Shown here piece by piece: positions 1-64,000 of a stretch of DNA of 64,000 bases. The notes beneath the pieces are model-generated. The model had not been told where the DNA came from. It worked only from the letters and a program-made list of their open reading frames with translations, and did no database searches. This DNA is from Bryopsis sp. KO-2023 (Eukaryota > Chlorophyta > Ulvophyceae > Bryopsidales > Bryopsidaceae), in assembly GCA_030272585.1 (NCBI GenBank), contig BSYQ01000005.1:5735501-5799500 (forward strand). Reading direction: 5' to 3'. Within the stretch, counting starts at the first letter, position 1. Each line of letters starts with the position of its first letter. The position numbers and the translations under genes were made by a program.

Positions 1-848
1 CTCGTGGGTGAGCGGCAGCAGAGCGAAAAAGCCTTGGGAGCATGTTCGTTTCTTTTTTGACGTGTGTGGCGACGGAACGCACAGGTGGTGGCGTGTTGGT
101 GGCGTTTCTGGGTTCAACCGCGCCCTTGTTGGATCATCCGATCGGGTGATCCGGGATCATCCACGGGATCTCTCTCGGGAGAAAATCGGGAGAGAGGTCG
201 AAGAAAAGAGCGAAAAAGCTAGAAAGGAAAAGAAAAGGGGGAGGGAAAGAAGGAAAATGAACTTTGAGAGAAAACACGATAGACAGACACCGGTTTGATT
301 TCGAAGGGGGAGAAAAAAACCTTTCGAAACGGCGAAAGAAGAATGCAAAGGAAATGGAATCTTCTCGAAAGGACCGAAAGAGAAAGAATCGAAAAAGGAA
401 AAAGGTAGAAAAGCACGGAAGAGGGAAGAAAAGAAAAGAAAGATTACTGGAAGAAAAGGAGGGAACGAACGGCACGAATATAAGAAAAGAACGACGAAAA
501 ACAGAAAGAAACGAATCGATCTCTTGCGGGGAAAGAAAAAAAAAAAACAAAAAAAACACACCACAACTCGAAGAGACACCAAAAACCCATGGAAAACGAA
601 GAACTCCTTTTACGCGATAATTCGAGATTACAAAATGGGCCATTGCCGATATCTCTCGTATATCCGAATCCGAGCACCCGGAAAAATCGCAACGATGAAA
701 AAACTCGAAACGAGTCCTACCCACGAACGAACACCCTCCCGAAGTTTTGGCGCAACCTCGTTCCCGCGCGCGACGGCACTTGTCCTCGACAACTTCCCGA
801 CAGCTTCCCGAACCTACCACGCTCTCCGCACGCGCGATCCCTCGAGCC
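1..848. other. Long spacer before tRNA-Gly(CCC), form A
   Basis: No gene seen. Bases 136-215 hold inverted repeats (GGATCA with TGATCC, and CTCTCTC with GAGAGAG). Bases 176-570 are strongly purine-rich on the + strand and end in an A-run of about 20 near 535-557. A small perfect hairpin (ACTCG, AAA, CGAGT) lies near 699-711. Long ORFs here are low-complexity Phe/Ser/Leu or Lys/Arg/Glu strings produced by the purine bias. The same spacer recurs in every unit. Confidence 0.8.
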
Positions 849-919
849 GTGTTGGTGATATAGTGGTAGCATACTACCCTCCCAAGGTAGAGACCCGGGT
901 TCGATTCCCGGTCAACGCA
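849..919 (+). tRNA. tRNA-Gly(CCC)
   Basis: 71 nt. Reads GGG codons. Full cloverleaf; anticodon CCC at 881-883 in loop CTCCCAA closed by CTACC/GGTAG; T arm CCGGG-TTCGATT-CCCGG; discriminator A. Position 2 is T here, giving a T2-G71 wobble in the acceptor stem, as in units 2 and 3; units 4 onward have C2-G71. Closely related to the tRNA-Gly(GCC) in the same unit, so probably a duplicate with a changed anticodon. Confidence 0.95.
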
Positions 920-928
920 CTCGTGCTC

Positions 929-936
929 TTTTTTTT
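929..936 (+). terminator. Pol III T8 terminator of tRNA-Gly(CCC)
   Basis: Eight T, 9 bp after the gene. Seven T in form B. Confidence 0.85.
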
Positions 937-995
937 AGCGGACCGACGTCCGAGACCCCAGCTTGAAGACGCGCGGCGGGCCCCTGCTTTCGTAC

Positions 996-1076
996 GTGGC
1001 GATGGCCGAGTTGGTCCAAGGCGCTGGAGTAAGGTTCCAGTCCGAAAGGGCGTGGGTTCAAATCCCACTCGCCACA
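996..1076 (+). tRNA. tRNA-Leu(AAG)
   Basis: 81 nt, class II. Anticodon AAG at 1031-1033; A34 is expected to become inosine in eukaryotes and read CTT and CTC. Acceptor GTGGCGA/TCGCCAC, short variable arm CC-GAAA-GG, A box TGGCCGAGTTGG, B box GGTTCAAATCC, discriminator A as expected for Leu. Very like plant tRNA-Leu(AAG). It faces tRNA-Met tail to tail with 48 bp between. No T4 run lies between them; a hairpin sits at its 3' end (1075-1095). Confidence 0.95.
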
Positions 1077-1112
1077 CGTCAGAATTTGTGACGTGGCGTG
1101 AGGCGTCCTGTC

Positions 1113-1116
1113 AAAA
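1113..1116 (-). terminator. Pol III T4 terminator of tRNA-Met
   Basis: AAAA on the + strand, 8 bp beyond the 3' end of the gene; kept in both forms. Confidence 0.75.
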
Positions 1117-1124
1117 GCGTTGGT

Positions 1125-1210
1125 TGCCCCGGACCAGGATCGAACTGGTGACCTCCGGATGGCTCACGAGGTTATGAGACCGACGCGCTAACCGACTGCG
1201 CCACCGAGGC
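1125..1210 (-). tRNA. tRNA-Met(CAT), elongator, with 12-nt intron
   Basis: 86 nt, 74 after splicing. Anticodon CAT (complement at 1174-1176). Between A37 and A38 there are 12 extra bases, 1161-1172, the usual place for a eukaryotic tRNA intron. Acceptor GCCTCGG/CCGGGGC, T loop TTCGATC and G1-C72 mark it as elongator, not initiator. The T31-T39 opposition in the anticodon stem also occurs in animal elongator tRNA-Met. Such an intron is general in plant nuclear elongator tRNA-Met genes and occurs in some other eukaryotes. Confidence 0.93.
1161..1172 (-). other. Intron of tRNA-Met(CAT)
   Basis: 12 nt between positions 37 and 38; a one-base shift is possible because an A flanks both sides. Same in all units (for example 15378-15389 in unit 6). 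Confidence 0.85.
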
Positions 1211-1320
1211 CACGGAAAAATTTCCGTGCCGCCGATCTCGGGCCGCTGCTGGGCGTCGTCTGCGACTCCCGTCCGGGGCGGGGCCGGCCCCCGTGGGGGT
1301 GGCTCCCGAGCGACGATCGT

Positions 1321-1403
1321 GTGGTGATGGCCGAGTTGGTCTAAGGCGCTAGATTCAGGTTCTAGTTCGGAGACGAGCGTGGGTTCGAATCCCACTCACC
1401 ACA
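1321..1403 (+). tRNA. tRNA-Leu(CAG)
   Basis: 83 nt, class II. Anticodon CAG at 1356-1358, reads CTG. Acceptor GTGGTGA/TCACCAC, variable arm TCG-GAGA-CGA, B box GGTTCGAATCC, discriminator A. Shares most of its body with tRNA-Leu(AAG), so an isoacceptor duplicate. The gene is identical in forms A and B. Confidence 0.95.
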
Positions 1404-1410
1404 ACGTGCC

Positions 1411-1414
1411 TTTT
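1411..1414 (+). terminator. Pol III T4 terminator of tRNA-Leu(CAG)
   Basis: TTTT, 7 bp after the gene; kept in both forms. Confidence 0.75.
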
Positions 1415-1459
1415 CGCGTCACCCCCTCGGTTCGCGAACACACACGCACACACATGCCT

Positions 1460-1541
1460 CGTTGAGGGCAGGATTCGAACCTGCGCGGGACAAACCCAGT
1501 GGATTTCTAGTCCACCTCCTTAACCACTCGGACACCCCAAC
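1460..1541 (-). tRNA. tRNA-Ser(AGA)
   Basis: 82 nt, class II. Anticodon AGA (complement at 1506-1508), A34 likely inosine, reading TCT/TCC. Acceptor GTTGGGG/CCTCAAC with one G-U, variable arm GGG-TTTGT-CCC, discriminator G as expected for Ser. No T4 run downstream before tRNA-Leu(CAG). Differs from tRNA-Ser(CGA) at about seven positions. Confidence 0.95.
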
Positions 1542-1646
1542 TCACGTCCTGACGAGGCGTCCCGTGGTCCATCCTCGTCACACGCCTCATCATCAACCTC
1601 CTCAGCCTCGTCATCTGCCTCGTCACGCCCTCGTCGTCGTGATCGG
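1542..1646. repeat. Degenerate CTCGTC-rich short repeat
   Basis: Between tRNA-Ser(AGA) and the tRNA-Asp relic, variants of GCCTCGTCA recur about eight times with spacing near 9-15 bp. Present in every unit with small changes. No gene seen. Confidence 0.6.
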
Positions 1647-1708
1647 GTCGTTGTGGTACAGTGGTGAGTATTGTTGCCTGTCACGCGGGAGATCAATTTG
1701 CAACGGCA
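1647..1708 (+). pseudogene. tRNA-Asp(GTC) relic without T arm, form A
   Basis: 62 nt against 72 for an intact gene. Acceptor strands GTCGTTG and CAACGGC, D arm, and anticodon loop CTGTCAC (GTC at 1680-1682) are plain tRNA-Asp. The T stem is gone: only 11 bases separate the anticodon stem from the acceptor strand, so the internal B box is lost. One end of the anticodon stem is G opposite G. Probably a dead gene carried along by the array; a short tRNA-like RNA cannot be ruled out. Confidence 0.8.
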
Positions 1709-1729
1709 CACCCACCCCGCATCCTTGTC

Positions 1730-1733
1730 TTTT
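1730..1733 (+). terminator. T4 run after the tRNA-Asp relic
   Basis: TTTT, 21 bp beyond the relic; kept in both forms. Confidence 0.5.
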
Positions 1734-1742
1734 GCCGCTCCG

Positions 1743-1747
1743 AAAAA
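1743..1747 (-). terminator. Pol III T5 terminator of tRNA-Ser(CGA)
   Basis: AAAAA on the + strand, 13 bp beyond the 3' end of the gene. Confidence 0.8.
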
Positions 1748-1760
1748 CGACTTCGACGCT

Positions 1761-1842
1761 CGTTGAGAGCAGGATTTGAACCTGCGCGGGATAAACCCAG
1801 TGGATTTCGAGTCCACCTCCTTAACCACTCGGACATCTCAGC
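1761..1842 (-). tRNA. tRNA-Ser(CGA)
   Basis: 82 nt, class II. Anticodon CGA (complement at 1807-1809), reads TCG. Variable arm GGG-TTTAT-CCC, T loop TTCAAAT, discriminator G. In units 1-3 the acceptor stem GCTGAGA/TCTCAAC has a C2-A71 mismatch; from unit 4 on base 71 is G and the pair is restored. Confidence 0.92.
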
Positions 1843-1948
1843 TCGACGACGTGTCGATCGCGTGTTGCGTGGAGGCTCGGTCGACCCCCCCCGATCGAGA
1901 TTCCCGGGATCGGGATCCACGAGATCGACGCGATCCTGTTCGAGATAT

Positions 1949-2022
1949 GCCCGGGTAGCTCAGTTTGGTAGAGCGCGAGACTTTTAATCTCGTGGCCGAG
2001 GGTTCGAGTCCCTCCTCGGGCG
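1949..2022 (+). tRNA. tRNA-Lys(TTT)
   Basis: 74 nt. Anticodon TTT at 1983-1985 in loop CTTTTAA, stem CGAGA/TCTCG. Acceptor GCCCGGG/CTCGGGC, T arm GAGGG-TTCGAGT-CCCTC, discriminator G. Reads AAA and probably AAG. No T4 run follows for about 240 bp, so termination must use a weaker signal or occur far downstream. Confidence 0.95.
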
Positions 2023-2281
2023 TCTGCCCTTCCGTTCCGACGAGAGATACGACCTTACGGGTCCGGGTACGGTGACCGTAATCGTAGTAAAAACTTGTTT
2101 GACCGTAAATTGCTTTACATGACGGTAAACAACTTTCGGTCACGGAACATAATCACGGCGACGGGTAACACGACGGTAACCGGACAGGAGCGGAGCCGGA
2201 CCAGAATCCTATCTCCGGTTCCGGCCCGATTCCCCCGCACGCATGTTACCCGACCGAGCAAGCTCGGGTGTTTTCGTCGAG

Positions 2282-2352
2282 GCGTTGATGGTACAGTGGT
2301 AGCATACTACCCTGCCACGGTAGAGACCCGGGTTCGATTCCCGGTCAACGCA
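2282..2352 (+). tRNA. tRNA-Gly(GCC)
   Basis: 71 nt. Anticodon GCC at 2314-2316, reads GGC/GGT. Acceptor GCGTTGA/TCAACGC is fully paired; T arm identical to tRNA-Gly(CCC). Faces the 5S gene tail to tail, 69 bp apart, each with its own T-run. Confidence 0.95.
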
Positions 2353-2361
2353 CTCAAGGCC

Positions 2362-2368
2362 TTTTTTT
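2362..2368 (+). terminator. Pol III T7 terminator of tRNA-Gly(GCC)
   Basis: Seven T, 9 bp after the gene; five T in form B. Confidence 0.85.
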
Positions 2369-2402
2369 CCCGGTCGTAGCACCAGAAAAAATACGAGCAC
2401 GG

Positions 2403-2412
2403 AAAAAGAAAA
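2403..2412 (-). terminator. Pol III terminator of 5S rRNA
   Basis: Read on the minus strand: TTTT, C, TTTTT, starting 9 bp beyond the last helix I base. Confidence 0.8.
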
Positions 2413-2421
2413 GTCCACCGA

Positions 2422-2537
2422 GTTGCCGCCGCCGGATTTCCTGAGACATCCCTGATCTCGGTACTGATCGGCCCCAACCGTGCTTGATTGGCGAGTTCGG
2501 AAGGGATCGCATGTATTCACGGTGGTTTGATGGCAAC
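2422..2537 (-). rRNA. 5S rRNA
   Basis: 116 nt between the paired ends of helix I (GTTGCC with GGCAAC). Helix II: CCGTG with CACGG. Helix III: GCGA with TCGC. Helix IV: CC-GAGA with TCTC-A-GG, with a bulged A. Helix V: GCCG with CGGC. The internal promoter region keeps AAGCA.GGTTGGG (box A) and GGGATG.CTCAGGAA (box C). Sequence is divergent from plant and animal 5S but the fold is complete. True ends may lie 1-4 bases further out, since typical 5S is 119-121 nt. Confidence 0.87.
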
Positions 2538-3662
2538 ACGTTTCGAAGCGGACGCCGGGAGGTGAAGTATCCGTTTTTCAGGTGCGCGAGGGACGTGTCC
2601 CTCCGATGGTTTGGTGCACCGATTGTTTTTTTGTTTGTTCTTTTGAGGTGAGGTTGGCAGAGCGGTGAAATGGTGTTTTTGGCTTCATCCAATCCAAAAG
2701 GACCCGGTGGGAGCGTTTTCAGGTGTGGCACGATCTTTCGTGGGTGGGTGGGTGGTTGAGTGTGCGCCTGTGAGCGCGTGCGCGCGCGCGGGCGGTGGAG
2801 TGTGTGTGGGTCAGCTCGTGGGTGAGCGGCAGCAGAGCGAAAAAGCCTTGGGAGCATGTTCGTTTCTTTTTTGACGTGTGTGGCGACGGAACGCACAGGT
2901 GGTGGCGTGTTGGTGGCGTTTCTGGGTTCAACCGCGCCCTTGTTGGATCATCCGATCGGGTGATCCGGGATCATCCACGGGATCTCTCTCGGGAGAAAAT
3001 CGGGAGAGAGGTCGAAGAAAAGAGCGAAAAAGCTAGAAAGGAAAAGAAAAGGGGGAGGGAAAGAAGGAAAATGAACTTTGAGAGAAAACACGATAGACAG
3101 ACACCGGTTTGATTTCGAAGGGGGAGAAAAAAACCTTTCGAAACGGCGAAAGAAGAATGCAAAGGAAATGGAATCTTCTCGAAAGGACCGAAAGAGAAAG
3201 AATCGAAAAAGGAAAAAGGTAGAAAAGCACGGAAGAGGGAAGAAAAGAAAAGAAAGATTACTGGAAGAAAAGGAGGGAACGAACGGCACGAATATAAGAA
3301 AAGAACGACGAAAAACAGAAAGAAACGAATCGATCTCTTGCGGGGAAAGAAAAAAAAAAAACAAAAAAAACACACCACAACTCGAAGAGACACCAAAAAC
3401 CCATGGAAAACGAAGAACTCCTTTTACGCGATAATTCGAGATTACAAAATGGGCCATTGCCGATATCTCTCGTATATCCGAATCCGAGCACCCGGAAAAA
3501 TCGCAACGATGAAAAAACTCGAAACGAGTCCTACCCACGAACGAACACCCTCCCGAAGTTTTGGCGCAACCTCGTTCCCGCGCGCGACGGCACTTGTCCT
3601 CGACAACTTCCCGACAGCTTCCCGAACCTACCACGCTCTCCGCACGCGCGATCCCTCGAGCC
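2538..3662. other. Long spacer between 5S and next tRNA-Gly(CCC), form A
   Basis: 1125 bp without a gene. In order: a near-palindrome GAGGGAC-GT-GTCCCTC about 50 bp upstream of the 5S start, a GT/GC-rich stretch at 2736-2830 with 17 bp of alternating purine-pyrimidine (2774-2790, Z-DNA-prone), then the purine-rich tract. The 5S promoter region must lie at its left end, since 5S is on the minus strand. Confidence 0.8.
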
Positions 3663-3733
3663 GTGTTGGTGATATAGTGGTAGCATACTACCCTCCCAAG
3701 GTAGAGACCCGGGTTCGATTCCCGGTCAACGCA
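3663..3733 (+). tRNA. tRNA-Gly(CCC)
   Basis: Unit 2, as unit 1 (T2-G71). Confidence 0.95.
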
Positions 3734-3809
3734 CTCGTGCTCTTTTTTTTAGCGGACCGACGTCCGAGACCCCAGCTTGAAGACGCGCGGCGGGCCCCTG
3801 CTTTCGTAC

Positions 3810-3890
3810 GTGGCGATGGCCGAGTTGGTCCAAGGCGCTGGAGTAAGGTTCCAGTCCGAAAGGGCGTGGGTTCAAATCCCACTCGCCACA
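3810..3890 (+). tRNA. tRNA-Leu(AAG)
   Basis: Unit 2, as unit 1. Confidence 0.95.
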
Positions 3891-3938
3891 CGTCAGAATT
3901 TGTGACGTGGCGTGAGGCGTCCTGTCAAAAGCGTTGGT

Positions 3939-4024
3939 TGCCCCGGACCAGGATCGAACTGGTGACCTCCGGATGGCTCACGAGGTTATGAGACCGACGC
4001 GCTAACCGACTGCGCCACCGAGGC
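3939..4024 (-). tRNA. tRNA-Met(CAT), intron-bearing
   Basis: Unit 2; intron 3975-3986. Confidence 0.93.
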
Positions 4025-4134
4025 CACGGAAAAATTTCCGTGCCGCCGATCTCGGGCCGCTGCTGGGCGTCGTCTGCGACTCCCGTCCGGGGCGGGGCCG
4101 GCCCCCGTGGGGGTGGCTCCCGAGCGACGATCGT

Positions 4135-4217
4135 GTGGTGATGGCCGAGTTGGTCTAAGGCGCTAGATTCAGGTTCTAGTTCGGAGACGAGCGTGGGTTC
4201 GAATCCCACTCACCACA
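4135..4217 (+). tRNA. tRNA-Leu(CAG)
   Basis: Unit 2, as unit 1. Confidence 0.95.
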
Positions 4218-4273
4218 ACGTGCCTTTTCGCGTCACCCCCTCGGTTCGCGAACACACACGCACACACATGCCT

Positions 4274-4355
4274 CGTTGAGGGCAGGATTCGAACCTGCGC
4301 GGGACAAACCCAGTGGATTTCTAGTCCACCTCCTTAACCACTCGGACACCCCAAC
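4274..4355 (-). tRNA. tRNA-Ser(AGA)
   Basis: Unit 2, as unit 1. Confidence 0.95.
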
Positions 4356-4460
4356 TCACGTCCTGACGAGGCGTCCCGTGGTCCATCCTCGTCACACGCC
4401 TCATCATCAACCTCCTCAGCCTCGTCATCTGCCTCGTCACGCCCTCGTCGTCGTGATCGG

Positions 4461-4522
4461 GTCGTTGTGGTACAGTGGTGAGTATTGTTGCCTGTCACGC
4501 GGGAGATCAATTTGCAACGGCA
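4461..4522 (+). pseudogene. tRNA-Asp(GTC) relic, form A
   Basis: Unit 2, as unit 1. Confidence 0.8.
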
Positions 4523-4574
4523 CACCCACCCCGCATCCTTGTCTTTTGCCGCTCCGAAAAACGACTTCGACGCT

Positions 4575-4656
4575 CGTTGAGAGCAGGATTTGAACCTGCG
4601 CGGGATAAACCCAGTGGATTTCGAGTCCACCTCCTTAACCACTCGGACATCTCAGC
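4575..4656 (-). tRNA. tRNA-Ser(CGA)
   Basis: Unit 2; C2-A71 mismatch as in unit 1. Confidence 0.92.
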
Positions 4657-4762
4657 TCGACGACGTGTCGATCGCGTGTTGCGTGGAGGCTCGGTCGACC
4701 CCCCCCGATCGAGATTCCCGGGATCGGGATCCACGAGATCGACGCGATCCTGTTCGAGATAT

Positions 4763-4836
4763 GCCCGGGTAGCTCAGTTTGGTAGAGCGCGAGACTTTTA
4801 ATCTCGTGGCCGAGGGTTCGAGTCCCTCCTCGGGCG
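4763..4836 (+). tRNA. tRNA-Lys(TTT)
   Basis: Unit 2, as unit 1. Confidence 0.95.
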
Positions 4837-5095
4837 TCTGCCCTTCCGTTCCGACGAGAGATACGACCTTACGGGTCCGGGTACGGTGACCGTAATCGTA
4901 GTAAAAACTTGTTTGACCGTAAATTGCTTTACATGACGGTAAACAACTTTCGGTCACGGAACATAATCACGGCGACGGGTAACACGACGGTAACCGGACA
5001 GGAGCGGAGCCGGACCAGAATCCTATCTCCGGTTCCGGCCCGATTCCCCCGCACGCATGTTACCCGACCGAGCAAGCTCGGGTGTTTTCGTCGAG

Positions 5096-5166
5096 GCGTT
5101 GATGGTACAGTGGTAGCATACTACCCTGCCACGGTAGAGACCCGGGTTCGATTCCCGGTCAACGCA
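5096..5166 (+). tRNA. tRNA-Gly(GCC)
   Basis: Unit 2, as unit 1. Confidence 0.95.
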
Positions 5167-5235
5167 CTCAAGGCCTTTTTTTCCCGGTCGTAGCACCAGA
5201 AAAAATACGAGCACGGAAAAAGAAAAGTCCACCGA

Positions 5236-5351
5236 GTTGCCGCCGCCGGATTTCCTGAGACATCCCTGATCTCGGTACTGATCGGCCCCAACCGTGCTTG
5301 ATTGGCGAGTTCGGAAGGGATCGCATGTATTCACGGTGGTTTGATGGCAAC
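5236..5351 (-). rRNA. 5S rRNA
   Basis: Unit 2, as unit 1. Confidence 0.87.
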
Positions 5352-6476
5352 ACGTTTCGAAGCGGACGCCGGGAGGTGAAGTATCCGTTTTTCAGGTGCG
5401 CGAGGGACGTGTCCCTCCGATGGTTTGGTGCACCGATTGTTTTTTTGTTTGTTCTTTTGAGGTGAGGTTGGCAGAGCGGTGAAATGGTGTTTTTGGCTTC
5501 ATCCAATCCAAAAGGACCCGGTGGGAGCGTTTTCAGGTGTGGCACGATCTTTCGTGGGTGGGTGGGTGGTTGAGTGTGCGCCTGTGAGCGCGTGCGCGCG
5601 CGCGGGCGGTGGAGTGTGTGTGGGTCAGCTCGTGGGTGAGCGGCAGCAGAGCGAAAAAGCCTTGGGAGCATGTTCGTTTCTTTTTTGACGTGTGTGGCGA
5701 CGGAACGCACAGGTGGTGGCGTGTTGGTGGCGTTTCTGGGTTCAACCGCGCCCTTGTTGGATCATCCGATCGGGTGATCCGGGATCATCCACGGGATCTC
5801 TCTCGGGAGAAAATCGGGAGAGAGGTCGAAGAAAAGAGCGAAAAAGCTAGAAAGGAAAAGAAAAGGGGGAGGGAAAGAAGGAAAATGAACTTTGAGAGAA
5901 AACACGATAGACAGACACCGGTTTGATTTCGAAGGGGGAGAAAAAAACCTTTCGAAACGGCGAAAGAAGAATGCAAAGGAAATGGAATCTTCTCGAAAGG
6001 ACCGAAAGAGAAAGAATCGAAAAAGGAAAAAGGTAGAAAAGCACGGAAGAGGGAAGAAAAGAAAAGAAAGATTACTGGAAGAAAAGGAGGGAACGAACGG
6101 CACGAATATAAGAAAAGAACGACGAAAAACAGAAAGAAACGAATCGATCTCTTGCGGGGAAAGAAAAAAAAAAAACAAAAAAAACACACCACAACTCGAA
6201 GAGACACCAAAAACCCATGGAAAACGAAGAACTCCTTTTACGCGATAATTCGAGATTACAAAATGGGCCATTGCCGATATCTCTCGTATATCCGAATCCG
6301 AGCACCCGGAAAAATCGCAACGATGAAAAAACTCGAAACGAGTCCTACCCACGAACGAACACCCTCCCGAAGTTTTGGCGCAACCTCGTTCCCGCGCGCG
6401 ACGGCACTTGTCCTCGACAACTTCCCGACAGCTTCCCGAACCTACCACGCTCTCCGCACGCGCGATCCCTCGAGCC

Positions 6477-6547
6477 GTGTTGGTGATATAGTGGTAGCAT
6501 ACTACCCTCCCAAGGTAGAGACCCGGGTTCGATTCCCGGTCAACGCA
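6477..6547 (+). tRNA. tRNA-Gly(CCC)
   Basis: Unit 3, as unit 1 (T2-G71). Confidence 0.95.
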
Positions 6548-6623
6548 CTCGTGCTCTTTTTTTTAGCGGACCGACGTCCGAGACCCCAGCTTGAAGACGC
6601 GCGGCGGGCCCCTGCTTTCGTAC

Positions 6624-6704
6624 GTGGCGATGGCCGAGTTGGTCCAAGGCGCTGGAGTAAGGTTCCAGTCCGAAAGGGCGTGGGTTCAAATCCCACTCGC
6701 CACA
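6624..6704 (+). tRNA. tRNA-Leu(AAG)
   Basis: Unit 3, as unit 1. Confidence 0.95.
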
Positions 6705-6752
6705 CGTCAGAATTTGTGACGTGGCGTGAGGCGTCCTGTCAAAAGCGTTGGT

Positions 6753-6838
6753 TGCCCCGGACCAGGATCGAACTGGTGACCTCCGGATGGCTCACGAGGT
6801 TATGAGACCGACGCGCTAACCGACTGCGCCACCGAGGC
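6753..6838 (-). tRNA. tRNA-Met(CAT), intron-bearing
   Basis: Unit 3; intron 6789-6800. Confidence 0.93.
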
Positions 6839-6948
6839 CACGGAAAAATTTCCGTGCCGCCGATCTCGGGCCGCTGCTGGGCGTCGTCTGCGACTCCCGT
6901 CCGGGGCGGGGCCGGCCCCCGTGGGGGTGGCTCCCGAGCGACGATCGT

Positions 6949-7031
6949 GTGGTGATGGCCGAGTTGGTCTAAGGCGCTAGATTCAGGTTCTAGTTCGGAG
7001 ACGAGCGTGGGTTCGAATCCCACTCACCACA
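6949..7031 (+). tRNA. tRNA-Leu(CAG)
   Basis: Unit 3, as unit 1. Confidence 0.95.
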
Positions 7032-7087
7032 ACGTGCCTTTTCGCGTCACCCCCTCGGTTCGCGAACACACACGCACACACATGCCT

Positions 7088-7169
7088 CGTTGAGGGCAGG
7101 ATTCGAACCTGCGCGGGACAAACCCAGTGGATTTCTAGTCCACCTCCTTAACCACTCGGACACCCCAAC
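7088..7169 (-). tRNA. tRNA-Ser(AGA)
   Basis: Unit 3, as unit 1. Confidence 0.95.
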
Positions 7170-7274
7170 TCACGTCCTGACGAGGCGTCCCGTGGTCCAT
7201 CCTCGTCACACGCCTCATCATCAACCTCCTCAGCCTCGTCATCTGCCTCGTCACGCCCTCGTCGTCGTGATCGG

Positions 7275-7336
7275 GTCGTTGTGGTACAGTGGTGAGTATT
7301 GTTGCCTGTCACGCGGGAGATCAATTTGCAACGGCA
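7275..7336 (+). pseudogene. tRNA-Asp(GTC) relic, form A
   Basis: Unit 3, as unit 1. Confidence 0.8.
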
Positions 7337-7388
7337 CACCCACCCCGCATCCTTGTCTTTTGCCGCTCCGAAAAACGACTTCGACGCT

Positions 7389-7470
7389 CGTTGAGAGCAG
7401 GATTTGAACCTGCGCGGGATAAACCCAGTGGATTTCGAGTCCACCTCCTTAACCACTCGGACATCTCAGC
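7389..7470 (-). tRNA. tRNA-Ser(CGA)
   Basis: Unit 3; C2-A71 mismatch as in unit 1. Confidence 0.92.
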
Positions 7471-7576
7471 TCGACGACGTGTCGATCGCGTGTTGCGTGG
7501 AGGCTCGGTCGACCCCCCCCGATCGAGATTCCCGGGATCGGGATCCACGAGATCGACGCGATCCTGTTCGAGATAT

Positions 7577-7650
7577 GCCCGGGTAGCTCAGTTTGGTAGA
7601 GCGCGAGACTTTTAATCTCGTGGCCGAGGGTTCGAGTCCCTCCTCGGGCG
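7577..7650 (+). tRNA. tRNA-Lys(TTT)
   Basis: Unit 3, as unit 1. Confidence 0.95.
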
Positions 7651-7909
7651 TCTGCCCTTCCGTTCCGACGAGAGATACGACCTTACGGGTCCGGGTACGG
7701 TGACCGTAATCGTAGTAAAAACTTGTTTGACCGTAAATTGCTTTACATGACGGTAAACAACTTTCGGTCACGGAACATAATCACGGCGACGGGTAACACG
7801 ACGGTAACCGGACAGGAGCGGAGCCGGACCAGAATCCTATCTCCGGTTCCGGCCCGATTCCCCCGCACGCATGTTACCCGACCGAGCAAGCTCGGGTGTT
7901 TTCGTCGAG

Positions 7910-7980
7910 GCGTTGATGGTACAGTGGTAGCATACTACCCTGCCACGGTAGAGACCCGGGTTCGATTCCCGGTCAACGCA
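7910..7980 (+). tRNA. tRNA-Gly(GCC)
   Basis: Unit 3, as unit 1. Confidence 0.95.
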
Positions 7981-8049
7981 CTCAAGGCCTTTTTTTCCCG
8001 GTCGTAGCACCAGAAAAAATACGAGCACGGAAAAAGAAAAGTCCACCGA

Positions 8050-8165
8050 GTTGCCGCCGCCGGATTTCCTGAGACATCCCTGATCTCGGTACTGATCGGC
8101 CCCAACCGTGCTTGATTGGCGAGTTCGGAAGGGATCGCATGTATTCACGGTGGTTTGATGGCAAC
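8050..8165 (-). rRNA. 5S rRNA
   Basis: Unit 3, as unit 1. Confidence 0.87.
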
Positions 8166-9290
8166 ACGTTTCGAAGCGGACGCCGGGAGGTGAAGTATCC
8201 GTTTTTCAGGTGCGCGAGGGACGTGTCCCTCCGATGGTTTGGTGCACCGATTGTTTTTTTGTTTGTTCTTTTGAGGTGAGGTTGGCAGAGCGGTGAAATG
8301 GTGTTTTTGGCTTCATCCAATCCAAAAGGACCCGGTGGGAGCGTTTTCAGGTGTGGCACGATCTTTCGTGGGTGGGTGGGTGGTTGAGTGTGCGCCTGTG
8401 AGCGCGTGCGCGCGCGCGGGCGGTGGAGTGTGTGTGGGTCAGCTCGTGGGTGAGCGGCAGCAGAGCGAAAAAGCCTTGGGAGCATGTTCGTTTCTTTTTT
8501 GACGTGTGTGGCGACGGAACGCACAGGTGGTGGCGTGTTGGTGGCGTTTCTGGGTTCAACCGCGCCCTTGTTGGATCATCCGATCGGGTGATCCGGGATC
8601 ATCCACGGGATCTCTCTCGGGAGAAAATCGGGAGAGAGGTCGAAGAAAAGAGCGAAAAAGCTAGAAAGGAAAAGAAAAGGGGGAGGGAAAGAAGGAAAAT
8701 GAACTTTGAGAGAAAACACGATAGACAGACACCGGTTTGATTTCGAAGGGGGAGAAAAAAACCTTTCGAAACGGCGAAAGAAGAATGCAAAGGAAATGGA
8801 ATCTTCTCGAAAGGACCGAAAGAGAAAGAATCGAAAAAGGAAAAAGGTAGAAAAGCACGGAAGAGGGAAGAAAAGAAAAGAAAGATTACTGGAAGAAAAG
8901 GAGGGAACGAACGGCACGAATATAAGAAAAGAACGACGAAAAACAGAAAGAAACGAATCGATCTCTTGCGGGGAAAGAAAAAAAAAAAACAAAAAAAACA
9001 CACCACAACTCGAAGAGACACCAAAAACCCATGGAAAACGAAGAACTCCTTTTACGCGATAATTCGAGATTACAAAATGGGCCATTGCCGATATCTCTCG
9101 TATATCCGAATCCGAGCACCCGGAAAAATCGCAACGATGAAAAAACTCGAAACGAGTCCTACCCACGAACGAACACCCTCCCGAAGTTTTGGCGCAACCT
9201 CGTTCCCGCGCGCGACGGCACTTGTCCTCGACAACTTCCCGACAGCTTCCCGAACCTACCACGCTCTCCGCACGCGCGATCCCTCGAGCC

Positions 9291-9361
9291 GCGTTGGTGA
9301 TATAGTGGTAGCATACTACCCTCCCAAGGTAGAGACCCGGGTTCGATTCCCGGTCAACGCA
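9291..9361 (+). tRNA. tRNA-Gly(CCC)
   Basis: Unit 4. Position 2 (9292) is C, giving C2-G71, as in all later units. Confidence 0.95.
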
Positions 9362-9437
9362 CTCGTGCTCTTTTTTTTAGCGGACCGACGTCCGAGACCC
9401 CAGCTTGAAGACGCGAGGCGGGCCCCTGCTTTCGTAC

Positions 9438-9518
9438 GTGGCGATGGCCGAGTTGGTCCAAGGCGCTGGAGTAAGGTTCCAGTCCGAAAGGGCGTGGGTT
9501 CAAATCCCACTCGCCACA
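9438..9518 (+). tRNA. tRNA-Leu(AAG)
   Basis: Unit 4, as unit 1. Confidence 0.95.
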
Positions 9519-9566
9519 CGTCAGAATTTGTGACGTGGCGTGAGGCGTCCTGTCAAAAGCGTTGGT

Positions 9567-9652
9567 TGCCCCGGACCAGGATCGAACTGGTGACCTCCGG
9601 ATGGCTCACGAGGTTATGAGACCGACGCGCTAACCGACTGCGCCACCGAGGC
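9567..9652 (-). tRNA. tRNA-Met(CAT), intron-bearing
   Basis: Unit 4; intron 9603-9614. Confidence 0.93.
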
Positions 9653-9762
9653 CACGGAAAAATTTCCGTGCCGCCGATCTCGGGCCGCTGCTGGGCGTCG
9701 TCTGCGACTCCCGTCCGGGGCGGGGCCGGCCCCCGTGGGGGTGGCTCCCGAGCGACGATCGT

Positions 9763-9845
9763 GTGGTGATGGCCGAGTTGGTCTAAGGCGCTAGATTCAG
9801 GTTCTAGTTCGGAGACGAGCGTGGGTTCGAATCCCACTCACCACA
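9763..9845 (+). tRNA. tRNA-Leu(CAG)
   Basis: Unit 4, as unit 1. Confidence 0.95.
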
Positions 9846-9901
9846 ACGTGCCTTTTCGCGTCACCCCCTCGGTTCGCGAACACACACGCACACACATGCC
9901 T

Positions 9902-9983
9902 CGTTGAGGGCAGGATTCGAACCTGCGCGGGACAAACCCAGTGGATTTCTAGTCCACCTCCTTAACCACTCGGACACCCCAAC
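9902..9983 (-). tRNA. tRNA-Ser(AGA)
   Basis: Unit 4, as unit 1. Confidence 0.95.
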
Positions 9984-10088
9984 TCACGTCCTGACGAGGC
10001 GTCCCGTGGTCCATCCTCGTCACACGCCTCATCATCAACCTCCTCAGCCTCGTCATCTGCCTCGTCACGCCCTCGTCGTCGTGATCGG

Positions 10089-10150
10089 GTCGTTGTGGTA
10101 CAGTGGTGAGTATTGTTGCCTGTCACGCGGGAGATCAATTTGCAACGGCA
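10089..10150 (+). pseudogene. tRNA-Asp(GTC) relic, form A
   Basis: Unit 4, as unit 1. Confidence 0.8.
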
Positions 10151-10202
10151 CACCCACCCCGCATCCTTGTCTTTTGCCGCTCCGAAAAACGACTTCGACG
10201 CT

Positions 10203-10284
10203 CGCTGAGAGCAGGATTTGAACCTGCGCGGGATAAACCCAGTGGATTTCGAGTCCACCTCCTTAACCACTCGGACATCTCAGC
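10203..10284 (-). tRNA. tRNA-Ser(CGA)
   Basis: Unit 4. Base 71 is G (C at 10205 on the + strand), so C2-G71 is paired, unlike units 1-3. Confidence 0.94.
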
Positions 10285-10390
10285 TCGACGACGTGTCGAT
10301 CGCGCGTTGCGTGGAGGCTCGGTCGACCCCCCCCGATCGAGATTCCCGGGATCGGGATCCACGAGATCGACGCGATCCTGTTCGAGATAT

Positions 10391-10464
10391 GCCCGGGTAG
10401 CTCAGTTTGGTAGAGCGCGAGACTTTTAATCTCGTGGCCGAGGGTTCGAGTCCCTCCTCGGGCG
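10391..10464 (+). tRNA. tRNA-Lys(TTT)
   Basis: Unit 4, as unit 1. Confidence 0.95.
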
Positions 10465-10723
10465 TCTGCCCTTCCGTTCCGACGAGAGATACGACCTTAC
10501 GGGTCCGGGTACGGTGACCGTAATCGTAGTAAAAACTTGTTTGACCGTAAATTGCTTTACATGACGGTAAACAACTTTCGGTCACGGAACATAATCACGG
10601 CGACGGGTAACACGACGGTAACCGGACAGGAGCGGAGCCGGACCAGAATCCTATCTCCGGTTCCGGCCCGATTCCCCCGCACGCATGTTACCCGACCGAG
10701 CAAGCTCGGGTGTTTTCGTCGAG

Positions 10724-10794
10724 GCGTTGATGGTACAGTGGTAGCATACTACCCTGCCACGGTAGAGACCCGGGTTCGATTCCCGGTCAACGCA
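10724..10794 (+). tRNA. tRNA-Gly(GCC)
   Basis: Unit 4, as unit 1. Confidence 0.95.
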
Positions 10795-10863
10795 CTCAAG
10801 GCCTTTTTTTCCCGGTCGTAGCACCAGAAAAAATACGAGCACGGAAAAAGAAAAGTCCACCGA

Positions 10864-10979
10864 GTTGCCGCCGCCGGATTTCCTGAGACATCCCAGATCT
10901 CGGTACTGATCGGCCCCAACCGTGCTTGATTGGCGAGTTCGGAAGGGATCGCATGTATTCACGGTGGTTTGATGGCAAC
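10864..10979 (-). rRNA. 5S rRNA, variant
   Basis: Unit 4. One private change, A at 10895 on the + strand (T elsewhere), falling in the loop closed by helix IV. Confidence 0.86.
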
Positions 10980-12104
10980 ACGTTTCGAAGCGGACGCCGG
11001 GAGGTGAAGTATCCGTTTTTCAGGTGCGCGAGGGACGTGTCCCTCCGATGGTTTGGTGCACCGATTGTTTTTTTGTTTGTTCTTTTGAGGTGAGGTTGGC
11101 AGAGCGGTGAAATGGTGTTTTTGGCTTCATCCAATCCAAAAGGACCCGGTGGGAGCGTTTTCAGGTGTGGCACGATCTTTCGTGGGTGGGTGGGTGGTTG
11201 AGTGTGCGCCTGTGAGCGCGTGCGCGCGCGCGGGCGGTGGAGTGTGTGTGGGTCAGCTCGTGGGTGAGCGGCAGCAGAGCGAAAAAGCCTTGGGAGCATG
11301 TTCGTTTCTTTTTTGACGTGTGTGGCGACGGAACGCACAGGTGGTGGCGTGTTGGTGGCGTTTCTGGGTTCAACCGCGCCCTTGTTGGATCATCCGATCG
11401 GGTGATCCGGGATCATCCACGGGATCTCTCTCGGGAGAAAATCGGGAGAGAGGTCGAAGAAAAGAGCGAAAAAGCTAGAAAGGAAAAGAAAAGGGGGAGG
11501 GAAAGAAGGAAAATGAACTTTGAGAGAAAACACGATAGACAGAAACCGGTTTGATTTCGAAGGGGGAGAAAAAAACCTTTCGAAACGGCGAAAGAAGAAT
11601 GCAAAGGAAATGGAATCTTCTCGAAAGGACCGAAAGAGAAAGAATCGAAAAAGGAAAAAGGTAGAAAAGCACGGAAGAGGGAAGAAAAGAAAAGAAAGAT
11701 TACTGGAAGAAAAGGAGGGAACGAACGGCACGAATATAAGAAAAGAACGACGAAAAACAGAAAGAAACGAATCGATCTCTTGCGGGGAAAGAAAAAAAAA
11801 AAAAAAAAAAACCACACCACAACTCGAAGAGACACCAAAAACCCATGGAAAACGAAGAACTCCTTTTACGCGATAATTCGAGATTACAAAATGGGCCATT
11901 GCCGATATCTCTCGTATATCCGAATCCGAGCACCCGGAAAAATCGCAACGATGAAAAAACTCGAAACGAGTCCTACCCACGAACGAACACCCTCCCGAAG
12001 TTTTGGCGCAACCTCGTTCCCGCGCGCGACGGCACTTGTCCTCGACAACTTCCCGACAGCTTCCCGAACCTACCACGCTCTCCGCACGCGCGATCCCTCG
12101 AGCC

Positions 12105-12175
12105 GCGTTGGTGATATAGTGGTAGCATATTACCCTCCCAAGGTAGAGACCCGGGTTCGATTCCCGGTCAACGCA
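12105..12175 (+). tRNA. tRNA-Gly(CCC), variant
   Basis: Unit 5. Private T at 12130 turns the first anticodon-stem pair C27-G43 into a T-G wobble. Otherwise as unit 4. Confidence 0.94.
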
Positions 12176-12251
12176 CTCGTGCTCTTTTTTTTAGCGGACC
12201 GACGTCCGAGACCCCAGCTTGAAGACGCGAGGCGGGCCCCTGCTTTCGTAC

Positions 12252-12332
12252 GTGGCGATGGCCGAGTTGGTCCAAGGCGCTGGAGTAAGGTTCCAGTCCG
12301 AAAGGGCGTGGGTTCAAATCCCACTCGCCACA
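12252..12332 (+). tRNA. tRNA-Leu(AAG)
   Basis: Unit 5, as unit 1. Confidence 0.95.
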
Positions 12333-12380
12333 CGTCAGAATTTGTGACGTGGCGTGAGGCGTCCTGTCAAAAGCGTTGGT

Positions 12381-12466
12381 TGCCCCGGACCAGGATCGAA
12401 CTGGTGACCTCCGGATGGCTCACGAGGTTATGAGACCGACGCGCTAACCGACTGCGCCACCGAGGC
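12381..12466 (-). tRNA. tRNA-Met(CAT), intron-bearing
   Basis: Unit 5; intron 12417-12428. Confidence 0.93.
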
Positions 12467-12576
12467 CACGGAAAAATTTCCGTGCCGCCGATCTCGGGCC
12501 GCTGCTGGGCGTCGTCTGCGACTCCCGTCCGGGGCGGGGCCGGCCCTCGTGGGGGTGGCTCCCGAGCGACGATCGT

Positions 12577-12659
12577 GTGGTGATGGCCGAGTTGGTCTAA
12601 GGCGCTAGATTCAGGTTCTAGTTCGGAGACGAGCGTGGGTTCGAATCCCACTCACCACA
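12577..12659 (+). tRNA. tRNA-Leu(CAG)
   Basis: Unit 5. Lies inside the interval where the unit switches from form A to form B. Confidence 0.95.
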
Positions 12660-12729
12660 ACGTGCCTTTTCGCGTCACCCCCTCGGTTTGCGAACACACA
12701 CGCACACACATGCCTCCGAGGCATTGCCT

Positions 12730-12811
12730 CGTTGAGGGCAGGATTCGAACCTGCGCGGGACAAACCCAGTGGATTTCTAGTCCACCTCCTTAACCACTCG
12801 GACACCCCAAC
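12730..12811 (-). tRNA. tRNA-Ser(AGA)
   Basis: Unit 5. Gene body as unit 1; first copy with the 14-bp palindrome-making insertion at its 3' flank. Confidence 0.95.
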
Positions 12812-12916
12812 TCACGTTGTGATGAGGCGTCCCGTGGTCCATCCTCGTCACACGCCTCGTCATCAACCTCATCAGCCTCGTCGTCCGCCTCGTCACGCCC
12901 TCGTCGTCGTGACCGG

Positions 12917-12976
12917 GTCGTTGTAGTACAGAGGTGAGTATTCTTGCCTGTCACGCGGGTTCAATTTGCAACGGCA
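12917..12976 (+). pseudogene. tRNA-Asp(GTC) relic, form B
   Basis: Unit 5. 60 nt; anticodon GTC. The anticodon stem pairs fully (CTTGC with GCGGG, two wobbles), better than form A, but only TTCAATTTG separates it from the acceptor strand. Confidence 0.8.
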
Positions 12977-13028
12977 CACCCACCCCGCATCCTTGTCTTT
13001 TGCCGCTCCGAAAAACGACTTCGACGCT

Positions 13029-13110
13029 CGCTGAGAGCAGGATTTGAACCTGCGCGGGATAAACCCAGTGGATTTCGAGTCCACCTCCTTAACCACTCGG
13101 ACATCTCAGC
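13029..13110 (-). tRNA. tRNA-Ser(CGA)
   Basis: Unit 5; C2-G71 paired. Confidence 0.95.
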
Positions 13111-13216
13111 TCGACGACGTGTCGATCGCGCGTTGCGTGGAGGCTCGGTCGACCCCCCGCGATCGAGATTCCCGGGATCGGGATCCACGAGATCGGCGCG
13201 ATCCTGTTTGAGACAT

Positions 13217-13290
13217 GCCCGGGTAGCTCAGTTTGGTAGAGCGCGAGACTTTTAATCTCGTGGCCGAGGGTTCGAGTCCCTCCTCGGGCG
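13217..13290 (+). tRNA. tRNA-Lys(TTT)
   Basis: Unit 5, as unit 1. The insert starts 25 bp downstream. Confidence 0.95.
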
Positions 13291-13766
13291 TCTGCCCTCC
13301 CGTTCCGACGAGAGACAGGTGTTAGATTTGGGGGTGCGAGTCTAAGAAGAGCTAAAAACTAAAACTTCCGAGTCCTTGACCTTGAAGCCCATTAATACCA
13401 AGACCCCCAAGGATCCTAGCGTCCCCGCATGGTACCTAGGACAACCATCCTAGGTGGGCACCCGACATAGGTCTAGTCATCATGACTAGACTTGACTCAC
13501 ATGTCCACGTCAACATGACTACGCATGACTGTACATGACTGTACATGACTGTACATGACTGAACCCGACTGGATGTAGCTCTTAACATCCCTAACAACAG
13601 GACCTTACGGGTCCGGGTACGGTGACCGACCGTAACCGTATTAAAAACTTGTCCGACCGTAAATTACCGTACATGACGGTAAACAACTTTCGGTCACGGA
13701 ACACAATTACGGCCGCATTACGCCGACGGGTAACACGACCGAGCAAGCTCGGGTGTTTTCGTCGAG
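13291..13766. other. Spacer tRNA-Lys to tRNA-Gly(GCC), form B
   Basis: Holds the 285-bp insert (13316-13600), then a stretch rich in TTACCGT and ACGGTAA heptamers in both orientations (13601-13740), including a hairpin with 7-bp arms TTACCGT and ACGGTAA. No gene recognised. Form A has a 259-bp spacer here (2023-2281) without the insert. Confidence 0.75.
13316..13600. repeat. Form-B insert, long form (285 bp); possible small DNA transposon
   Basis: Present in units 5-22 and absent from units 1-4, where the same flanks GAGAGA and GACCTT are joined by TAC. The ends form an imperfect inverted repeat: it starts CAGGTGTTAG and ends CTAACAACAG, 8 of 10 matching after reverse complement. No target duplication is visible. 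Inside are two perfect hairpins (ACCTAGGA with TCCTAGGT; GTCTAGTCA with TGACTAGAC), a TTGGGGGT/ACCCCCAA pair, and a CATGACTGTA tandem repeat. The CAG ends suggest a hAT-like nonautonomous element, but this is a guess; a structured RNA or simple divergent spacer is also possible. Recurs in every later unit. Confidence 0.55.
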
Positions 13767-13837
13767 GCGTTGATGGTACAGTGGTAGCATACTACCCTGC
13801 CACGGTAGAGACCCGGGTTCGATTCCCGGTCAACGCA
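13767..13837 (+). tRNA. tRNA-Gly(GCC)
   Basis: Unit 5, as unit 1. Confidence 0.95.
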
Positions 13838-13906
13838 CTCAAGGCCTTTTTCTCGCGGTCGTAGCATCGGAAAAAAAACGAGCACGGAAAAAGAAAAGTC
13901 CACCGA

Positions 13907-14022
13907 GTTGCCGCCGCCGGATTTCCTGAGACATCCCTGATCTCGGTACTGATCGGCCCCAACCGTGCTTGATTGGCGAGTTCGGAAGGGATCGCATGTA
14001 TTCACGGTGGTTTGATGGCAAC
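13907..14022 (-). rRNA. 5S rRNA
   Basis: Unit 5; same sequence as unit 1. Confidence 0.87.
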
Positions 14023-15066
14023 ACGTTTCGAAGCGGACGCCGGGAGGTGAAGTATCCGTTCCTCAGGTGCGCGAGGGACGTGTCCCTCCGATGGTTTGGT
14101 GGACCGATTGTTTTTTTGTTTGTTCTTTTGAGGTGAGGTTGGCAGAGCGGTGAAATGGTGTTTTTGGCTTCATCCAATCGGAAAGGACCCGGTGGGAGCG
14201 TTTTCAGGTGTGGCACGATCTTTCGTGGGTGGGTGTGTGGGTGAGTGTGCGCCTGTGAGCGCGTGCGCGCGCGCGGGTGGTTGAGTGTGTGTGGGTCAGC
14301 TCGTGGGTGAGCGCCAGTAGAGCGAAAAGACTTGGGAGCAGGTTCGTTTCTTTTTTGACGTGTGTGGCGACGGAACGCACAGGTGGTGGCGTGTTGGTGG
14401 CGTTTTTGGGTTCACGCGCGCCCTTGTTGGATCATCCGATCGGGTGATCCGGGATCATCCACGGGATCTCTCTCGGGAGAAAATCGGGAGAGAGGTCGAA
14501 GAAAAAAGCGAAGAAGCTAGAAAGGAAAAGGAAAGGGGGAGGGAAAGAAGGAAAATGAAAGAAGAATGCAAAGGAAATGGAATCTTCTCGAAAGGACCGA
14601 AAGAGAAAGAATCGAAAAAGGAAAAAGTAGAAAAGCACGGAAGAGGGCAGAAAAGAAAAGAAAGATTATTGGAAGAAAAGGAGGGAACGAACGGCACAAA
14701 AATAAGAAAAGAACGACGAAAATAGAAAGAAACGAATCGATCTCTTGCGGGGAAAGAAAAAAAAGAAGAAAAAAAAACACCACAACTCGAAGAGACACCA
14801 AAAACCCATGGAAAACGAAGAACTCCTTTTACGCGATAATTCGAGCGAACGAAATGGGCCATCGCCGACATCTCTCGCATATCCGAATCCGAGCACCCGG
14901 AAAATCGCAACGATGAAAAAACTCGAAACGAGTCCTAACCACGAACGAACACCCTCCCGAAGTTTTGGCGCAACCTCGTTCCCGCGCGCGACGGCACTTG
15001 TCCCCGACAGCTTCCCGACAGCTTCCCGAACCTACCACGCTCTCCGCACGCGCAATCCCTCGAGCC
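14023..15066. other. Long spacer between 5S and next tRNA-Gly(CCC), form B
   Basis: 1044 bp without a gene. It has the same parts as form A but lacks the 75 bp that form A has in the purine-rich tract (A: 259-333). The deletion is flanked by a GAA direct repeat in form A. Recurs in units 6-22. Confidence 0.8.
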
Positions 15067-15137
15067 GCGTTGGTGATATAGTGGTAGCATACTACCCTCC
15101 CAAGGTAGAGACCCGGGTTCGATTCCCGGTCAACGCA
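15067..15137 (+). tRNA. tRNA-Gly(CCC)
   Basis: Unit 6. C2-G71; form B reference copy. Confidence 0.95.
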
Positions 15138-15212
15138 CCCGTGCTCTTTTTTTCGCGGACCGACCTCCGAGACCCCAGCTTGAGGACGCGGGGCGGGCCC
15201 CTCCTCTCGTAC

Positions 15213-15293
15213 GTGGCGATGGCCGAGTTGGTCCAAGGCGCTGGAGTAAGGTTCCAGTCCGAAAGGGCGTGGGTTCAAATCCCACTCGCCACA
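15213..15293 (+). tRNA. tRNA-Leu(AAG)
   Basis: Unit 6, gene as unit 1; the downstream hairpin is kept with loop TAATTTG. Confidence 0.95.
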
Positions 15294-15341
15294 CGTCATA
15301 ATTTGTGACGTGGCGTGAGGCTTCCAGTCAAAAGCGTTGGT

Positions 15342-15427
15342 TGCCCCGGACCAGGATCGAACTGGTGACCTCCGGATGGCTCACGAGGTTATGAGACCGA
15401 CGCGCTAACCGACTGCGCCACCGAGGC
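15342..15427 (-). tRNA. tRNA-Met(CAT), intron-bearing
   Basis: Unit 6; intron 15378-15389, same as form A. Confidence 0.93.
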
Positions 15428-15533
15428 CACGGGAAGATTTCGGTGCCGCCGATCTCGGACCGCTGCTCGGCGCCGTCTGCGACTCCCGTCCGGGGCGGGG
15501 CCCTCGTGGGGGTGGCTCCCGAGCGGCGATCGT

Positions 15534-15616
15534 GTGGTGATGGCCGAGTTGGTCTAAGGCGCTAGATTCAGGTTCTAGTTCGGAGACGAGCGTGGGTTCG
15601 AATCCCACTCACCACA
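15534..15616 (+). tRNA. tRNA-Leu(CAG)
   Basis: Unit 6, as unit 1. Confidence 0.95.
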
Positions 15617-15686
15617 ACGTGCCTTTTCGCGTCACCCCCTCGGTTTGCGAACACACACGCACACACATGCCTCCGAGGCATTGCCT

Positions 15687-15768
15687 CGTTGAGGGCAGGA
15701 TTCGAACCTGCGCGGGACAAACCCAGTGGATTTCTAGTCCACCTCCTTAACCACTCGGACACCCCAAC
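15687..15768 (-). tRNA. tRNA-Ser(AGA)
   Basis: Unit 6. Its 3' end overlaps a perfect 6-bp-arm palindrome (15674-15688) found only in form B. Confidence 0.95.
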
Positions 15769-15873
15769 TCACGTTGTGATGAGGCGTCCCGTGGTCCATC
15801 CTCGTCACACGCCTCGTCATCAACCTCATCAGCCTCGTCGTCCGCCTCGTCACGCCCTCGTCGTCGTGACCGG

Positions 15874-15933
15874 GTCGTTGTAGTACAGAGGTGAGTATTC
15901 TTGCCTATCACGCGGGTTCAATTTGCAACGGCA
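15874..15933 (+). pseudogene. tRNA-Asp relic, anticodon changed to ATC
   Basis: Unit 6 (H1). 60 nt, no T arm; anticodon base 34 is A (15907), where other haplotypes have G. Confidence 0.8.
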
Positions 15934-15985
15934 CACCCACCCCGCATCCTTGTCTTTTGCCGCTCCGAAAAACGACTTCGACGCT

Positions 15986-16067
15986 CGCTAAGAGCAGGAT
16001 TTGAACCTGCGCGGGATAAACCCAGTGGATTTCGAGTCCACCTCCTTAACCACTCGGACATCTCAGC
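15986..16067 (-). tRNA. tRNA-Ser(CGA), H1 variant
   Basis: Unit 6. Base 69 is T, so G4-C69 becomes a G-U wobble; C2-G71 is paired. Confidence 0.94.
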
Positions 16068-16173
16068 TCGACGACGTGTCGATCGCGCGTTGCGTGGAGG
16101 CTCGGTCGACCCCCCGCGATCGAGATTCCCGGGATCGGGATCCACGAGATCGGCGCGATCCTGTTTGAGACAT

Positions 16174-16247
16174 GCCCGGGTAGCTCAGTTTGGTAGAGCG
16201 CGAGACTTTTAATCTCGTGGCCGAGGGTTCGAGTCCCTCCTCGGGCG
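16174..16247 (+). tRNA. tRNA-Lys(TTT)
   Basis: Unit 6, as unit 1. Confidence 0.95.
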
Positions 16248-16723
16248 TCTGCCCTCCCGTTCCGACGAGAGACAGGTGTTAGATTTGGGGGTGCGAGTCT
16301 AAGAAGAGCTAAAAACTAAAACTTCCGAGTCCTTGACCTTGAAGCCCATTAATACCAAGACCCCCAAGGATCCTAGCGTCCCCGCATGGTACCTAGGACA
16401 ACCATCCTAGGTGGGCACCCGACATAGGTCTAGTCATCATGACTAGACTTGACTCACATGTCCACGTCAACATGACTACGCATGACTGTACATGACTGTA
16501 CATGACTGTACATGACTGAACCCGACTGGATGTAGCTCTTAACATCCCTAACAACAGGACCTTACGGGTCCGGGTACGGTGACCGACCGTAACCGTATTA
16601 AAAACTTGTCCGACCGTAAATTACCGTACATGACGGTAAACAACTTTCGGTCACGGAACACAATTACGGCCGCATTACGCCGACGGGTAACACGACCGAG
16701 CAAGCTCGGGTGTTTTCGTCGAG

Positions 16724-16794
16724 GCGTTGATGGTACAGTGGTAGCATACTACCCTGCCACGGTAGAGACCCGGGTTCGATTCCCGGTCAACGCA
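16724..16794 (+). tRNA. tRNA-Gly(GCC)
   Basis: Unit 6, as unit 1. Confidence 0.95.
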
Positions 16795-16863
16795 CTCAAG
16801 GCCTTTTTCTCGCGGTCGTAGCACCGGAAAAAAAACGAGCACGGAAAAAGAAAAGTCCACCGA

Positions 16864-16979
16864 GTTGCCGCCGCCGGATTTCCTGAGACATCCCTGATCT
16901 CGGTACTGATCGGCCCCAACCGTGCTTGATTGGCGAGTTCGGAAGGGATCGCATGTATTCACGGTGGTTTGATGGCAAC
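16864..16979 (-). rRNA. 5S rRNA
   Basis: Unit 6, as unit 1. Confidence 0.87.
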
Positions 16980-18023
16980 ACGTTTCGAAGCGGACGCCGG
17001 GAGGTGAAGTATCCGTTCCTCAGGTGCGCGAGGGACGTGTCCCTCCGATGGTTTGGTGGACCGATTGTTTTTTTGTTTGTTCTTTTGAGGTGAGGTTGGC
17101 AGAGCGGTGAAATGGTGTTTTTGGCTTCATCCAATCGGAAAGGACCCGGTGGGAGCGTTTTCAGGTGTGGCACGATCTTTCGTGGGTGGGTGTGTGGGTG
17201 AGTGTGCGCCTGTGAGCGCGTGCGCGCGCGCGGGTGGTTGAGTGTGTGTGGGTCAGCTCGTGGGTGAGCGCCAGTAGAGCGAAAAGACTTGGGAGCAGGT
17301 TCGTTTCTTTTTTGACGTGTGTGGCGACGGAACGCACAGGTGGTGGCGTGTTGGTGGCGTTTTTGGGTTCACGCGCGCCCTTGTTGGATCATCCGATCGG
17401 GTGATCCGGGATCATCCACGGGATCTCTCTCGGGAGAAAATCGGGAGAGAGGTCGAAGAAAAAAGCGAAGAAGCTAGAAAGGAAAAGGAAAGGGGGAGGG
17501 AAAGAAGGAAAATGAAAGAAGAATGCAAAGGAAATGGAATCTTCTCGAAAGGACCGAAAGAGAAAGAATCGAAAAAGGAAAAAGTAGAAAAGCACGGAAG
17601 AGGGCAGAAAAGAAAAGAAAGATTATTGGAAGAAAAGGAGGGAACGAACGGCACAAAAATAAGAAAAGAACGACGAAAATAGAAAGAAACGAATCGATCT
17701 CTTGCGGGGAAAGAAAAAAAAGAAGAAAAAAAAACACCACAACTCGAAGAGACACCAAAAACCCATGGAAAACGAAGAACTCCTTTTACGCGATAATTCG
17801 AGCGAACGAAATGGGCCATCGCCGACATCTCTCGCATATCCGAATCCGAGCACCCGGAAAATCGCAACGATGAAAAAACTCGAAACGAGTCCTAACCACG
17901 AACGAACACCCTCCCGAAGTTTTGGCGCAACCTCGTTCCCGCGCGCGACGGCACTTGTCCCCGACAGCTTCCCGACAGCTTCCCGAACCTACCACGCTCT
18001 CCGCACGCGCAATCCCTCGAGCC

Positions 18024-18094
18024 GCGTTGGTGATATAGTGGTAGCATACTACCCTCCCAAGGTAGAGACCCGGGTTCGATTCCCGGTCAACGCA
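18024..18094 (+). tRNA. tRNA-Gly(CCC)
   Basis: Unit 7, as unit 6. Confidence 0.95.
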
Positions 18095-18169
18095 CCCGTG
18101 CTCTTTTTTTCGCGGACCGACCTCCGAGACCCCAGCTTGAGGACGCGGGGCGGGCCCCTCCTCTCGTAC

Positions 18170-18250
18170 GTGGCGATGGCCGAGTTGGTCCAAGGCGCTG
18201 GAGTAAGGTTCCAGTCCGAAAGGGCGTGGGTTCAAATCCCACTCGCCACA
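18170..18250 (+). tRNA. tRNA-Leu(AAG)
   Basis: Unit 7, as unit 6. Confidence 0.95.
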
Positions 18251-18298
18251 CGTCATAATTTGTGACGTGGCGTGAGGCTTCCAGTCAAAAGCGTTGGT

Positions 18299-18384
18299 TG
18301 CCCCGGACCAGGATCGAACTGGTGACCTCCGGATGGCTCACGAGGTTATGAGACCGACGCGCTAACCGACTGCGCCACCGAGGC
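18299..18384 (-). tRNA. tRNA-Met(CAT), intron-bearing
   Basis: Unit 7; intron 18335-18346. Confidence 0.93.
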
Positions 18385-18490
18385 CACGGGAAGATTTCGG
18401 TGCCGCCGATCTCGGACCGCTGCTCGGCGCCGTCTGCGACTCCCGTCCGGGGCGGGGCCCTCGTGGGGGTGGCTCCCGAGCGGCGATCGT

Positions 18491-18573
18491 GTGGTGATGG
18501 CCGAGTTGGTCTAAGGCGCTAGATTCAGGTTCTAGTTCGGAGACGAGCGTGGGTTCGAATCCCACTCACCACA
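18491..18573 (+). tRNA. tRNA-Leu(CAG)
   Basis: Unit 7, as unit 6. Confidence 0.95.
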
Positions 18574-18643
18574 ACGTGCCTTTTCGCGTCACCCCCTCGG
18601 TTTGCGAACACACACGCACACACATGCCTCCGAGGCATTGCCT

Positions 18644-18725
18644 CGTTGAGGGCAGGATTCGAACCTGCGCGGGACAAACCCAGTGGATTTCTAGTCCACC
18701 TCCTTAACCACTCGGACACCCCAAC
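18644..18725 (-). tRNA. tRNA-Ser(AGA)
   Basis: Unit 7, as unit 6. Confidence 0.95.
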
Positions 18726-18830
18726 TCACGTTGTGATGAGGCGTCCCGTGGTCCATCCTCGTCACACGCCTCGTCATCAACCTCATCAGCCTCGTCGTCC
18801 GCCTCGTCACGCCCTCGTCGTCGTGACCGG

Positions 18831-18890
18831 GTCGTTGTAGTACAGAGGTGAGTATTCTTGCCTATCACGCGGGTTCAATTTGCAACGGCA
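18831..18890 (+). pseudogene. tRNA-Asp relic (ATC)
   Basis: Unit 7 (H1), as unit 6. Confidence 0.8.
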
Positions 18891-18942
18891 CACCCACCCC
18901 GCATCCTTGTCTTTTGCCGCTCCGAAAAACGACTTCGACGCT

Positions 18943-19024
18943 CGCTAAGAGCAGGATTTGAACCTGCGCGGGATAAACCCAGTGGATTTCGAGTCCACCT
19001 CCTTAACCACTCGGACATCTCAGC
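18943..19024 (-). tRNA. tRNA-Ser(CGA), H1 variant
   Basis: Unit 7, as unit 6. Confidence 0.94.
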
Positions 19025-19130
19025 TCGACGACGTGTCGATCGCGCGTTGCGTGGAGGCTCGGTCGACCCCCCGCGATCGAGATTCCCGGGATCGGGATCC
19101 ACGAGATCGGCGCGATCCTGTTTGAGACAT

Positions 19131-19204
19131 GCCCGGGTAGCTCAGTTTGGTAGAGCGCGAGACTTTTAATCTCGTGGCCGAGGGTTCGAGTCCCTCCTCG
19201 GGCG
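19131..19204 (+). tRNA. tRNA-Lys(TTT)
   Basis: Unit 7, as unit 6. Confidence 0.95.
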
Positions 19205-19680
19205 TCTGCCCTCCCGTTCCGACGAGAGACAGGTGTTAGATTTGGGGGTGCGAGTCTAAGAAGAGCTAAAAACTAAAACTTCCGAGTCCTTGACCTTGAA
19301 GCCCATTAATACCAAGACCCCCAAGGATCCTAGCGTCCCCGCATGGTACCTAGGACAACCATCCTAGGTGGGCACCCGACATAGGTCTAGTCATCATGAC
19401 TAGACTTGACTCACATGTCCACGTCAACATGACTACGCATGACTGTACATGACTGTACATGACTGTACATGACTGAACCCGACTGGATGTAGCTCTTAAC
19501 ATCCCTAACAACAGGACCTTACGGGTCCGGGTACGGTGACCGACCGTAACCGTATTAAAAACTTGTCCGACCGTAAATTACCGTACATGACGGTAAACAA
19601 CTTTCGGTCACGGAACACAATTACGGCCGCATTACGCCGACGGGTAACACGACCGAGCAAGCTCGGGTGTTTTCGTCGAG

Positions 19681-19751
19681 GCGTTGATGGTACAGTGGTA
19701 GCATACTACCCTGCCACGGTAGAGACCCGGGTTCGATTCCCGGTCAACGCA
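19681..19751 (+). tRNA. tRNA-Gly(GCC)
   Basis: Unit 7, as unit 6. Confidence 0.95.
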
Positions 19752-19820
19752 CTCAAGGCCTTTTTCTCGCGGTCGTAGCACCGGAAAAAAAACGAGCACG
19801 GAAAAAGAAAAGTCCACCGA

Positions 19821-19936
19821 GTTGCCGCCGCCGGATTTCCTGAGACATCCCTGATCTCGGTACTGATCGGCCCCAACCGTGCTTGATTGGCGAGTTCGGA
19901 AGGGATCGCATGTATTCACGGTGGTTTGATGGCAAC
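19821..19936 (-). rRNA. 5S rRNA
   Basis: Unit 7, as unit 6. Confidence 0.87.
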
Positions 19937-20980
19937 ACGTTTCGAAGCGGACGCCGGGAGGTGAAGTATCCGTTCCTCAGGTGCGCGAGGGACGTGTCCC
20001 TCCGATGGTTTGGTGGACCGATTGTTTTTTTGTTTGTTCTTTTGAGGTGAGGTTGGCAGAGCGGTGAAATGGTGTTTTTGGCTTCATCCAATCGGAAAGG
20101 ACCCGGTGGGAGCGTTTTCAGGTGTGGCACGATCTTTCGTGGGTGGGTGTGTGGGTGAGTGTGCGCCTGTGAGCGCGTGCGCGCGCGCGGGTGGTTGAGT
20201 GTGTGTGGGTCAGCTCGTGGGTGAGCGCCAGTAGAGCGAAAAGACTTGGGAGCAGGTTCGTTTCTTTTTTGACGTGTGTGGCGACGGAACGCACAGGTGG
20301 TGGCGTGTTGGTGGCGTTTTTGGGTTCACGCGCGCCCTTGTTGGATCATCCGATCGGGTGATCCGGGATCATCCACGGGATCTCTCTCGGGAGAAAATCG
20401 GGAGAGAGGTCGAAGAAAAAAGCGAAGAAGCTAGAAAGGAAAAGGAAAGGGGGAGGGAAAGAAGGAAAATGAAAGAAGAATGCAAAGGAAATGGAATCTT
20501 CTCGAAAGGACCGAAAGAGAAAGAATCGAAAAAGGAAAAAGTAGAAAAGCACGGAAGAGGGCAGAAAAGAAAAGAAAGATTATTGGAAGAAAAGGAGGGA
20601 ACGAACGGCACAAAAATAAGAAAAGAACGACGAAAATAGAAAGAAACGAATCGATCTCTTGCGGGGAAAGAAAAAAAAGAAGAAAAAAAAACACCACAAC
20701 TCGAAGAGACACCAAAAACCCATGGAAAACGAAGAACTCCTTTTACGCGATAATTCGAGCGAACGAAATGGGCCATCGCCGACATCTCTCGCATATCCGA
20801 ATCCGAGCACCCGGAAAATCGCAACGATGAAAAAACTCGAAACGAGTCCTAACCACGAACGAACACCCTCCCGAAGTTTTGGCGCAACCTCGTTCCCGCG
20901 CGCGACGGCACTTGTCCCCGACAGCTTCCCGACAGCTTCCCGAACCTACCACACTCTCCGCACGCGCAATCCCTCGAGCC

Positions 20981-21051
20981 GCGTTGGTGATATAGTGGTA
21001 GCATACTACCCTCCCAAGGTAGAGACCCGGGTTCGATTCCCGGTCAACGCA
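20981..21051 (+). tRNA. tRNA-Gly(CCC)
   Basis: Unit 8, as unit 6. Confidence 0.95.
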
Positions 21052-21126
21052 CCCGTGCTCTTTTTTTCGCGGACCGACCTCCGAGACCCCAGCTTGAGGA
21101 CGCGGGGCGGGCCCCTCCTCTCGTAC

Positions 21127-21207
21127 GTGGCGATGGCCGAGTTGGTCCAAGGCGCTGGAGTAAGGTTCCAGTCCGAAAGGGCGTGGGTTCAAATCCCACT
21201 CGCCACA
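21127..21207 (+). tRNA. tRNA-Leu(AAG)
   Basis: Unit 8, as unit 6. Confidence 0.95.
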
Positions 21208-21255
21208 CGTCATAATTTGTGACGTGGCGTGAGGCTTCCAGTCAAAAGCGTTGGT

Positions 21256-21341
21256 TGCCCCGGACCAGGATCGAACTGGTGACCTCCGGATGGCTCACGA
21301 GGTTATGAGACCGACGCGCTAACCGACTGCGCCACCGAGGC
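21256..21341 (-). tRNA. tRNA-Met(CAT), intron-bearing
   Basis: Unit 8; intron 21292-21303. Confidence 0.93.
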
Positions 21342-21447
21342 CACGGGAAGATTTCGGTGCCGCCGATCTCGGACCGCTGCTCGGCGCCGTCTGCGACTCC
21401 CGTCCGGGGCGGGGCCCTCGTGGGGGTGGCTCCCGAGCGGCGATCGT

Positions 21448-21530
21448 GTGGTGATGGCCGAGTTGGTCTAAGGCGCTAGATTCAGGTTCTAGTTCGGAGA
21501 CGAGCGTGGGTTCGAATCCCACTCACCACA
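21448..21530 (+). tRNA. tRNA-Leu(CAG)
   Basis: Unit 8, as unit 6. Confidence 0.95.
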
Positions 21531-21600
21531 ACGTGCCTTTTCGCGTCACCCCCTCGGTTTGCGAACACACACGCACACACATGCCTCCGAGGCATTGCCT

Positions 21601-21682
21601 CGTTGAGGGCAGGATTCGAACCTGCGCGGGACAAACCCAGTGGATTTCTAGTCCACCTCCTTAACCACTCGGACACCCCAAC
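21601..21682 (-). tRNA. tRNA-Ser(AGA)
   Basis: Unit 8, as unit 6. Confidence 0.95.
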
Positions 21683-21787
21683 TCACGTTGTGATGAGGCG
21701 TCCCGTGGTCCATCCTCGTCACACGCCTCGTCATCAACCTCATCAGCCTCGTCGTCCGCCTCGTCACGCCCTCGTCGTCGTGACCGG

Positions 21788-21847
21788 GTCGTTGTAGTAC
21801 AGAGGTGAGTATTCTTGCCTATCACGCGGGTTCAATTTGCAACGGCA
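21788..21847 (+). pseudogene. tRNA-Asp relic (ATC)
   Basis: Unit 8 (H1), as unit 6. Confidence 0.8.
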
Positions 21848-21899
21848 CACCCACCCCGCATCCTTGTCTTTTGCCGCTCCGAAAAACGACTTCGACGCT

Positions 21900-21981
21900 C
21901 GCTAAGAGCAGGATTTGAACCTGCGCGGGATAAACCCAGTGGATTTCGAGTCCACCTCCTTAACCACTCGGACATCTCAGC
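21900..21981 (-). tRNA. tRNA-Ser(CGA), H1 variant
   Basis: Unit 8, as unit 6. Confidence 0.94.
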
Positions 21982-22087
21982 TCGACGACGTGTCGATCGC
22001 GCGTTGCGTGGAGGCTCGGTCGACCCCCCGCGATCGAGATTCCCGGGATCGGGATCCACGAGATCGGCGCGATCCTGTTTGAGACAT

Positions 22088-22161
22088 GCCCGGGTAGCTC
22101 AGTTTGGTAGAGCGCGAGACTTTTAATCTCGTGGCCGAGGGTTCGAGTCCCTCCTCGGGCG
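22088..22161 (+). tRNA. tRNA-Lys(TTT)
   Basis: Unit 8, as unit 6. Confidence 0.95.
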
Positions 22162-22637
22162 TCTGCCCTCCCGTTCCGACGAGAGACAGGTGTTAGATTT
22201 GGGGGTGCGAGTCTAAGAAGAGCTAAAAACTAAAACTTCCGAGTCCTTGACCTTGAAGCCCATTAATACCAAGACCCCCAAGGATCCTAGCGTCCCCGCA
22301 TGGTACCTAGGACAACCATCCTAGGTGGGCACCCGACATAGGTCTAGTCATCATGACTAGACTTGACTCACATGTCCACGTCAACATGACTACGCATGAC
22401 TGTACATGACTGTACATGACTGTACATGACTGAACCCGACTGGATGTAGCTCTTAACATCCCTAACAACAGGACCTTACGGGTCCGGGTACGGTGACCGA
22501 CCGTAACCGTATTAAAAACTTGTCCGACCGTAAATTACCGTACATGACGGTAAACAACTTTCGGTCACGGAACACAATTACGGCCGCATTACGCCGACGG
22601 GTAACACGACCGAGCAAGCTCGGGTGTTTTCGTCGAG

Positions 22638-22708
22638 GCGTTGATGGTACAGTGGTAGCATACTACCCTGCCACGGTAGAGACCCGGGTTCGATTCCCGG
22701 TCAACGCA
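22638..22708 (+). tRNA. tRNA-Gly(GCC)
   Basis: Unit 8, as unit 6. Confidence 0.95.
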
Positions 22709-22777
22709 CTCAAGGCCTTTTTCTCGCGGTCGTAGCACCGGAAAAAAAACGAGCACGGAAAAAGAAAAGTCCACCGA

Positions 22778-22893
22778 GTTGCCGCCGCCGGATTTCCTGA
22801 GACATCCCTGATCTCGGTACTGATCGGCCCCAACCGTGCTTGATTGGCGAGTTCGGAAGGGATCGCATGTATTCACGGTGGTTTGATGGCAAC
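22778..22893 (-). rRNA. 5S rRNA
   Basis: Unit 8, as unit 6. Confidence 0.87.
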
Positions 22894-23937
22894 ACGTTTC
22901 GAAGCGGACGCCGGGAGGTGAAGTATCCGTTCCTCAGGTGCGCGAGGGACGTGTCCCTCCGATGGTTTGGTGGACCGATTGTTTTTTTGTTTGTTCTTTT
23001 GAGGTGAGGTTGGCAGAGCGGTGAAATGGTGTTTTTGGCTTCATCCAATCGGAAAGGACCCGGTGGGAGCGTTTTCAGGTGTGGCACGATCTTTCGTGGG
23101 TGGGTGTGTGGGTGAGTGTGCGCCTGTGAGCGCGTGCGCGCGCGCGGGTGGTTGAGTGTGTGTGGGTCAGCTCGTGGGTGAGCGCCAGTAGAGCGAAAAG
23201 ACTTGGGAGCAGGTTCGTTTCTTTTTTGACGTGTGTGGCGACGGAACGCACAGGTGGTGGCGTGTTGGTGGCGTTTTTGGGTTCACGCGCGCCCTTGTTG
23301 GATCATCCGATCGGGTGATCCGGGATCATCCACGGGATCTCTCTCGGGAGAAAATCGGGAGAGAGGTCGAAGAAAAAAGCGAAGAAGCTAGAAAGGAAAA
23401 GGAAAGGGGGAGGGAAAGAAGGAAAATGAAAGAAGAATGCAAAGGAAATGGAATCTTCTCGAAAGGACCGAAAGAGAAAGAATCGAAAAAGGAAAAAGTA
23501 GAAAAGCACGGAAGAGGGCAGAAAAGAAAAGAAAGATTATTGGAAGAAAAGGAGGGAACGAACGGCACAAAAATAAGAAAAGAACGACGAAAATAGAAAG
23601 AAACGAATCGATCTCTTGCGGGGAAAGAAAAAAAAGAAGAAAAAAAAACACCACAACTCGAAGAGACACCAAAAACCCATGGAAAACGAAGAACTCCTTT
23701 TACGCGATAATTCGAGCGAACGAAATGGGCCATCGCCGACATCTCTCGCATATCCGAATCCGAGCACCCGGAAAATCGCAACGATGAAAAAACTCGAAAC
23801 GAGTCCTAACCACGAACGAACACCCTCCCGAAGTTTTGGCGCAACCTCGTTCCCGCGCGCGACGGCACTTGTCCCCGACAGCTTCCCGACAGCTTCCCGA
23901 ACCTACCACGCTCTCCGCACGCGCAATCCCTCGAGCC

Positions 23938-24008
23938 GCGTTGGTGATATAGTGGTAGCATACTACCCTCCCAAGGTAGAGACCCGGGTTCGATTCCCGG
24001 TCAACGCA
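23938..24008 (+). tRNA. tRNA-Gly(CCC)
   Basis: Unit 9, as unit 6. Confidence 0.95.
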
Positions 24009-24083
24009 CCCGTGCTCTTTTTTTCGCGGACCGACCTCCGAGACCCCAGCTTGAGGACGCGGGGCGGGCCCCTCCTCTCGTAC

Positions 24084-24164
24084 GTGGCGATGGCCGAGTT
24101 GGTCCAAGGCGCTGGAGTAAGGTTCCAGTCCGAAAGGGCGTGGGTTCAAATCCCACTCGCCACA
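24084..24164 (+). tRNA. tRNA-Leu(AAG)
   Basis: Unit 9, as unit 6. Confidence 0.95.
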
Positions 24165-24212
24165 CGTCATAATTTGTGACGTGGCGTGAGGCTTCCAGTC
24201 AAAAGCGTTGGT

Positions 24213-24298
24213 TGCCCCGGACCAGGATCGAACTGGTGACCTCCGGATGGCTCACGAGGTTATGAGACCGACGCGCTAACCGACTGCGCCACCGAGGC
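24213..24298 (-). tRNA. tRNA-Met(CAT), intron-bearing
   Basis: Unit 9; intron 24249-24260. Confidence 0.93.
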
Positions 24299-24404
24299 CA
24301 CGGGAAGATTTCGGTGCCGCCGATCTCGGACCGCTGCTCGGCGCCGTCTGCGACTCCCGTCCGGGGCGGGGCCCTCGTGGGGGTGGCTCCCGAGCGGCGA
24401 TCGT

Positions 24405-24487
24405 GTGGTGATGGCCGAGTTGGTCTAAGGCGCTAGATTCAGGTTCTAGTTCGGAGACGAGCGTGGGTTCGAATCCCACTCACCACA
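24405..24487 (+). tRNA. tRNA-Leu(CAG)
   Basis: Unit 9, as unit 6. Confidence 0.95.
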
Positions 24488-24557
24488 ACGTGCCTTTTCG
24501 CGTCACCCCCTCGGTTTGCGAACACACACGCACACACATGCCTCCGAGGCATTGCCT

Positions 24558-24639
24558 CGTTGAGGGCAGGATTCGAACCTGCGCGGGACAAACCCAGTGG
24601 ATTTCTAGTCCACCTCCTTAACCACTCGGACACCCCAAC
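24558..24639 (-). tRNA. tRNA-Ser(AGA)
   Basis: Unit 9, as unit 6. Confidence 0.95.
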
Positions 24640-24744
24640 TCACGTTGTGATGAGGCGTCCCGTGGTCCATCCTCGTCACACGCCTCGTCATCAACCTCAT
24701 CAGCCTCGTCGTCCGCCTCGTCACGCCCTCGTCGTCGTGACCGG

Positions 24745-24804
24745 GTCGTTGTAGTACAGAGGTGAGTATTCTTGCCTATCACGCGGGTTCAATTTGCAAC
24801 GGCA
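24745..24804 (+). pseudogene. tRNA-Asp relic (ATC)
   Basis: Unit 9 (H1), as unit 6. Confidence 0.8.
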
Positions 24805-24856
24805 CACCCACCCCGCATCCTTGTCTTTTGCCGCTCCGAAAAACGACTTCGACGCT

Positions 24857-24938
24857 CGCTAAGAGCAGGATTTGAACCTGCGCGGGATAAACCCAGTGGA
24901 TTTCGAGTCCACCTCCTTAACCACTCGGACATCTCAGC
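24857..24938 (-). tRNA. tRNA-Ser(CGA), H1 variant
   Basis: Unit 9, as unit 6. Confidence 0.94.
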
Positions 24939-25044
24939 TCGACGACGTGTCGATCGCGCGTTGCGTGGAGGCTCGGTCGACCCCCCGCGATCGAGATTCC
25001 CGGGATCGGGATCCACGAGATCGGCGCGATCCTGTTTGAGACAT

Positions 25045-25118
25045 GCCCGGGTAGCTCAGTTTGGTAGAGCGCGAGACTTTTAATCTCGTGGCCGAGGGTT
25101 CGAGTCCCTCCTCGGGCG
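25045..25118 (+). tRNA. tRNA-Lys(TTT)
   Basis: Unit 9, as unit 6. Confidence 0.95.
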
Positions 25119-25594
25119 TCTGCCCTCCCGTTCCGACGAGAGACAGGTGTTAGATTTGGGGGTGCGAGTCTAAGAAGAGCTAAAAACTAAAACTTCCGAG
25201 TCCTTGACCTTGAAGCCCATTAATACCAAGACCCCCAAGGATCCTAGCGTCCCCGCATGGTACCTAGGACAACCATCCTAGGTGGGCACCCGACATAGGT
25301 CTAGTCATCATGACTAGACTTGACTCACATGTCCACGTCAACATGACTACGCATGACTGTACATGACTGTACATGACTGTACATGACTGAACCCGACTGG
25401 ATGTAGCTCTTAACATCCCTAACAACAGGACCTTACGGGTCCGGGTACGGTGACCGACCGTAACCGTATTAAAAACTTGTCCGACCGTAAATTACCGTAC
25501 ATGACGGTAAACAACTTTCGGTCACGGAACACAATTACGGCCGCATTACGCCGACGGGTAACACGACCGAGCAAGCTCGGGTGTTTTCGTCGAG

Positions 25595-25665
25595 GCGTTG
25601 ATGGTACAGTGGTAGCATACTACCCTGCCACGGTAGAGACCCGGGTTCGATTCCCGGTCAACGCA
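25595..25665 (+). tRNA. tRNA-Gly(GCC)
   Basis: Unit 9, as unit 6. Confidence 0.95.
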
Positions 25666-25734
25666 CTCAAGGCCTTTTTCTCGCGGTCGTAGCACCGGAA
25701 AAAAAACGAGCACGGAAAAAGAAAAGTCCACCGA

Positions 25735-25850
25735 GTTGCCGCCGCCGGATTTCCTGAGACATCCCTGATCTCGGTACTGATCGGCCCCAACCGTGCTTGA
25801 TTGGCGAGTTCGGAAGGGATCGCATGTATTCACGGTGGTTTGATGGCAAC
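25735..25850 (-). rRNA. 5S rRNA
   Basis: Unit 9, as unit 6. Confidence 0.87.
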
Positions 25851-26894
25851 ACGTTTCGAAGCGGACGCCGGGAGGTGAAGTATCCGTTCCTCAGGTGCGC
25901 GAGGGACGTGTCCCTCCGATGGTTTGGTGGACCGATTGTTTTTTTGTTTGTTCTTTTGAGGTGAGGTTGGCAGAGCGGTGAAATGGTGTTTTTGGCTTCA
26001 TCCAATCGGAAAGGACCCGGTGGGAGCGTTTTCAGGTGTGGCACGATCTTTCGTGGGTGGGTGTGTGGGTGAGTGTGCGCCTGTGAGCGCGTGCGCGCGC
26101 GCGGGTGGTTGAGTGTGTGTGGGTCAGCTCGTGGGTGAGCGCCAGTAGAGCGAAAAGACTTGGGAGCAGGTTCGTTTCTTTTTTGACGTGTGTGGCGACG
26201 GAACGCACAGGTGGTGGCGTGTTGGTGGCGTTTTTGGGTTCACGCGCGCCCTTGTTGGATCATCCGATCGGGTGATCCGGGATCATCCACGGGATCTCTC
26301 TCGGGAGAAAATCGGGAGAGAGGTCGAAGAAAAAAGCGAAGAAGCTAGAAAGGAAAAGGAAAGGGGGAGGGAAAGAAGGAAAATGAAAGAAGAATGCAAA
26401 GGAAATGGAATCTTCTCGAAAGGACCGAAAGAGAAAGAATCGAAAAAGGAAAAAGTAGAAAAGCACGGAAGAGGGCAGAAAAGAAAAGAAAGATTATTGG
26501 AAGAAAAGGAGGGAACGAACGGCACAAAAATAAGAAAAGAACGACGAAAATAGAAAGAAACGAATCGATCTCTTGCGGGGAAAGAAAAAAAAGAAGAAAA
26601 AAAAACACCACAACTCGAAGAGACACCAAAAACCCATGGAAAACGAAGAACTCCTTTTACGCGATAATTCGAGCGAACGAAATGGGCCATCGCCGACATC
26701 TCTCGCATATCCGAATCCGAGCACCCGGAAAATCGCAACGATGAAAAAACTCGAAACGAGTCCTAACCACGAACGAACACCCTCCCGAAGTTTTGGCGCA
26801 ACCTCGTTCCCGCGCGCGACGGCACTTGTCCCCGACAGCTTCCCGACAGCTTCCCGAACCTACCACGCTCTCCGCACGCGCAATCCCTCGAGCC

Positions 26895-26965
26895 GCGTTG
26901 GTGATATAGTGGTAGCATACTACCCTCCCAAGGTAGAGACCCGGGTTCGATTCCCGGTCAACGCA
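26895..26965 (+). tRNA. tRNA-Gly(CCC)
   Basis: Unit 10, as unit 6. Confidence 0.95.
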
Positions 26966-27040
26966 CCCGTGCTCTTTTTTTCGCGGACCGACCTCCGAGA
27001 CCCCAGCTTGAGGACGCGGGGCGGGCCCCTCCTCTCGTAC

Positions 27041-27121
27041 GTGGCGATGGCCGAGTTGGTCCAAGGCGCTGGAGTAAGGTTCCAGTCCGAAAGGGCGTGG
27101 GTTCAAATCCCACTCGCCACA
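27041..27121 (+). tRNA. tRNA-Leu(AAG)
   Basis: Unit 10, as unit 6. Confidence 0.95.
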
Positions 27122-27169
27122 CGTCATAATTTGTGACGTGGCGTGAGGCTTCCAGTCAAAAGCGTTGGT

Positions 27170-27255
27170 TGCCCCGGACCAGGATCGAACTGGTGACCTC
27201 CGGATGGCTCACGAGGTTATGAGACCGACGCGCTAACCGACTGCGCCACCGAGGC
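27170..27255 (-). tRNA. tRNA-Met(CAT), intron-bearing
   Basis: Unit 10; intron 27206-27217. Confidence 0.93.
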
Positions 27256-27361
27256 CACGGGAAGATTTCGGTGCCGCCGATCTCGGACCGCTGCTCGGCG
27301 CCGTCTGCGACTCCCGTCCGGGGCGGGGCCCTCGTGGGGGTGGCTCCCGAGCGGCGATCGT

Positions 27362-27444
27362 GTGGTGATGGCCGAGTTGGTCTAAGGCGCTAGATTCAGG
27401 TTCTAGTTCGGAGACGAGCGTGGGTTCGAATCCCACTCACCACA
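27362..27444 (+). tRNA. tRNA-Leu(CAG)
   Basis: Unit 10, as unit 6. Confidence 0.95.
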
Positions 27445-27514
27445 ACGTGCCTTTTCGCGTCACCCCCTCGGTTTGCGAACACACACGCACACACATGCCT
27501 CCGAGGCATTGCCT

Positions 27515-27596
27515 CGTTGAGGGCAGGATTCGAACCTGCGCGGGACAAACCCAGTGGATTTCTAGTCCACCTCCTTAACCACTCGGACACCCCAAC
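27515..27596 (-). tRNA. tRNA-Ser(AGA)
   Basis: Unit 10, as unit 6. Confidence 0.95.
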
Positions 27597-27701
27597 TCAC
27601 GTTGTGATGAGGCGTCCCGTGGTCCATCCTCGTCACACGCCTCGTCATCAACCTCATCAGCCTCGTCGTCCGCCTCGTCATGCCCTCGTCGTCGTGACCG
27701 G

Positions 27702-27761
27702 GTCGTTGTAGTACAGAGGTGAGTATTCTTGCCTGTCACGCGGGTTCAATTTGCAACGGCA
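27702..27761 (+). pseudogene. tRNA-Asp(GTC) relic, form B
   Basis: Unit 10 (H2), as unit 5. Confidence 0.8.
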
Positions 27762-27813
27762 CACCCACCCCGCATCCTTGTCTTTTGCCGCTCCGAAAAA
27801 CGACTTCGACGCT

Positions 27814-27895
27814 CGCTGAGAGCAGGATTTGAACCTGCGCGGGATAAACCCAGTGGATTTCGAGTCCACCTCCTTAACCACTCGGACATCTCAGC
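27814..27895 (-). tRNA. tRNA-Ser(CGA)
   Basis: Unit 10, as unit 5 (fully paired acceptor). Confidence 0.95.
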
Positions 27896-28001
27896 TCGAC
27901 GACGTGTCGATCGCGCGTTGCGTGGAGGCTCGGTCGACCCCCCGCGATCGAGATTCCCGGGATCGGGATCCACGAGATCGGCGCGATCCTGTTTGAGACA
28001 T

Positions 28002-28075
28002 GCCCGGGTAGCTCAGTTTGGTAGAGCGCGAGACTTTTAATCTCGTGGCCGAGGGTTCGAGTCCCTCCTCGGGCG
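28002..28075 (+). tRNA. tRNA-Lys(TTT)
   Basis: Unit 10, as unit 6. Confidence 0.95.
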
Positions 28076-28100
28076 TCTGCCCTCCCGTTCCGACGAGAGA

Positions 28101-28375
28101 CAGGTGTTAGATTTGGGGGTGCGAGTCTAAGAAGAGCTAAAAACTAAAACTTCCGAGTCCTTGACCTTGAAGCCCATTAATACCATGACCCCCAAGGATC
28201 CTAGCGTCCCCGCATGGTACCTAGGACAACCATCCTAGGTGGGCACCCGACATAGGTCTAGTCATCATGACTAGACTTGACTCACATGTCCACGTCAACA
28301 TGACTGTACATGACTGTACATGACTGTACATGACTGAACCCGACTGGATGTAGCTCTTAACATCCCTAACAACAG
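28101..28375. repeat. Form-B insert, short form (275 bp)
   Basis: First copy of the short version: one 10-bp step is missing from the CATGACT-type tandem repeat (the copy with ACGC), and AAGACC upstream reads ATGACC. Short form in units 10, 12-17, 21 and 22; long form in the others. Confidence 0.6.
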
Positions 28376-28541
28376 GACCTTACGGGTCCGGGTACGGTGA
28401 CCGACCGTAACCGTATTAAAAACTTGTCCGACCGTAAATTACCGTACATGACGGTAAACAACTTTCGGTCACGGAACACAATTACGGCCGCATTACGCCG
28501 ACGGGTAACACGACCGAGCAAGCTCGGGTGTTTTCGTCGAG

Positions 28542-28612
28542 GCGTTGATGGTACAGTGGTAGCATACTACCCTGCCACGGTAGAGACCCGGGTTCGATTC
28601 CCGGTCAACGCA
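28542..28612 (+). tRNA. tRNA-Gly(GCC)
   Basis: Unit 10, as unit 6. Confidence 0.95.
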
Positions 28613-28681
28613 CTCAAGGCCTTTTTCTCGCGGTCGTAGCACCGGAAAAAAAACGAGCACGGAAAAAGAAAAGTCCACCGA

Positions 28682-28797
28682 GTTGCCGCCGCCGGATTTC
28701 CTGAGACATCCCTGATCTCGGTACTGATCGGCCCCAACCGTGCTTGATTGGCGAGTTCGGAAGGGATCGCATGTATTCACGGTGGTTTGATGGCAAC
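28682..28797 (-). rRNA. 5S rRNA
   Basis: Unit 10, as unit 6. Confidence 0.87.
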
Positions 28798-29841
28798 ACG
28801 TTTCGAAGCGGACGCCGGGAGGTGAAGTATCCGTTCCTCAGGTGCGCGAGGGACGTGTCCCTCCGATGGTTTGGTGGACCGATTGTTTTTTTGTTTGTTC
28901 TTTTGAGGTGAGGTTGGCAGAGCGGTGAAATGGTGTTTTTGGCTTCATCCAATCGGAAAGGACCCGGTGGGAGCGTTTTCAGGTGTGGCACGATCTTTCG
29001 TGGGTGGGTGTGTGGGTGAGTGTGCGCCTGTGAGCGCGTGCGCGCGCGCGGGTGGTTGAGTGTGTGTGGGTCAGCTCGTGGGTGAGCGCCAGTAGAGCGA
29101 AAAGACTTGGGAGCAGGTTCGTTTCTTTTTTGACGTGTGTGGCGACGGAACGCACAGGTGGTGGCGTGTTGGTGGCGTTTTTGGGTTCACGCGCGCCCTT
29201 GTTGGATCATCCGATCGGGTGATCCGGGATCATCCACGGGATCTCTCTCGGGAGAAAATCGGGAGAGAGGTCGAAGAAAAAAGCGAAGAAGCTAGAAAGG
29301 AAAAGGAAAGGGGGAGGGAAAGAAGGAAAATGAAAGAAGAATGCAAAGGAAATGGAATCTTCTCGAAAGGACCGAAAGAGAAAGAATCGAAAAAGGAAAA
29401 AGTAGAAAAGCACGGAAGAGGGCAGAAAAGAAAAGAAAGATTATTGGAAGAAAAGGAGGGAACGAACGGCACAAAAATAAGAAAAGAACGACGAAAATAG
29501 AAAGAAACGAATCGATCTCTTGCGGGGAAAGAAAAAAAAGAAGAAAAAAAAACACCACAACTCGAAGAGACACCAAAAACCCATGGAAAACGAAGAACTC
29601 CTTTTACGCGATAATTCGAGCGAACGAAATGGGCCATCGCCGACATCTCTCGCATATCCGAATCCGAGCACCCGGAAAATCGCAACGATGAAAAAACTCG
29701 AAACGAGTCCTAACCACGAACGAACACCCTCCCGAAGTTTTGGCGCAACCTCGTTCCCGCGCGCGACGGCACTTGTCCCCGACAGCTTCCCGACAGCTTC
29801 CCGAACCTACCACGCTCTCCGCACGCGCAATCCCTCGAGCC

Positions 29842-29912
29842 GCGTTGGTGATATAGTGGTAGCATACTACCCTCCCAAGGTAGAGACCCGGGTTCGATTC
29901 CCGGTCAACGCA
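29842..29912 (+). tRNA. tRNA-Gly(CCC)
   Basis: Unit 11, as unit 6. Confidence 0.95.
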
Positions 29913-29987
29913 CCCGTGCTCTTTTTTTCGCGGACCGACCTCCGAGACCCCAGCTTGAGGACGCGGGGCGGGCCCCTCCTCTCGTAC

Positions 29988-30068
29988 GTGGCGATGGCCG
30001 AGTTGGTCCAAGGCGCTGGAGTAAGGTTCCAGTCCGAAAGGGCGTGGGTTCAAATCCCACTCGCCACA
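29988..30068 (+). tRNA. tRNA-Leu(AAG)
   Basis: Unit 11, as unit 6. Confidence 0.95.
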
Positions 30069-30116
30069 CGTCATAATTTGTGACGTGGCGTGAGGCTTCC
30101 AGTCAAAAGCGTTGGT

Positions 30117-30202
30117 TGCCCCGGACCAGGATCGAACTGGTGACCTCCGGATGGCTCACGAGGTTATGAGACCGACGCGCTAACCGACTGCGCCACCGAG
30201 GC
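30117..30202 (-). tRNA. tRNA-Met(CAT), intron-bearing
   Basis: Unit 11; intron 30153-30164. Confidence 0.93.
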
Positions 30203-30308
30203 CACGGGAAGATTTCGGTGCCGCCGATCTCGGACCGCTGCTCGGCGCCGTCTGCGACTCCCGTCCGGGGCGGGGCCCTCGTGGGGGTGGCTCCCGAGCG
30301 GCGATCGT

Positions 30309-30391
30309 GTGGTGATGGCCGAGTTGGTCTAAGGCGCTAGATTCAGGTTCTAGTTCGGAGACGAGCGTGGGTTCGAATCCCACTCACCACA
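30309..30391 (+). tRNA. tRNA-Leu(CAG)
   Basis: Unit 11, as unit 6. Confidence 0.95.
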
Positions 30392-30461
30392 ACGTGCCTT
30401 TTCGCGTCACCCCCTCGGTTTGCGAACACACACGCACACACATGCCTCCGAGGCATTGCCT

Positions 30462-30543
30462 CGTTGAGGGCAGGATTCGAACCTGCGCGGGACAAACCCA
30501 GTGGATTTCTAGTCCACCTCCTTAACCACTCGGACACCCCAAC
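30462..30543 (-). tRNA. tRNA-Ser(AGA)
   Basis: Unit 11, as unit 6. Confidence 0.95.
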
Positions 30544-30648
30544 TCACGTTGTGATGAGGCGTCCCGTGGTCCATCCTCGTCACACGCCTCGTCATCAACC
30601 TCATCAGCCTCGTCGTCCGCCTCGTCACGCCCTCGTCGTCGTGACCGG

Positions 30649-30708
30649 GTCGTTGTAGTACAGAGGTGAGTATTCTTGCCTATCACGCGGGTTCAATTTG
30701 CAACGGCA
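30649..30708 (+). pseudogene. tRNA-Asp relic (ATC)
   Basis: Unit 11 (H1), as unit 6. Confidence 0.8.
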
Positions 30709-30760
30709 CACCCACCCCGCATCCTTGTCTTTTGCCGCTCCGAAAAACGACTTCGACGCT

Positions 30761-30842
30761 CGCTAAGAGCAGGATTTGAACCTGCGCGGGATAAACCCAG
30801 TGGATTTCGAGTCCACCTCCTTAACCACTCGGACATCTCAGC
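30761..30842 (-). tRNA. tRNA-Ser(CGA), H1 variant
   Basis: Unit 11, as unit 6. Confidence 0.94.
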
Positions 30843-30948
30843 TCGACGACGTGTCGATCGCGCGTTGCGTGGAGGCTCGGTCGACCCCCCGCGATCGAGA
30901 TTCCCGGGATCGGGATCCACGAGATCGGCGCGATCCTGTTTGAGACAT

Positions 30949-31022
30949 GCCCGGGTAGCTCAGTTTGGTAGAGCGCGAGACTTTTAATCTCGTGGCCGAG
31001 GGTTCGAGTCCCTCCTCGGGCG
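30949..31022 (+). tRNA. tRNA-Lys(TTT)
   Basis: Unit 11, as unit 6. Confidence 0.95.
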
Positions 31023-31498
31023 TCTGCCCTCCCGTTCCGACGAGAGACAGGTGTTAGATTTTGGGGTGCGAGTCTAAGAAGAGCTAAAAACTAAAACTTC
31101 CGAGTCCTTGACCTTGAAGCCCATTAATACCAAGACCCCCAAGGATCCTAGCGTCCCCGCATGGTACCTAGGACAACCATCCTAGGTGGGCACCCGACAT
31201 AGGTCTAGTCATCATGACTAGACTTGACTCACATGTCCACGTCAACATGACTACGCATGACTGTACATGACTGTACATGACTGTACATGACTGAACCCGA
31301 CTGGATGTAGCTCTTAACATCCCTAACAACAGGACCTTACGGGTCCGGGTACGGTGACCGACCGTAACCGTATTAAAAACTTGTCCGACCGTAAATTACC
31401 GTACATGACGGTAAACAACTTTCGGTCACGGAACACAATTACGGCCGCATTACGCCGACGGGTAACACGACCGAGCAAGCTCGGGTGTTTTCGTCGAG

Positions 31499-31569
31499 GC
31501 GTTGATGGTACAGTGGTAGCATACTACCCTGCCACGGTAGAGACCCGGGTTCGATTCCCGGTCAACGCA
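31499..31569 (+). tRNA. tRNA-Gly(GCC)
   Basis: Unit 11, as unit 6. Confidence 0.95.
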
Positions 31570-31638
31570 CTCAAGGCCTTTTTCTCGCGGTCGTAGCACC
31601 GGAAAAAAAACGAGCACGGAAAAAGAAAAGTCCACCGA

Positions 31639-31754
31639 GTTGCCGCCGCCGGATTTCCTGAGACATCCCTGATCTCGGTACTGATCGGCCCCAACCGTGC
31701 TTGATTGGCGAGTTCGGAAGGGATCGCATGTATTCACGGTGGTTTGATGGCAAC
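31639..31754 (-). rRNA. 5S rRNA
   Basis: Unit 11, as unit 6. Confidence 0.87.
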
Positions 31755-32798
31755 ACGTTTCGAAGCGGACGCCGGGAGGTGAAGTATCCGTTCCTCAGGT
31801 GCGCGAGGGACGTGTCCCTCCGATGGTTTGGTGGACCGATTGTTTTTTTGTTTGTTCTTTTGAGGTGAGGTTGGCAGAGCGGTGAAATGGTGTTTTTGGC
31901 TTCATCCAATCGGAAAGGACCCGGTGGGAGCGTTTTCAGGTGTGGCACGATCTTTCGTGGGTGGGTGTGTGGGTGAGTGTGCGCCTGTGAGCGCGTGCGC
32001 GCGCGCGGGTGGTTGAGTGTGTGTGGGTCAGCTCGTGGGTGAGCGCCAGTAGAGCGAAAAGACTTGGGAGCAGGTTCGTTTCTTTTTTGACGTGTGTGGC
32101 GACGGAACGCACAGGTGGTGGCGTGTTGGTGGCGTTTTTGGGTTCACGCGCGCCCTTGTTGGATCATCCGATCGGGTGATCCGGGATCATCCACGGGATC
32201 TCTCTCGGGAGAAAATCGGGAGAGAGGTCGAAGAAAAAAGCGAAGAAGCTAGAAAGGAAAAGGAAAGGGGGAGGGAAAGAAGGAAAATGAAAGAAGAATG
32301 CAAAGGAAATGGAATCTTCTCGAAAGGACCGAAAGAGAAAGAATCGAAAAAGGAAAAAGTAGAAAAGCACGGAAGAGGGCAGAAAAGAAAAGAAAGATTA
32401 TTGGAAGAAAAGGAGGGAACGAACGGCACAAAAATAAGAAAAGAACGACGAAAATAGAAAGAAACGAATCGATCTCTTGCGGGGAAAGAAAAAAAAGAAG
32501 AAAAAAAAACACCACAACTCGAAGAGACACCAAAAACCCATGGAAAACGAAGAACTCCTTTTACGCGATAATTCGAGCGAACGAAATGGGCCATCGCCGA
32601 CATCTCTCGCATATCCGAATCCGAGCACCCGGAAAATCGCAACGATGAAAAAACTCGAAACGAGTCCTAACCACGAACGAACACCCTCCCGAAGTTTTGG
32701 CGCAACCTCGTTCCCGCGCGCGACGGCACTTGTCCCCGACAGCTTCCCGACAGCTTCCCGAACCTACCACGCTCTCCGCACGCGCAATCCCTCGAGCC

Positions 32799-32869
32799 GC
32801 GTTGGTGATATAGTGGTAGCATACTACCCTCCCAAGGTAGAGACCCGGGTTCGATTCCCGGTCAACGCA
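32799..32869 (+). tRNA. tRNA-Gly(CCC)
   Basis: Unit 12, as unit 6. Confidence 0.95.
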
Positions 32870-32944
32870 CCCGTGCTCTTTTTTTCGCGGACCGACCTCC
32901 GAGACCCCAGCTTGAGGACGCGGGGCGGGCCCCTCCTCTCGTAC

Positions 32945-33025
32945 GTGGCGATGGCCGAGTTGGTCCAAGGCGCTGGAGTAAGGTTCCAGTCCGAAAGGGC
33001 GTGGGTTCAAATCCCACTCGCCACA
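32945..33025 (+). tRNA. tRNA-Leu(AAG)
   Basis: Unit 12, as unit 6. Confidence 0.95.
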
Positions 33026-33073
33026 CGTCATAATTTGTGACGTGGCGTGAGGCTTCCAGTCAAAAGCGTTGGT

Positions 33074-33159
33074 TGCCCCGGACCAGGATCGAACTGGTGA
33101 CCTCCGGATGGCTCACGAGGTTATGAGACCGACGCGCTAACCGACTGCGCCACCGAGGC
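33074..33159 (-). tRNA. tRNA-Met(CAT), intron-bearing
   Basis: Unit 12; intron 33110-33121. Confidence 0.93.
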
Positions 33160-33265
33160 CACGGGAAGATTTCGGTGCCGCCGATCTCGGACCGCTGCTC
33201 GGCGCCGTCTGCGACTCCCGTCCGGGGCGGGGCCCTCGTGGGGGTGGCTCCCGAGCGGCGATCGT

Positions 33266-33348
33266 GTGGTGATGGCCGAGTTGGTCTAAGGCGCTAGATT
33301 CAGGTTCTAGTTCGGAGACGAGCGTGGGTTCGAATCCCACTCACCACA
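33266..33348 (+). tRNA. tRNA-Leu(CAG)
   Basis: Unit 12, as unit 6. Confidence 0.95.
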
Positions 33349-33418
33349 ACGTGCCTTTTCGCGTCACCCCCTCGGTTTGCGAACACACACGCACACACAT
33401 GCCTCCGAGGCATTGCCT

Positions 33419-33500
33419 CGTTGAGGGCAGGATTCGAACCTGCGCGGGACAAACCCAGTGGATTTCTAGTCCACCTCCTTAACCACTCGGACACCCCAAC
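33419..33500 (-). tRNA. tRNA-Ser(AGA)
   Basis: Unit 12, as unit 6. Confidence 0.95.
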
Positions 33501-33605
33501 TCACGTTGTGATGAGGCGTCCCGTGGTCCATCCTCGTCACACGCCTCGTCATCAACCTCATCAGCCTCGTCGTCCGCCTCGTCATGCCCTCGTCGTCGTG
33601 ACCGG

Positions 33606-33665
33606 GTCGTTGTAGTACAGAGGTGAGTATTCTTGCCTGTCACGCGGGTTCAATTTGCAACGGCA
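33606..33665 (+). pseudogene. tRNA-Asp(GTC) relic, form B
   Basis: Unit 12 (H2), as unit 5. Confidence 0.8.
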
Positions 33666-33717
33666 CACCCACCCCGCATCCTTGTCTTTTGCCGCTCCGA
33701 AAAACGACTTCGACGCT

Positions 33718-33799
33718 CGCTGAGAGCAGGATTTGAACCTGCGCGGGATAAACCCAGTGGATTTCGAGTCCACCTCCTTAACCACTCGGACATCTCAGC
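33718..33799 (-). tRNA. tRNA-Ser(CGA)
   Basis: Unit 12, as unit 5. Confidence 0.95.
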
Positions 33800-33905
33800 T
33801 CGACGACGTGTCGATCGCGCGTTGCGTGGAGGCTCGGTCGACCCCCCGCGATCGAGATTCCCGGGATCGGGATCCACGAGATCGGCGCGATCCTGTTTGA
33901 GACAT

Positions 33906-33979
33906 GCCCGGGTAGCTCAGTTTGGTAGAGCGCGAGACTTTTAATCTCGTGGCCGAGGGTTCGAGTCCCTCCTCGGGCG
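33906..33979 (+). tRNA. tRNA-Lys(TTT)
   Basis: Unit 12, as unit 6. Confidence 0.95.
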
Positions 33980-34445
33980 TCTGCCCTCCCGTTCCGACGA
34001 GAGACAGGTGTTAGATTTGGGGGTGCGAGTCTAAGAAGAGCTAAAAACTAAAACTTCCGAGTCCTTGACCTTGAAGCCCATTAATACCATGACCCCCAAG
34101 GATCCTAGCGTCCCCGCATGGTACCTAGGACAACCATCCTAGGTGGGCACCCGACATAGGTCTAGTCATCATGACTAGACTTGACTCACATGTCCACGTC
34201 AACATGACTGTACATGACTGTACATGACTGTACATGACTGAACCCGACTGGATGTAGCTCTTAACATCCCTAACAACAGGACCTTACGGGTCCGGGTACG
34301 GTGACCGACCGTAACCGTATTAAAAACTTGTCCGACCGTAAATTACCGTACATGACGGTAAACAACTTTCGGTCACGGAACACAATTACGGCCGCATTAC
34401 GCCGACGGGTAACACGACCGAGCAAGCTCGGGTGTTTTCGTCGAG

Positions 34446-34516
34446 GCGTTGATGGTACAGTGGTAGCATACTACCCTGCCACGGTAGAGACCCGGGTTCG
34501 ATTCCCGGTCAACGCA
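34446..34516 (+). tRNA. tRNA-Gly(GCC)
   Basis: Unit 12, as unit 6. Confidence 0.95.
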
Positions 34517-34585
34517 CTCAAGGCCTTTTTCTCGCGGTCGTAGCACCGGAAAAAAAACGAGCACGGAAAAAGAAAAGTCCACCGA

Positions 34586-34701
34586 GTTGCCGCCGCCGGA
34601 TTTCCTGAGACATCCCTGATCTCGGTACTGATCGGCCCCAACCGTGCTTGATTGGCGAGTTCGGAAGGGATCGCATGTATTCACGGTGGTTTGATGGCAA
34701 C
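34586..34701 (-). rRNA. 5S rRNA
   Basis: Unit 12, as unit 6. Confidence 0.87.
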
Positions 34702-35745
34702 ACGTTTCGAAGCGGACGCCGGGAGGTGAAGTATCCGTTCCTCAGGTGCGCGAGGGACGTGTCCCTCCGATGGTTTGGTGGACCGATTGTTTTTTTGTTT
34801 GTTCTTTTGAGGTGAGGTTGGCAGAGCGGTGAAATGGTGTTTTTGGCTTCATCCAATCGGAAAGGACCCGGTGGGAGCGTTTTCAGGTGTGGCACGATCT
34901 TTCGTGGGTGGGTGTGTGGGTGAGTGTGCGCCTGTGAGCGCGTGCGCGCGCGCGGGTGGTTGAGTGTGTGTGGGTCAGCTCGTGGGTGAGCGCCAGTAGA
35001 GCGAAAAGACTTGGGAGCAGGTTCGTTTCTTTTTTGACGTGTGTGGCGACGGAACGCACAGGTGGTGGCGTGTTGGTGGCGTTTTTGGGTTCACGCGCGC
35101 CCTTGTTGGATCATCCGATCGGGTGATCCGGGATCATCCACGGGATCTCTCTCGGGAGAAAATCGGGAGAGAGGTCGAAGAAAAAAGCGAAGAAGCTAGA
35201 AAGGAAAAGGAAAGGGGGAGGGAAAGAAGGAAAATGAAAGAAGAATGCAAAGGAAATGGAATCTTCTCGAAAGGACCGAAAGAGAAAGAATCGAAAAAGG
35301 AAAAAGTAGAAAAGCACGGAAGAGGGCAGAAAAGAAAAGAAAGATTATTGGAAGAAAAGGAGGGAACGAACGGCACAAAAATAAGAAAAGAACGACGAAA
35401 ATAGAAAGAAACGAATCGATCTCTTGCGGGGAAAGAAAAAAAAGAAGAAAAAAAAACACCACAACTCGAAGAGACACCAAAAACCCATGGAAAACGAAGA
35501 ACTCCTTTTACGCGATAATTCGAGCGAACGAAATGGGCCATCGCCGACATCTCTCGCATATCCGAATCCGAGCACCCGGAAAATCGCAACGATGAAAAAA
35601 CTCGAAACGAGTCCTAACCACGAACGAACACCCTCCCGAAGTTTTGGCGCAACCTCGTTCCCGCGCGCGACGGCACTTGTCCCCGACAGCTTCCCGACAG
35701 CTTCCCGAACCTACCACGCTCTCCGCACGCGCAATCCCTCGAGCC

Positions 35746-35816
35746 GCGTTGGTGATATAGTGGTAGCATACTACCCTCCCAAGGTAGAGACCCGGGTTCG
35801 ATTCCCGGTCAACGCA
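35746..35816 (+). tRNA. tRNA-Gly(CCC)
   Basis: Unit 13, as unit 6. Confidence 0.95.
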
Positions 35817-35891
35817 CCCGTGCTCTTTTTTTCGCGGACCGACCTCCGAGACCCCAGCTTGAGGACGCGGGGCGGGCCCCTCCTCTCGTAC

Positions 35892-35972
35892 GTGGCGATG
35901 GCCGAGTTGGTCCAAGGCGCTGGAGTAAGGTTCCAGTCCGAAAGGGCGTGGGTTCAAATCCCACTCGCCACA
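35892..35972 (+). tRNA. tRNA-Leu(AAG)
   Basis: Unit 13, as unit 6. Confidence 0.95.
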
Positions 35973-36020
35973 CGTCATAATTTGTGACGTGGCGTGAGGC
36001 TTCCAGTCAAAAGCGTTGGT

Positions 36021-36106
36021 TGCCCCGGACCAGGATCGAACTGGTGACCTCCGGATGGCTCACGAGGTTATGAGACCGACGCGCTAACCGACTGCGCCAC
36101 CGAGGC
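36021..36106 (-). tRNA. tRNA-Met(CAT), intron-bearing
   Basis: Unit 13; intron 36057-36068. Confidence 0.93.
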
Positions 36107-36212
36107 CACGGGAAGATTTCGGTGCCGCCGATCTCGGACCGCTGCTCGGCGCCGTCTGCGACTCCCGTCCGGGGCGGGGCCCTCGTGGGGGTGGCTCCCG
36201 AGCGGCGATCGT

Positions 36213-36295
36213 GTGGTGATGGCCGAGTTGGTCTAAGGCGCTAGATTCAGGTTCTAGTTCGGAGACGAGCGTGGGTTCGAATCCCACTCACCACA
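36213..36295 (+). tRNA. tRNA-Leu(CAG)
   Basis: Unit 13, as unit 6. Confidence 0.95.
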
Positions 36296-36365
36296 ACGTG
36301 CCTTTTCGCGTCACCCCCTCGGTTTGCGAACACACACGCACACACATGCCTCCGAGGCATTGCCT

Positions 36366-36447
36366 CGTTGAGGGCAGGATTCGAACCTGCGCGGGACAAA
36401 CCCAGTGGATTTCTAGTCCACCTCCTTAACCACTCGGACACCCCAAC
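36366..36447 (-). tRNA. tRNA-Ser(AGA)
   Basis: Unit 13, as unit 6. Confidence 0.95.
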
Positions 36448-36552
36448 TCACGTTGTGATGAGGCGTCCCGTGGTCCATCCTCGTCACACGCCTCGTCATC
36501 AACCTCATCAGCCTCGTCGTCCGCCTCGTCATGCCCTCGTCGTCGTGACCGG

Positions 36553-36612
36553 GTCGTTGTAGTACAGAGGTGAGTATTCTTGCCTGTCACGCGGGTTCAA
36601 TTTGCAACGGCA
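36553..36612 (+). pseudogene. tRNA-Asp(GTC) relic, form B
   Basis: Unit 13 (H2), as unit 5. Confidence 0.8.
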
Positions 36613-36664
36613 CACCCACCCCGCATCCTTGTCTTTTGCCGCTCCGAAAAACGACTTCGACGCT

Positions 36665-36746
36665 CGCTGAGAGCAGGATTTGAACCTGCGCGGGATAAAC
36701 CCAGTGGATTTCGAGTCCACCTCCTTAACCACTCGGACATCTCAGC
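36665..36746 (-). tRNA. tRNA-Ser(CGA)
   Basis: Unit 13, as unit 5. Confidence 0.95.
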
Positions 36747-36852
36747 TCGACGACGTGTCGATCGCGCGTTGCGTGGAGGCTCGGTCGACCCCCCGCGATC
36801 GAGATTCCCGGGATCGGGATCCACGAGATCGGCGCGATCCTGTTTGAGACAT

Positions 36853-36926
36853 GCCCGGGTAGCTCAGTTTGGTAGAGCGCGAGACTTTTAATCTCGTGGC
36901 CGAGGGTTCGAGTCCCTCCTCGGGCG
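36853..36926 (+). tRNA. tRNA-Lys(TTT)
   Basis: Unit 13, as unit 6. Confidence 0.95.
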
Positions 36927-37392
36927 TCTGCCCTCCCGTTCCGACGAGAGACAGGTGTTAGATTTGGGGGTGCGAGTCTAAGAAGAGCTAAAAACTAAAA
37001 CTTCCGAGTCCTTGACCTTGAAGCCCATTAATACCATGACCCCCAAGGATCCTAGCGTCCCCGCATGGTACCTAGGACAACCATCCTAGGTGGGCACCCG
37101 ACATAGGTCTAGTCATCATGACTAGACTTGACTCACATGTCCACGTCAACATGACTGTACATGACTGTACATGACTGTACATGACTGAACCCGACTGGAT
37201 GTAGCTCTTAACATCCCTAACAACAGGACCTTACGGGTCCGGGTACGGTGACCGACCGTAACCGTATTAAAAACTTGTCCGACCGTAAATTACCGTACAT
37301 GACGGTAAACAACTTTCGGTCACGGAACACAATTACGGCCGCATTACGCCGACGGGTAACACGACCGAGCAAGCTCGGGTGTTTTCGTCGAG

Positions 37393-37463
37393 GCGTTGAT
37401 GGTACAGTGGTAGCATACTACCCTGCCACGGTAGAGACCCGGGTTCGATTCCCGGTCAACGCA
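37393..37463 (+). tRNA. tRNA-Gly(GCC)
   Basis: Unit 13, as unit 6. Confidence 0.95.
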
Positions 37464-37532
37464 CTCAAGGCCTTTTTCTCGCGGTCGTAGCACCGGAAAA
37501 AAAACGAGCACGGAAAAAGAAAAGTCCACCGA

Positions 37533-37648
37533 GTTGCCGCCGCCGGATTTCCTGAGACATCCCTGATCTCGGTACTGATCGGCCCCAACCGTGCTTGATT
37601 GGCGAGTTCGGAAGGGATCGCATGTATTCACGGTGGTTTGATGGCAAC
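37533..37648 (-). rRNA. 5S rRNA
   Basis: Unit 13, as unit 6. Confidence 0.87.
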
Positions 37649-38692
37649 ACGTTTCGAAGCGGACGCCGGGAGGTGAAGTATCCGTTCCTCAGGTGCGCGA
37701 GGGACGTGTCCCTCCGATGGTTTGGTGGACCGATTGTTTTTTTGTTTGTTCTTTTGAGGTGAGGTTGGCAGAGCGGTGAAATGGTGTTTTTGGCTTCATC
37801 CAATCGGAAAGGACCCGGTGGGAGCGTTTTCAGGTGTGGCACGATCTTTCGTGGGTGGGTGTGTGGGTGAGTGTGCGCCTGTGAGCGCGTGCGCGCGCGC
37901 GGGTGGTTGAGTGTGTGTGGGTCAGCTCGTGGGTGAGCGCCAGTAGAGCGAAAAGACTTGGGAGCAGGTTCGTTTCTTTTTTGACGTGTGTGGCGACGGA
38001 ACGCACAGGTGGTGGCGTGTTGGTGGCGTTTTTGGGTTCACGCGCGCCCTTGTTGGATCATCCGATCGGGTGATCCGGGATCATCCACGGGATCTCTCTC
38101 GGGAGAAAATCGGGAGAGAGGTCGAAGAAAAAAGCGAAGAAGCTAGAAAGGAAAAGGAAAGGGGGAGGGAAAGAAGGAAAATGAAAGAAGAATGCAAAGG
38201 AAATGGAATCTTCTCGAAAGGACCGAAAGAGAAAGAATCGAAAAAGGAAAAAGTAGAAAAGCACGGAAGAGGGCAGAAAAGAAAAGAAAGATTATTGGAA
38301 GAAAAGGAGGGAACGAACGGCACAAAAATAAGAAAAGAACGACGAAAATAGAAAGAAACGAATCGATCTCTTGCGGGGAAAGAAAAAAAAGAAGAAAAAA
38401 AAACACCACAACTCGAAGAGACACCAAAAACCCATGGAAAACGAAGAACTCCTTTTACGCGATAATTCGAGCGAACGAAATGGGCCATCGCCGACATCTC
38501 TCGCATATCCGAATCCGAGCACCCGGAAAATCGCAACGATGAAAAAACTCGAAACGAGTCCTAACCACGAACGAACACCCTCCCGAAGTTTTGGCGCAAC
38601 CTCGTTCCCGCGCGCGACGGCACTTGTCCCCGACAGCTTCCCGACAGCTTCCCGAACCTACCACGCTCTCCGCACGCGCAATCCCTCGAGCC

Positions 38693-38763
38693 GCGTTGGT
38701 GATATAGTGGTAGCATACTACCCTCCCAAGGTAGAGACCCGGGTTCGATTCCCGGTCAACGCA
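38693..38763 (+). tRNA. tRNA-Gly(CCC)
   Basis: Unit 14, as unit 6. Confidence 0.95.
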
Positions 38764-38838
38764 CCCGTGCTCTTTTTTTCGCGGACCGACCTCCGAGACC
38801 CCAGCTTGAGGACGCGGGGCGGGCCCCTCCTCTCGTAC

Positions 38839-38919
38839 GTGGCGATGGCCGAGTTGGTCCAAGGCGCTGGAGTAAGGTTCCAGTCCGAAAGGGCGTGGGT
38901 TCAAATCCCACTCGCCACA
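38839..38919 (+). tRNA. tRNA-Leu(AAG)
   Basis: Unit 14, as unit 6. Confidence 0.95.
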
Positions 38920-38967
38920 CGTCATAATTTGTGACGTGGCGTGAGGCTTCCAGTCAAAAGCGTTGGT

Positions 38968-39053
38968 TGCCCCGGACCAGGATCGAACTGGTGACCTCCG
39001 GATGGCTCACGAGGTTATGAGACCGACGCGCTAACCGACTGCGCCACCGAGGC
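38968..39053 (-). tRNA. tRNA-Met(CAT), intron-bearing
   Basis: Unit 14; intron 39004-39015. Confidence 0.93.
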
Positions 39054-39159
39054 CACGGGAAGATTTCGGTGCCGCCGATCTCGGACCGCTGCTCGGCGCC
39101 GTCTGCGACTCCCGTCCGGGGCGGGGCCCTCGTGGGGGTGGCTCCCGAGCGGCGATCGT

Positions 39160-39242
39160 GTGGTGATGGCCGAGTTGGTCTAAGGCGCTAGATTCAGGTT
39201 CTAGTTCGGAGACGAGCGTGGGTTCGAATCCCACTCACCACA
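39160..39242 (+). tRNA. tRNA-Leu(CAG)
   Basis: Unit 14, as unit 6. Confidence 0.95.
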
Positions 39243-39312
39243 ACGTGCCTTTTCGCGTCACCCCCTCGGTTTGCGAACACACACGCACACACATGCCTCC
39301 GAGGCATTGCCT

Positions 39313-39394
39313 CGTTGAGGGCAGGATTCGAACCTGCGCGGGACAAACCCAGTGGATTTCTAGTCCACCTCCTTAACCACTCGGACACCCCAAC
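39313..39394 (-). tRNA. tRNA-Ser(AGA)
   Basis: Unit 14, as unit 6. Confidence 0.95.
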
Positions 39395-39499
39395 TCACGT
39401 TGTGATGAGGCGTCCCGTGGTCCATCCTCGTCACACGCCTCGTCATCAACCTCATCAGCCTCGTCGTCCGCCTCGTCATGCCCTCGTCGTCGTGACCGG

Positions 39500-39559
39500 G
39501 TCGTTGTAGTACAGAGGTGAGTATTCTTGCCTGTCACGCGGGTTCAATTTGCAACGGCA
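39500..39559 (+). pseudogene. tRNA-Asp(GTC) relic, form B
   Basis: Unit 14 (H2), as unit 5. Confidence 0.8.
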
Positions 39560-39611
39560 CACCCACCCCGCATCCTTGTCTTTTGCCGCTCCGAAAAACG
39601 ACTTCGACGCT

Positions 39612-39693
39612 CGCTGAGAGCAGGATTTGAACCTGCGCGGGATAAACCCAGTGGATTTCGAGTCCACCTCCTTAACCACTCGGACATCTCAGC
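39612..39693 (-). tRNA. tRNA-Ser(CGA)
   Basis: Unit 14, as unit 5. Confidence 0.95.
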
Positions 39694-39799
39694 TCGACGA
39701 CGTGTCGATCGCGCGTTGCGTGGAGGCTCGGTCGACCCCCCGCGATCGAGATTCCCGGGATCGGGATCCACGAGATCGGCGCGATCCTGTTTGAGACAT

Positions 39800-39873
39800 G
39801 CCCGGGTAGCTCAGTTTGGTAGAGCGCGAGACTTTTAATCTCGTGGCCGAGGGTTCGAGTCCCTCCTCGGGCG
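39800..39873 (+). tRNA. tRNA-Lys(TTT)
   Basis: Unit 14, as unit 6. Confidence 0.95.
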
Positions 39874-40339
39874 TCTGCCCTCCCGTTCCGACGAGAGACA
39901 GGTGTTAGATTTGGGGGTGCGAGTCTAAGAAGAGCTAAAAACTAAAACTTCCGAGTCCTTGACCTTGAAGCCCATTAATACCATGACCCCCAAGGATCCT
40001 AGCGTCCCCGCATGGTACCTAGGACAACCATCCTAGGTGGGCACCCGACATAGGTCTAGTCATCATGACTAGACTTGACTCACATGTCCACGTCAACATG
40101 ACTGTACATGACTGTACATGACTGTACATGACTGAACCCGACTGGATGTAGCTCTTAACATCCCTAACAACAGGACCTTACGGGTCCGGGTACGGTGACC
40201 GACCGTAACCGTATTAAAAACTTGTCCGACCGTAAATTACCGTACATGACGGTAAACAACTTTCGGTCACGGAACACAATTACGGCCGCATTACGCCGAC
40301 GGGTAACACGACCGAGCAAGCTCGGGTGTTTTCGTCGAG

Positions 40340-40410
40340 GCGTTGATGGTACAGTGGTAGCATACTACCCTGCCACGGTAGAGACCCGGGTTCGATTCCC
40401 GGTCAACGCA
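40340..40410 (+). tRNA. tRNA-Gly(GCC)
   Basis: Unit 14, as unit 6. Confidence 0.95.
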
Positions 40411-40479
40411 CTCAAGGCCTTTTTCTCGCGGTCGTAGCACCGGAAAAAAAACGAGCACGGAAAAAGAAAAGTCCACCGA

Positions 40480-40595
40480 GTTGCCGCCGCCGGATTTCCT
40501 GAGACATCCCTGATCTCGGTACTGATCGGCCCCAACCGTGCTTGATTGGCGAGTTCGGAAGGGATCGCATGTATTCACGGTGGTTTGATGGCAAC
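40480..40595 (-). rRNA. 5S rRNA
   Basis: Unit 14, as unit 6. Confidence 0.87.
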
Positions 40596-41639
40596 ACGTT
40601 TCGAAGCGGACGCCGGGAGGTGAAGTATCCGTTCCTCAGGTGCGCGAGGGACGTGTCCCTCCGATGGTTTGGTGGACCGATTGTTTTTTTGTTTGTTCTT
40701 TTGAGGTGAGGTTGGCAGAGCGGTGAAATGGTGTTTTTGGCTTCATCCAATCGGAAAGGACCCGGTGGGAGCGTTTTCAGGTGTGGCACGATCTTTCGTG
40801 GGTGGGTGTGTGGGTGAGTGTGCGCCTGTGAGCGCGTGCGCGCGCGCGGGTGGTTGAGTGTGTGTGGGTCAGCTCGTGGGTGAGCGCCAGTAGAGCGAAA
40901 AGACTTGGGAGCAGGTTCGTTTCTTTTTTGACGTGTGTGGCGACGGAACGCACAGGTGGTGGCGTGTTGGTGGCGTTTTTGGGTTCACGCGCGCCCTTGT
41001 TGGATCATCCGATCGGGTGATCCGGGATCATCCACGGGATCTCTCTCGGGAGAAAATCGGGAGAGAGGTCGAAGAAAAAAGCGAAGAAGCTAGAAAGGAA
41101 AAGGAAAGGGGGAGGGAAAGAAGGAAAATGAAAGAAGAATGCAAAGGAAATGGAATCTTCTCGAAAGGACCGAAAGAGAAAGAATCGAAAAAGGAAAAAG
41201 TAGAAAAGCACGGAAGAGGGCAGAAAAGAAAAGAAAGATTATTGGAAGAAAAGGAGGGAACGAACGGCACAAAAATAAGAAAAGAACGACGAAAATAGAA
41301 AGAAACGAATCGATCTCTTGCGGGGAAAGAAAAAAAAGAAGAAAAAAAAACACCACAACTCGAAGAGACACCAAAAACCCATGGAAAACGAAGAACTCCT
41401 TTTACGCGATAATTCGAGCGAACGAAATGGGCCATCGCCGACATCTCTCGCATATCCGAATCCGAGCACCCGGAAAATCGCAACGATGAAAAAACTCGAA
41501 ACGAGTCCTAACCACGAACGAACACCCTCCCGAAGTTTTGGCGCAACCTCGTTCCCGCGCGCGACGGCACTTGTCCCCGACAGCTTCCCGACAGCTTCCC
41601 GAACCTACCACGCTCTCCGCACGCGCAATCCCTCGAGCC

Positions 41640-41710
41640 GCGTTGGTGATATAGTGGTAGCATACTACCCTCCCAAGGTAGAGACCCGGGTTCGATTCCC
41701 GGTCAACGCA
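41640..41710 (+). tRNA. tRNA-Gly(CCC)
   Basis: Unit 15, as unit 6. Confidence 0.95.
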
Positions 41711-41785
41711 CCCGTGCTCTTTTTTTCGCGGACCGACCTCCGAGACCCCAGCTTGAGGACGCGGGGCGGGCCCCTCCTCTCGTAC

Positions 41786-41866
41786 GTGGCGATGGCCGAG
41801 TTGGTCCAAGGCGCTGGAGTAAGGTTCCAGTCCGAAAGGGCGTGGGTTCAAATCCCACTCGCCACA
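41786..41866 (+). tRNA. tRNA-Leu(AAG)
   Basis: Unit 15, as unit 6. Confidence 0.95.
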
Positions 41867-41914
41867 CGTCATAATTTGTGACGTGGCGTGAGGCTTCCAG
41901 TCAAAAGCGTTGGT

Positions 41915-42000
41915 TGCCCCGGACCAGGATCGAACTGGTGACCTCCGGATGGCTCACGAGGTTATGAGACCGACGCGCTAACCGACTGCGCCACCGAGGC
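41915..42000 (-). tRNA. tRNA-Met(CAT), intron-bearing
   Basis: Unit 15; intron 41951-41962. Confidence 0.93.
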
Positions 42001-42106
42001 CACGGGAAGATTTCGGTGCCGCCGATCTCGGACCGCTGCTCGGCGCCGTCTGCGACTCCCGTCCGGGGCGGGGCCCTCGTGGGGGTGGCTCCCGAGCGGC
42101 GATCGT

Positions 42107-42189
42107 GTGGTGATGGCCGAGTTGGTCTAAGGCGCTAGATTCAGGTTCTAGTTCGGAGACGAGCGTGGGTTCGAATCCCACTCACCACA
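42107..42189 (+). tRNA. tRNA-Leu(CAG)
   Basis: Unit 15, as unit 6. Confidence 0.95.
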
Positions 42190-42259
42190 ACGTGCCTTTT
42201 CGCGTCACCCCCTCGGTTTGCGAACACACACGCACACACATGCCTCCGAGGCATTGCCT

Positions 42260-42341
42260 CGTTGAGGGCAGGATTCGAACCTGCGCGGGACAAACCCAGT
42301 GGATTTCTAGTCCACCTCCTTAACCACTCGGACACCCCAAC
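42260..42341 (-). tRNA. tRNA-Ser(AGA)
   Basis: Unit 15, as unit 6. Confidence 0.95.
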
Positions 42342-42446
42342 TCACGTTGTGATGAGGCGTCCCGTGGTCCATCCTCGTCACACGCCTCGTCATCAACCTC
42401 ATCAGCCTCGTCGTCCGCCTCGTCATGCCCTCGTCGTCGTGACCGG

Positions 42447-42506
42447 GTCGTTGTAGTACAGAGGTGAGTATTCTTGCCTGTCACGCGGGTTCAATTTGCA
42501 ACGGCA
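42447..42506 (+). pseudogene. tRNA-Asp(GTC) relic, form B
   Basis: Unit 15 (H2), as unit 5. Confidence 0.8.
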
Positions 42507-42558
42507 CACCCACCCCGCATCCTTGTCTTTTGCCGCTCCGAAAAACGACTTCGACGCT

Positions 42559-42640
42559 CGCTGAGAGCAGGATTTGAACCTGCGCGGGATAAACCCAATG
42601 GATTTCGAGTCCACCTCCTTAACCACTCGGACATCTCAGC
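42559..42640 (-). tRNA. tRNA-Ser(CGA), variant
   Basis: Unit 15. Private A at 42598 on the + strand turns the G27-C43 pair at the base of the anticodon stem into G-U. Confidence 0.93.
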
Positions 42641-42746
42641 TCGACGACGTGTCGATCGCGCGTTGCGTGGAGGCTCGGTCGACCCCCCGCGATCGAGATT
42701 CCCGGGATCGGGATCCACGAGATCGGCGCGATCCTGTTTGAGACAT

Positions 42747-42820
42747 GCCCGGGTAGCTCAGTTTGGTAGAGCGCGAGACTTTTAATCTCGTGGCCGAGGG
42801 TTCGAGTCCCTCCTCGGGCG
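42747..42820 (+). tRNA. tRNA-Lys(TTT)
   Basis: Unit 15, as unit 6. Confidence 0.95.
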
Positions 42821-43286
42821 TCTGCCCTCCCGTTCCGACGAGAGACAGGTGTTAGATTTGGGGGTGCGAGTCTAAGAAGAGCTAAAAACTAAAACTTCCG
42901 AGTCCTTGACCTTGAAGCCCATTAATACCATGACCCCCAAGGATCCTAGCGTCCCCGCATGGTACCTAGGACAACCATCCTAGGTGGGCACCCGACATAG
43001 GTCTAGTCATCATGACTAGACTTGACTCACATGTCCACGTCAACATGACTGTACATGACTGTACATGACTGTACATGACTGAACCCGACTGGATGTAGCT
43101 CTTAACATCCCTAACAACAGGACCTTACGGGTCCGGGTACGGTGACCGACCGTAACCGTATTAAAAACTTGTCCGACCGTAAATTACCGTACATGACGGT
43201 AAACAACTTTCGGTCACGGAACACAATTACGGCCGCATTACGCCGACGGGTAACACGACCGAGCAAGCTCGGGTGTTTTCGTCGAG

Positions 43287-43357
43287 GCGTTGATGGTACA
43301 GTGGTAGCATACTACCCTGCCACGGTAGAGACCCGGGTTCGATTCCCGGTCAACGCA
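43287..43357 (+). tRNA. tRNA-Gly(GCC)
   Basis: Unit 15, as unit 6. Confidence 0.95.
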
Positions 43358-43426
43358 CTCAAGGCCTTTTTCTCGCGGTCGTAGCACCGGAAAAAAAACG
43401 AGCACGGAAAAAGAAAAGTCCACCGA

Positions 43427-43542
43427 GTTGCCGCCGCCGGATTTCCTGAGACATCCCTGATCTCGGTACTGATCGGCCCCAACCGTGCTTGATTGGCGAG
43501 TTCGGAAGGGATCGCATGTATTCACGGTGGTTTGATGGCAAC
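43427..43542 (-). rRNA. 5S rRNA
   Basis: Unit 15, as unit 6. Confidence 0.87.
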
Positions 43543-44586
43543 ACGTTTCGAAGCGGACGCCGGGAGGTGAAGTATCCGTTCCTCAGGTGCGCGAGGGACG
43601 TGTCCCTCCGATGGTTTGGTGGACCGATTGTTTTTTTGTTTGTTCTTTTGAGGTGAGGTTGGCAGAGCGGTGAAATGGTGTTTTTGGCTTCATCCAATCG
43701 GAAAGGACCCGGTGGGAGCGTTTTCAGGTGTGGCACGATCTTTCGTGGGTGGGTGTGTGGGTGAGTGTGCGCCTGTGAGCGCGTGCGCGCGCGCGGGTGG
43801 TTGAGTGTGTGTGGGTCAGCTCGTGGGTGAGCGCCAGTAGAGCGAAAAGACTTGGGAGCAGGTTCGTTTCTTTTTTGACGTGTGTGGCGACGGAACGCAC
43901 AGGTGGTGGCGTGTTGGTGGCGTTTTTGGGTTCACGCGCGCCCTTGTTGGATCATCCGATCGGGTGATCCGGGATCATCCACGGGATCTCTCTCGGGAGA
44001 AAATCGGGAGAGAGGTCGAAGAAAAAAGCGAAGAAGCTAGAAAGGAAAAGGAAAGGGGGAGGGAAAGAAGGAAAATGAAAGAAGAATGCAAAGGAAATGG
44101 AATCTTCTCGAAAGGACCGAAAGAGAAAGAATCGAAAAAGGAAAAAGTAGAAAAGCACGGAAGAGGGCAGAAAAGAAAAGAAAGATTATTGGAAGAAAAG
44201 GAGGGAACGAACGGCACAAAAATAAGAAAAGAACGACGAAAATAGAAAGAAACGAATCGATCTCTTGCGGGGAAAGAAAAAAAAGAAGAAAAAAAAACAC
44301 CACAACTCGAAGAGACACCAAAAACCCATGGAAAACGAAGAACTCCTTTTACGCGATAATTCGAGCGAACGAAATGGGCCATCGCCGACATCTCTCGCAT
44401 ATCCGAATCCGAGCACCCGGAAAATCGCAACGATGAAAAAACTCGAAACGAGTCCTAACCACGAACGAACACCCTCCCGAAGTTTTGGCGCAACCTCGTT
44501 CCCGCGCGCGACGGCACTTGTCCCCGACAGCTTCCCGACAGCTTCCCGAACCTACCACGCTCTCCGCACGCGCAATCCCTCGAGCC

Positions 44587-44657
44587 GCGTTGGTGATATA
44601 GTGGTAGCATACTACCCTCCCAAGGTAGAGACCCGGGTTCGATTCCCGGTCAACGCA
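44587..44657 (+). tRNA. tRNA-Gly(CCC)
   Basis: Unit 16, as unit 6. Confidence 0.95.
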
Positions 44658-44732
44658 CCCGTGCTCTTTTTTTCGCGGACCGACCTCCGAGACCCCAGCT
44701 TGAGGACGCGGGGCGGGCCCCTCCTCTCGTAC

Positions 44733-44813
44733 GTGGCGATGGCCGAGTTGGTCCAAGGCGCTGGAGTAAGGTTCCAGTCCGAAAGGGCGTGGGTTCAAAT
44801 CCCACTCGCCACA
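44733..44813 (+). tRNA. tRNA-Leu(AAG)
   Basis: Unit 16, as unit 6. Confidence 0.95.
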
Positions 44814-44861
44814 CGTCATAATTTGTGACGTGGCGTGAGGCTTCCAGTCAAAAGCGTTGGT

Positions 44862-44947
44862 TGCCCCGGACCAGGATCGAACTGGTGACCTCCGGATGGC
44901 TCACGAGGTTATGAGACCGACGCGCTAACCGACTGCGCCACCGAGGC
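44862..44947 (-). tRNA. tRNA-Met(CAT), intron-bearing
   Basis: Unit 16; intron 44898-44909. Confidence 0.93.
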
Positions 44948-45053
44948 CACGGGAAGATTTCGGTGCCGCCGATCTCGGACCGCTGCTCGGCGCCGTCTGC
45001 GACTCCCGTCCGGGGCGGGGCCCTCGTGGGGGTGGCTCCCGAGCGGCGATCGT

Positions 45054-45136
45054 GTGGTGATGGCCGAGTTGGTCTAAGGCGCTAGATTCAGGTTCTAGTT
45101 CGGAGACGAGCGTGGGTTCGAATCCCACTCACCACA
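45054..45136 (+). tRNA. tRNA-Leu(CAG)
   Basis: Unit 16, as unit 6. Confidence 0.95.
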
Positions 45137-45206
45137 ACGTGCCTTTTCGCGTCACCCCCTCGGTTTGCGAACACACACGCACACACATGCCTCCGAGGCA
45201 TTGCCT

Positions 45207-45288
45207 TGTTGAGGGCAGGATTCGAACCTGCGCGGGACAAACCCAGTGGATTTCTAGTCCACCTCCTTAACCACTCGGACACCCCAAC
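45207..45288 (-). tRNA. tRNA-Ser(AGA) with discriminator A73
   Basis: Unit 16. The + strand has T at 45207 where every other copy has C, so the discriminator base is A instead of G. G73 is the usual Ser base, while A73 is typical of class II tRNA-Leu (both Leu genes here have A). Body and anticodon are otherwise unchanged. Confidence 0.93.
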
Positions 45289-45393
45289 TCACGTTGTGAT
45301 GAGGCGTCCCGTGGTCCATCCTCGTCACACGCCTCGTCATCAACCTCATCAGCCTCGTCGTCCGCCTCGTCACGCCCTCGTCGTCGTGACCGG

Positions 45394-45453
45394 GTCGTTG
45401 TAGTACAGAGGTGAGTATTCTTGCCTGTCACGCGGGTTCAATTTGCAACGGCA
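45394..45453 (+). pseudogene. tRNA-Asp(GTC) relic, form B
   Basis: Unit 16, as unit 5. Confidence 0.8.
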
Positions 45454-45505
45454 CACCCACCCCGCATCCTTGTCTTTTGCCGCTCCGAAAAACGACTTCA
45501 ACGCT

Positions 45506-45587
45506 CGCTGAGAGCAGGATTTGAACCTGCGCGGGATAAACCCAGTGGATTTCGAGTCCACCTCCTTAACCACTCGGACATCTCAGC
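45506..45587 (-). tRNA. tRNA-Ser(CGA)
   Basis: Unit 16, gene as unit 5; a private base (A at 45500) lies just beyond the 3' end. Confidence 0.95.
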
Positions 45588-45693
45588 TCGACGACGTGTC
45601 GATCGCGCGTTGCGTGGAGGCTCGGTCGACCCCCCGCGATCGAGATTCCCGGGATCGGGATCCACGAGATCGGCGCGATCCTGTTTGAGACAT

Positions 45694-45767
45694 GCCCGGG
45701 TAGCTCAGTTTGGTAGAGCGCGAGACTTTTAATCTCGTGGCCGAGGGTTCGAGTCCCTCCTCGGGCG
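45694..45767 (+). tRNA. tRNA-Lys(TTT)
   Basis: Unit 16, as unit 6. Confidence 0.95.
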
Positions 45768-46233
45768 TCTGCCCTCCCGTTCCGACGAGAGACAGGTGTT
45801 AGATTTGGGGGTGCGAGTCTAAGAAGAGCTAAAAACTAAAACTTCCGAGTCCTTGACCTTGAAGCCCATTAATACCATGACCCCCAAGGATCCTAGCGTC
45901 CCCGCATGGTACCTAGGACAACCATCCTAGGTGGGCACCCGACATAGGTCTAGTCATCATGACTAGACTTGACTCACATGTCCACGTCAACATGACTGTA
46001 CATGACTGTACATGACTGTACATGACTGAACCCGACTGGATGTAGCTCTTAACATCCCTAACAACAGGACCTTACGGGTCCGGGTACGGTGACCGACCGT
46101 AACCGTATTAAAAACTTGTCCGACCGTAAATTACCGTACATGACGGTAAACAACTTTCGGTCACGGAACACAATTACGGCCGCATTACGCCGACGGGTAA
46201 CACGACCGAGCAAGCTCGGGTGTTTTCGTCGAG

Positions 46234-46304
46234 GCGTTGATGGTACAGTGGTAGCATACTACCCTGCCACGGTAGAGACCCGGGTTCGATTCCCGGTCAA
46301 CGCA
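46234..46304 (+). tRNA. tRNA-Gly(GCC)
   Basis: Unit 16, as unit 6. Confidence 0.95.
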
Positions 46305-46373
46305 CTCAAGGCCTTTTTCTCGCGGTCGTAGCACCGGAAAAAAAACGAGCACGGAAAAAGAAAAGTCCACCGA

Positions 46374-46489
46374 GTTGCCGCCGCCGGATTTCCTGAGACA
46401 TCCCTGATCTCGGTACTGATCGGCCCCAACCGTGCTTGATTGGCGAGTTCGGAAGGGATCGCATGTATTCACGGTGGTTTGATGGCAAC
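46374..46489 (-). rRNA. 5S rRNA
   Basis: Unit 16, as unit 6. Confidence 0.87.
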
Positions 46490-47533
46490 ACGTTTCGAAG
46501 CGGACGCCGGGAGGTGAAGTATCCGTTCCTCAGGTGCGCGAGGGACGTGTCCCTCCGATGGTTTGGTGGACCGATTGTTTTTTTGTTTGTTCTTTTGAGG
46601 TGAGGTTGGCAGAGCGGTGAAATGGTGTTTTTGGCTTCATCCAATCGGAAAGGACCCGGTGGGAGCGTTTTCAGGTGTGGCACGATCTTTCGTGGGTGGG
46701 TGTGTGGGTGAGTGTGCGCCTGTGAGCGCGTGCGCGCGCGCGGGTGGTTGAGTGTGTGTGGGTCAGCTCGTGGGTGAGCGCCAGTAGAGCGAAAAGACTT
46801 GGGAGCAGGTTCGTTTCTTTTTTGACGTGTGTGGCGACGGAACGCACAGGTGGTGGCGTGTTGGTGGCGTTTTTGGGTTCACGCGCGCCCTTGTTGGATC
46901 ATCCGATCGGGTGATCCGGGATCATCCACGGGATCTCTCTCGGGAGAAAATCGGGAGAGAGGTCGAAGAAAAAAGCGAAGAAGCTAGAAAGGAAAAGGAA
47001 AGGGGGAGGGAAAGAAGGAAAATGAAAGAAGAATGCAAAGGAAATGGAATCTTCTCGAAAGGACCGAAAGAGAAAGAATCGAAAAAGGAAAAAGTAGAAA
47101 AGCACGGAAGAGGGCAGAAAAGAAAAGAAAGATTATTGGAAGAAAAGGAGGGAACGAACGGCACAAAAATAAGAAAAGAACGACGAAAATAGAAAGAAAC
47201 GAATCGATCTCTTGCGGGGAAAGAAAAAAAAGAAGAAAAAAAAACACCACAACTCGAAGAGACACCAAAAACCCATGGAAAACGAAGAACTCCTTTTACG
47301 CGATAATTCGAGCGAACGAAATGGGCCATCGCCGACATCTCTCGCATATCCGAATCCGAGCACCCGGAAAATCGCAACGATGAAAAAACTCGAAACGAGT
47401 CCTAACCACGAACGAACACCCTCCCGAAGTTTTGGCGCAACCTCGTTCCCGCGCGCGACGGCACTTGTCCCCGACAGCTTCCCGACAGCTTCCCGAACCT
47501 ACCACGCTCTCCGCACGCGCAATCCCTCGAGCC

Positions 47534-47604
47534 GCGTTGGTGATATAGTGGTAGCATACTACCCTCCCAAGGTAGAGACCCGGGTTCGATTCCCGGTCAA
47601 CGCA
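47534..47604 (+). tRNA. tRNA-Gly(CCC)
   Basis: Unit 17, as unit 6. Confidence 0.95.
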
Positions 47605-47679
47605 CCCGTGCTCTTTTTTTCGCGGACCGACCTCCGAGACCCCAGCTTGAGGACGCGGGGCGGGCCCCTCCTCTCGTAC

Positions 47680-47760
47680 GTGGCGATGGCCGAGTTGGTC
47701 CAAGGCGCTGGAGTAAGGTTCCAGTCCGAAAGGGCGTGGGTTCAAATCCCACTCGCCACA
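47680..47760 (+). tRNA. tRNA-Leu(AAG)
   Basis: Unit 17, as unit 6. Confidence 0.95.
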
Positions 47761-47808
47761 CGTCATAATTTGTGACGTGGCGTGAGGCTTCCAGTCAAAA
47801 GCGTTGGT

Positions 47809-47894
47809 TGCCCCGGACCAGGATCGAACTGGTGACCTCCGGATGGCTCACGAGGTTATGAGACCGACGCGCTAACCGACTGCGCCACCGAGGC
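47809..47894 (-). tRNA. tRNA-Met(CAT), intron-bearing
   Basis: Unit 17; intron 47845-47856. Confidence 0.93.
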
Positions 47895-48000
47895 CACGGG
47901 AAGATTTCGGTGCCGCCGATCTCGGACCGCTGCTCGGCGCCGTCTGCGACTCCCGTCCGGGGCGGGGCCCTCGTGGGGGTGGCTCCCGAGCGGCGATCGT

Positions 48001-48083
48001 GTGGTGATGGCCGAGTTGGTCTAAGGCGCTAGATTCAGGTTCTAGTTCGGAGACGAGCGTGGGTTCGAATCCCACTCACCACA
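48001..48083 (+). tRNA. tRNA-Leu(CAG)
   Basis: Unit 17, as unit 6. Confidence 0.95.
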
Positions 48084-48153
48084 ACGTGCCTTTTCGCGTC
48101 ACCCCCTCGGTTTGCGAACACACACGCACACACATGCCTCCGAGGCATTGCCT

Positions 48154-48235
48154 CGTTGAGGGCAGGATTCGAACCTGCGCGGGACAAACCCAGTGGATTT
48201 CTAGTCCACCTCCTTAACCACTCGGACACCCCAAC
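48154..48235 (-). tRNA. tRNA-Ser(AGA)
   Basis: Unit 17, as unit 6. Confidence 0.95.
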
Positions 48236-48340
48236 TCACGTTGTGATGAGGCGTCCCGTGGTCCATCCTCGTCACACGCCTCGTCATCAACCTCATCAGC
48301 CTCGTCGTCCGCCTCGTCATGCCCTCGTCGTCGTGACCGG

Positions 48341-48400
48341 GTCGTTGTAGTACAGAGGTGAGTATTCTTGCCTGTCACGCGGGTTCAATTTGCAACGGCA
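48341..48400 (+). pseudogene. tRNA-Asp(GTC) relic, form B
   Basis: Unit 17 (H2), as unit 5. Confidence 0.8.
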
Positions 48401-48452
48401 CACCCACCCCGCATCCTTGTCTTTTGCCGCTCCGAAAAACGACTTCGACGCT

Positions 48453-48534
48453 CGCTGAGAGCAGGATTTGAACCTGCGCGGGATAAACCCAGTGGATTTC
48501 GAGTCCACCTCCTTAACCACTCGGACATCTCAGC
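48453..48534 (-). tRNA. tRNA-Ser(CGA)
   Basis: Unit 17, as unit 5. Confidence 0.95.
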
Positions 48535-48640
48535 TCGACGACGTGTCGATCGCGCGTTGCGTGGAGGCTCGGTCGACCCCCCGCGATCGAGATTCCCGGG
48601 ATCGGGATCCACGAGATCGGCGCGATCCTGTTTGAGACAT

Positions 48641-48714
48641 GCCCGGGTAGCTCAGTTTGGTAGAGCGCGAGACTTTTAATCTCGTGGCCGAGGGTTCGAG
48701 TCCCTCCTCGGGCG
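48641..48714 (+). tRNA. tRNA-Lys(TTT)
   Basis: Unit 17, as unit 6. Confidence 0.95.
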
Positions 48715-49180
48715 TCTGCCCTCCCGTTCCGACGAGAGACAGGTGTTAGATTTGGGGGTGCGAGTCTAAGAAGAGCTAAAAACTAAAACTTCCGAGTCCT
48801 TGACCTTGAAGCCCATTAATACCATGACCCCCAAGGATCCTAGCGTCCCCGCATGGTACCTAGGACAACCATCCTAGGTGGGCACCCGACATAGGTCTAG
48901 TCATCATGACTAGACTTGACTCACATGTCCACGTCAACATGACTGTACATGACTGTACATGACTGTACATGACTGAACCCGACTGGATGTAGCTCTTAAC
49001 ATCCCTAACAACAGGACCTTACGGGTCCGGGTACGGTGACCGACCGTAACCGTATTAAAAACTTGTCCGACCGTAAATTACCGTACATGACGGTAAACAA
49101 CTTTCGGTCACGGAACACAATTACGGCCGCATTACGCCGACGGGTAACACGACCGAGCAAGCTCGGGTGTTTTCGTCGAG

Positions 49181-49251
49181 GCGTTGATGGTACAGTGGTA
49201 GCATACTACCCTGCCACGGTAGAGACCCGGGTTCGATTCCCGGTCAACGCA
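49181..49251 (+). tRNA. tRNA-Gly(GCC)
   Basis: Unit 17, as unit 6. Confidence 0.95.
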
Positions 49252-49320
49252 CTCAAGGCCTTTTTCTCGCGGTCGTAGCACCGGAAAAAAAACGAGCACG
49301 GAAAAAGAAAAGTCCACCGA

Positions 49321-49436
49321 GTTGCCGCCGCCGGATTTCCTGAGACATCCCTGATCTCGGTACTGATCGGCCCCAACCGTGCTTGATTGGCGAGTTCGGA
49401 AGGGATCGCATGTATTCACGGTGGTTTGATGGCAAC
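49321..49436 (-). rRNA. 5S rRNA
   Basis: Unit 17, as unit 6. Confidence 0.87.
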
Positions 49437-50480
49437 ACGTTTCGAAGCGGACGCCGGGAGGTGAAGTATCCGTTCCTCAGGTGCGCGAGGGACGTGTCCC
49501 TCCGATGGTTTGGTGGACCGATTGTTTTTTTGTTTGTTCTTTTGAGGTGAGGTTGGCAGAGCGGTGAAATGGTGTTTTTGGCTTCATCCAATCGGAAAGG
49601 ACCCGGTGGGAGCGTTTTCAGGTGTGGCACGATCTTTCGTGGGTGGGTGTGTGGGTGAGTGTGCGCCTGTGAGCGCGTGCGCGCGCGCGGGTGGTTGAGT
49701 GTGTGTGGGTCAGCTCGTGGGTGAGCGCCAGTAGAGCGAAAAGACTTGGGAGCAGGTTCGTTTCTTTTTTGACGTGTGTGGCGACGGAACGCACAGGTGG
49801 TGGCGTGTTGGTGGCGTTTTTGGGTTCACGCGCGCCCTTGTTGGATCATCCGATCGGGTGATCCGGGATCATCCACGGGATCTCTCTCGGGAGAAAATCG
49901 GGAGAGAGGTCGAAGAAAAAAGCGAAGAAGCTAGAAAGGAAAAGGAAAGGGGGAGGGAAAGAAGGAAAATGAAAGAAGAATGCAAAGGAAATGGAATCTT
50001 CTCGAAAGGACCGAAAGAGAAAGAATCGAAAAAGGAAAAAGTAGAAAAGCACGGAAGAGGGCAGAAAAGAAAAGAAAGATTATTGGAAGAAAAGGAGGGA
50101 ACGAACGGCACAAAAATAAGAAAAGAACGACGAAAATAGAAAGAAACGAATCGATCTCTTGCGGGGAAAGAAAAAAAAGAAGAAAAAAAAACACCACAAC
50201 TCGAAGAGACACCAAAAACCCATGGAAAACGAAGAACTCCTTTTACGCGATAATTCGAGCGAACGAAATGGGCCATCGCCGACATCTCTCGCATATCCGA
50301 ATCCGAGCACCCGGAAAATCGCAACGATGAAAAAACTCGAAACGAGTCCTAACCACGAACGAACACCCTCCCGAAGTTTTGGCGCAACCTCGTTCCCGCG
50401 CGCGACGGCACTTGTCCCCGACAGCTTCCCGACAGCTTCCCGAACCTACCACGCTCTCCGCACGCGCAATCCCTCGAGCC

Positions 50481-50551
50481 GCGTTGGTGATATAGTGGTA
50501 GCATACTACCCTCCCAAGGTAGAGACCCGGGTTCGATTCCCGGTCAACGCA
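50481..50551 (+). tRNA. tRNA-Gly(CCC)
   Basis: Unit 18, as unit 6. Confidence 0.95.
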
Positions 50552-50626
50552 CCCGTGCTCTTTTTTTCGCGGACCGACCTCCGAGACCCCAGCTTGAGGA
50601 CGCGGGGCGGGCCCCTCCTCTCGTAC

Positions 50627-50707
50627 GTGGCGATGGCCGAGTTGGTCCAAGGCGCTGGAGTAAGGTTCCAGTCCGAAAGGGCGTGGGTTCAAATCCCACT
50701 CGCCACA
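50627..50707 (+). tRNA. tRNA-Leu(AAG)
   Basis: Unit 18, as unit 6. Confidence 0.95.
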
Positions 50708-50755
50708 CGTCATAATTTGTGACGTGGCGTGAGGCTTCCAGTCAAAAGCGTTGGT

Positions 50756-50841
50756 TGCCCCGGACCAGGATCGAACTGGTGACCTCCGGATGGCTCACGA
50801 GGTTATGAGACCGACGCGCTAACCGACTGCGCCACCGAGGC
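50756..50841 (-). tRNA. tRNA-Met(CAT), intron-bearing
   Basis: Unit 18; intron 50792-50803. Confidence 0.93.
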
Positions 50842-50947
50842 CACGGGAAGATTTCGGTGCCGCCGATCTCGGACCGCTGCTCGGCGCCGTCTGCGACTCC
50901 CGTCCGGGGCGGGGCCCTCGTGGGGGTGGCTCCCGAGCGGCGATCGT

Positions 50948-51030
50948 GTGGTGATGGCCGAGTTGGTCTAAGGCGCTAGATTCAGGTTCTAGTTCGGAGA
51001 CGAGCGTGGGTTCGAATCCCACTCACCACA
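50948..51030 (+). tRNA. tRNA-Leu(CAG)
   Basis: Unit 18, as unit 6. Confidence 0.95.
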
Positions 51031-51100
51031 ACGTGCCTTTTCGCGTCACCCCCTCGGTTTGCGAACACACACGCACACACATGCCTCCGAGGCATTGCCT

Positions 51101-51182
51101 CGTTGAGGGCAGGATTCGAACCTGCGCGGGACAAACCCAGTGGATTTCTAGTCCACCTCCTTAACCACTCGGACACCCCAAC
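51101..51182 (-). tRNA. tRNA-Ser(AGA)
   Basis: Unit 18, as unit 6. Confidence 0.95.
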
Positions 51183-51287
51183 TCACGTTGTGATGAGGCG
51201 TCCCGTGGTCCATCCTCGTCACACGCCTCGTCATCAACCTCATCAGCCTCGTCGTCCGCCTCGTCACGCCCTCGTCGTCGTGACCGG

Positions 51288-51347
51288 GTCGTTGTAGTAC
51301 AGAGGTGAGTATTCTTGCCTGTCACGCGGGTTCAATTTGCAACGGCA
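51288..51347 (+). pseudogene. tRNA-Asp(GTC) relic, form B
   Basis: Unit 18 (H3), as unit 5. Confidence 0.8.
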
Positions 51348-51399
51348 CACCCACCCCGCATCCTTGTCTTTTGCCGCTCCGAAAAACGACTTCGACGCT

Positions 51400-51481
51400 C
51401 GCTGAGAGCAGGATTTGAACCTGCGCGGGATAAACCCAGTGGATTTCGAGTCCACCTCCTTAACCACTCGGACATCTCAGC
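51400..51481 (-). tRNA. tRNA-Ser(CGA)
   Basis: Unit 18, as unit 5. Confidence 0.95.
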
Positions 51482-51587
51482 TCGACGACGTGTCGATCGC
51501 GCGTTGCGTGGAGGCTCGGTCGACCCCCCGCGATCGAGATTCCCGGGATCGGGATCCACGAGATCGGCGCGATCCTGTTTGAGACAT

Positions 51588-51661
51588 GCCCGGGTAGCTC
51601 AGTTTGGTAGAGCGCGAGACTTTTAATCTCGTGGCCGAGGGTTCGAGTCCCTCCTCGGGCG
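51588..51661 (+). tRNA. tRNA-Lys(TTT)
   Basis: Unit 18, as unit 6. Confidence 0.95.
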
Positions 51662-52137
51662 TCTGCCCTCCCGTTCCGACGAGAGACAGGTGTTAGATTT
51701 GGGGGTGCGAGTCTAAGAAGAGCTAAAAACTAAAACTTCCGAGTCCTTGACCTTGAAGCCCATTAATACCAAGACCCCCAAGGATCCTAGCGTCCCCGCA
51801 TGGTACCTAGGACAACCATCCTAGGTGGGCACCCGACATAGGTCTAGTCATCATGACTAGACTTGACTCACATGTCCACGTCAACATGACTACGCATGAC
51901 TGTACATGACTGTACATGACTGTACATGACTGAACCCGACTGGATGTAGCTCTTAACATCCCTAACAACAGGACCTTACGGGTCCGGGTACGGTGACCGA
52001 CCGTAACCGTATTAAAAACTTGTCCGACCGTAAATTACCGTACATGACGGTAAACAACTTTCGGTCACGGAACACAATTACGGCCGCATTACGCCGACGG
52101 GTAACACGACCGAGCAAGCTCGGGTGTTTTCGTCGAG

Positions 52138-52208
52138 GCGTTGATGGTACAGTGGTAGCATACTACCCTGCCACGGTAGAGACCCGGGTTCGATTCCCGG
52201 TCAACGCA
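52138..52208 (+). tRNA. tRNA-Gly(GCC)
   Basis: Unit 18, as unit 6. Confidence 0.95.
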
Positions 52209-52277
52209 CTCAAGGCCTTTTTCTCGCGGTCGTAGCACCGGAAAAAAAACGAGCACGGAAAAAGAAAAGTCCACCGA

Positions 52278-52393
52278 GTTGCCGCCGCCGGATTTCCTGA
52301 GACATCCCTGATCTCGGTACTGATCGGCCCCAACCGTGCTTGATTGGCGAGTTCGGAAGGGATCGCATGTATTCACGGTGGTTTGATGGCAAC
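52278..52393 (-). rRNA. 5S rRNA
   Basis: Unit 18, as unit 6. Confidence 0.87.
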
Positions 52394-53437
52394 ACGTTTC
52401 GAAGCGGACGCCGGGAGGTGAAGTATCCGTTCCTCAGGTGCGCGAGGGACGTGTCCCTCCGATGGTTTGGTGGACCGATTGTTTTTTTGTTTGTTCTTTT
52501 GAGGTGAGGTTGGCAGAGCGGTGAAATGGTGTTTTTGGCTTCATCCAATCGGAAAGGACCCGGTGGGAGCGTTTTCAGGTGTGGCACGATCTTTCGTGGG
52601 TGGGTGTGTGGGTGAGTGTGCGCCTGTGAGCGCGTGCGCGCGCGCGGGTGGTTGAGTGTGTGTGGGTCAGCTCGTGGGTGAGCGCCAGTAGAGCGAAAAG
52701 ACTTGGGAGCAGGTTCGTTTCTTTTTTGACGTGTGTGGCGACGGAACGCACAGGTGGTGGCGTGTTGGTGGCGTTTTTGGGTTCACGCGCGCCCTTGTTG
52801 GATCATCCGATCGGGTGATCCGGGATCATCCACGGGATCTCTCTCGGGAGAAAATCGGGAGAGAGGTCGAAGAAAAAAGCGAAGAAGCTAGAAAGGAAAA
52901 GGAAAGGGGGAGGGAAAGAAGGAAAATGAAAGAAGAATGCAAAGGAAATGGAATCTTCTCGAAAGGACCGAAAGAGAAAGAATCGAAAAAGGAAAAAGTA
53001 GAAAAGCACGGAAGAGGGCAGAAAAGAAAAGAAAGATTATTGGAAGAAAAGGAGGGAACGAACGGCACAAAAATAAGAAAAGAACGACGAAAATAGAAAG
53101 AAACGAATCGATCTCTTGCGGGGAAAGAAAAAAAAGAAGAAAAAAAAACACCACAACTCGAAGAGACACCAAAAACCCATGGAAAACGAAGAACTCCTTT
53201 TACGCGATAATTCGAGCGAACGAAATGGGCCATCGCCGACATCTCTCGCATATCCGAATCCGAGCACCCGGAAAATCGCAACGATGAAAAAACTCGAAAC
53301 GAGTCCTAACCACGAACGAACACCCTCCCGAAGTTTTGGCGCAACCTCGTTCCCGCGCGCGACGGCACTTGTCCCCGACAGCTTCCCGACAGCTTCCCGA
53401 ACCTACCACGCTCTCCGCACGCGCAATCCCTCGAGCC

Positions 53438-53508
53438 GCGTTGGTGATATAGTGGTAGCATACTACCCTCCCAAGGTAGAGACCCGGGTTCGATTCCCGG
53501 TCAACGCA
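53438..53508 (+). tRNA. tRNA-Gly(CCC)
   Basis: Unit 19, as unit 6. Confidence 0.95.
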
Positions 53509-53583
53509 CCCGTGCTCTTTTTTTCGCGGACCGACCTCCGAGACCCCAGCTTGAGGACGCGGGGCGGGCCCCTCCTCTCGTAC

Positions 53584-53664
53584 GTGGCGATGGCCGAGTT
53601 GGTCCAAGGCGCTGGAGTAAGGTTCCAGTCCGAAAGGGCGTGGGTTCAAATCCCACTCGCCACA
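53584..53664 (+). tRNA. tRNA-Leu(AAG)
   Basis: Unit 19, as unit 6. Confidence 0.95.
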
Positions 53665-53712
53665 CGTCATAATTTGTGACGTGGCGTGAGGCTTCCAGTC
53701 AAAAGCGTTGGT

Positions 53713-53798
53713 TGCCCCGGACCAGGATCGAACTGGTGACCTCCGGATGGCTCACGAGGTTATGAGACCGACGCGCTAACCGACTGCGCCACCGAGGC
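53713..53798 (-). tRNA. tRNA-Met(CAT), intron-bearing
   Basis: Unit 19; intron 53749-53760. Confidence 0.93.
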
Positions 53799-53904
53799 CA
53801 CGGGAAGATTTCGGTGCCGCCGATCTCGGACCGCTGCTCGGCGCCGTCTGCGACTCCCGTCCGGGGCGGGGCCCTCGTGGGGGTGGCTCCCGAGCGGCGA
53901 TCGT

Positions 53905-53987
53905 GTGGTGATGGCCGAGTTGGTCTAAGGCGCTAGATTCAGGTTCTAGTTCGGAGACGAGCGTGGGTTCGAATCCCACTCACCACA
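53905..53987 (+). tRNA. tRNA-Leu(CAG)
   Basis: Unit 19, as unit 6. Confidence 0.95.
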
Positions 53988-54057
53988 ACGTGCCTTTTCG
54001 CGTCACCCCCTCGGTTTGCGAACACACACGCACACACATGCCTCCGAGGCATTGCCT

Positions 54058-54139
54058 CGTTGAGGGCAGGATTCGAACCTGCGCGGGACAAACCCAGTGG
54101 ATTTCTAGTCCACCTCCTTAACCACTCGGACACCCCAAC
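54058..54139 (-). tRNA. tRNA-Ser(AGA)
   Basis: Unit 19, as unit 6. Confidence 0.95.
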
Positions 54140-54244
54140 TCACGTTGTGATGAGGCGTCCCGTGGTCCATCCTCGTCACACGCCTCGTCATCAACCTCAT
54201 CAGCCTCGTCGTCCGCCTCGTCACGCCCTCGTCGTCGTGACCGG

Positions 54245-54304
54245 GTCGTTGTAGTACAGAGGTGAGTATTCTTGCCTGTCACGCGGGTTCAATTTGCAAC
54301 GGCA
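54245..54304 (+). pseudogene. tRNA-Asp(GTC) relic, form B
   Basis: Unit 19 (H3), as unit 5. Confidence 0.8.
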
Positions 54305-54356
54305 CACCCACCCCGCATCCTTGTCTTTTGCCGCTCCGAAAAACGACTTCGACGCT

Positions 54357-54438
54357 CGCTGAGAGCAGGATTTGAACCTGCGCGGGATAAACCCAGTGGA
54401 TTTCGAGTCCACCTCCTTAACCACTCGGACATCTCAGC
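54357..54438 (-). tRNA. tRNA-Ser(CGA)
   Basis: Unit 19, as unit 5. Confidence 0.95.
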
Positions 54439-54544
54439 TCGACGACGTGTCGATCGCGCGTTGCGTGGAGGCTCGGTCGACCCCCCGCGATCGAGATTCC
54501 CGGGATCGGGATCCACGAGATCGGCGCGATCCTGTTTGAGACAT

Positions 54545-54618
54545 GCCCGGGTAGCTCAGTTTGGTAGAGCGCGAGACTTTTAATCTCGTGGCCGAGGGTT
54601 CGAGTCCCTCCTCGGGCG
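54545..54618 (+). tRNA. tRNA-Lys(TTT)
   Basis: Unit 19, as unit 6. Confidence 0.95.
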
Positions 54619-55094
54619 TCTGCCCTCCCGTTCCGACGAGAGACAGGTGTTAGATTTGGGGGTGCGAGTCTAAGAAGAGCTAAAAACTAAAACTTCCGAG
54701 TCCTTGACCTTGAAGCCCATTAATACCAAGACCCCCAAGGATCCTAGCGTCCCCGCATGGTACCTAGGACAACCATCCTAGGTGGGCACCCGACATAGGT
54801 CTAGTCATCATGACTAGACTTGACTCACATGTCCACGTCAACATGACTACGCATGACTGTACATGACTGTACATGACTGTACATGACTGAACCCGACTGG
54901 ATGTAGCTCTTAACATCCCTAACAACAGGACCTTACGGGTCCGGGTACGGTGACCGACCGTAACCGTATTAAAAACTTGTCCGACCGTAAATTACCGTAC
55001 ATGACGGTAAACAACTTTCGGTCACGGAACACAATTACGGCCGCATTACGCCGACGGGTAACACGACCGAGCAAGCTCGGGTGTTTTCGTCGAG

Positions 55095-55165
55095 GCGTTG
55101 ATGGTACAGTGGTAGCATACTACCCTGCCACGGTAGAGACCCGGGTTCGATTCCCGGTCAACGCA
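55095..55165 (+). tRNA. tRNA-Gly(GCC)
   Basis: Unit 19, as unit 6. Confidence 0.95.
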
Positions 55166-55234
55166 CTCAAGGCCTTTTTCTCGCGGTCGTAGCACCGGAA
55201 AAAAAACGAGCACGGAAAAAGAAAAGTCCACCGA

Positions 55235-55350
55235 GTTGCCGCCGCCGGATTTCCTGAGACATCCCTGATCTCGGTACTGATCGGCCCCAACCGTGCTTGA
55301 TTGGCGAGTTCGGAAGGGATCGCATGTATTCACGGTGGTTTGATGGCAAC
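55235..55350 (-). rRNA. 5S rRNA
   Basis: Unit 19, as unit 6. Confidence 0.87.
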
Positions 55351-56394
55351 ACGTTTCGAAGCGGACGCCGGGAGGTGAAGTATCCGTTCCTCAGGTGCGC
55401 GAGGGACGTGTCCCTCCGATGGTTTGGTGGACCGATTGTTTTTTTGTTTGTTCTTTTGAGGTGAGGTTGGCAGAGCGGTGAAATGGTGTTTTTGGCTTCA
55501 TCCAATCGGAAAGGACCCGGTGGGAGCGTTTTCAGGTGTGGCACGATCTTTCGTGGGTGGGTGTGTGGGTGAGTGTGCGCCTGTGAGCGCGTGCGCGCGC
55601 GCGGGTGGTTGAGTGTGTGTGGGTCAGCTCGTGGGTGAGCGCCAGTAGAGCGAAAAGACTTGGGAGCAGGTTCGTTTCTTTTTTGACGTGTGTGGCGACG
55701 GAACGCACAGGTGGTGGCGTGTTGGTGGCGTTTTTGGGTTCACGCGCGCCCTTGTTGGATCATCCGATCGGGTGATCCGGGATCATCCACGGGATCTCTC
55801 TCGGGAGAAAATCGGGAGAGAGGTCGAAGAAAAAAGCGAAGAAGCTAGAAAGGAAAAGGAAAGGGGGAGGGAAAGAAGGAAAATGAAAGAAGAATGCAAA
55901 GGAAATGGAATCTTCTCGAAAGGACCGAAAGAGAAAGAATCGAAAAAGGAAAAAGTAGAAAAGCACGGAAGAGGGCAGAAAAGAAAAGAAAGATTATTGG
56001 AAGAAAAGGAGGGAACGAACGGCACAAAAATAAGAAAAGAACGACGAAAATAGAAAGAAACGAATCGATCTCTTGCGGGGAAAGAAAAAAAAGAAGAAAA
56101 AAAAACACCACAACTCGAAGAGACACCAAAAACCCATGGAAAACGAAGAACTCCTTTTACGCGATAATTCGAGCGAACGAAATGGGCCATCGCCGACATC
56201 TCTCGCATATCCGAATCCGAGCACCCGGAAAATCGCAACGATGAAAAAACTCGAAACGAGTCCTAACCACGAACGAACACCCTCCCGAAGTTTTGGCGCA
56301 ACCTCGTTCCCGCGCGCGACGGCACTTGTCCCCGACAGCTTCCCGACAGCTTCCCGAACCTACCACGCTCTCCGCACGCGCAATCCCTCGAGCC

Positions 56395-56465
56395 GCGTTG
56401 GTGATATAGTGGTAGCATACTACCCTCCCAAGGTAGAGACCCGGGTTCGATTCCCGGTCAACGCA
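56395..56465 (+). tRNA. tRNA-Gly(CCC)
   Basis: Unit 20, as unit 6. Confidence 0.95.
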
Positions 56466-56540
56466 CCCGTGCTCTTTTTTTCGCGGACCGACCTCCGAGA
56501 CCCCAGCTTGAGGACGCGGGGCGGGCCCCTCCTCTCGTAC

Positions 56541-56621
56541 GTGGCGATGGCCGAGTTGGTCCAAGGCGCTGGAGTAAGGTTCCAGTCCGAAAGGGCGTGG
56601 GTTCAAATCCCACTCGCCACA
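56541..56621 (+). tRNA. tRNA-Leu(AAG)
   Basis: Unit 20, as unit 6. Confidence 0.95.
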
Positions 56622-56669
56622 CGTCATAATTTGTGACGTGGCGTGAGGCTTCCAGTCAAAAGCGTTGGT

Positions 56670-56755
56670 TGCCCCGGACCAGGATCGAACTGGTGACCTC
56701 CGGATGGCTCACGAGGTTATGAGACCGACGCGCTAACCGACTGCGCCACCGAGGC
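56670..56755 (-). tRNA. tRNA-Met(CAT), intron-bearing
   Basis: Unit 20; intron 56706-56717. Confidence 0.93.
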
Positions 56756-56861
56756 CACGGGAAGATTTCGGTGCCGCCGATCTCGGACCGCTGCTCGGCG
56801 CCGTCTGCGACTCCCGTCCGGGGCGGGGCCCTCGTGGGGGTGGCTCCCGAGCGGCGATCGT

Positions 56862-56944
56862 GTGGTGATGGCCGAGTTGGTCTAAGGCGCTAGATTCAGG
56901 TTCTAGTTCGGAGACGAGCGTGGGTTCGAATCCCACTCACCACA
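56862..56944 (+). tRNA. tRNA-Leu(CAG)
   Basis: Unit 20, as unit 6. Confidence 0.95.
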
Positions 56945-57014
56945 ACGTGCCTTTTCGCGTCACCCCCTCGGTTTGCGAACACACACGCACACACATGCCT
57001 CCGAGGCATTGCCT

Positions 57015-57096
57015 CGTTGAGGGCAGGATTCGAACCTGCGCGGGACAAACCCAGTGGATTTCTAGTCCACCTCCTTAACCACTCGGACACCCCAAC
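57015..57096 (-). tRNA. tRNA-Ser(AGA)
   Basis: Unit 20, as unit 6. Confidence 0.95.
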
Positions 57097-57201
57097 TCAC
57101 GTTGTGATGAGGCGTCCCGTGGTCCATCCTCGTCACACGCCTCGTCATCAACCTCATCAGCCTCGTCGTCCGCCTCGTCACGCCCTCGTCGTCGTGACCG
57201 G

Positions 57202-57261
57202 GTCGTTGTAGTACAGAGGTGAGTATTCTTGCCTGTCACGCGGGTTCAATTTGCAACGGCA
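57202..57261 (+). pseudogene. tRNA-Asp(GTC) relic, form B
   Basis: Unit 20 (H3), as unit 5. Confidence 0.8.
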
Positions 57262-57313
57262 CACCCACCCCGCATCCTTGTCTTTTGCCGCTCCGAAAAA
57301 CGACTTCGACGCT

Positions 57314-57395
57314 CGCTGAGAGCAGGATTTGAACCTGCGCGGGATAAACCCAGTGGATTTCGAGTCCACCTCCTTAACCACTCGGACATCTCAGC
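57314..57395 (-). tRNA. tRNA-Ser(CGA)
   Basis: Unit 20, as unit 5. Confidence 0.95.
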
Positions 57396-57501
57396 TCGAC
57401 GACGTGTCGATCGCGCGTTGCGTGGAGGCTCGGTCGACCCCCCGCGATCGAGATTCCCGGGATCGGGATCCACGAGATCGGCGCGATCCTGTTTGAGACA
57501 T

Positions 57502-57575
57502 GCCCGGGTAGCTCAGTTTGGTAGAGCGCGAGACTTTTAATCTCGTGGCCGAGGGTTCGAGTCCCTCCTCGGGCG
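57502..57575 (+). tRNA. tRNA-Lys(TTT)
   Basis: Unit 20, as unit 6. Confidence 0.95.
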
Positions 57576-58051
57576 TCTGCCCTCCCGTTCCGACGAGAGA
57601 CAGGTGTTAGATTTGGGGGTGCGAGTCTAAGAAGAGCTAAAAACTAAAACTTCCGAGTCCTTGACCTTGAAGCCCATTAATACCAAGACCCCCAAGGATC
57701 CTAGCGTCCCCGCATGGTACCTAGGACAACCATCCTAGGTGGGCACCCGACATAGGTCTAGTCATCATGACTAGACTTGACTCACATGTCCACGTCAACA
57801 TGACTACGCATGACTGTACATGACTGTACATGACTGTACATGACTGAACCCGACTGGATGTAGCTCTTAACATCCCTAACAACAGGACCTTACGGGTCCG
57901 GGTACGGTGACCGACCGTAACCGTATTAAAAACTTGTCCGACCGTAAATTACCGTACATGACGGTAAACAACTTTCGGTCACGGAACACAATTACGGCCG
58001 CATTACGCCGACGGGTAACACGACCGAGCAAGCTCGGGTGTTTTCGTCGAG

Positions 58052-58122
58052 GCGTTGATGGTACAGTGGTAGCATACTACCCTGCCACGGTAGAGACCCG
58101 GGTTCGATTCCCGGTCAACGCA
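58052..58122 (+). tRNA. tRNA-Gly(GCC)
   Basis: Unit 20, as unit 6. Confidence 0.95.
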
Positions 58123-58191
58123 CTCAAGGCCTTTTTCTCGCGGTCGTAGCACCGGAAAAAAAACGAGCACGGAAAAAGAAAAGTCCACCGA

Positions 58192-58307
58192 GTTGCCGCC
58201 GCCGGATTTCCTGAGACATCCCTGATCTCGGTACTGATCGGCCCCAACCGTGCTTGATTGGCGAGTTCGGAAGGGATCGCATGTATTCACGGTGGTTTGA
58301 TGGCAAC
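58192..58307 (-). rRNA. 5S rRNA
   Basis: Unit 20, as unit 6. Confidence 0.87.
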
Positions 58308-59351
58308 ACGTTTCGAAGCGGACGCCGGGAGGTGAAGTATCCGTTCCTCAGGTGCGCGAGGGACGTGTCCCTCCGATGGTTTGGTGGACCGATTGTTTTT
58401 TTGTTTGTTCTTTTGAGGTGAGGTTGGCAGAGCGGTGAAATGGTGTTTTTGGCTTCATCCAATCGGAAAGGACCCGGTGGGAGCGTTTTCAGGTGTGGCA
58501 CGATCTTTCGTGGGTGGGTGTGTGGGTGAGTGTGCGCCTGTGAGCGCGTGCGCGCGCGCGGGTGGTTGAGTGTGTGTGGGTCAGCTCGTGGGTGAGCGCC
58601 AGTAGAGCGAAAAGACTTGGGAGCAGGTTCGTTTCTTTTTTGACGTGTGTGGCGACGGAACGCACAGGTGGTGGCGTGTTGGTGGCGTTTTTGGGTTCAC
58701 GCGCGCCCTTGTTGGATCATCCGATCGGGTGATCCGGGATCATCCACGGGATCTCTCTCGGGAGAAAATCGGGAGAGAGGTCGAAGAAAAAAGCGAAGAA
58801 GCTAGAAAGGAAAAGGAAAGGGGGAGGGAAAGAAGGAAAATGAAAGAAGAATGCAAAGGAAATGGAATCTTCTCGAAAGGACCGAAAGAGAAAGAATCGA
58901 AAAAGGAAAAAGTAGAAAAGCACGGAAGAGGGCAGAAAAGAAAAGAAAGATTATTGGAAGAAAAGGAGGGAACGAACGGCACAAAAATAAGAAAAGAACG
59001 ACGAAAATAGAAAGAAACGAATCGATCTCTTGCGGGGAAAGAAAAAAAAGAAGAAAAAAAAACACCACAACTCGAAGAGACACCAAAAACCCATGGAAAA
59101 CGAAGAACTCCTTTTACGCGATAATTCGAGCGAACGAAATGGGCCATCGCCGACATCTCTCGCATATCCGAATCCGAGCACCCGGAAAATCGCAACGATG
59201 AAAAAACTCGAAACGAGTCCTAACCACGAACGAACACCCTCCCGAAGTTTTGGCGCAACCTCGTTCCCGCGCGCGACGGCACTTGTCCCCGACAGCTTCC
59301 CGACAGCTTCCCGAACCTACCACGCTCTCCGCACGCGCAATCCCTCGAGCC

Positions 59352-59422
59352 GCGTTGGTGATATAGTGGTAGCATACTACCCTCCCAAGGTAGAGACCCG
59401 GGTTCGATTCCCGGTCAACGCA
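59352..59422 (+). tRNA. tRNA-Gly(CCC)
   Basis: Unit 21, as unit 6. Confidence 0.95.
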
Positions 59423-59497
59423 CCCGTGCTCTTTTTTTCGCGGACCGACCTCCGAGACCCCAGCTTGAGGACGCGGGGCGGGCCCCTCCTCTCGTAC

Positions 59498-59578
59498 GTG
59501 GCGATGGCCGAGTTGGTCCAAGGCGCTGGAGTAAGGTTCCAGTCCGAAAGGGCGTGGGTTCAAATCCCACTCGCCACA
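59498..59578 (+). tRNA. tRNA-Leu(AAG)
   Basis: Unit 21, as unit 6. Confidence 0.95.
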
Positions 59579-59626
59579 CGTCATAATTTGTGACGTGGCG
59601 TGAGGCTTCCAGTCAAAAGCGTTGGT

Positions 59627-59712
59627 TGCCCCGGACCAGGATCGAACTGGTGACCTCCGGATGGCTCACGAGGTTATGAGACCGACGCGCTAACCGACTG
59701 CGCCACCGAGGC
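59627..59712 (-). tRNA. tRNA-Met(CAT), intron-bearing
   Basis: Unit 21; intron 59663-59674. Confidence 0.93.
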
Positions 59713-59818
59713 CACGGGAAGATTTCGGTGCCGCCGATCTCGGACCGCTGCTCGGCGCCGTCTGCGACTCCCGTCCGGGGCGGGGCCCTCGTGGGGGTGG
59801 CTCCCGAGCGGCGATCGT

Positions 59819-59901
59819 GTGGTGATGGCCGAGTTGGTCTAAGGCGCTAGATTCAGGTTCTAGTTCGGAGACGAGCGTGGGTTCGAATCCCACTCACCAC
59901 A
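59819..59901 (+). tRNA. tRNA-Leu(CAG)
   Basis: Unit 21, as unit 6. Confidence 0.95.
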
Positions 59902-59971
59902 ACGTGCCTTTTCGCGTCACCCCCTCGGTTTGCGAACACACACGCACACACATGCCTCCGAGGCATTGCCT

Positions 59972-60053
59972 CGTTGAGGGCAGGATTCGAACCTGCGCGG
60001 GACAAACCCAGTGGATTTCTAGTCCACCTCCTTAACCACTCGGACACCCCAAC
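59972..60053 (-). tRNA. tRNA-Ser(AGA)
   Basis: Unit 21, as unit 6. Confidence 0.95.
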
Positions 60054-60158
60054 TCACGTTGTGATGAGGCGTCCCGTGGTCCATCCTCGTCACACGCCTC
60101 GTCATCAACCTCATCAGCCTCGTCGTCCGCCTCGTCATGCCCTCGTCGTCGTGACCGG

Positions 60159-60218
60159 GTCGTTGTAGTACAGAGGTGAGTATTCTTGCCTGTCACGCGG
60201 GTTCAATTTGCAACGGCA
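60159..60218 (+). pseudogene. tRNA-Asp(GTC) relic, form B
   Basis: Unit 21 (H2), as unit 5. Confidence 0.8.
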
Positions 60219-60270
60219 CACCCACCCCGCATCCTTGTCTTTTGCCGCTCCGAAAAACGACTTCGACGCT

Positions 60271-60352
60271 CGCTGAGAGCAGGATTTGAACCTGCGCGGG
60301 ATAAACCCAGTGGATTTCGAGTCCACCTCCTTAACCACTCGGACATCTCAGC
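60271..60352 (-). tRNA. tRNA-Ser(CGA)
   Basis: Unit 21, as unit 5. Confidence 0.95.
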
Positions 60353-60458
60353 TCGACGACGTGTCGATCGCGCGTTGCGTGGAGGCTCGGTCGACCCCCC
60401 GCGATCGAGATTCCCGGGATCGGGATCCACGAGATCGGCGCGATCCTGTTTGAGACAT

Positions 60459-60532
60459 GCCCGGGTAGCTCAGTTTGGTAGAGCGCGAGACTTTTAATCT
60501 CGTGGCCGAGGGTTCGAGTCCCTCCTCGGGCG
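60459..60532 (+). tRNA. tRNA-Lys(TTT)
   Basis: Unit 21, as unit 6. Confidence 0.95.
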
Positions 60533-60998
60533 TCTGCCCTCCCGTTCCGACGAGAGACAGGTGTTAGATTTGGGGGTGCGAGTCTAAGAAGAGCTAAAAA
60601 CTAAAACTTCCGAGTCCTTGACCTTGAAGCCCATTAATACCATGACCCCCAAGGATCCTAGCGTCCCCGCATGGTACCTAGGACAACCATCCTAGGTGGG
60701 CACCCGACATAGGTCTAGTCATCATGACTAGACTTGACTCACATGTCCACGTCAACATGACTGTACATGACTGTACATGACTGTACATGACTGAACCCGA
60801 CTGGATGTAGCTCTTAACATCCCTAACAACAGGACCTTACGGGTCCGGGTACGGTGACCGACCGTAACCGTATTAAAAACTTGTCCGACCGTAAATTACC
60901 GTACATGACGGTAAACAACTTTCGGTCACGGAACACAATTACGGCCGCATTACGCCGACGGGTAACACGACCGAGCAAGCTCGGGTGTTTTCGTCGAG

Positions 60999-61069
60999 GC
61001 GTTGATGGTACAGTGGTAGCATACTACCCTGCCACGGTAGAGACCCGGGTTCGATTCCCGGTCAACGCA
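60999..61069 (+). tRNA. tRNA-Gly(GCC)
   Basis: Unit 21, as unit 6. Confidence 0.95.
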
Positions 61070-61138
61070 CTCAAGGCCTTTTTCTCGCGGTCGTAGCACC
61101 GGAAAAAAAACGAGCACGGAAAAAGAAAAGTCCACCGA

Positions 61139-61254
61139 GTTGCCGCCGCCGGATTTCCTGAGACATCCCTGATCTCGGTACTGATCGGCCCCAACCGTGC
61201 TTGATTGGCGAGTTCGGAAGGGATCGCATGTATTCACGGTGGTTTGATGGCAAC
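61139..61254 (-). rRNA. 5S rRNA
   Basis: Unit 21, as unit 6. Confidence 0.87.
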
Positions 61255-62298
61255 ACGTTTCGAAGCGGACGCCGGGAGGTGAAGTATCCGTTCCTCAGGT
61301 GCGCGAGGGACGTGTCCCTCCGATGGTTTGGTGGACCGATTGTTTTTTTGTTTGTTCTTTTGAGGTGAGGTTGGCAGAGCGGTGAAATGGTGTTTTTGGC
61401 TTCATCCAATCGGAAAGGACCCGGTGGGAGCGTTTTCAGGTGTGGCACGATCTTTCGTGGGTGGGTGTGTGGGTGAGTGTGCGCCTGTGAGCGCGTGCGC
61501 GCGCGCGGGTGGTTGAGTGTGTGTGGGTCAGCTCGTGGGTGAGCGCCAGTAGAGCGAAAAGACTTGGGAGCAGGTTCGTTTCTTTTTTGACGTGTGTGGC
61601 GACGGAACGCACAGGTGGTGGCGTGTTGGTGGCGTTTTTGGGTTCACGCGCGCCCTTGTTGGATCATCCGATCGGGTGATCCGGGATCATCCACGGGATC
61701 TCTCTCGGGAGAAAATCGGGAGAGAGGTCGAAGAAAAAAGCGAAGAAGCTAGAAAGGAAAAGGAAAGGGGGAGGGAAAGAAGGAAAATGAAAGAAGAATG
61801 CAAAGGAAATGGAATCTTCTCGAAAGGACCGAAAGAGAAAGAATCGAAAAAGGAAAAAGTAGAAAAGCACGGAAGAGGGCAGAAAAGAAAAGAAAGATTA
61901 TTGGAAGAAAAGGAGGGAACGAACGGCACAAAAATAAGAAAAGAACGACGAAAATAGAAAGAAACGAATCGATCTCTTGCGGGGAAAGAAAAAAAAGAAG
62001 AAAAAAAAACACCACAACTCGAAGAGACACCAAAAACCCATGGAAAACGAAGAACTCCTTTTACGCGATAATTCGAGCGAACGAAATGGGCCATCGCCGA
62101 CATCTCTCGCATATCCGAATCCGAGCACCCGGAAAATCGCAACGATGAAAAAACTCGAAACGAGTCCTAACCACGAACGAACACCCTCCCGAAGTTTTGG
62201 CGCAACCTCGTTCCCGCGCGCGACGGCACTTGTCCCCGACAGCTTCCCGACAGCTTCCCGAACCTACCACGCTCTCCGCACGCGCAATCCCTCGAGCC

Positions 62299-62369
62299 GC
62301 GTTGGTGATATAGTGGTAGCATACTACCCTCCCAAGGTAGAGACCCGGGTTCGATTCCCGGTCAACGCA
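62299..62369 (+). tRNA. tRNA-Gly(CCC)
   Basis: Unit 22, as unit 6. Confidence 0.95.
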
Positions 62370-62444
62370 CCCGTGCTCTTTTTTTCGCGGACCGACCTCC
62401 GAGACCCCAGCTTGAGGACGCGGGGCGGGCCCCTCCTCTCGTAC

Positions 62445-62525
62445 GTGGCGATGGCCGAGTTGGTCCAAGGCGCTGGAGTAAGGTTCCAGTCCGAAAGGGC
62501 GTGGGTTCAAATCCCACTCGCCACA
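62445..62525 (+). tRNA. tRNA-Leu(AAG)
   Basis: Unit 22, as unit 6. Confidence 0.95.
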
Positions 62526-62573
62526 CGTCATAATTTGTGACGTGGCGTGAGGCTTCCAGTCAAAAGCGTTGGT

Positions 62574-62659
62574 TGCCCCGGACCAGGATCGAACTGGTGA
62601 CCTCCGGATGGCTCACGAGGTTATGAGACCGACGCGCTAACCGACTGCGCCACCGAGGC
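62574..62659 (-). tRNA. tRNA-Met(CAT), intron-bearing
   Basis: Unit 22; intron 62610-62621. Confidence 0.93.
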
Positions 62660-62765
62660 CACGGGAAGATTTCGGTGCCGCCGATCTCGGACCGCTGCTC
62701 GGCGCCGTCTGCGACTCCCGTCCGGGGCGGGGCCCTCGTGGGGGTGGCTCCCGAGCGGCGATCGT

Positions 62766-62848
62766 GTGGTGATGGCCGAGTTGGTCTAAGGCGCTAGATT
62801 CAGGTTCTAGTTCGGAGACGAGCGTGGGTTCGAATCCCACTCACCACA
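62766..62848 (+). tRNA. tRNA-Leu(CAG)
   Basis: Unit 22, as unit 6. Confidence 0.95.
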
Positions 62849-62918
62849 ACGTGCCTTTTCGCGTCACCCCCTCGGTTTGCGAACACACACGCACACACAT
62901 GCCTCCGAGGCATTGCCT

Positions 62919-63000
62919 CGTTGAGGGCAGGATTCGAACCTGCGCGGGACAAACCCAGTGGATTTCTAGTCCACCTCCTTAACCACTCGGACACCCCAAC
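62919..63000 (-). tRNA. tRNA-Ser(AGA)
   Basis: Unit 22, as unit 6. Confidence 0.95.
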
Positions 63001-63105
63001 TCACGTTGTGATGAGGCGTCCCGTGGTCCATCCTCGTCACACGCCTCGTCATCAACCTCATCAGCCTCGTCGTCCGCCTCGTCACGCCCTCGTCGTCGTG
63101 ACCGG

Positions 63106-63165
63106 GTCGTTGTAGTACAGAGGTGAGTATTCTTGCCTGTCACGCGGGTTCAATTTGCAACGGCA
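63106..63165 (+). pseudogene. tRNA-Asp(GTC) relic, form B
   Basis: Unit 22, as unit 5. Confidence 0.8.
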
Positions 63166-63217
63166 CACCCACCCCGCATCCTTGTCTTTTGCCGCTCCGA
63201 AAAACGACTTCGACGCT

Positions 63218-63299
63218 CGCTGAGAGCAGGATTTGAACCTGCGCGGGATAAACCCAGTGGATTTCGAGTCCACCTCCTTAACCACTCGGACATCTCAGC
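63218..63299 (-). tRNA. tRNA-Ser(CGA)
   Basis: Unit 22, as unit 5. Confidence 0.95.
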
Positions 63300-63405
63300 T
63301 CGACGACGTGTCGATCGCGCGTTGCGTGGAGGCTCGGTCGACCCCCCGCGATCGAGATTCCCGGGATCGGGATCCACGAGATCGGCGCGATCCTGTTTGA
63401 GACAT

Positions 63406-63479
63406 GCCCGGGTAGCTCAGTTTGGTAGAGCGCGAGACTTTTAATCTCGTGGCCGAGGGTTCGAGTCCCTCCTCGGGCG
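63406..63479 (+). tRNA. tRNA-Lys(TTT)
   Basis: Unit 22, as unit 6. Confidence 0.95.
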
Positions 63480-63945
63480 TCTGCCCTCCCGTTCCGACGA
63501 GAGACAGGTGTTAGATTTGGGGGTGCGAGTCTAAGAAGAGCTAAAAACTAAAACTTCCGAGTCCTTGACCTTGAAGCCCATTAATACCATGACCCCCAAG
63601 GATCCTAGCGTCCCCGCATGGTACCTAGGACAACCATCCTAGGTGGGCACCCGACATAGGTCTAGTCATCATGACTAGACTTGACTCACATGTCCACGTC
63701 AACATGACTGTACATGACTGTACATGACTGTACATGACTGAACCCGACTGGATGTAGCTCTTAACATCCCTAACAACAGGACCTTACGGGTCCGGGTACG
63801 GTGACCGACCGTAACCGTATTAAAAACTTGTCCGACCGTAAATTACCGTACATGACGGTAAACAACTTTCGGTCACGGAACACAATTACGGCCGCATTAC
63901 GCCGACGGGTAACACGACCGAGCAAGCTCGGGTGTTTTCGTCGAG

Positions 63946-64000
63946 GCGTTGATGGTACAGTGGTAGCATACTACCCTGCCACGGTAGAGACCCGGGTTCG
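63946..64000 (+). tRNA. tRNA-Gly(GCC), cut by window end
   Basis: Unit 22. First 55 of 71 nt; the window stops in the T arm. Confidence 0.93.

Follow-up and report, generated by a model that had tools for sequence, protein, structure and literature searches.

A Tandem Array of Mixed tRNA and 5S rRNA Genes, Probably Functional, Is One of Several Array Families in Bryopsis

Overall Organization of the Array

The 64,000-bp stretch analyzed here (positions 1–64,000; the window) belongs to a tandem array on contig C5 that probably functions as a bulk template for RNA polymerase III (Pol III). With at least three further array families, it carries many of the nuclear tRNA genes of Bryopsis. The plus-strand array, part of a family termed F1, comprises 45 units in ~166 kb (C5:~5,728,500–5,894,600, both limits located by 5S genes), 22 of them in the window. 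As an earlier note on this DNA had stated, it runs past both window edges. All copy counts are those of the genome assembly.

Each of the 22 near-identical units (~2.81–2.96 kb) contains eight tRNA genes, a broken tRNA-Asp gene and a 5S rRNA gene. The cassette described in the earlier note was borne out, the eight tRNA genes keeping a constant order and strand through 22 repeats in 64 kb (175 by ARAGORN, one Gly-GCC short at the right edge). Rfam places at least 21 5S genes in the window, all on the minus strand, with 73–77 bits against a cut-off of 38 (150 of 197 matches listed). The window contains exactly 22 copies of the 77-nt tRNA-Lys, and the 21 complete intervals between them measure 2,814–2,957 bp.

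A complete unit of subtype A, running from one tRNA-Gly(CCC) to the next (849–3662, plus strand, 2,814 bp), illustrates the layout. Its plus strand carries tRNA-Gly(CCC) (849–920; T8 run 8 nt downstream), tRNA-Leu(AAG) (996–1077; first T4 run 333 nt downstream), tRNA-Leu(CAG) (1320–1405; T4 5 nt downstream), the tRNA-Asp relic (1650–1722), tRNA-Lys(TTT) (1948–2024; first T4 run 246 nt downstream), which served as the unit anchor, and tRNA-Gly(GCC) (2282–2353; T7 8 nt downstream). On the minus strand lie elongator tRNA-Met(CAT) (1125–1210), tRNA-Ser(AGA) (1460–1541; first T4+ run 239 nt downstream), tRNA-Ser(CGA) (1761–1842; T5 13 nt downstream) and the 5S gene (2420–2538; 76.9 bits by Rfam; T4 and T5 runs just downstream). 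ARAGORN and Rfam both underlie the assignments of the intact tRNA genes except that of tRNA-Met, which ARAGORN printed as “cata” in bacterial mode; its 12-nt intron (1161–1172, minus strand, gene position 39) also occurs in the same gene elsewhere. The ~1.1-kb spacer between the 5S gene and the next tRNA-Gly(CCC) (2539–3662) is in parts homologous to spacers of two other families, F2 and F4, as compared via a subtype B unit.

The earlier claim that nothing else lies between these genes holds for the one unit scanned with Rfam, where only the eight tRNAs (51.6–72.4 bits against a family cut-off of 29) and 5S score above the threshold of a family. A further eight matches, with E-values from 0.0004 to 0.93, stay below threshold and overlap tRNA genes. 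The tRNA-Asp relic is genuine: compared with the intact homologue of other arrays, it lacks part of the T arm and has an altered B box, and neither ARAGORN in the window nor Rfam, run permissively on one unit, called it. A run of at least four T begins within 13 nt downstream in six of the nine genes of the unit, whereas the 230 nt downstream of Leu-AAG, Ser-AGA and Lys contain no such run. The Lys-TTT gene of F1 also has an unusual D loop, an array-specific allele. Pol III would transcribe each array gene separately, from its internal promoter.

The 21 complete units of the window are not uniform. Units 1–3 are of subtype A and unit 4 is an A/B recombinant at the junction (10,390–13,215, plus strand, 2,826 bp), 23–27 substitutions from A and 88–91 from B. 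Units 5–21 are 17 consecutive subtype B units (13,216–63,404, plus strand), 0–6 substitutions apart with one 10-bp indel; their two lengths, 2,947 and 2,957 bp, differ because a 10-bp repeat in the Lys/Gly-GCC interval is present in 3.9 or 4.9 copies. Such low-copy short repeats are few in F1 spacers, and examination of tandem repeats in the window revealed no complex repeats between all genes of the units.

Near-identical repeats assemble poorly, and C5 itself ends within another array, without a telomere; a short true cluster inflated to a long array by the assembly is nevertheless very improbable. Indeed, the units are ordered and distinguishable, the plus-strand array containing six units with an A-type relic, one recombinant, B-types and insert-bearing units. 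The DNA flanking it on the left includes a reading frame for a WD40 protein, units at its right edge are incomplete, and its sister array has variants of its own.

Flanks and Sister Array

The sister array is an inverted F1 array with 55 Lys-TTT copies that starts ~0.1 Mb from the plus-strand array, across a gap of ~103 kb. Inverted pairs about 103–110 kb apart are found in both F1 and F4, as might be expected of a chromosome-structure element, i.e., pericentromeric or boundary arrays with TFIIIC bound, as in Schizosaccharomyces octosporus and S. cryophilus. Fission yeast centromeres are flanked by tRNA/5S clusters (PMC6538654, in the part available). Several observations make such a role improbable for the Bryopsis arrays. 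Single contig C5 carries arrays at three far-apart places (F2, F1 and a third family, F3). The gap is known from two sampled stretches, and both resemble ordinary gene DNA: 5.9 kb adjoining the inverted array contain a CAF-1B-like reading frame, and 2.5 kb at 5.944 Mb contain no tandem repeat by TRF. Furthermore, conservation spans whole tRNA gene bodies while spacers and 5′ flanks drift, and the Asp relic could lose its B box. The structural or boundary block that the earlier note had proposed through TFIIIC binding thus found no positive support.

Other Array Families and Genome-Wide Distribution

The arrays very probably lie in nuclear DNA of Bryopsis; the host has a plastid and plant-type telomeres. 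Bryopsis is a coenocytic, giant-celled green alga (seaweed). At least three families exist besides F1: F2, with a 12-tRNA unit; F3, with ~11.5-kb units of 27 tRNAs plus 5S; and F4 on contig C16 (Glu/Gly/5S), whose unit is small, with 2 tRNAs plus 5S, next to 8, 12 and 27 tRNAs per unit in the others. Taken together, the families contain 40 tRNA species; six expected anticodons (Gln-TTG, Leu-TAA, Leu-TAG, Ser-TGA, Val-TAC and Arg-CCG) did not turn up in the stretches read. The array families jointly carry many, perhaps most, nuclear tRNA genes of the host.

Genome-wide counts, which cover Trp, Gly-CCC, Lys and Glu, show a strong concentration in arrays. Each of the 23 tRNA-Trp matches (44-mer, up to 3 mismatches) maps to a position in an F3 array, on C5, C9 or C10. 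All 93 exact Gly-CCC 33-mer matches lie within the plus-strand F1 array and its inverted sister, and the window-type Lys-TTT, searched as a 31-mer with up to 2 mismatches, is likewise confined to these two arrays in all of its 100 copies. Overall, 123 of 125 Lys matches are in arrays; two further Lys-TTT genes are each solitary in the surrounding 3.1 kb. Exact Glu matches number 108; of the 100 listed, 97 fall in F2, F3 or C16 arrays and 3 elsewhere.

The suggestion that the array is the main source of its RNAs therefore holds for Gly-CCC and the window-type Lys-TTT, both confined to F1 arrays. F2, which has about 43 units, also carries Met, Leu-AAG, Leu-CAG, Ser-AGA and Ser-CGA. For 5S the suggestion fails, and F1 is not its chief source: further 5S genes occur in units of F3, in those of the C16 family (by BLAST with the window 5S) and in a 193-bp 5S-only tandem on C13.

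The array could instead be a mostly silent or stage-specific reservoir, with few genes used and most copies in closed chromatin, read at particular life stages. Precedents are the Arabidopsis Ser-Tyr-Tyr (SYY) cluster, described as tandem, heterochromatic and silent in most tissues (PMC12308677), and the oocyte-specific tandem tRNA arrays of Xenopus, described as switched on in the embryo (PMC11500080), both as given in the available parts of these papers. The independence of copy number from codon use (Spearman 0.05, n = 38, in a small codon sample) fits as well. We regard this reading as unlikely. The observed/expected CpG ratio is 1.23 in the window, compared with 0.60–0.89 in six of seven nuclear non-array stretches and 1.0 in the seventh, and so gives no sign of decay through long-term methylation. 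Moreover, since no Trp or Gly-CCC match was found outside arrays, some of the array copies, at the least, have to be in use.

Sequence Constraint, Homogenization and Shared Descent

Subtypes A and B differ at 3 of 758 positions in genes, 101 of 1,828 in spacers and 5 of 71 in the Asp relic (Fisher: genes vs. spacer, p = 2e-12; relic vs. spacer, p = 0.59). Between the window array and the inverted array, the corresponding values are 7/758, 115/1,932 and 16/71. Gene-body divergence is thus 6 to 14 times below that of spacers, while divergence in the relic equals or exceeds that of spacer, which argues that the genes are selected as tRNAs, plausibly for tRNA supply. Constraint in a homogenized array could also stem from conversion off few active copies rather than from activity of all.

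Homogenization is evident in the 21 window units, which represent 14 distinct sequences, some identical units being non-adjacent and one unit recombinant. In one array unit, a retroelement has identical LTRs; the next unit has the same two junctions, a third insert is of equal size, and the spacing of these inserts is exactly 10,242 bp throughout. Unequal exchange and conversion would keep the copies alike, with selection acting on gene bodies and drift on spacer sequence and exact copy number.

Spacers of F1, F2 and F4 share descent, being common to the three families at 73–85% identity, and F1 and F2 have the gene order Met-LeuCAG-SerAGA-Asp-SerCGA in common. Within F1, the shared spacer block differs by 3–4%, vs. 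5–6% for the other far spacer; no RNA structure signal was detected in it. The three families probably derive from one ancestral repeat and differ through gene gain and loss.

As copy number shows no relation to codon use, demand does not appear to set it. This result also suits a largely neutral amplification, in which the genes are functional and array size and gene combination result from unequal exchange, clustering bringing no benefit. Gene decay within the array (the Asp relic) and a Leu-AAG cut by a transposon in the two left-most units point the same way. Purely neutral processes would, however, make it a striking coincidence that arrays have retained several sets of genes and that Trp and Gly-CCC matches are found in arrays only. 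We consider neutral amplification a serious possibility, somewhat short of an even chance; it is compatible with a functional array and differs only on what, if anything, clustering is for.

Implications

Near-total arrangement of tRNA genes in arrays has been described as an organization unique to the genus Entamoeba (PMC2652664, in the text available). We lean toward a second, independent origin of such a genome in Bryopsis, with 40 tRNA species in a handful of families, most isoacceptors without dispersed backup, and cassettes that diversified from a common repeat as genes were gained and lost. If true, a further instance so remote from Entamoeba, and with much larger cassettes, would make it possible to ask what drives the arrangement, the candidates being tRNA supply to a giant multinucleate cell, easy concerted evolution and drift. 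Because the array families differ in small diagnostic ways, transcribed copies should be readable by tRNA sequencing. The arrays also offer a natural test of tRNA gene number against codon use, which did not match in the small codon sample used here.

Comparison with Known Systems

The Xenopus laevis 3.18-kb tDNA repeat, which reportedly has eight tRNA genes per ~3.2-kb tandem unit and no 5S, would be the closest to F1 in size and gene number, but its gene set differs. In the data on green-lineage tandem tRNA groups, “Cpu” presumably denotes Ceratodon. Such groups include the Arabidopsis SYY and Pro clusters, “Cpu” and Chlamydomonas, and a 50-species survey gives ten clusters, in which two to five isotypes are repeated (PMC12308677, PMC12652284). 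They are tandem groups as in Bryopsis, but the available parts of these sources mention no 5S, whereas F1 has eight tRNAs plus 5S.

To our knowledge, CTCF is not expected in algae. The human tRNA VNTR at 1q23.3 has a conserved CTCF site, with five tRNAs per 7.3-kb unit on both strands and 9–43 units per allele, and over 500 tRNA genes lie outside it (PMC4041453). It resembles F1 as a large homogeneous tandem of mixed tRNA genes on both strands, but contains five tRNAs where F1 has eight plus 5S, no 5S being reported in the available text. S. octosporus and S. cryophilus have centromeric tRNA clusters and 5S-bearing repeats (PMC6538654, in part). Inverted repeats and nearby retroelement traces add to this likeness. 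Repeats of that type border a central core poor in genes, one such region per chromosome, whereas Bryopsis has several arrays on one contig and gene-like DNA in the gap samples.

The nearest kind of organization is that of Entamoeba, whose head-to-tail units combine different tRNA genes and, in some cases, 5S. Bryopsis matches this, down to a 5S-only tandem. Almost all tRNA genes of E. histolytica lie in a set of different arrays, and E. invadens also has a 5S-only array; units contain 1–5 tRNAs in E. histolytica, and the largest, in E. invadens, has 6 plus 5S in 2,364 bp (PMC2652664, in the part available). Bryopsis units are larger, with 8 plus 5S, 12, or 27 plus 5S. Furthermore, short tandem repeats between genes, confined to E. 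histolytica and E. dispar in that account (PMC2652664), form complex repeats between all genes there, whereas Bryopsis spacers have few, low-copy ones. The Bryopsis arrays may work like Entamoeba-type arrays, by analogy and without membership being claimed; given a host with plastid and plant-type telomeres, an unrelated lineage, the likeness is probably convergent. The earlier note did not recognize the cassette, which is right for this gene set and not for its kind, as mixed tRNA arrays are known in the available accounts (PMC2652664, PMC4041453). The Bryopsis array is therefore a new, extreme form of them.

Organization of the F1 array

The window, at C5:5,735,501–5,799,500, consists of eukaryotic nuclear DNA, since its tRNA-Met genes and the tRNA-Tyr genes of another array contain short introns and CCCTAAA telomere repeats are present at the start of contig C1. 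The genome assembly comprises 28 contigs (91,088,769 bases). A cox3 match is located on contig C27 (356,152 bp), and contig C28 (91,672 bp) contains reading frames that we take to be plastid Rps7, Rps12, Ycf4, and ChlI. Within the window, 175 tRNA genes were called by ARAGORN and 21 5S genes by Rfam, and 22 exact tRNA-Lys genes are spaced 2,814–2,957 bp apart, which bears out the earlier note's proposal of a tRNA/5S cassette in 22-fold tandem. The unit of this family (F1) has the order Gly-CCC(+), Leu-AAG(+), Met with a 12-nt intron(−), Leu-CAG(+), Ser-AGA(−), a tRNA-Asp relic(+), Ser-CGA(−), Lys-TTT(+), Gly-GCC(+), and 5S(−).

With 5S genes as markers, the plus-strand array ends at approximately C5:5,728,500 and 5,894,600, so that it does run past both window edges, as had been claimed; the near end of the minus-strand array is at 5,997,900. 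The window is part of an array of ~166 kb, and the inverted sister of that array spans 189 kb or more. The window-type Lys-TTT gene occurs 100 times in the genome (≤2 mismatches), with 45 copies in the plus array (C5:5,731,358–5,892,738, + strand) and 55 in the sister array (C5:5,998,475–6,186,372, − strand). Exact Gly-CCC genes number 44 and 49 in the plus and minus arrays, respectively, and 0 elsewhere in the genome. Array copy numbers are to be read as assembled.

The 21 complete window units, which comprise 14 distinct sequences, are divided into three of subtype A, one A/B recombinant, and seventeen of subtype B. The relic sequence of subtype A is found at six places (≤3 mismatches), two to the left of the window and four inside it. 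Subtype B units are 0–6 substitutions apart, plus one 10-bp indel. A 10-bp tandem repeat of 3.9 or 4.9 copies lies between tRNA-Lys and tRNA-Gly(GCC) in subtype B (e.g., window 13513–13561), and one copy more or less of this repeat explains why subtype B units come in two lengths.

Homogenization and mobile elements

Identical window units are adjacent in some cases and non-adjacent in others (unit 9 equals 20, and 17 equals 21); identity between units that are not neighbors is a mark of block exchange. A retroelement further along the plus array, at ~1064–8343 of stretch L060 (C5:5,819,501–5,829,500), indicates that exchange is recent. It matches reverse transcriptase, RNase H, integrase, and a chromodomain, is classed as Ty3/gypsy type, and lies ~0.2 kb upstream of a 5S gene. 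Its two LTRs, of 244 bp each, are identical, and it carries a single frame of 1,751 aa. The following unit is broken at the same two junctions, a third (stretch L061) carries an insert of the same size, and each of these three consecutive units gives a spacing of exactly 10,242 bp. Thus, a young insertion has already been copied along with its unit. In the two left-most F1 units, Leu-AAG is interrupted by another element (4469–4931 and 7756–8218 of stretch L051, i.e., C5:~5,729,969 and ~5,733,256). This is a ~463-bp transposon that has terminal inverted repeats and a tRNA-like B box and is flanked by a 10-bp duplication of its target.

Conservation, termination, and codon use

Between subtypes A and B, differences were found at 3/758 positions in gene bodies, 101/1,828 in spacers, and 5/71 in the Asp relic (455 spacer gap columns excluded). 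Comparison with the inverted array, for which the unit was joined from two neighboring pieces of stretch L067, gave 7/758, 115/1,932, and 16/71, respectively (68 spacer, 6 Met gene, and 8 relic gap columns excluded). Genes differ from spacer with p = 2e-12 (A vs. B) and 4e-10 (inverted array), and the relic from spacer with p = 0.59 (Fisher). The 40 nt upstream of the genes drift as other spacer does. The Pol III promoters of tRNA genes (type 2) and 5S genes (type 1) are internal. Conserved gene bodies beside a drifting upstream region indicate that selection sees the tRNA and 5S gene bodies themselves, whereas under TFIIIC binding alone the acceptor stems, anticodons, and intron would be expected to drift.

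Runs of four or more T start ≤13 nt downstream of 6/9 genes. For Leu-AAG, Ser-AGA, and Lys, no T4 run was found within 230 nt downstream, which counts against simple independent transcription of these three genes, unless weaker stops are used.

Codon use was sampled from 13 stop-free kinase exons picked by hand from 146 listed matches (3,182 codons, a small and non-random sample). In these exons, Gly is most often encoded by GGG and Leu by CTG, which fits F1. A general match of tRNA dosage to codon use was rejected (rho 0.05, p = 0.76 over 38 isoacceptors); the copy numbers entered were 93, 43, 23, and 32 for the four families, assuming complete units and leaving eight Glu matches out of the 32.

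Other array families

At least three further array families are present. F2 forms three clusters on C5 (2.78–3.77 Mb), with 43 copies (counted by Glu-TTC) of a unit with Asp, Ser-CGA, Glu-TTC, Leu-AAG, Ile-TAT, Thr-TGT, Pro-CGG, Thr-CGT, Arg-TCT, Met, Leu-CAG, and Ser-AGA. F3 occupies the end of C5 (C5:6,911,926–7,048,199) in units of ~11.0–11.5 kb, and the contig ends within this array, without a telomere. One 11.5 kb unit read whole (stretches L062 and L065) contains 27 tRNA genes and a 5S gene; its Tyr gene, which appears as Leu in one gene listing, was taken as Tyr. The ~11.0 kb version, parts of which are in eight loci (L011–L018), lacks one of the Val genes in the part read (a 26-tRNA variant). 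Further F3 units probably lie on C9, near its end (C9:5,578,667–5,675,026), and on C10 (C10:5,077,178–5,132,588), as indicated by Trp, Lys-CTT, Glu-CTC, and 5S pattern matches at like spacing. F4 lies at C16:1,097,850–1,367,887, perhaps further (stretch L068), as a ~2.2 kb unit of Glu-CTC, Gly-TCC, and 5S, with four 5S genes (by BLAST) in the one unit read. Its Glu gene is at no fewer than 32 places on C16, in a minus and a plus group ~110 kb apart.

F1 and F2 have Met-LeuCAG-SerAGA-Asp-SerCGA in common, in the same order and on the same strands, with spacer stretches 82–85% alike; of these two families, F2 retains an intact Asp gene, whereas that of F1 is broken. F1, F2, and F4 also have a spacer block in common, located upstream of their first plus-strand gene and 73–85% alike (window 3400–3599; equivalents in stretches L045 and L068). 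The idea that this block hides an RNA gene or acts as a promoter was rejected: no RNA structure signal was detected (z +0.8 and −0.5 against simple column shuffles of four sequences), a 1-nt indel between subtypes A and B puts its open frame out of register, and the 40 nt upstream of the genes drift.

Share of tRNA and 5S genes held in arrays

Forty tRNA species (38 isoacceptors and two Met types) are represented in the families seen, and array tRNA genes are estimated at ~1,900 in total if every unit is complete. Chlamydomonas and Volvox have 336 and 1,051 tDNAs, respectively, according to a 2010 survey (PMC2888827). The genome-wide counts cover Trp, Lys, Glu, and Gly-CCC. Every one of the 23 Trp matches falls at an F3 position (11 on C5, 9 on C9, and 3 on C10). 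Of the 125 Lys matches, F1 accounts for 100 (Lys-TTT) and F3 positions for 23 (Lys-CTT), and the other two are Lys-TTT genes that stand alone. For Glu, the 108 exact matches are distributed over F2 (43), F3 positions (22), C16 (32), single places (2), and the vicinity of the C13 5S array (1), with 8 lacking a listed position. Gln-TTG, Leu-TAA, Leu-TAG, Ser-TGA, Val-TAC, and Arg-CCG were not seen in the stretches read. Scattered high-scoring tRNA-Ile(TAT) genes lie outside the described families at C12:868,828–878,753 and 1,347,632–1,501,504 (stretches L023 and L025–L030).

A tRNA gene count by B-box motif (4,537 matches vs. 768 in the reversed control) was dropped as unspecific, because the motif also occurs in dispersed inverted pairs, the tRNA-free start of C1, and the transposon that cuts Leu-AAG. 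The first 100 matches listed, all on C1, include such pairs ~207 bp apart, and the first 10 kb of C1 has ten matches and 0 tRNAs by ARAGORN. Dense B-box-like motifs near the telomere, mostly on the minus strand (C1:4,642–8,278, stretch L063), are perhaps tRNA-derived repeats.

Three 5S sequence classes coexist, namely those of the F1 cassette, F3, and C13. At C13:73,035–108,540, a 193-bp 5S-only tandem was present in 5/5 stretches scanned (L002, L004, L006, L007, and L010). A 5S gene similar in sequence to the F3 class, with the top score among 47 listed, is located at C7:4,864,432–4,864,550 and is the sole 5S called in the surrounding 3.1 kb stretch (L001). In terms of gene copies, the suggestion that the cassette is the main source of its RNAs holds for Gly-CCC (93/93 in F1) but not for 5S, for which the C13 tandem is richer by gene density and F3, F4, and C7 contribute genes too.

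Chromatin setting

The CpG observed/expected ratio is 1.23 in the window, 1.03–1.23 in five other array stretches (L002, L045, L049, L062, and L068), and 1.21 in L065, vs. 0.60–0.89 in 6/7 nuclear non-array stretches; the seventh of these, L026, has 1.0, and L082 has 0.61. The high array CpG argues against long-standing cytosine methylation, although biased gene conversion could also have raised it. F1 and F4 both form inverted array pairs ~103–110 kb apart, which recalls the centromeres of two fission yeasts (PMC6538654) and weakly suggests boundary or centromere elements. However, arrays are located at three distant places on C5, a CAF-1B-like frame lies within the 5.9 kb adjoining the inverted F1 array, and no tandem repeat was found in 2.5 kb from the gap between the F1 arrays. 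One frame from this gap stretch gave 0 Pfam matches. A boundary or centromere role is rated as unlikely.

Comparison with known tRNA arrays

Mixed tRNA arrays are present in Entamoeba, human, plants, and Xenopus; the kind of array is thus already known. The 3.18 kb tandem unit of Xenopus laevis, with eight tRNA genes, is close to F1 in size and gene number. The E. histolytica arrays contain spacer repeats somewhat like the 10-bp repeat of subtype B. In E. histolytica, 25 types of array are described, with ≤5 tRNAs each and some with 5S, and E. invadens has a 6-tRNA + 5S unit as well as a 5S-only array (PMC2652664). Human 1q23.3 contains units of 7.3 kb with 5 tRNAs (PMC4041453), and a 50-species plant survey (PMC12652284) reports ten clusters, in each of which two to five isotypes are repeated. 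The 2010 survey (PMC2888827) concludes that large tDNA clusters have originated many times independently.

Among the titles and abstract openings listed by the literature searches, none named a tRNA array for Bryopsis or any other ulvophyte, although the genome paper of Bryopsis (doi 10.1111/tpj.16764) may describe one. The word 'tRNA' is absent from the main text of the Caulerpa genome paper. The earlier note had called the cassette unfamiliar, which is apt for its gene set but not for its kind, given the Entamoeba and human arrays. The cassette size, the 5S genes within eight-gene and 27-gene units, and the array-held share of tRNA genes appear new for the green lineage within the titles and abstract openings covered, with the same reservation about the Bryopsis genome paper. 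Collectively, the F1 array is real and, as judged from conservation, functional; set beside these systems, it is known in kind and extreme in degree.
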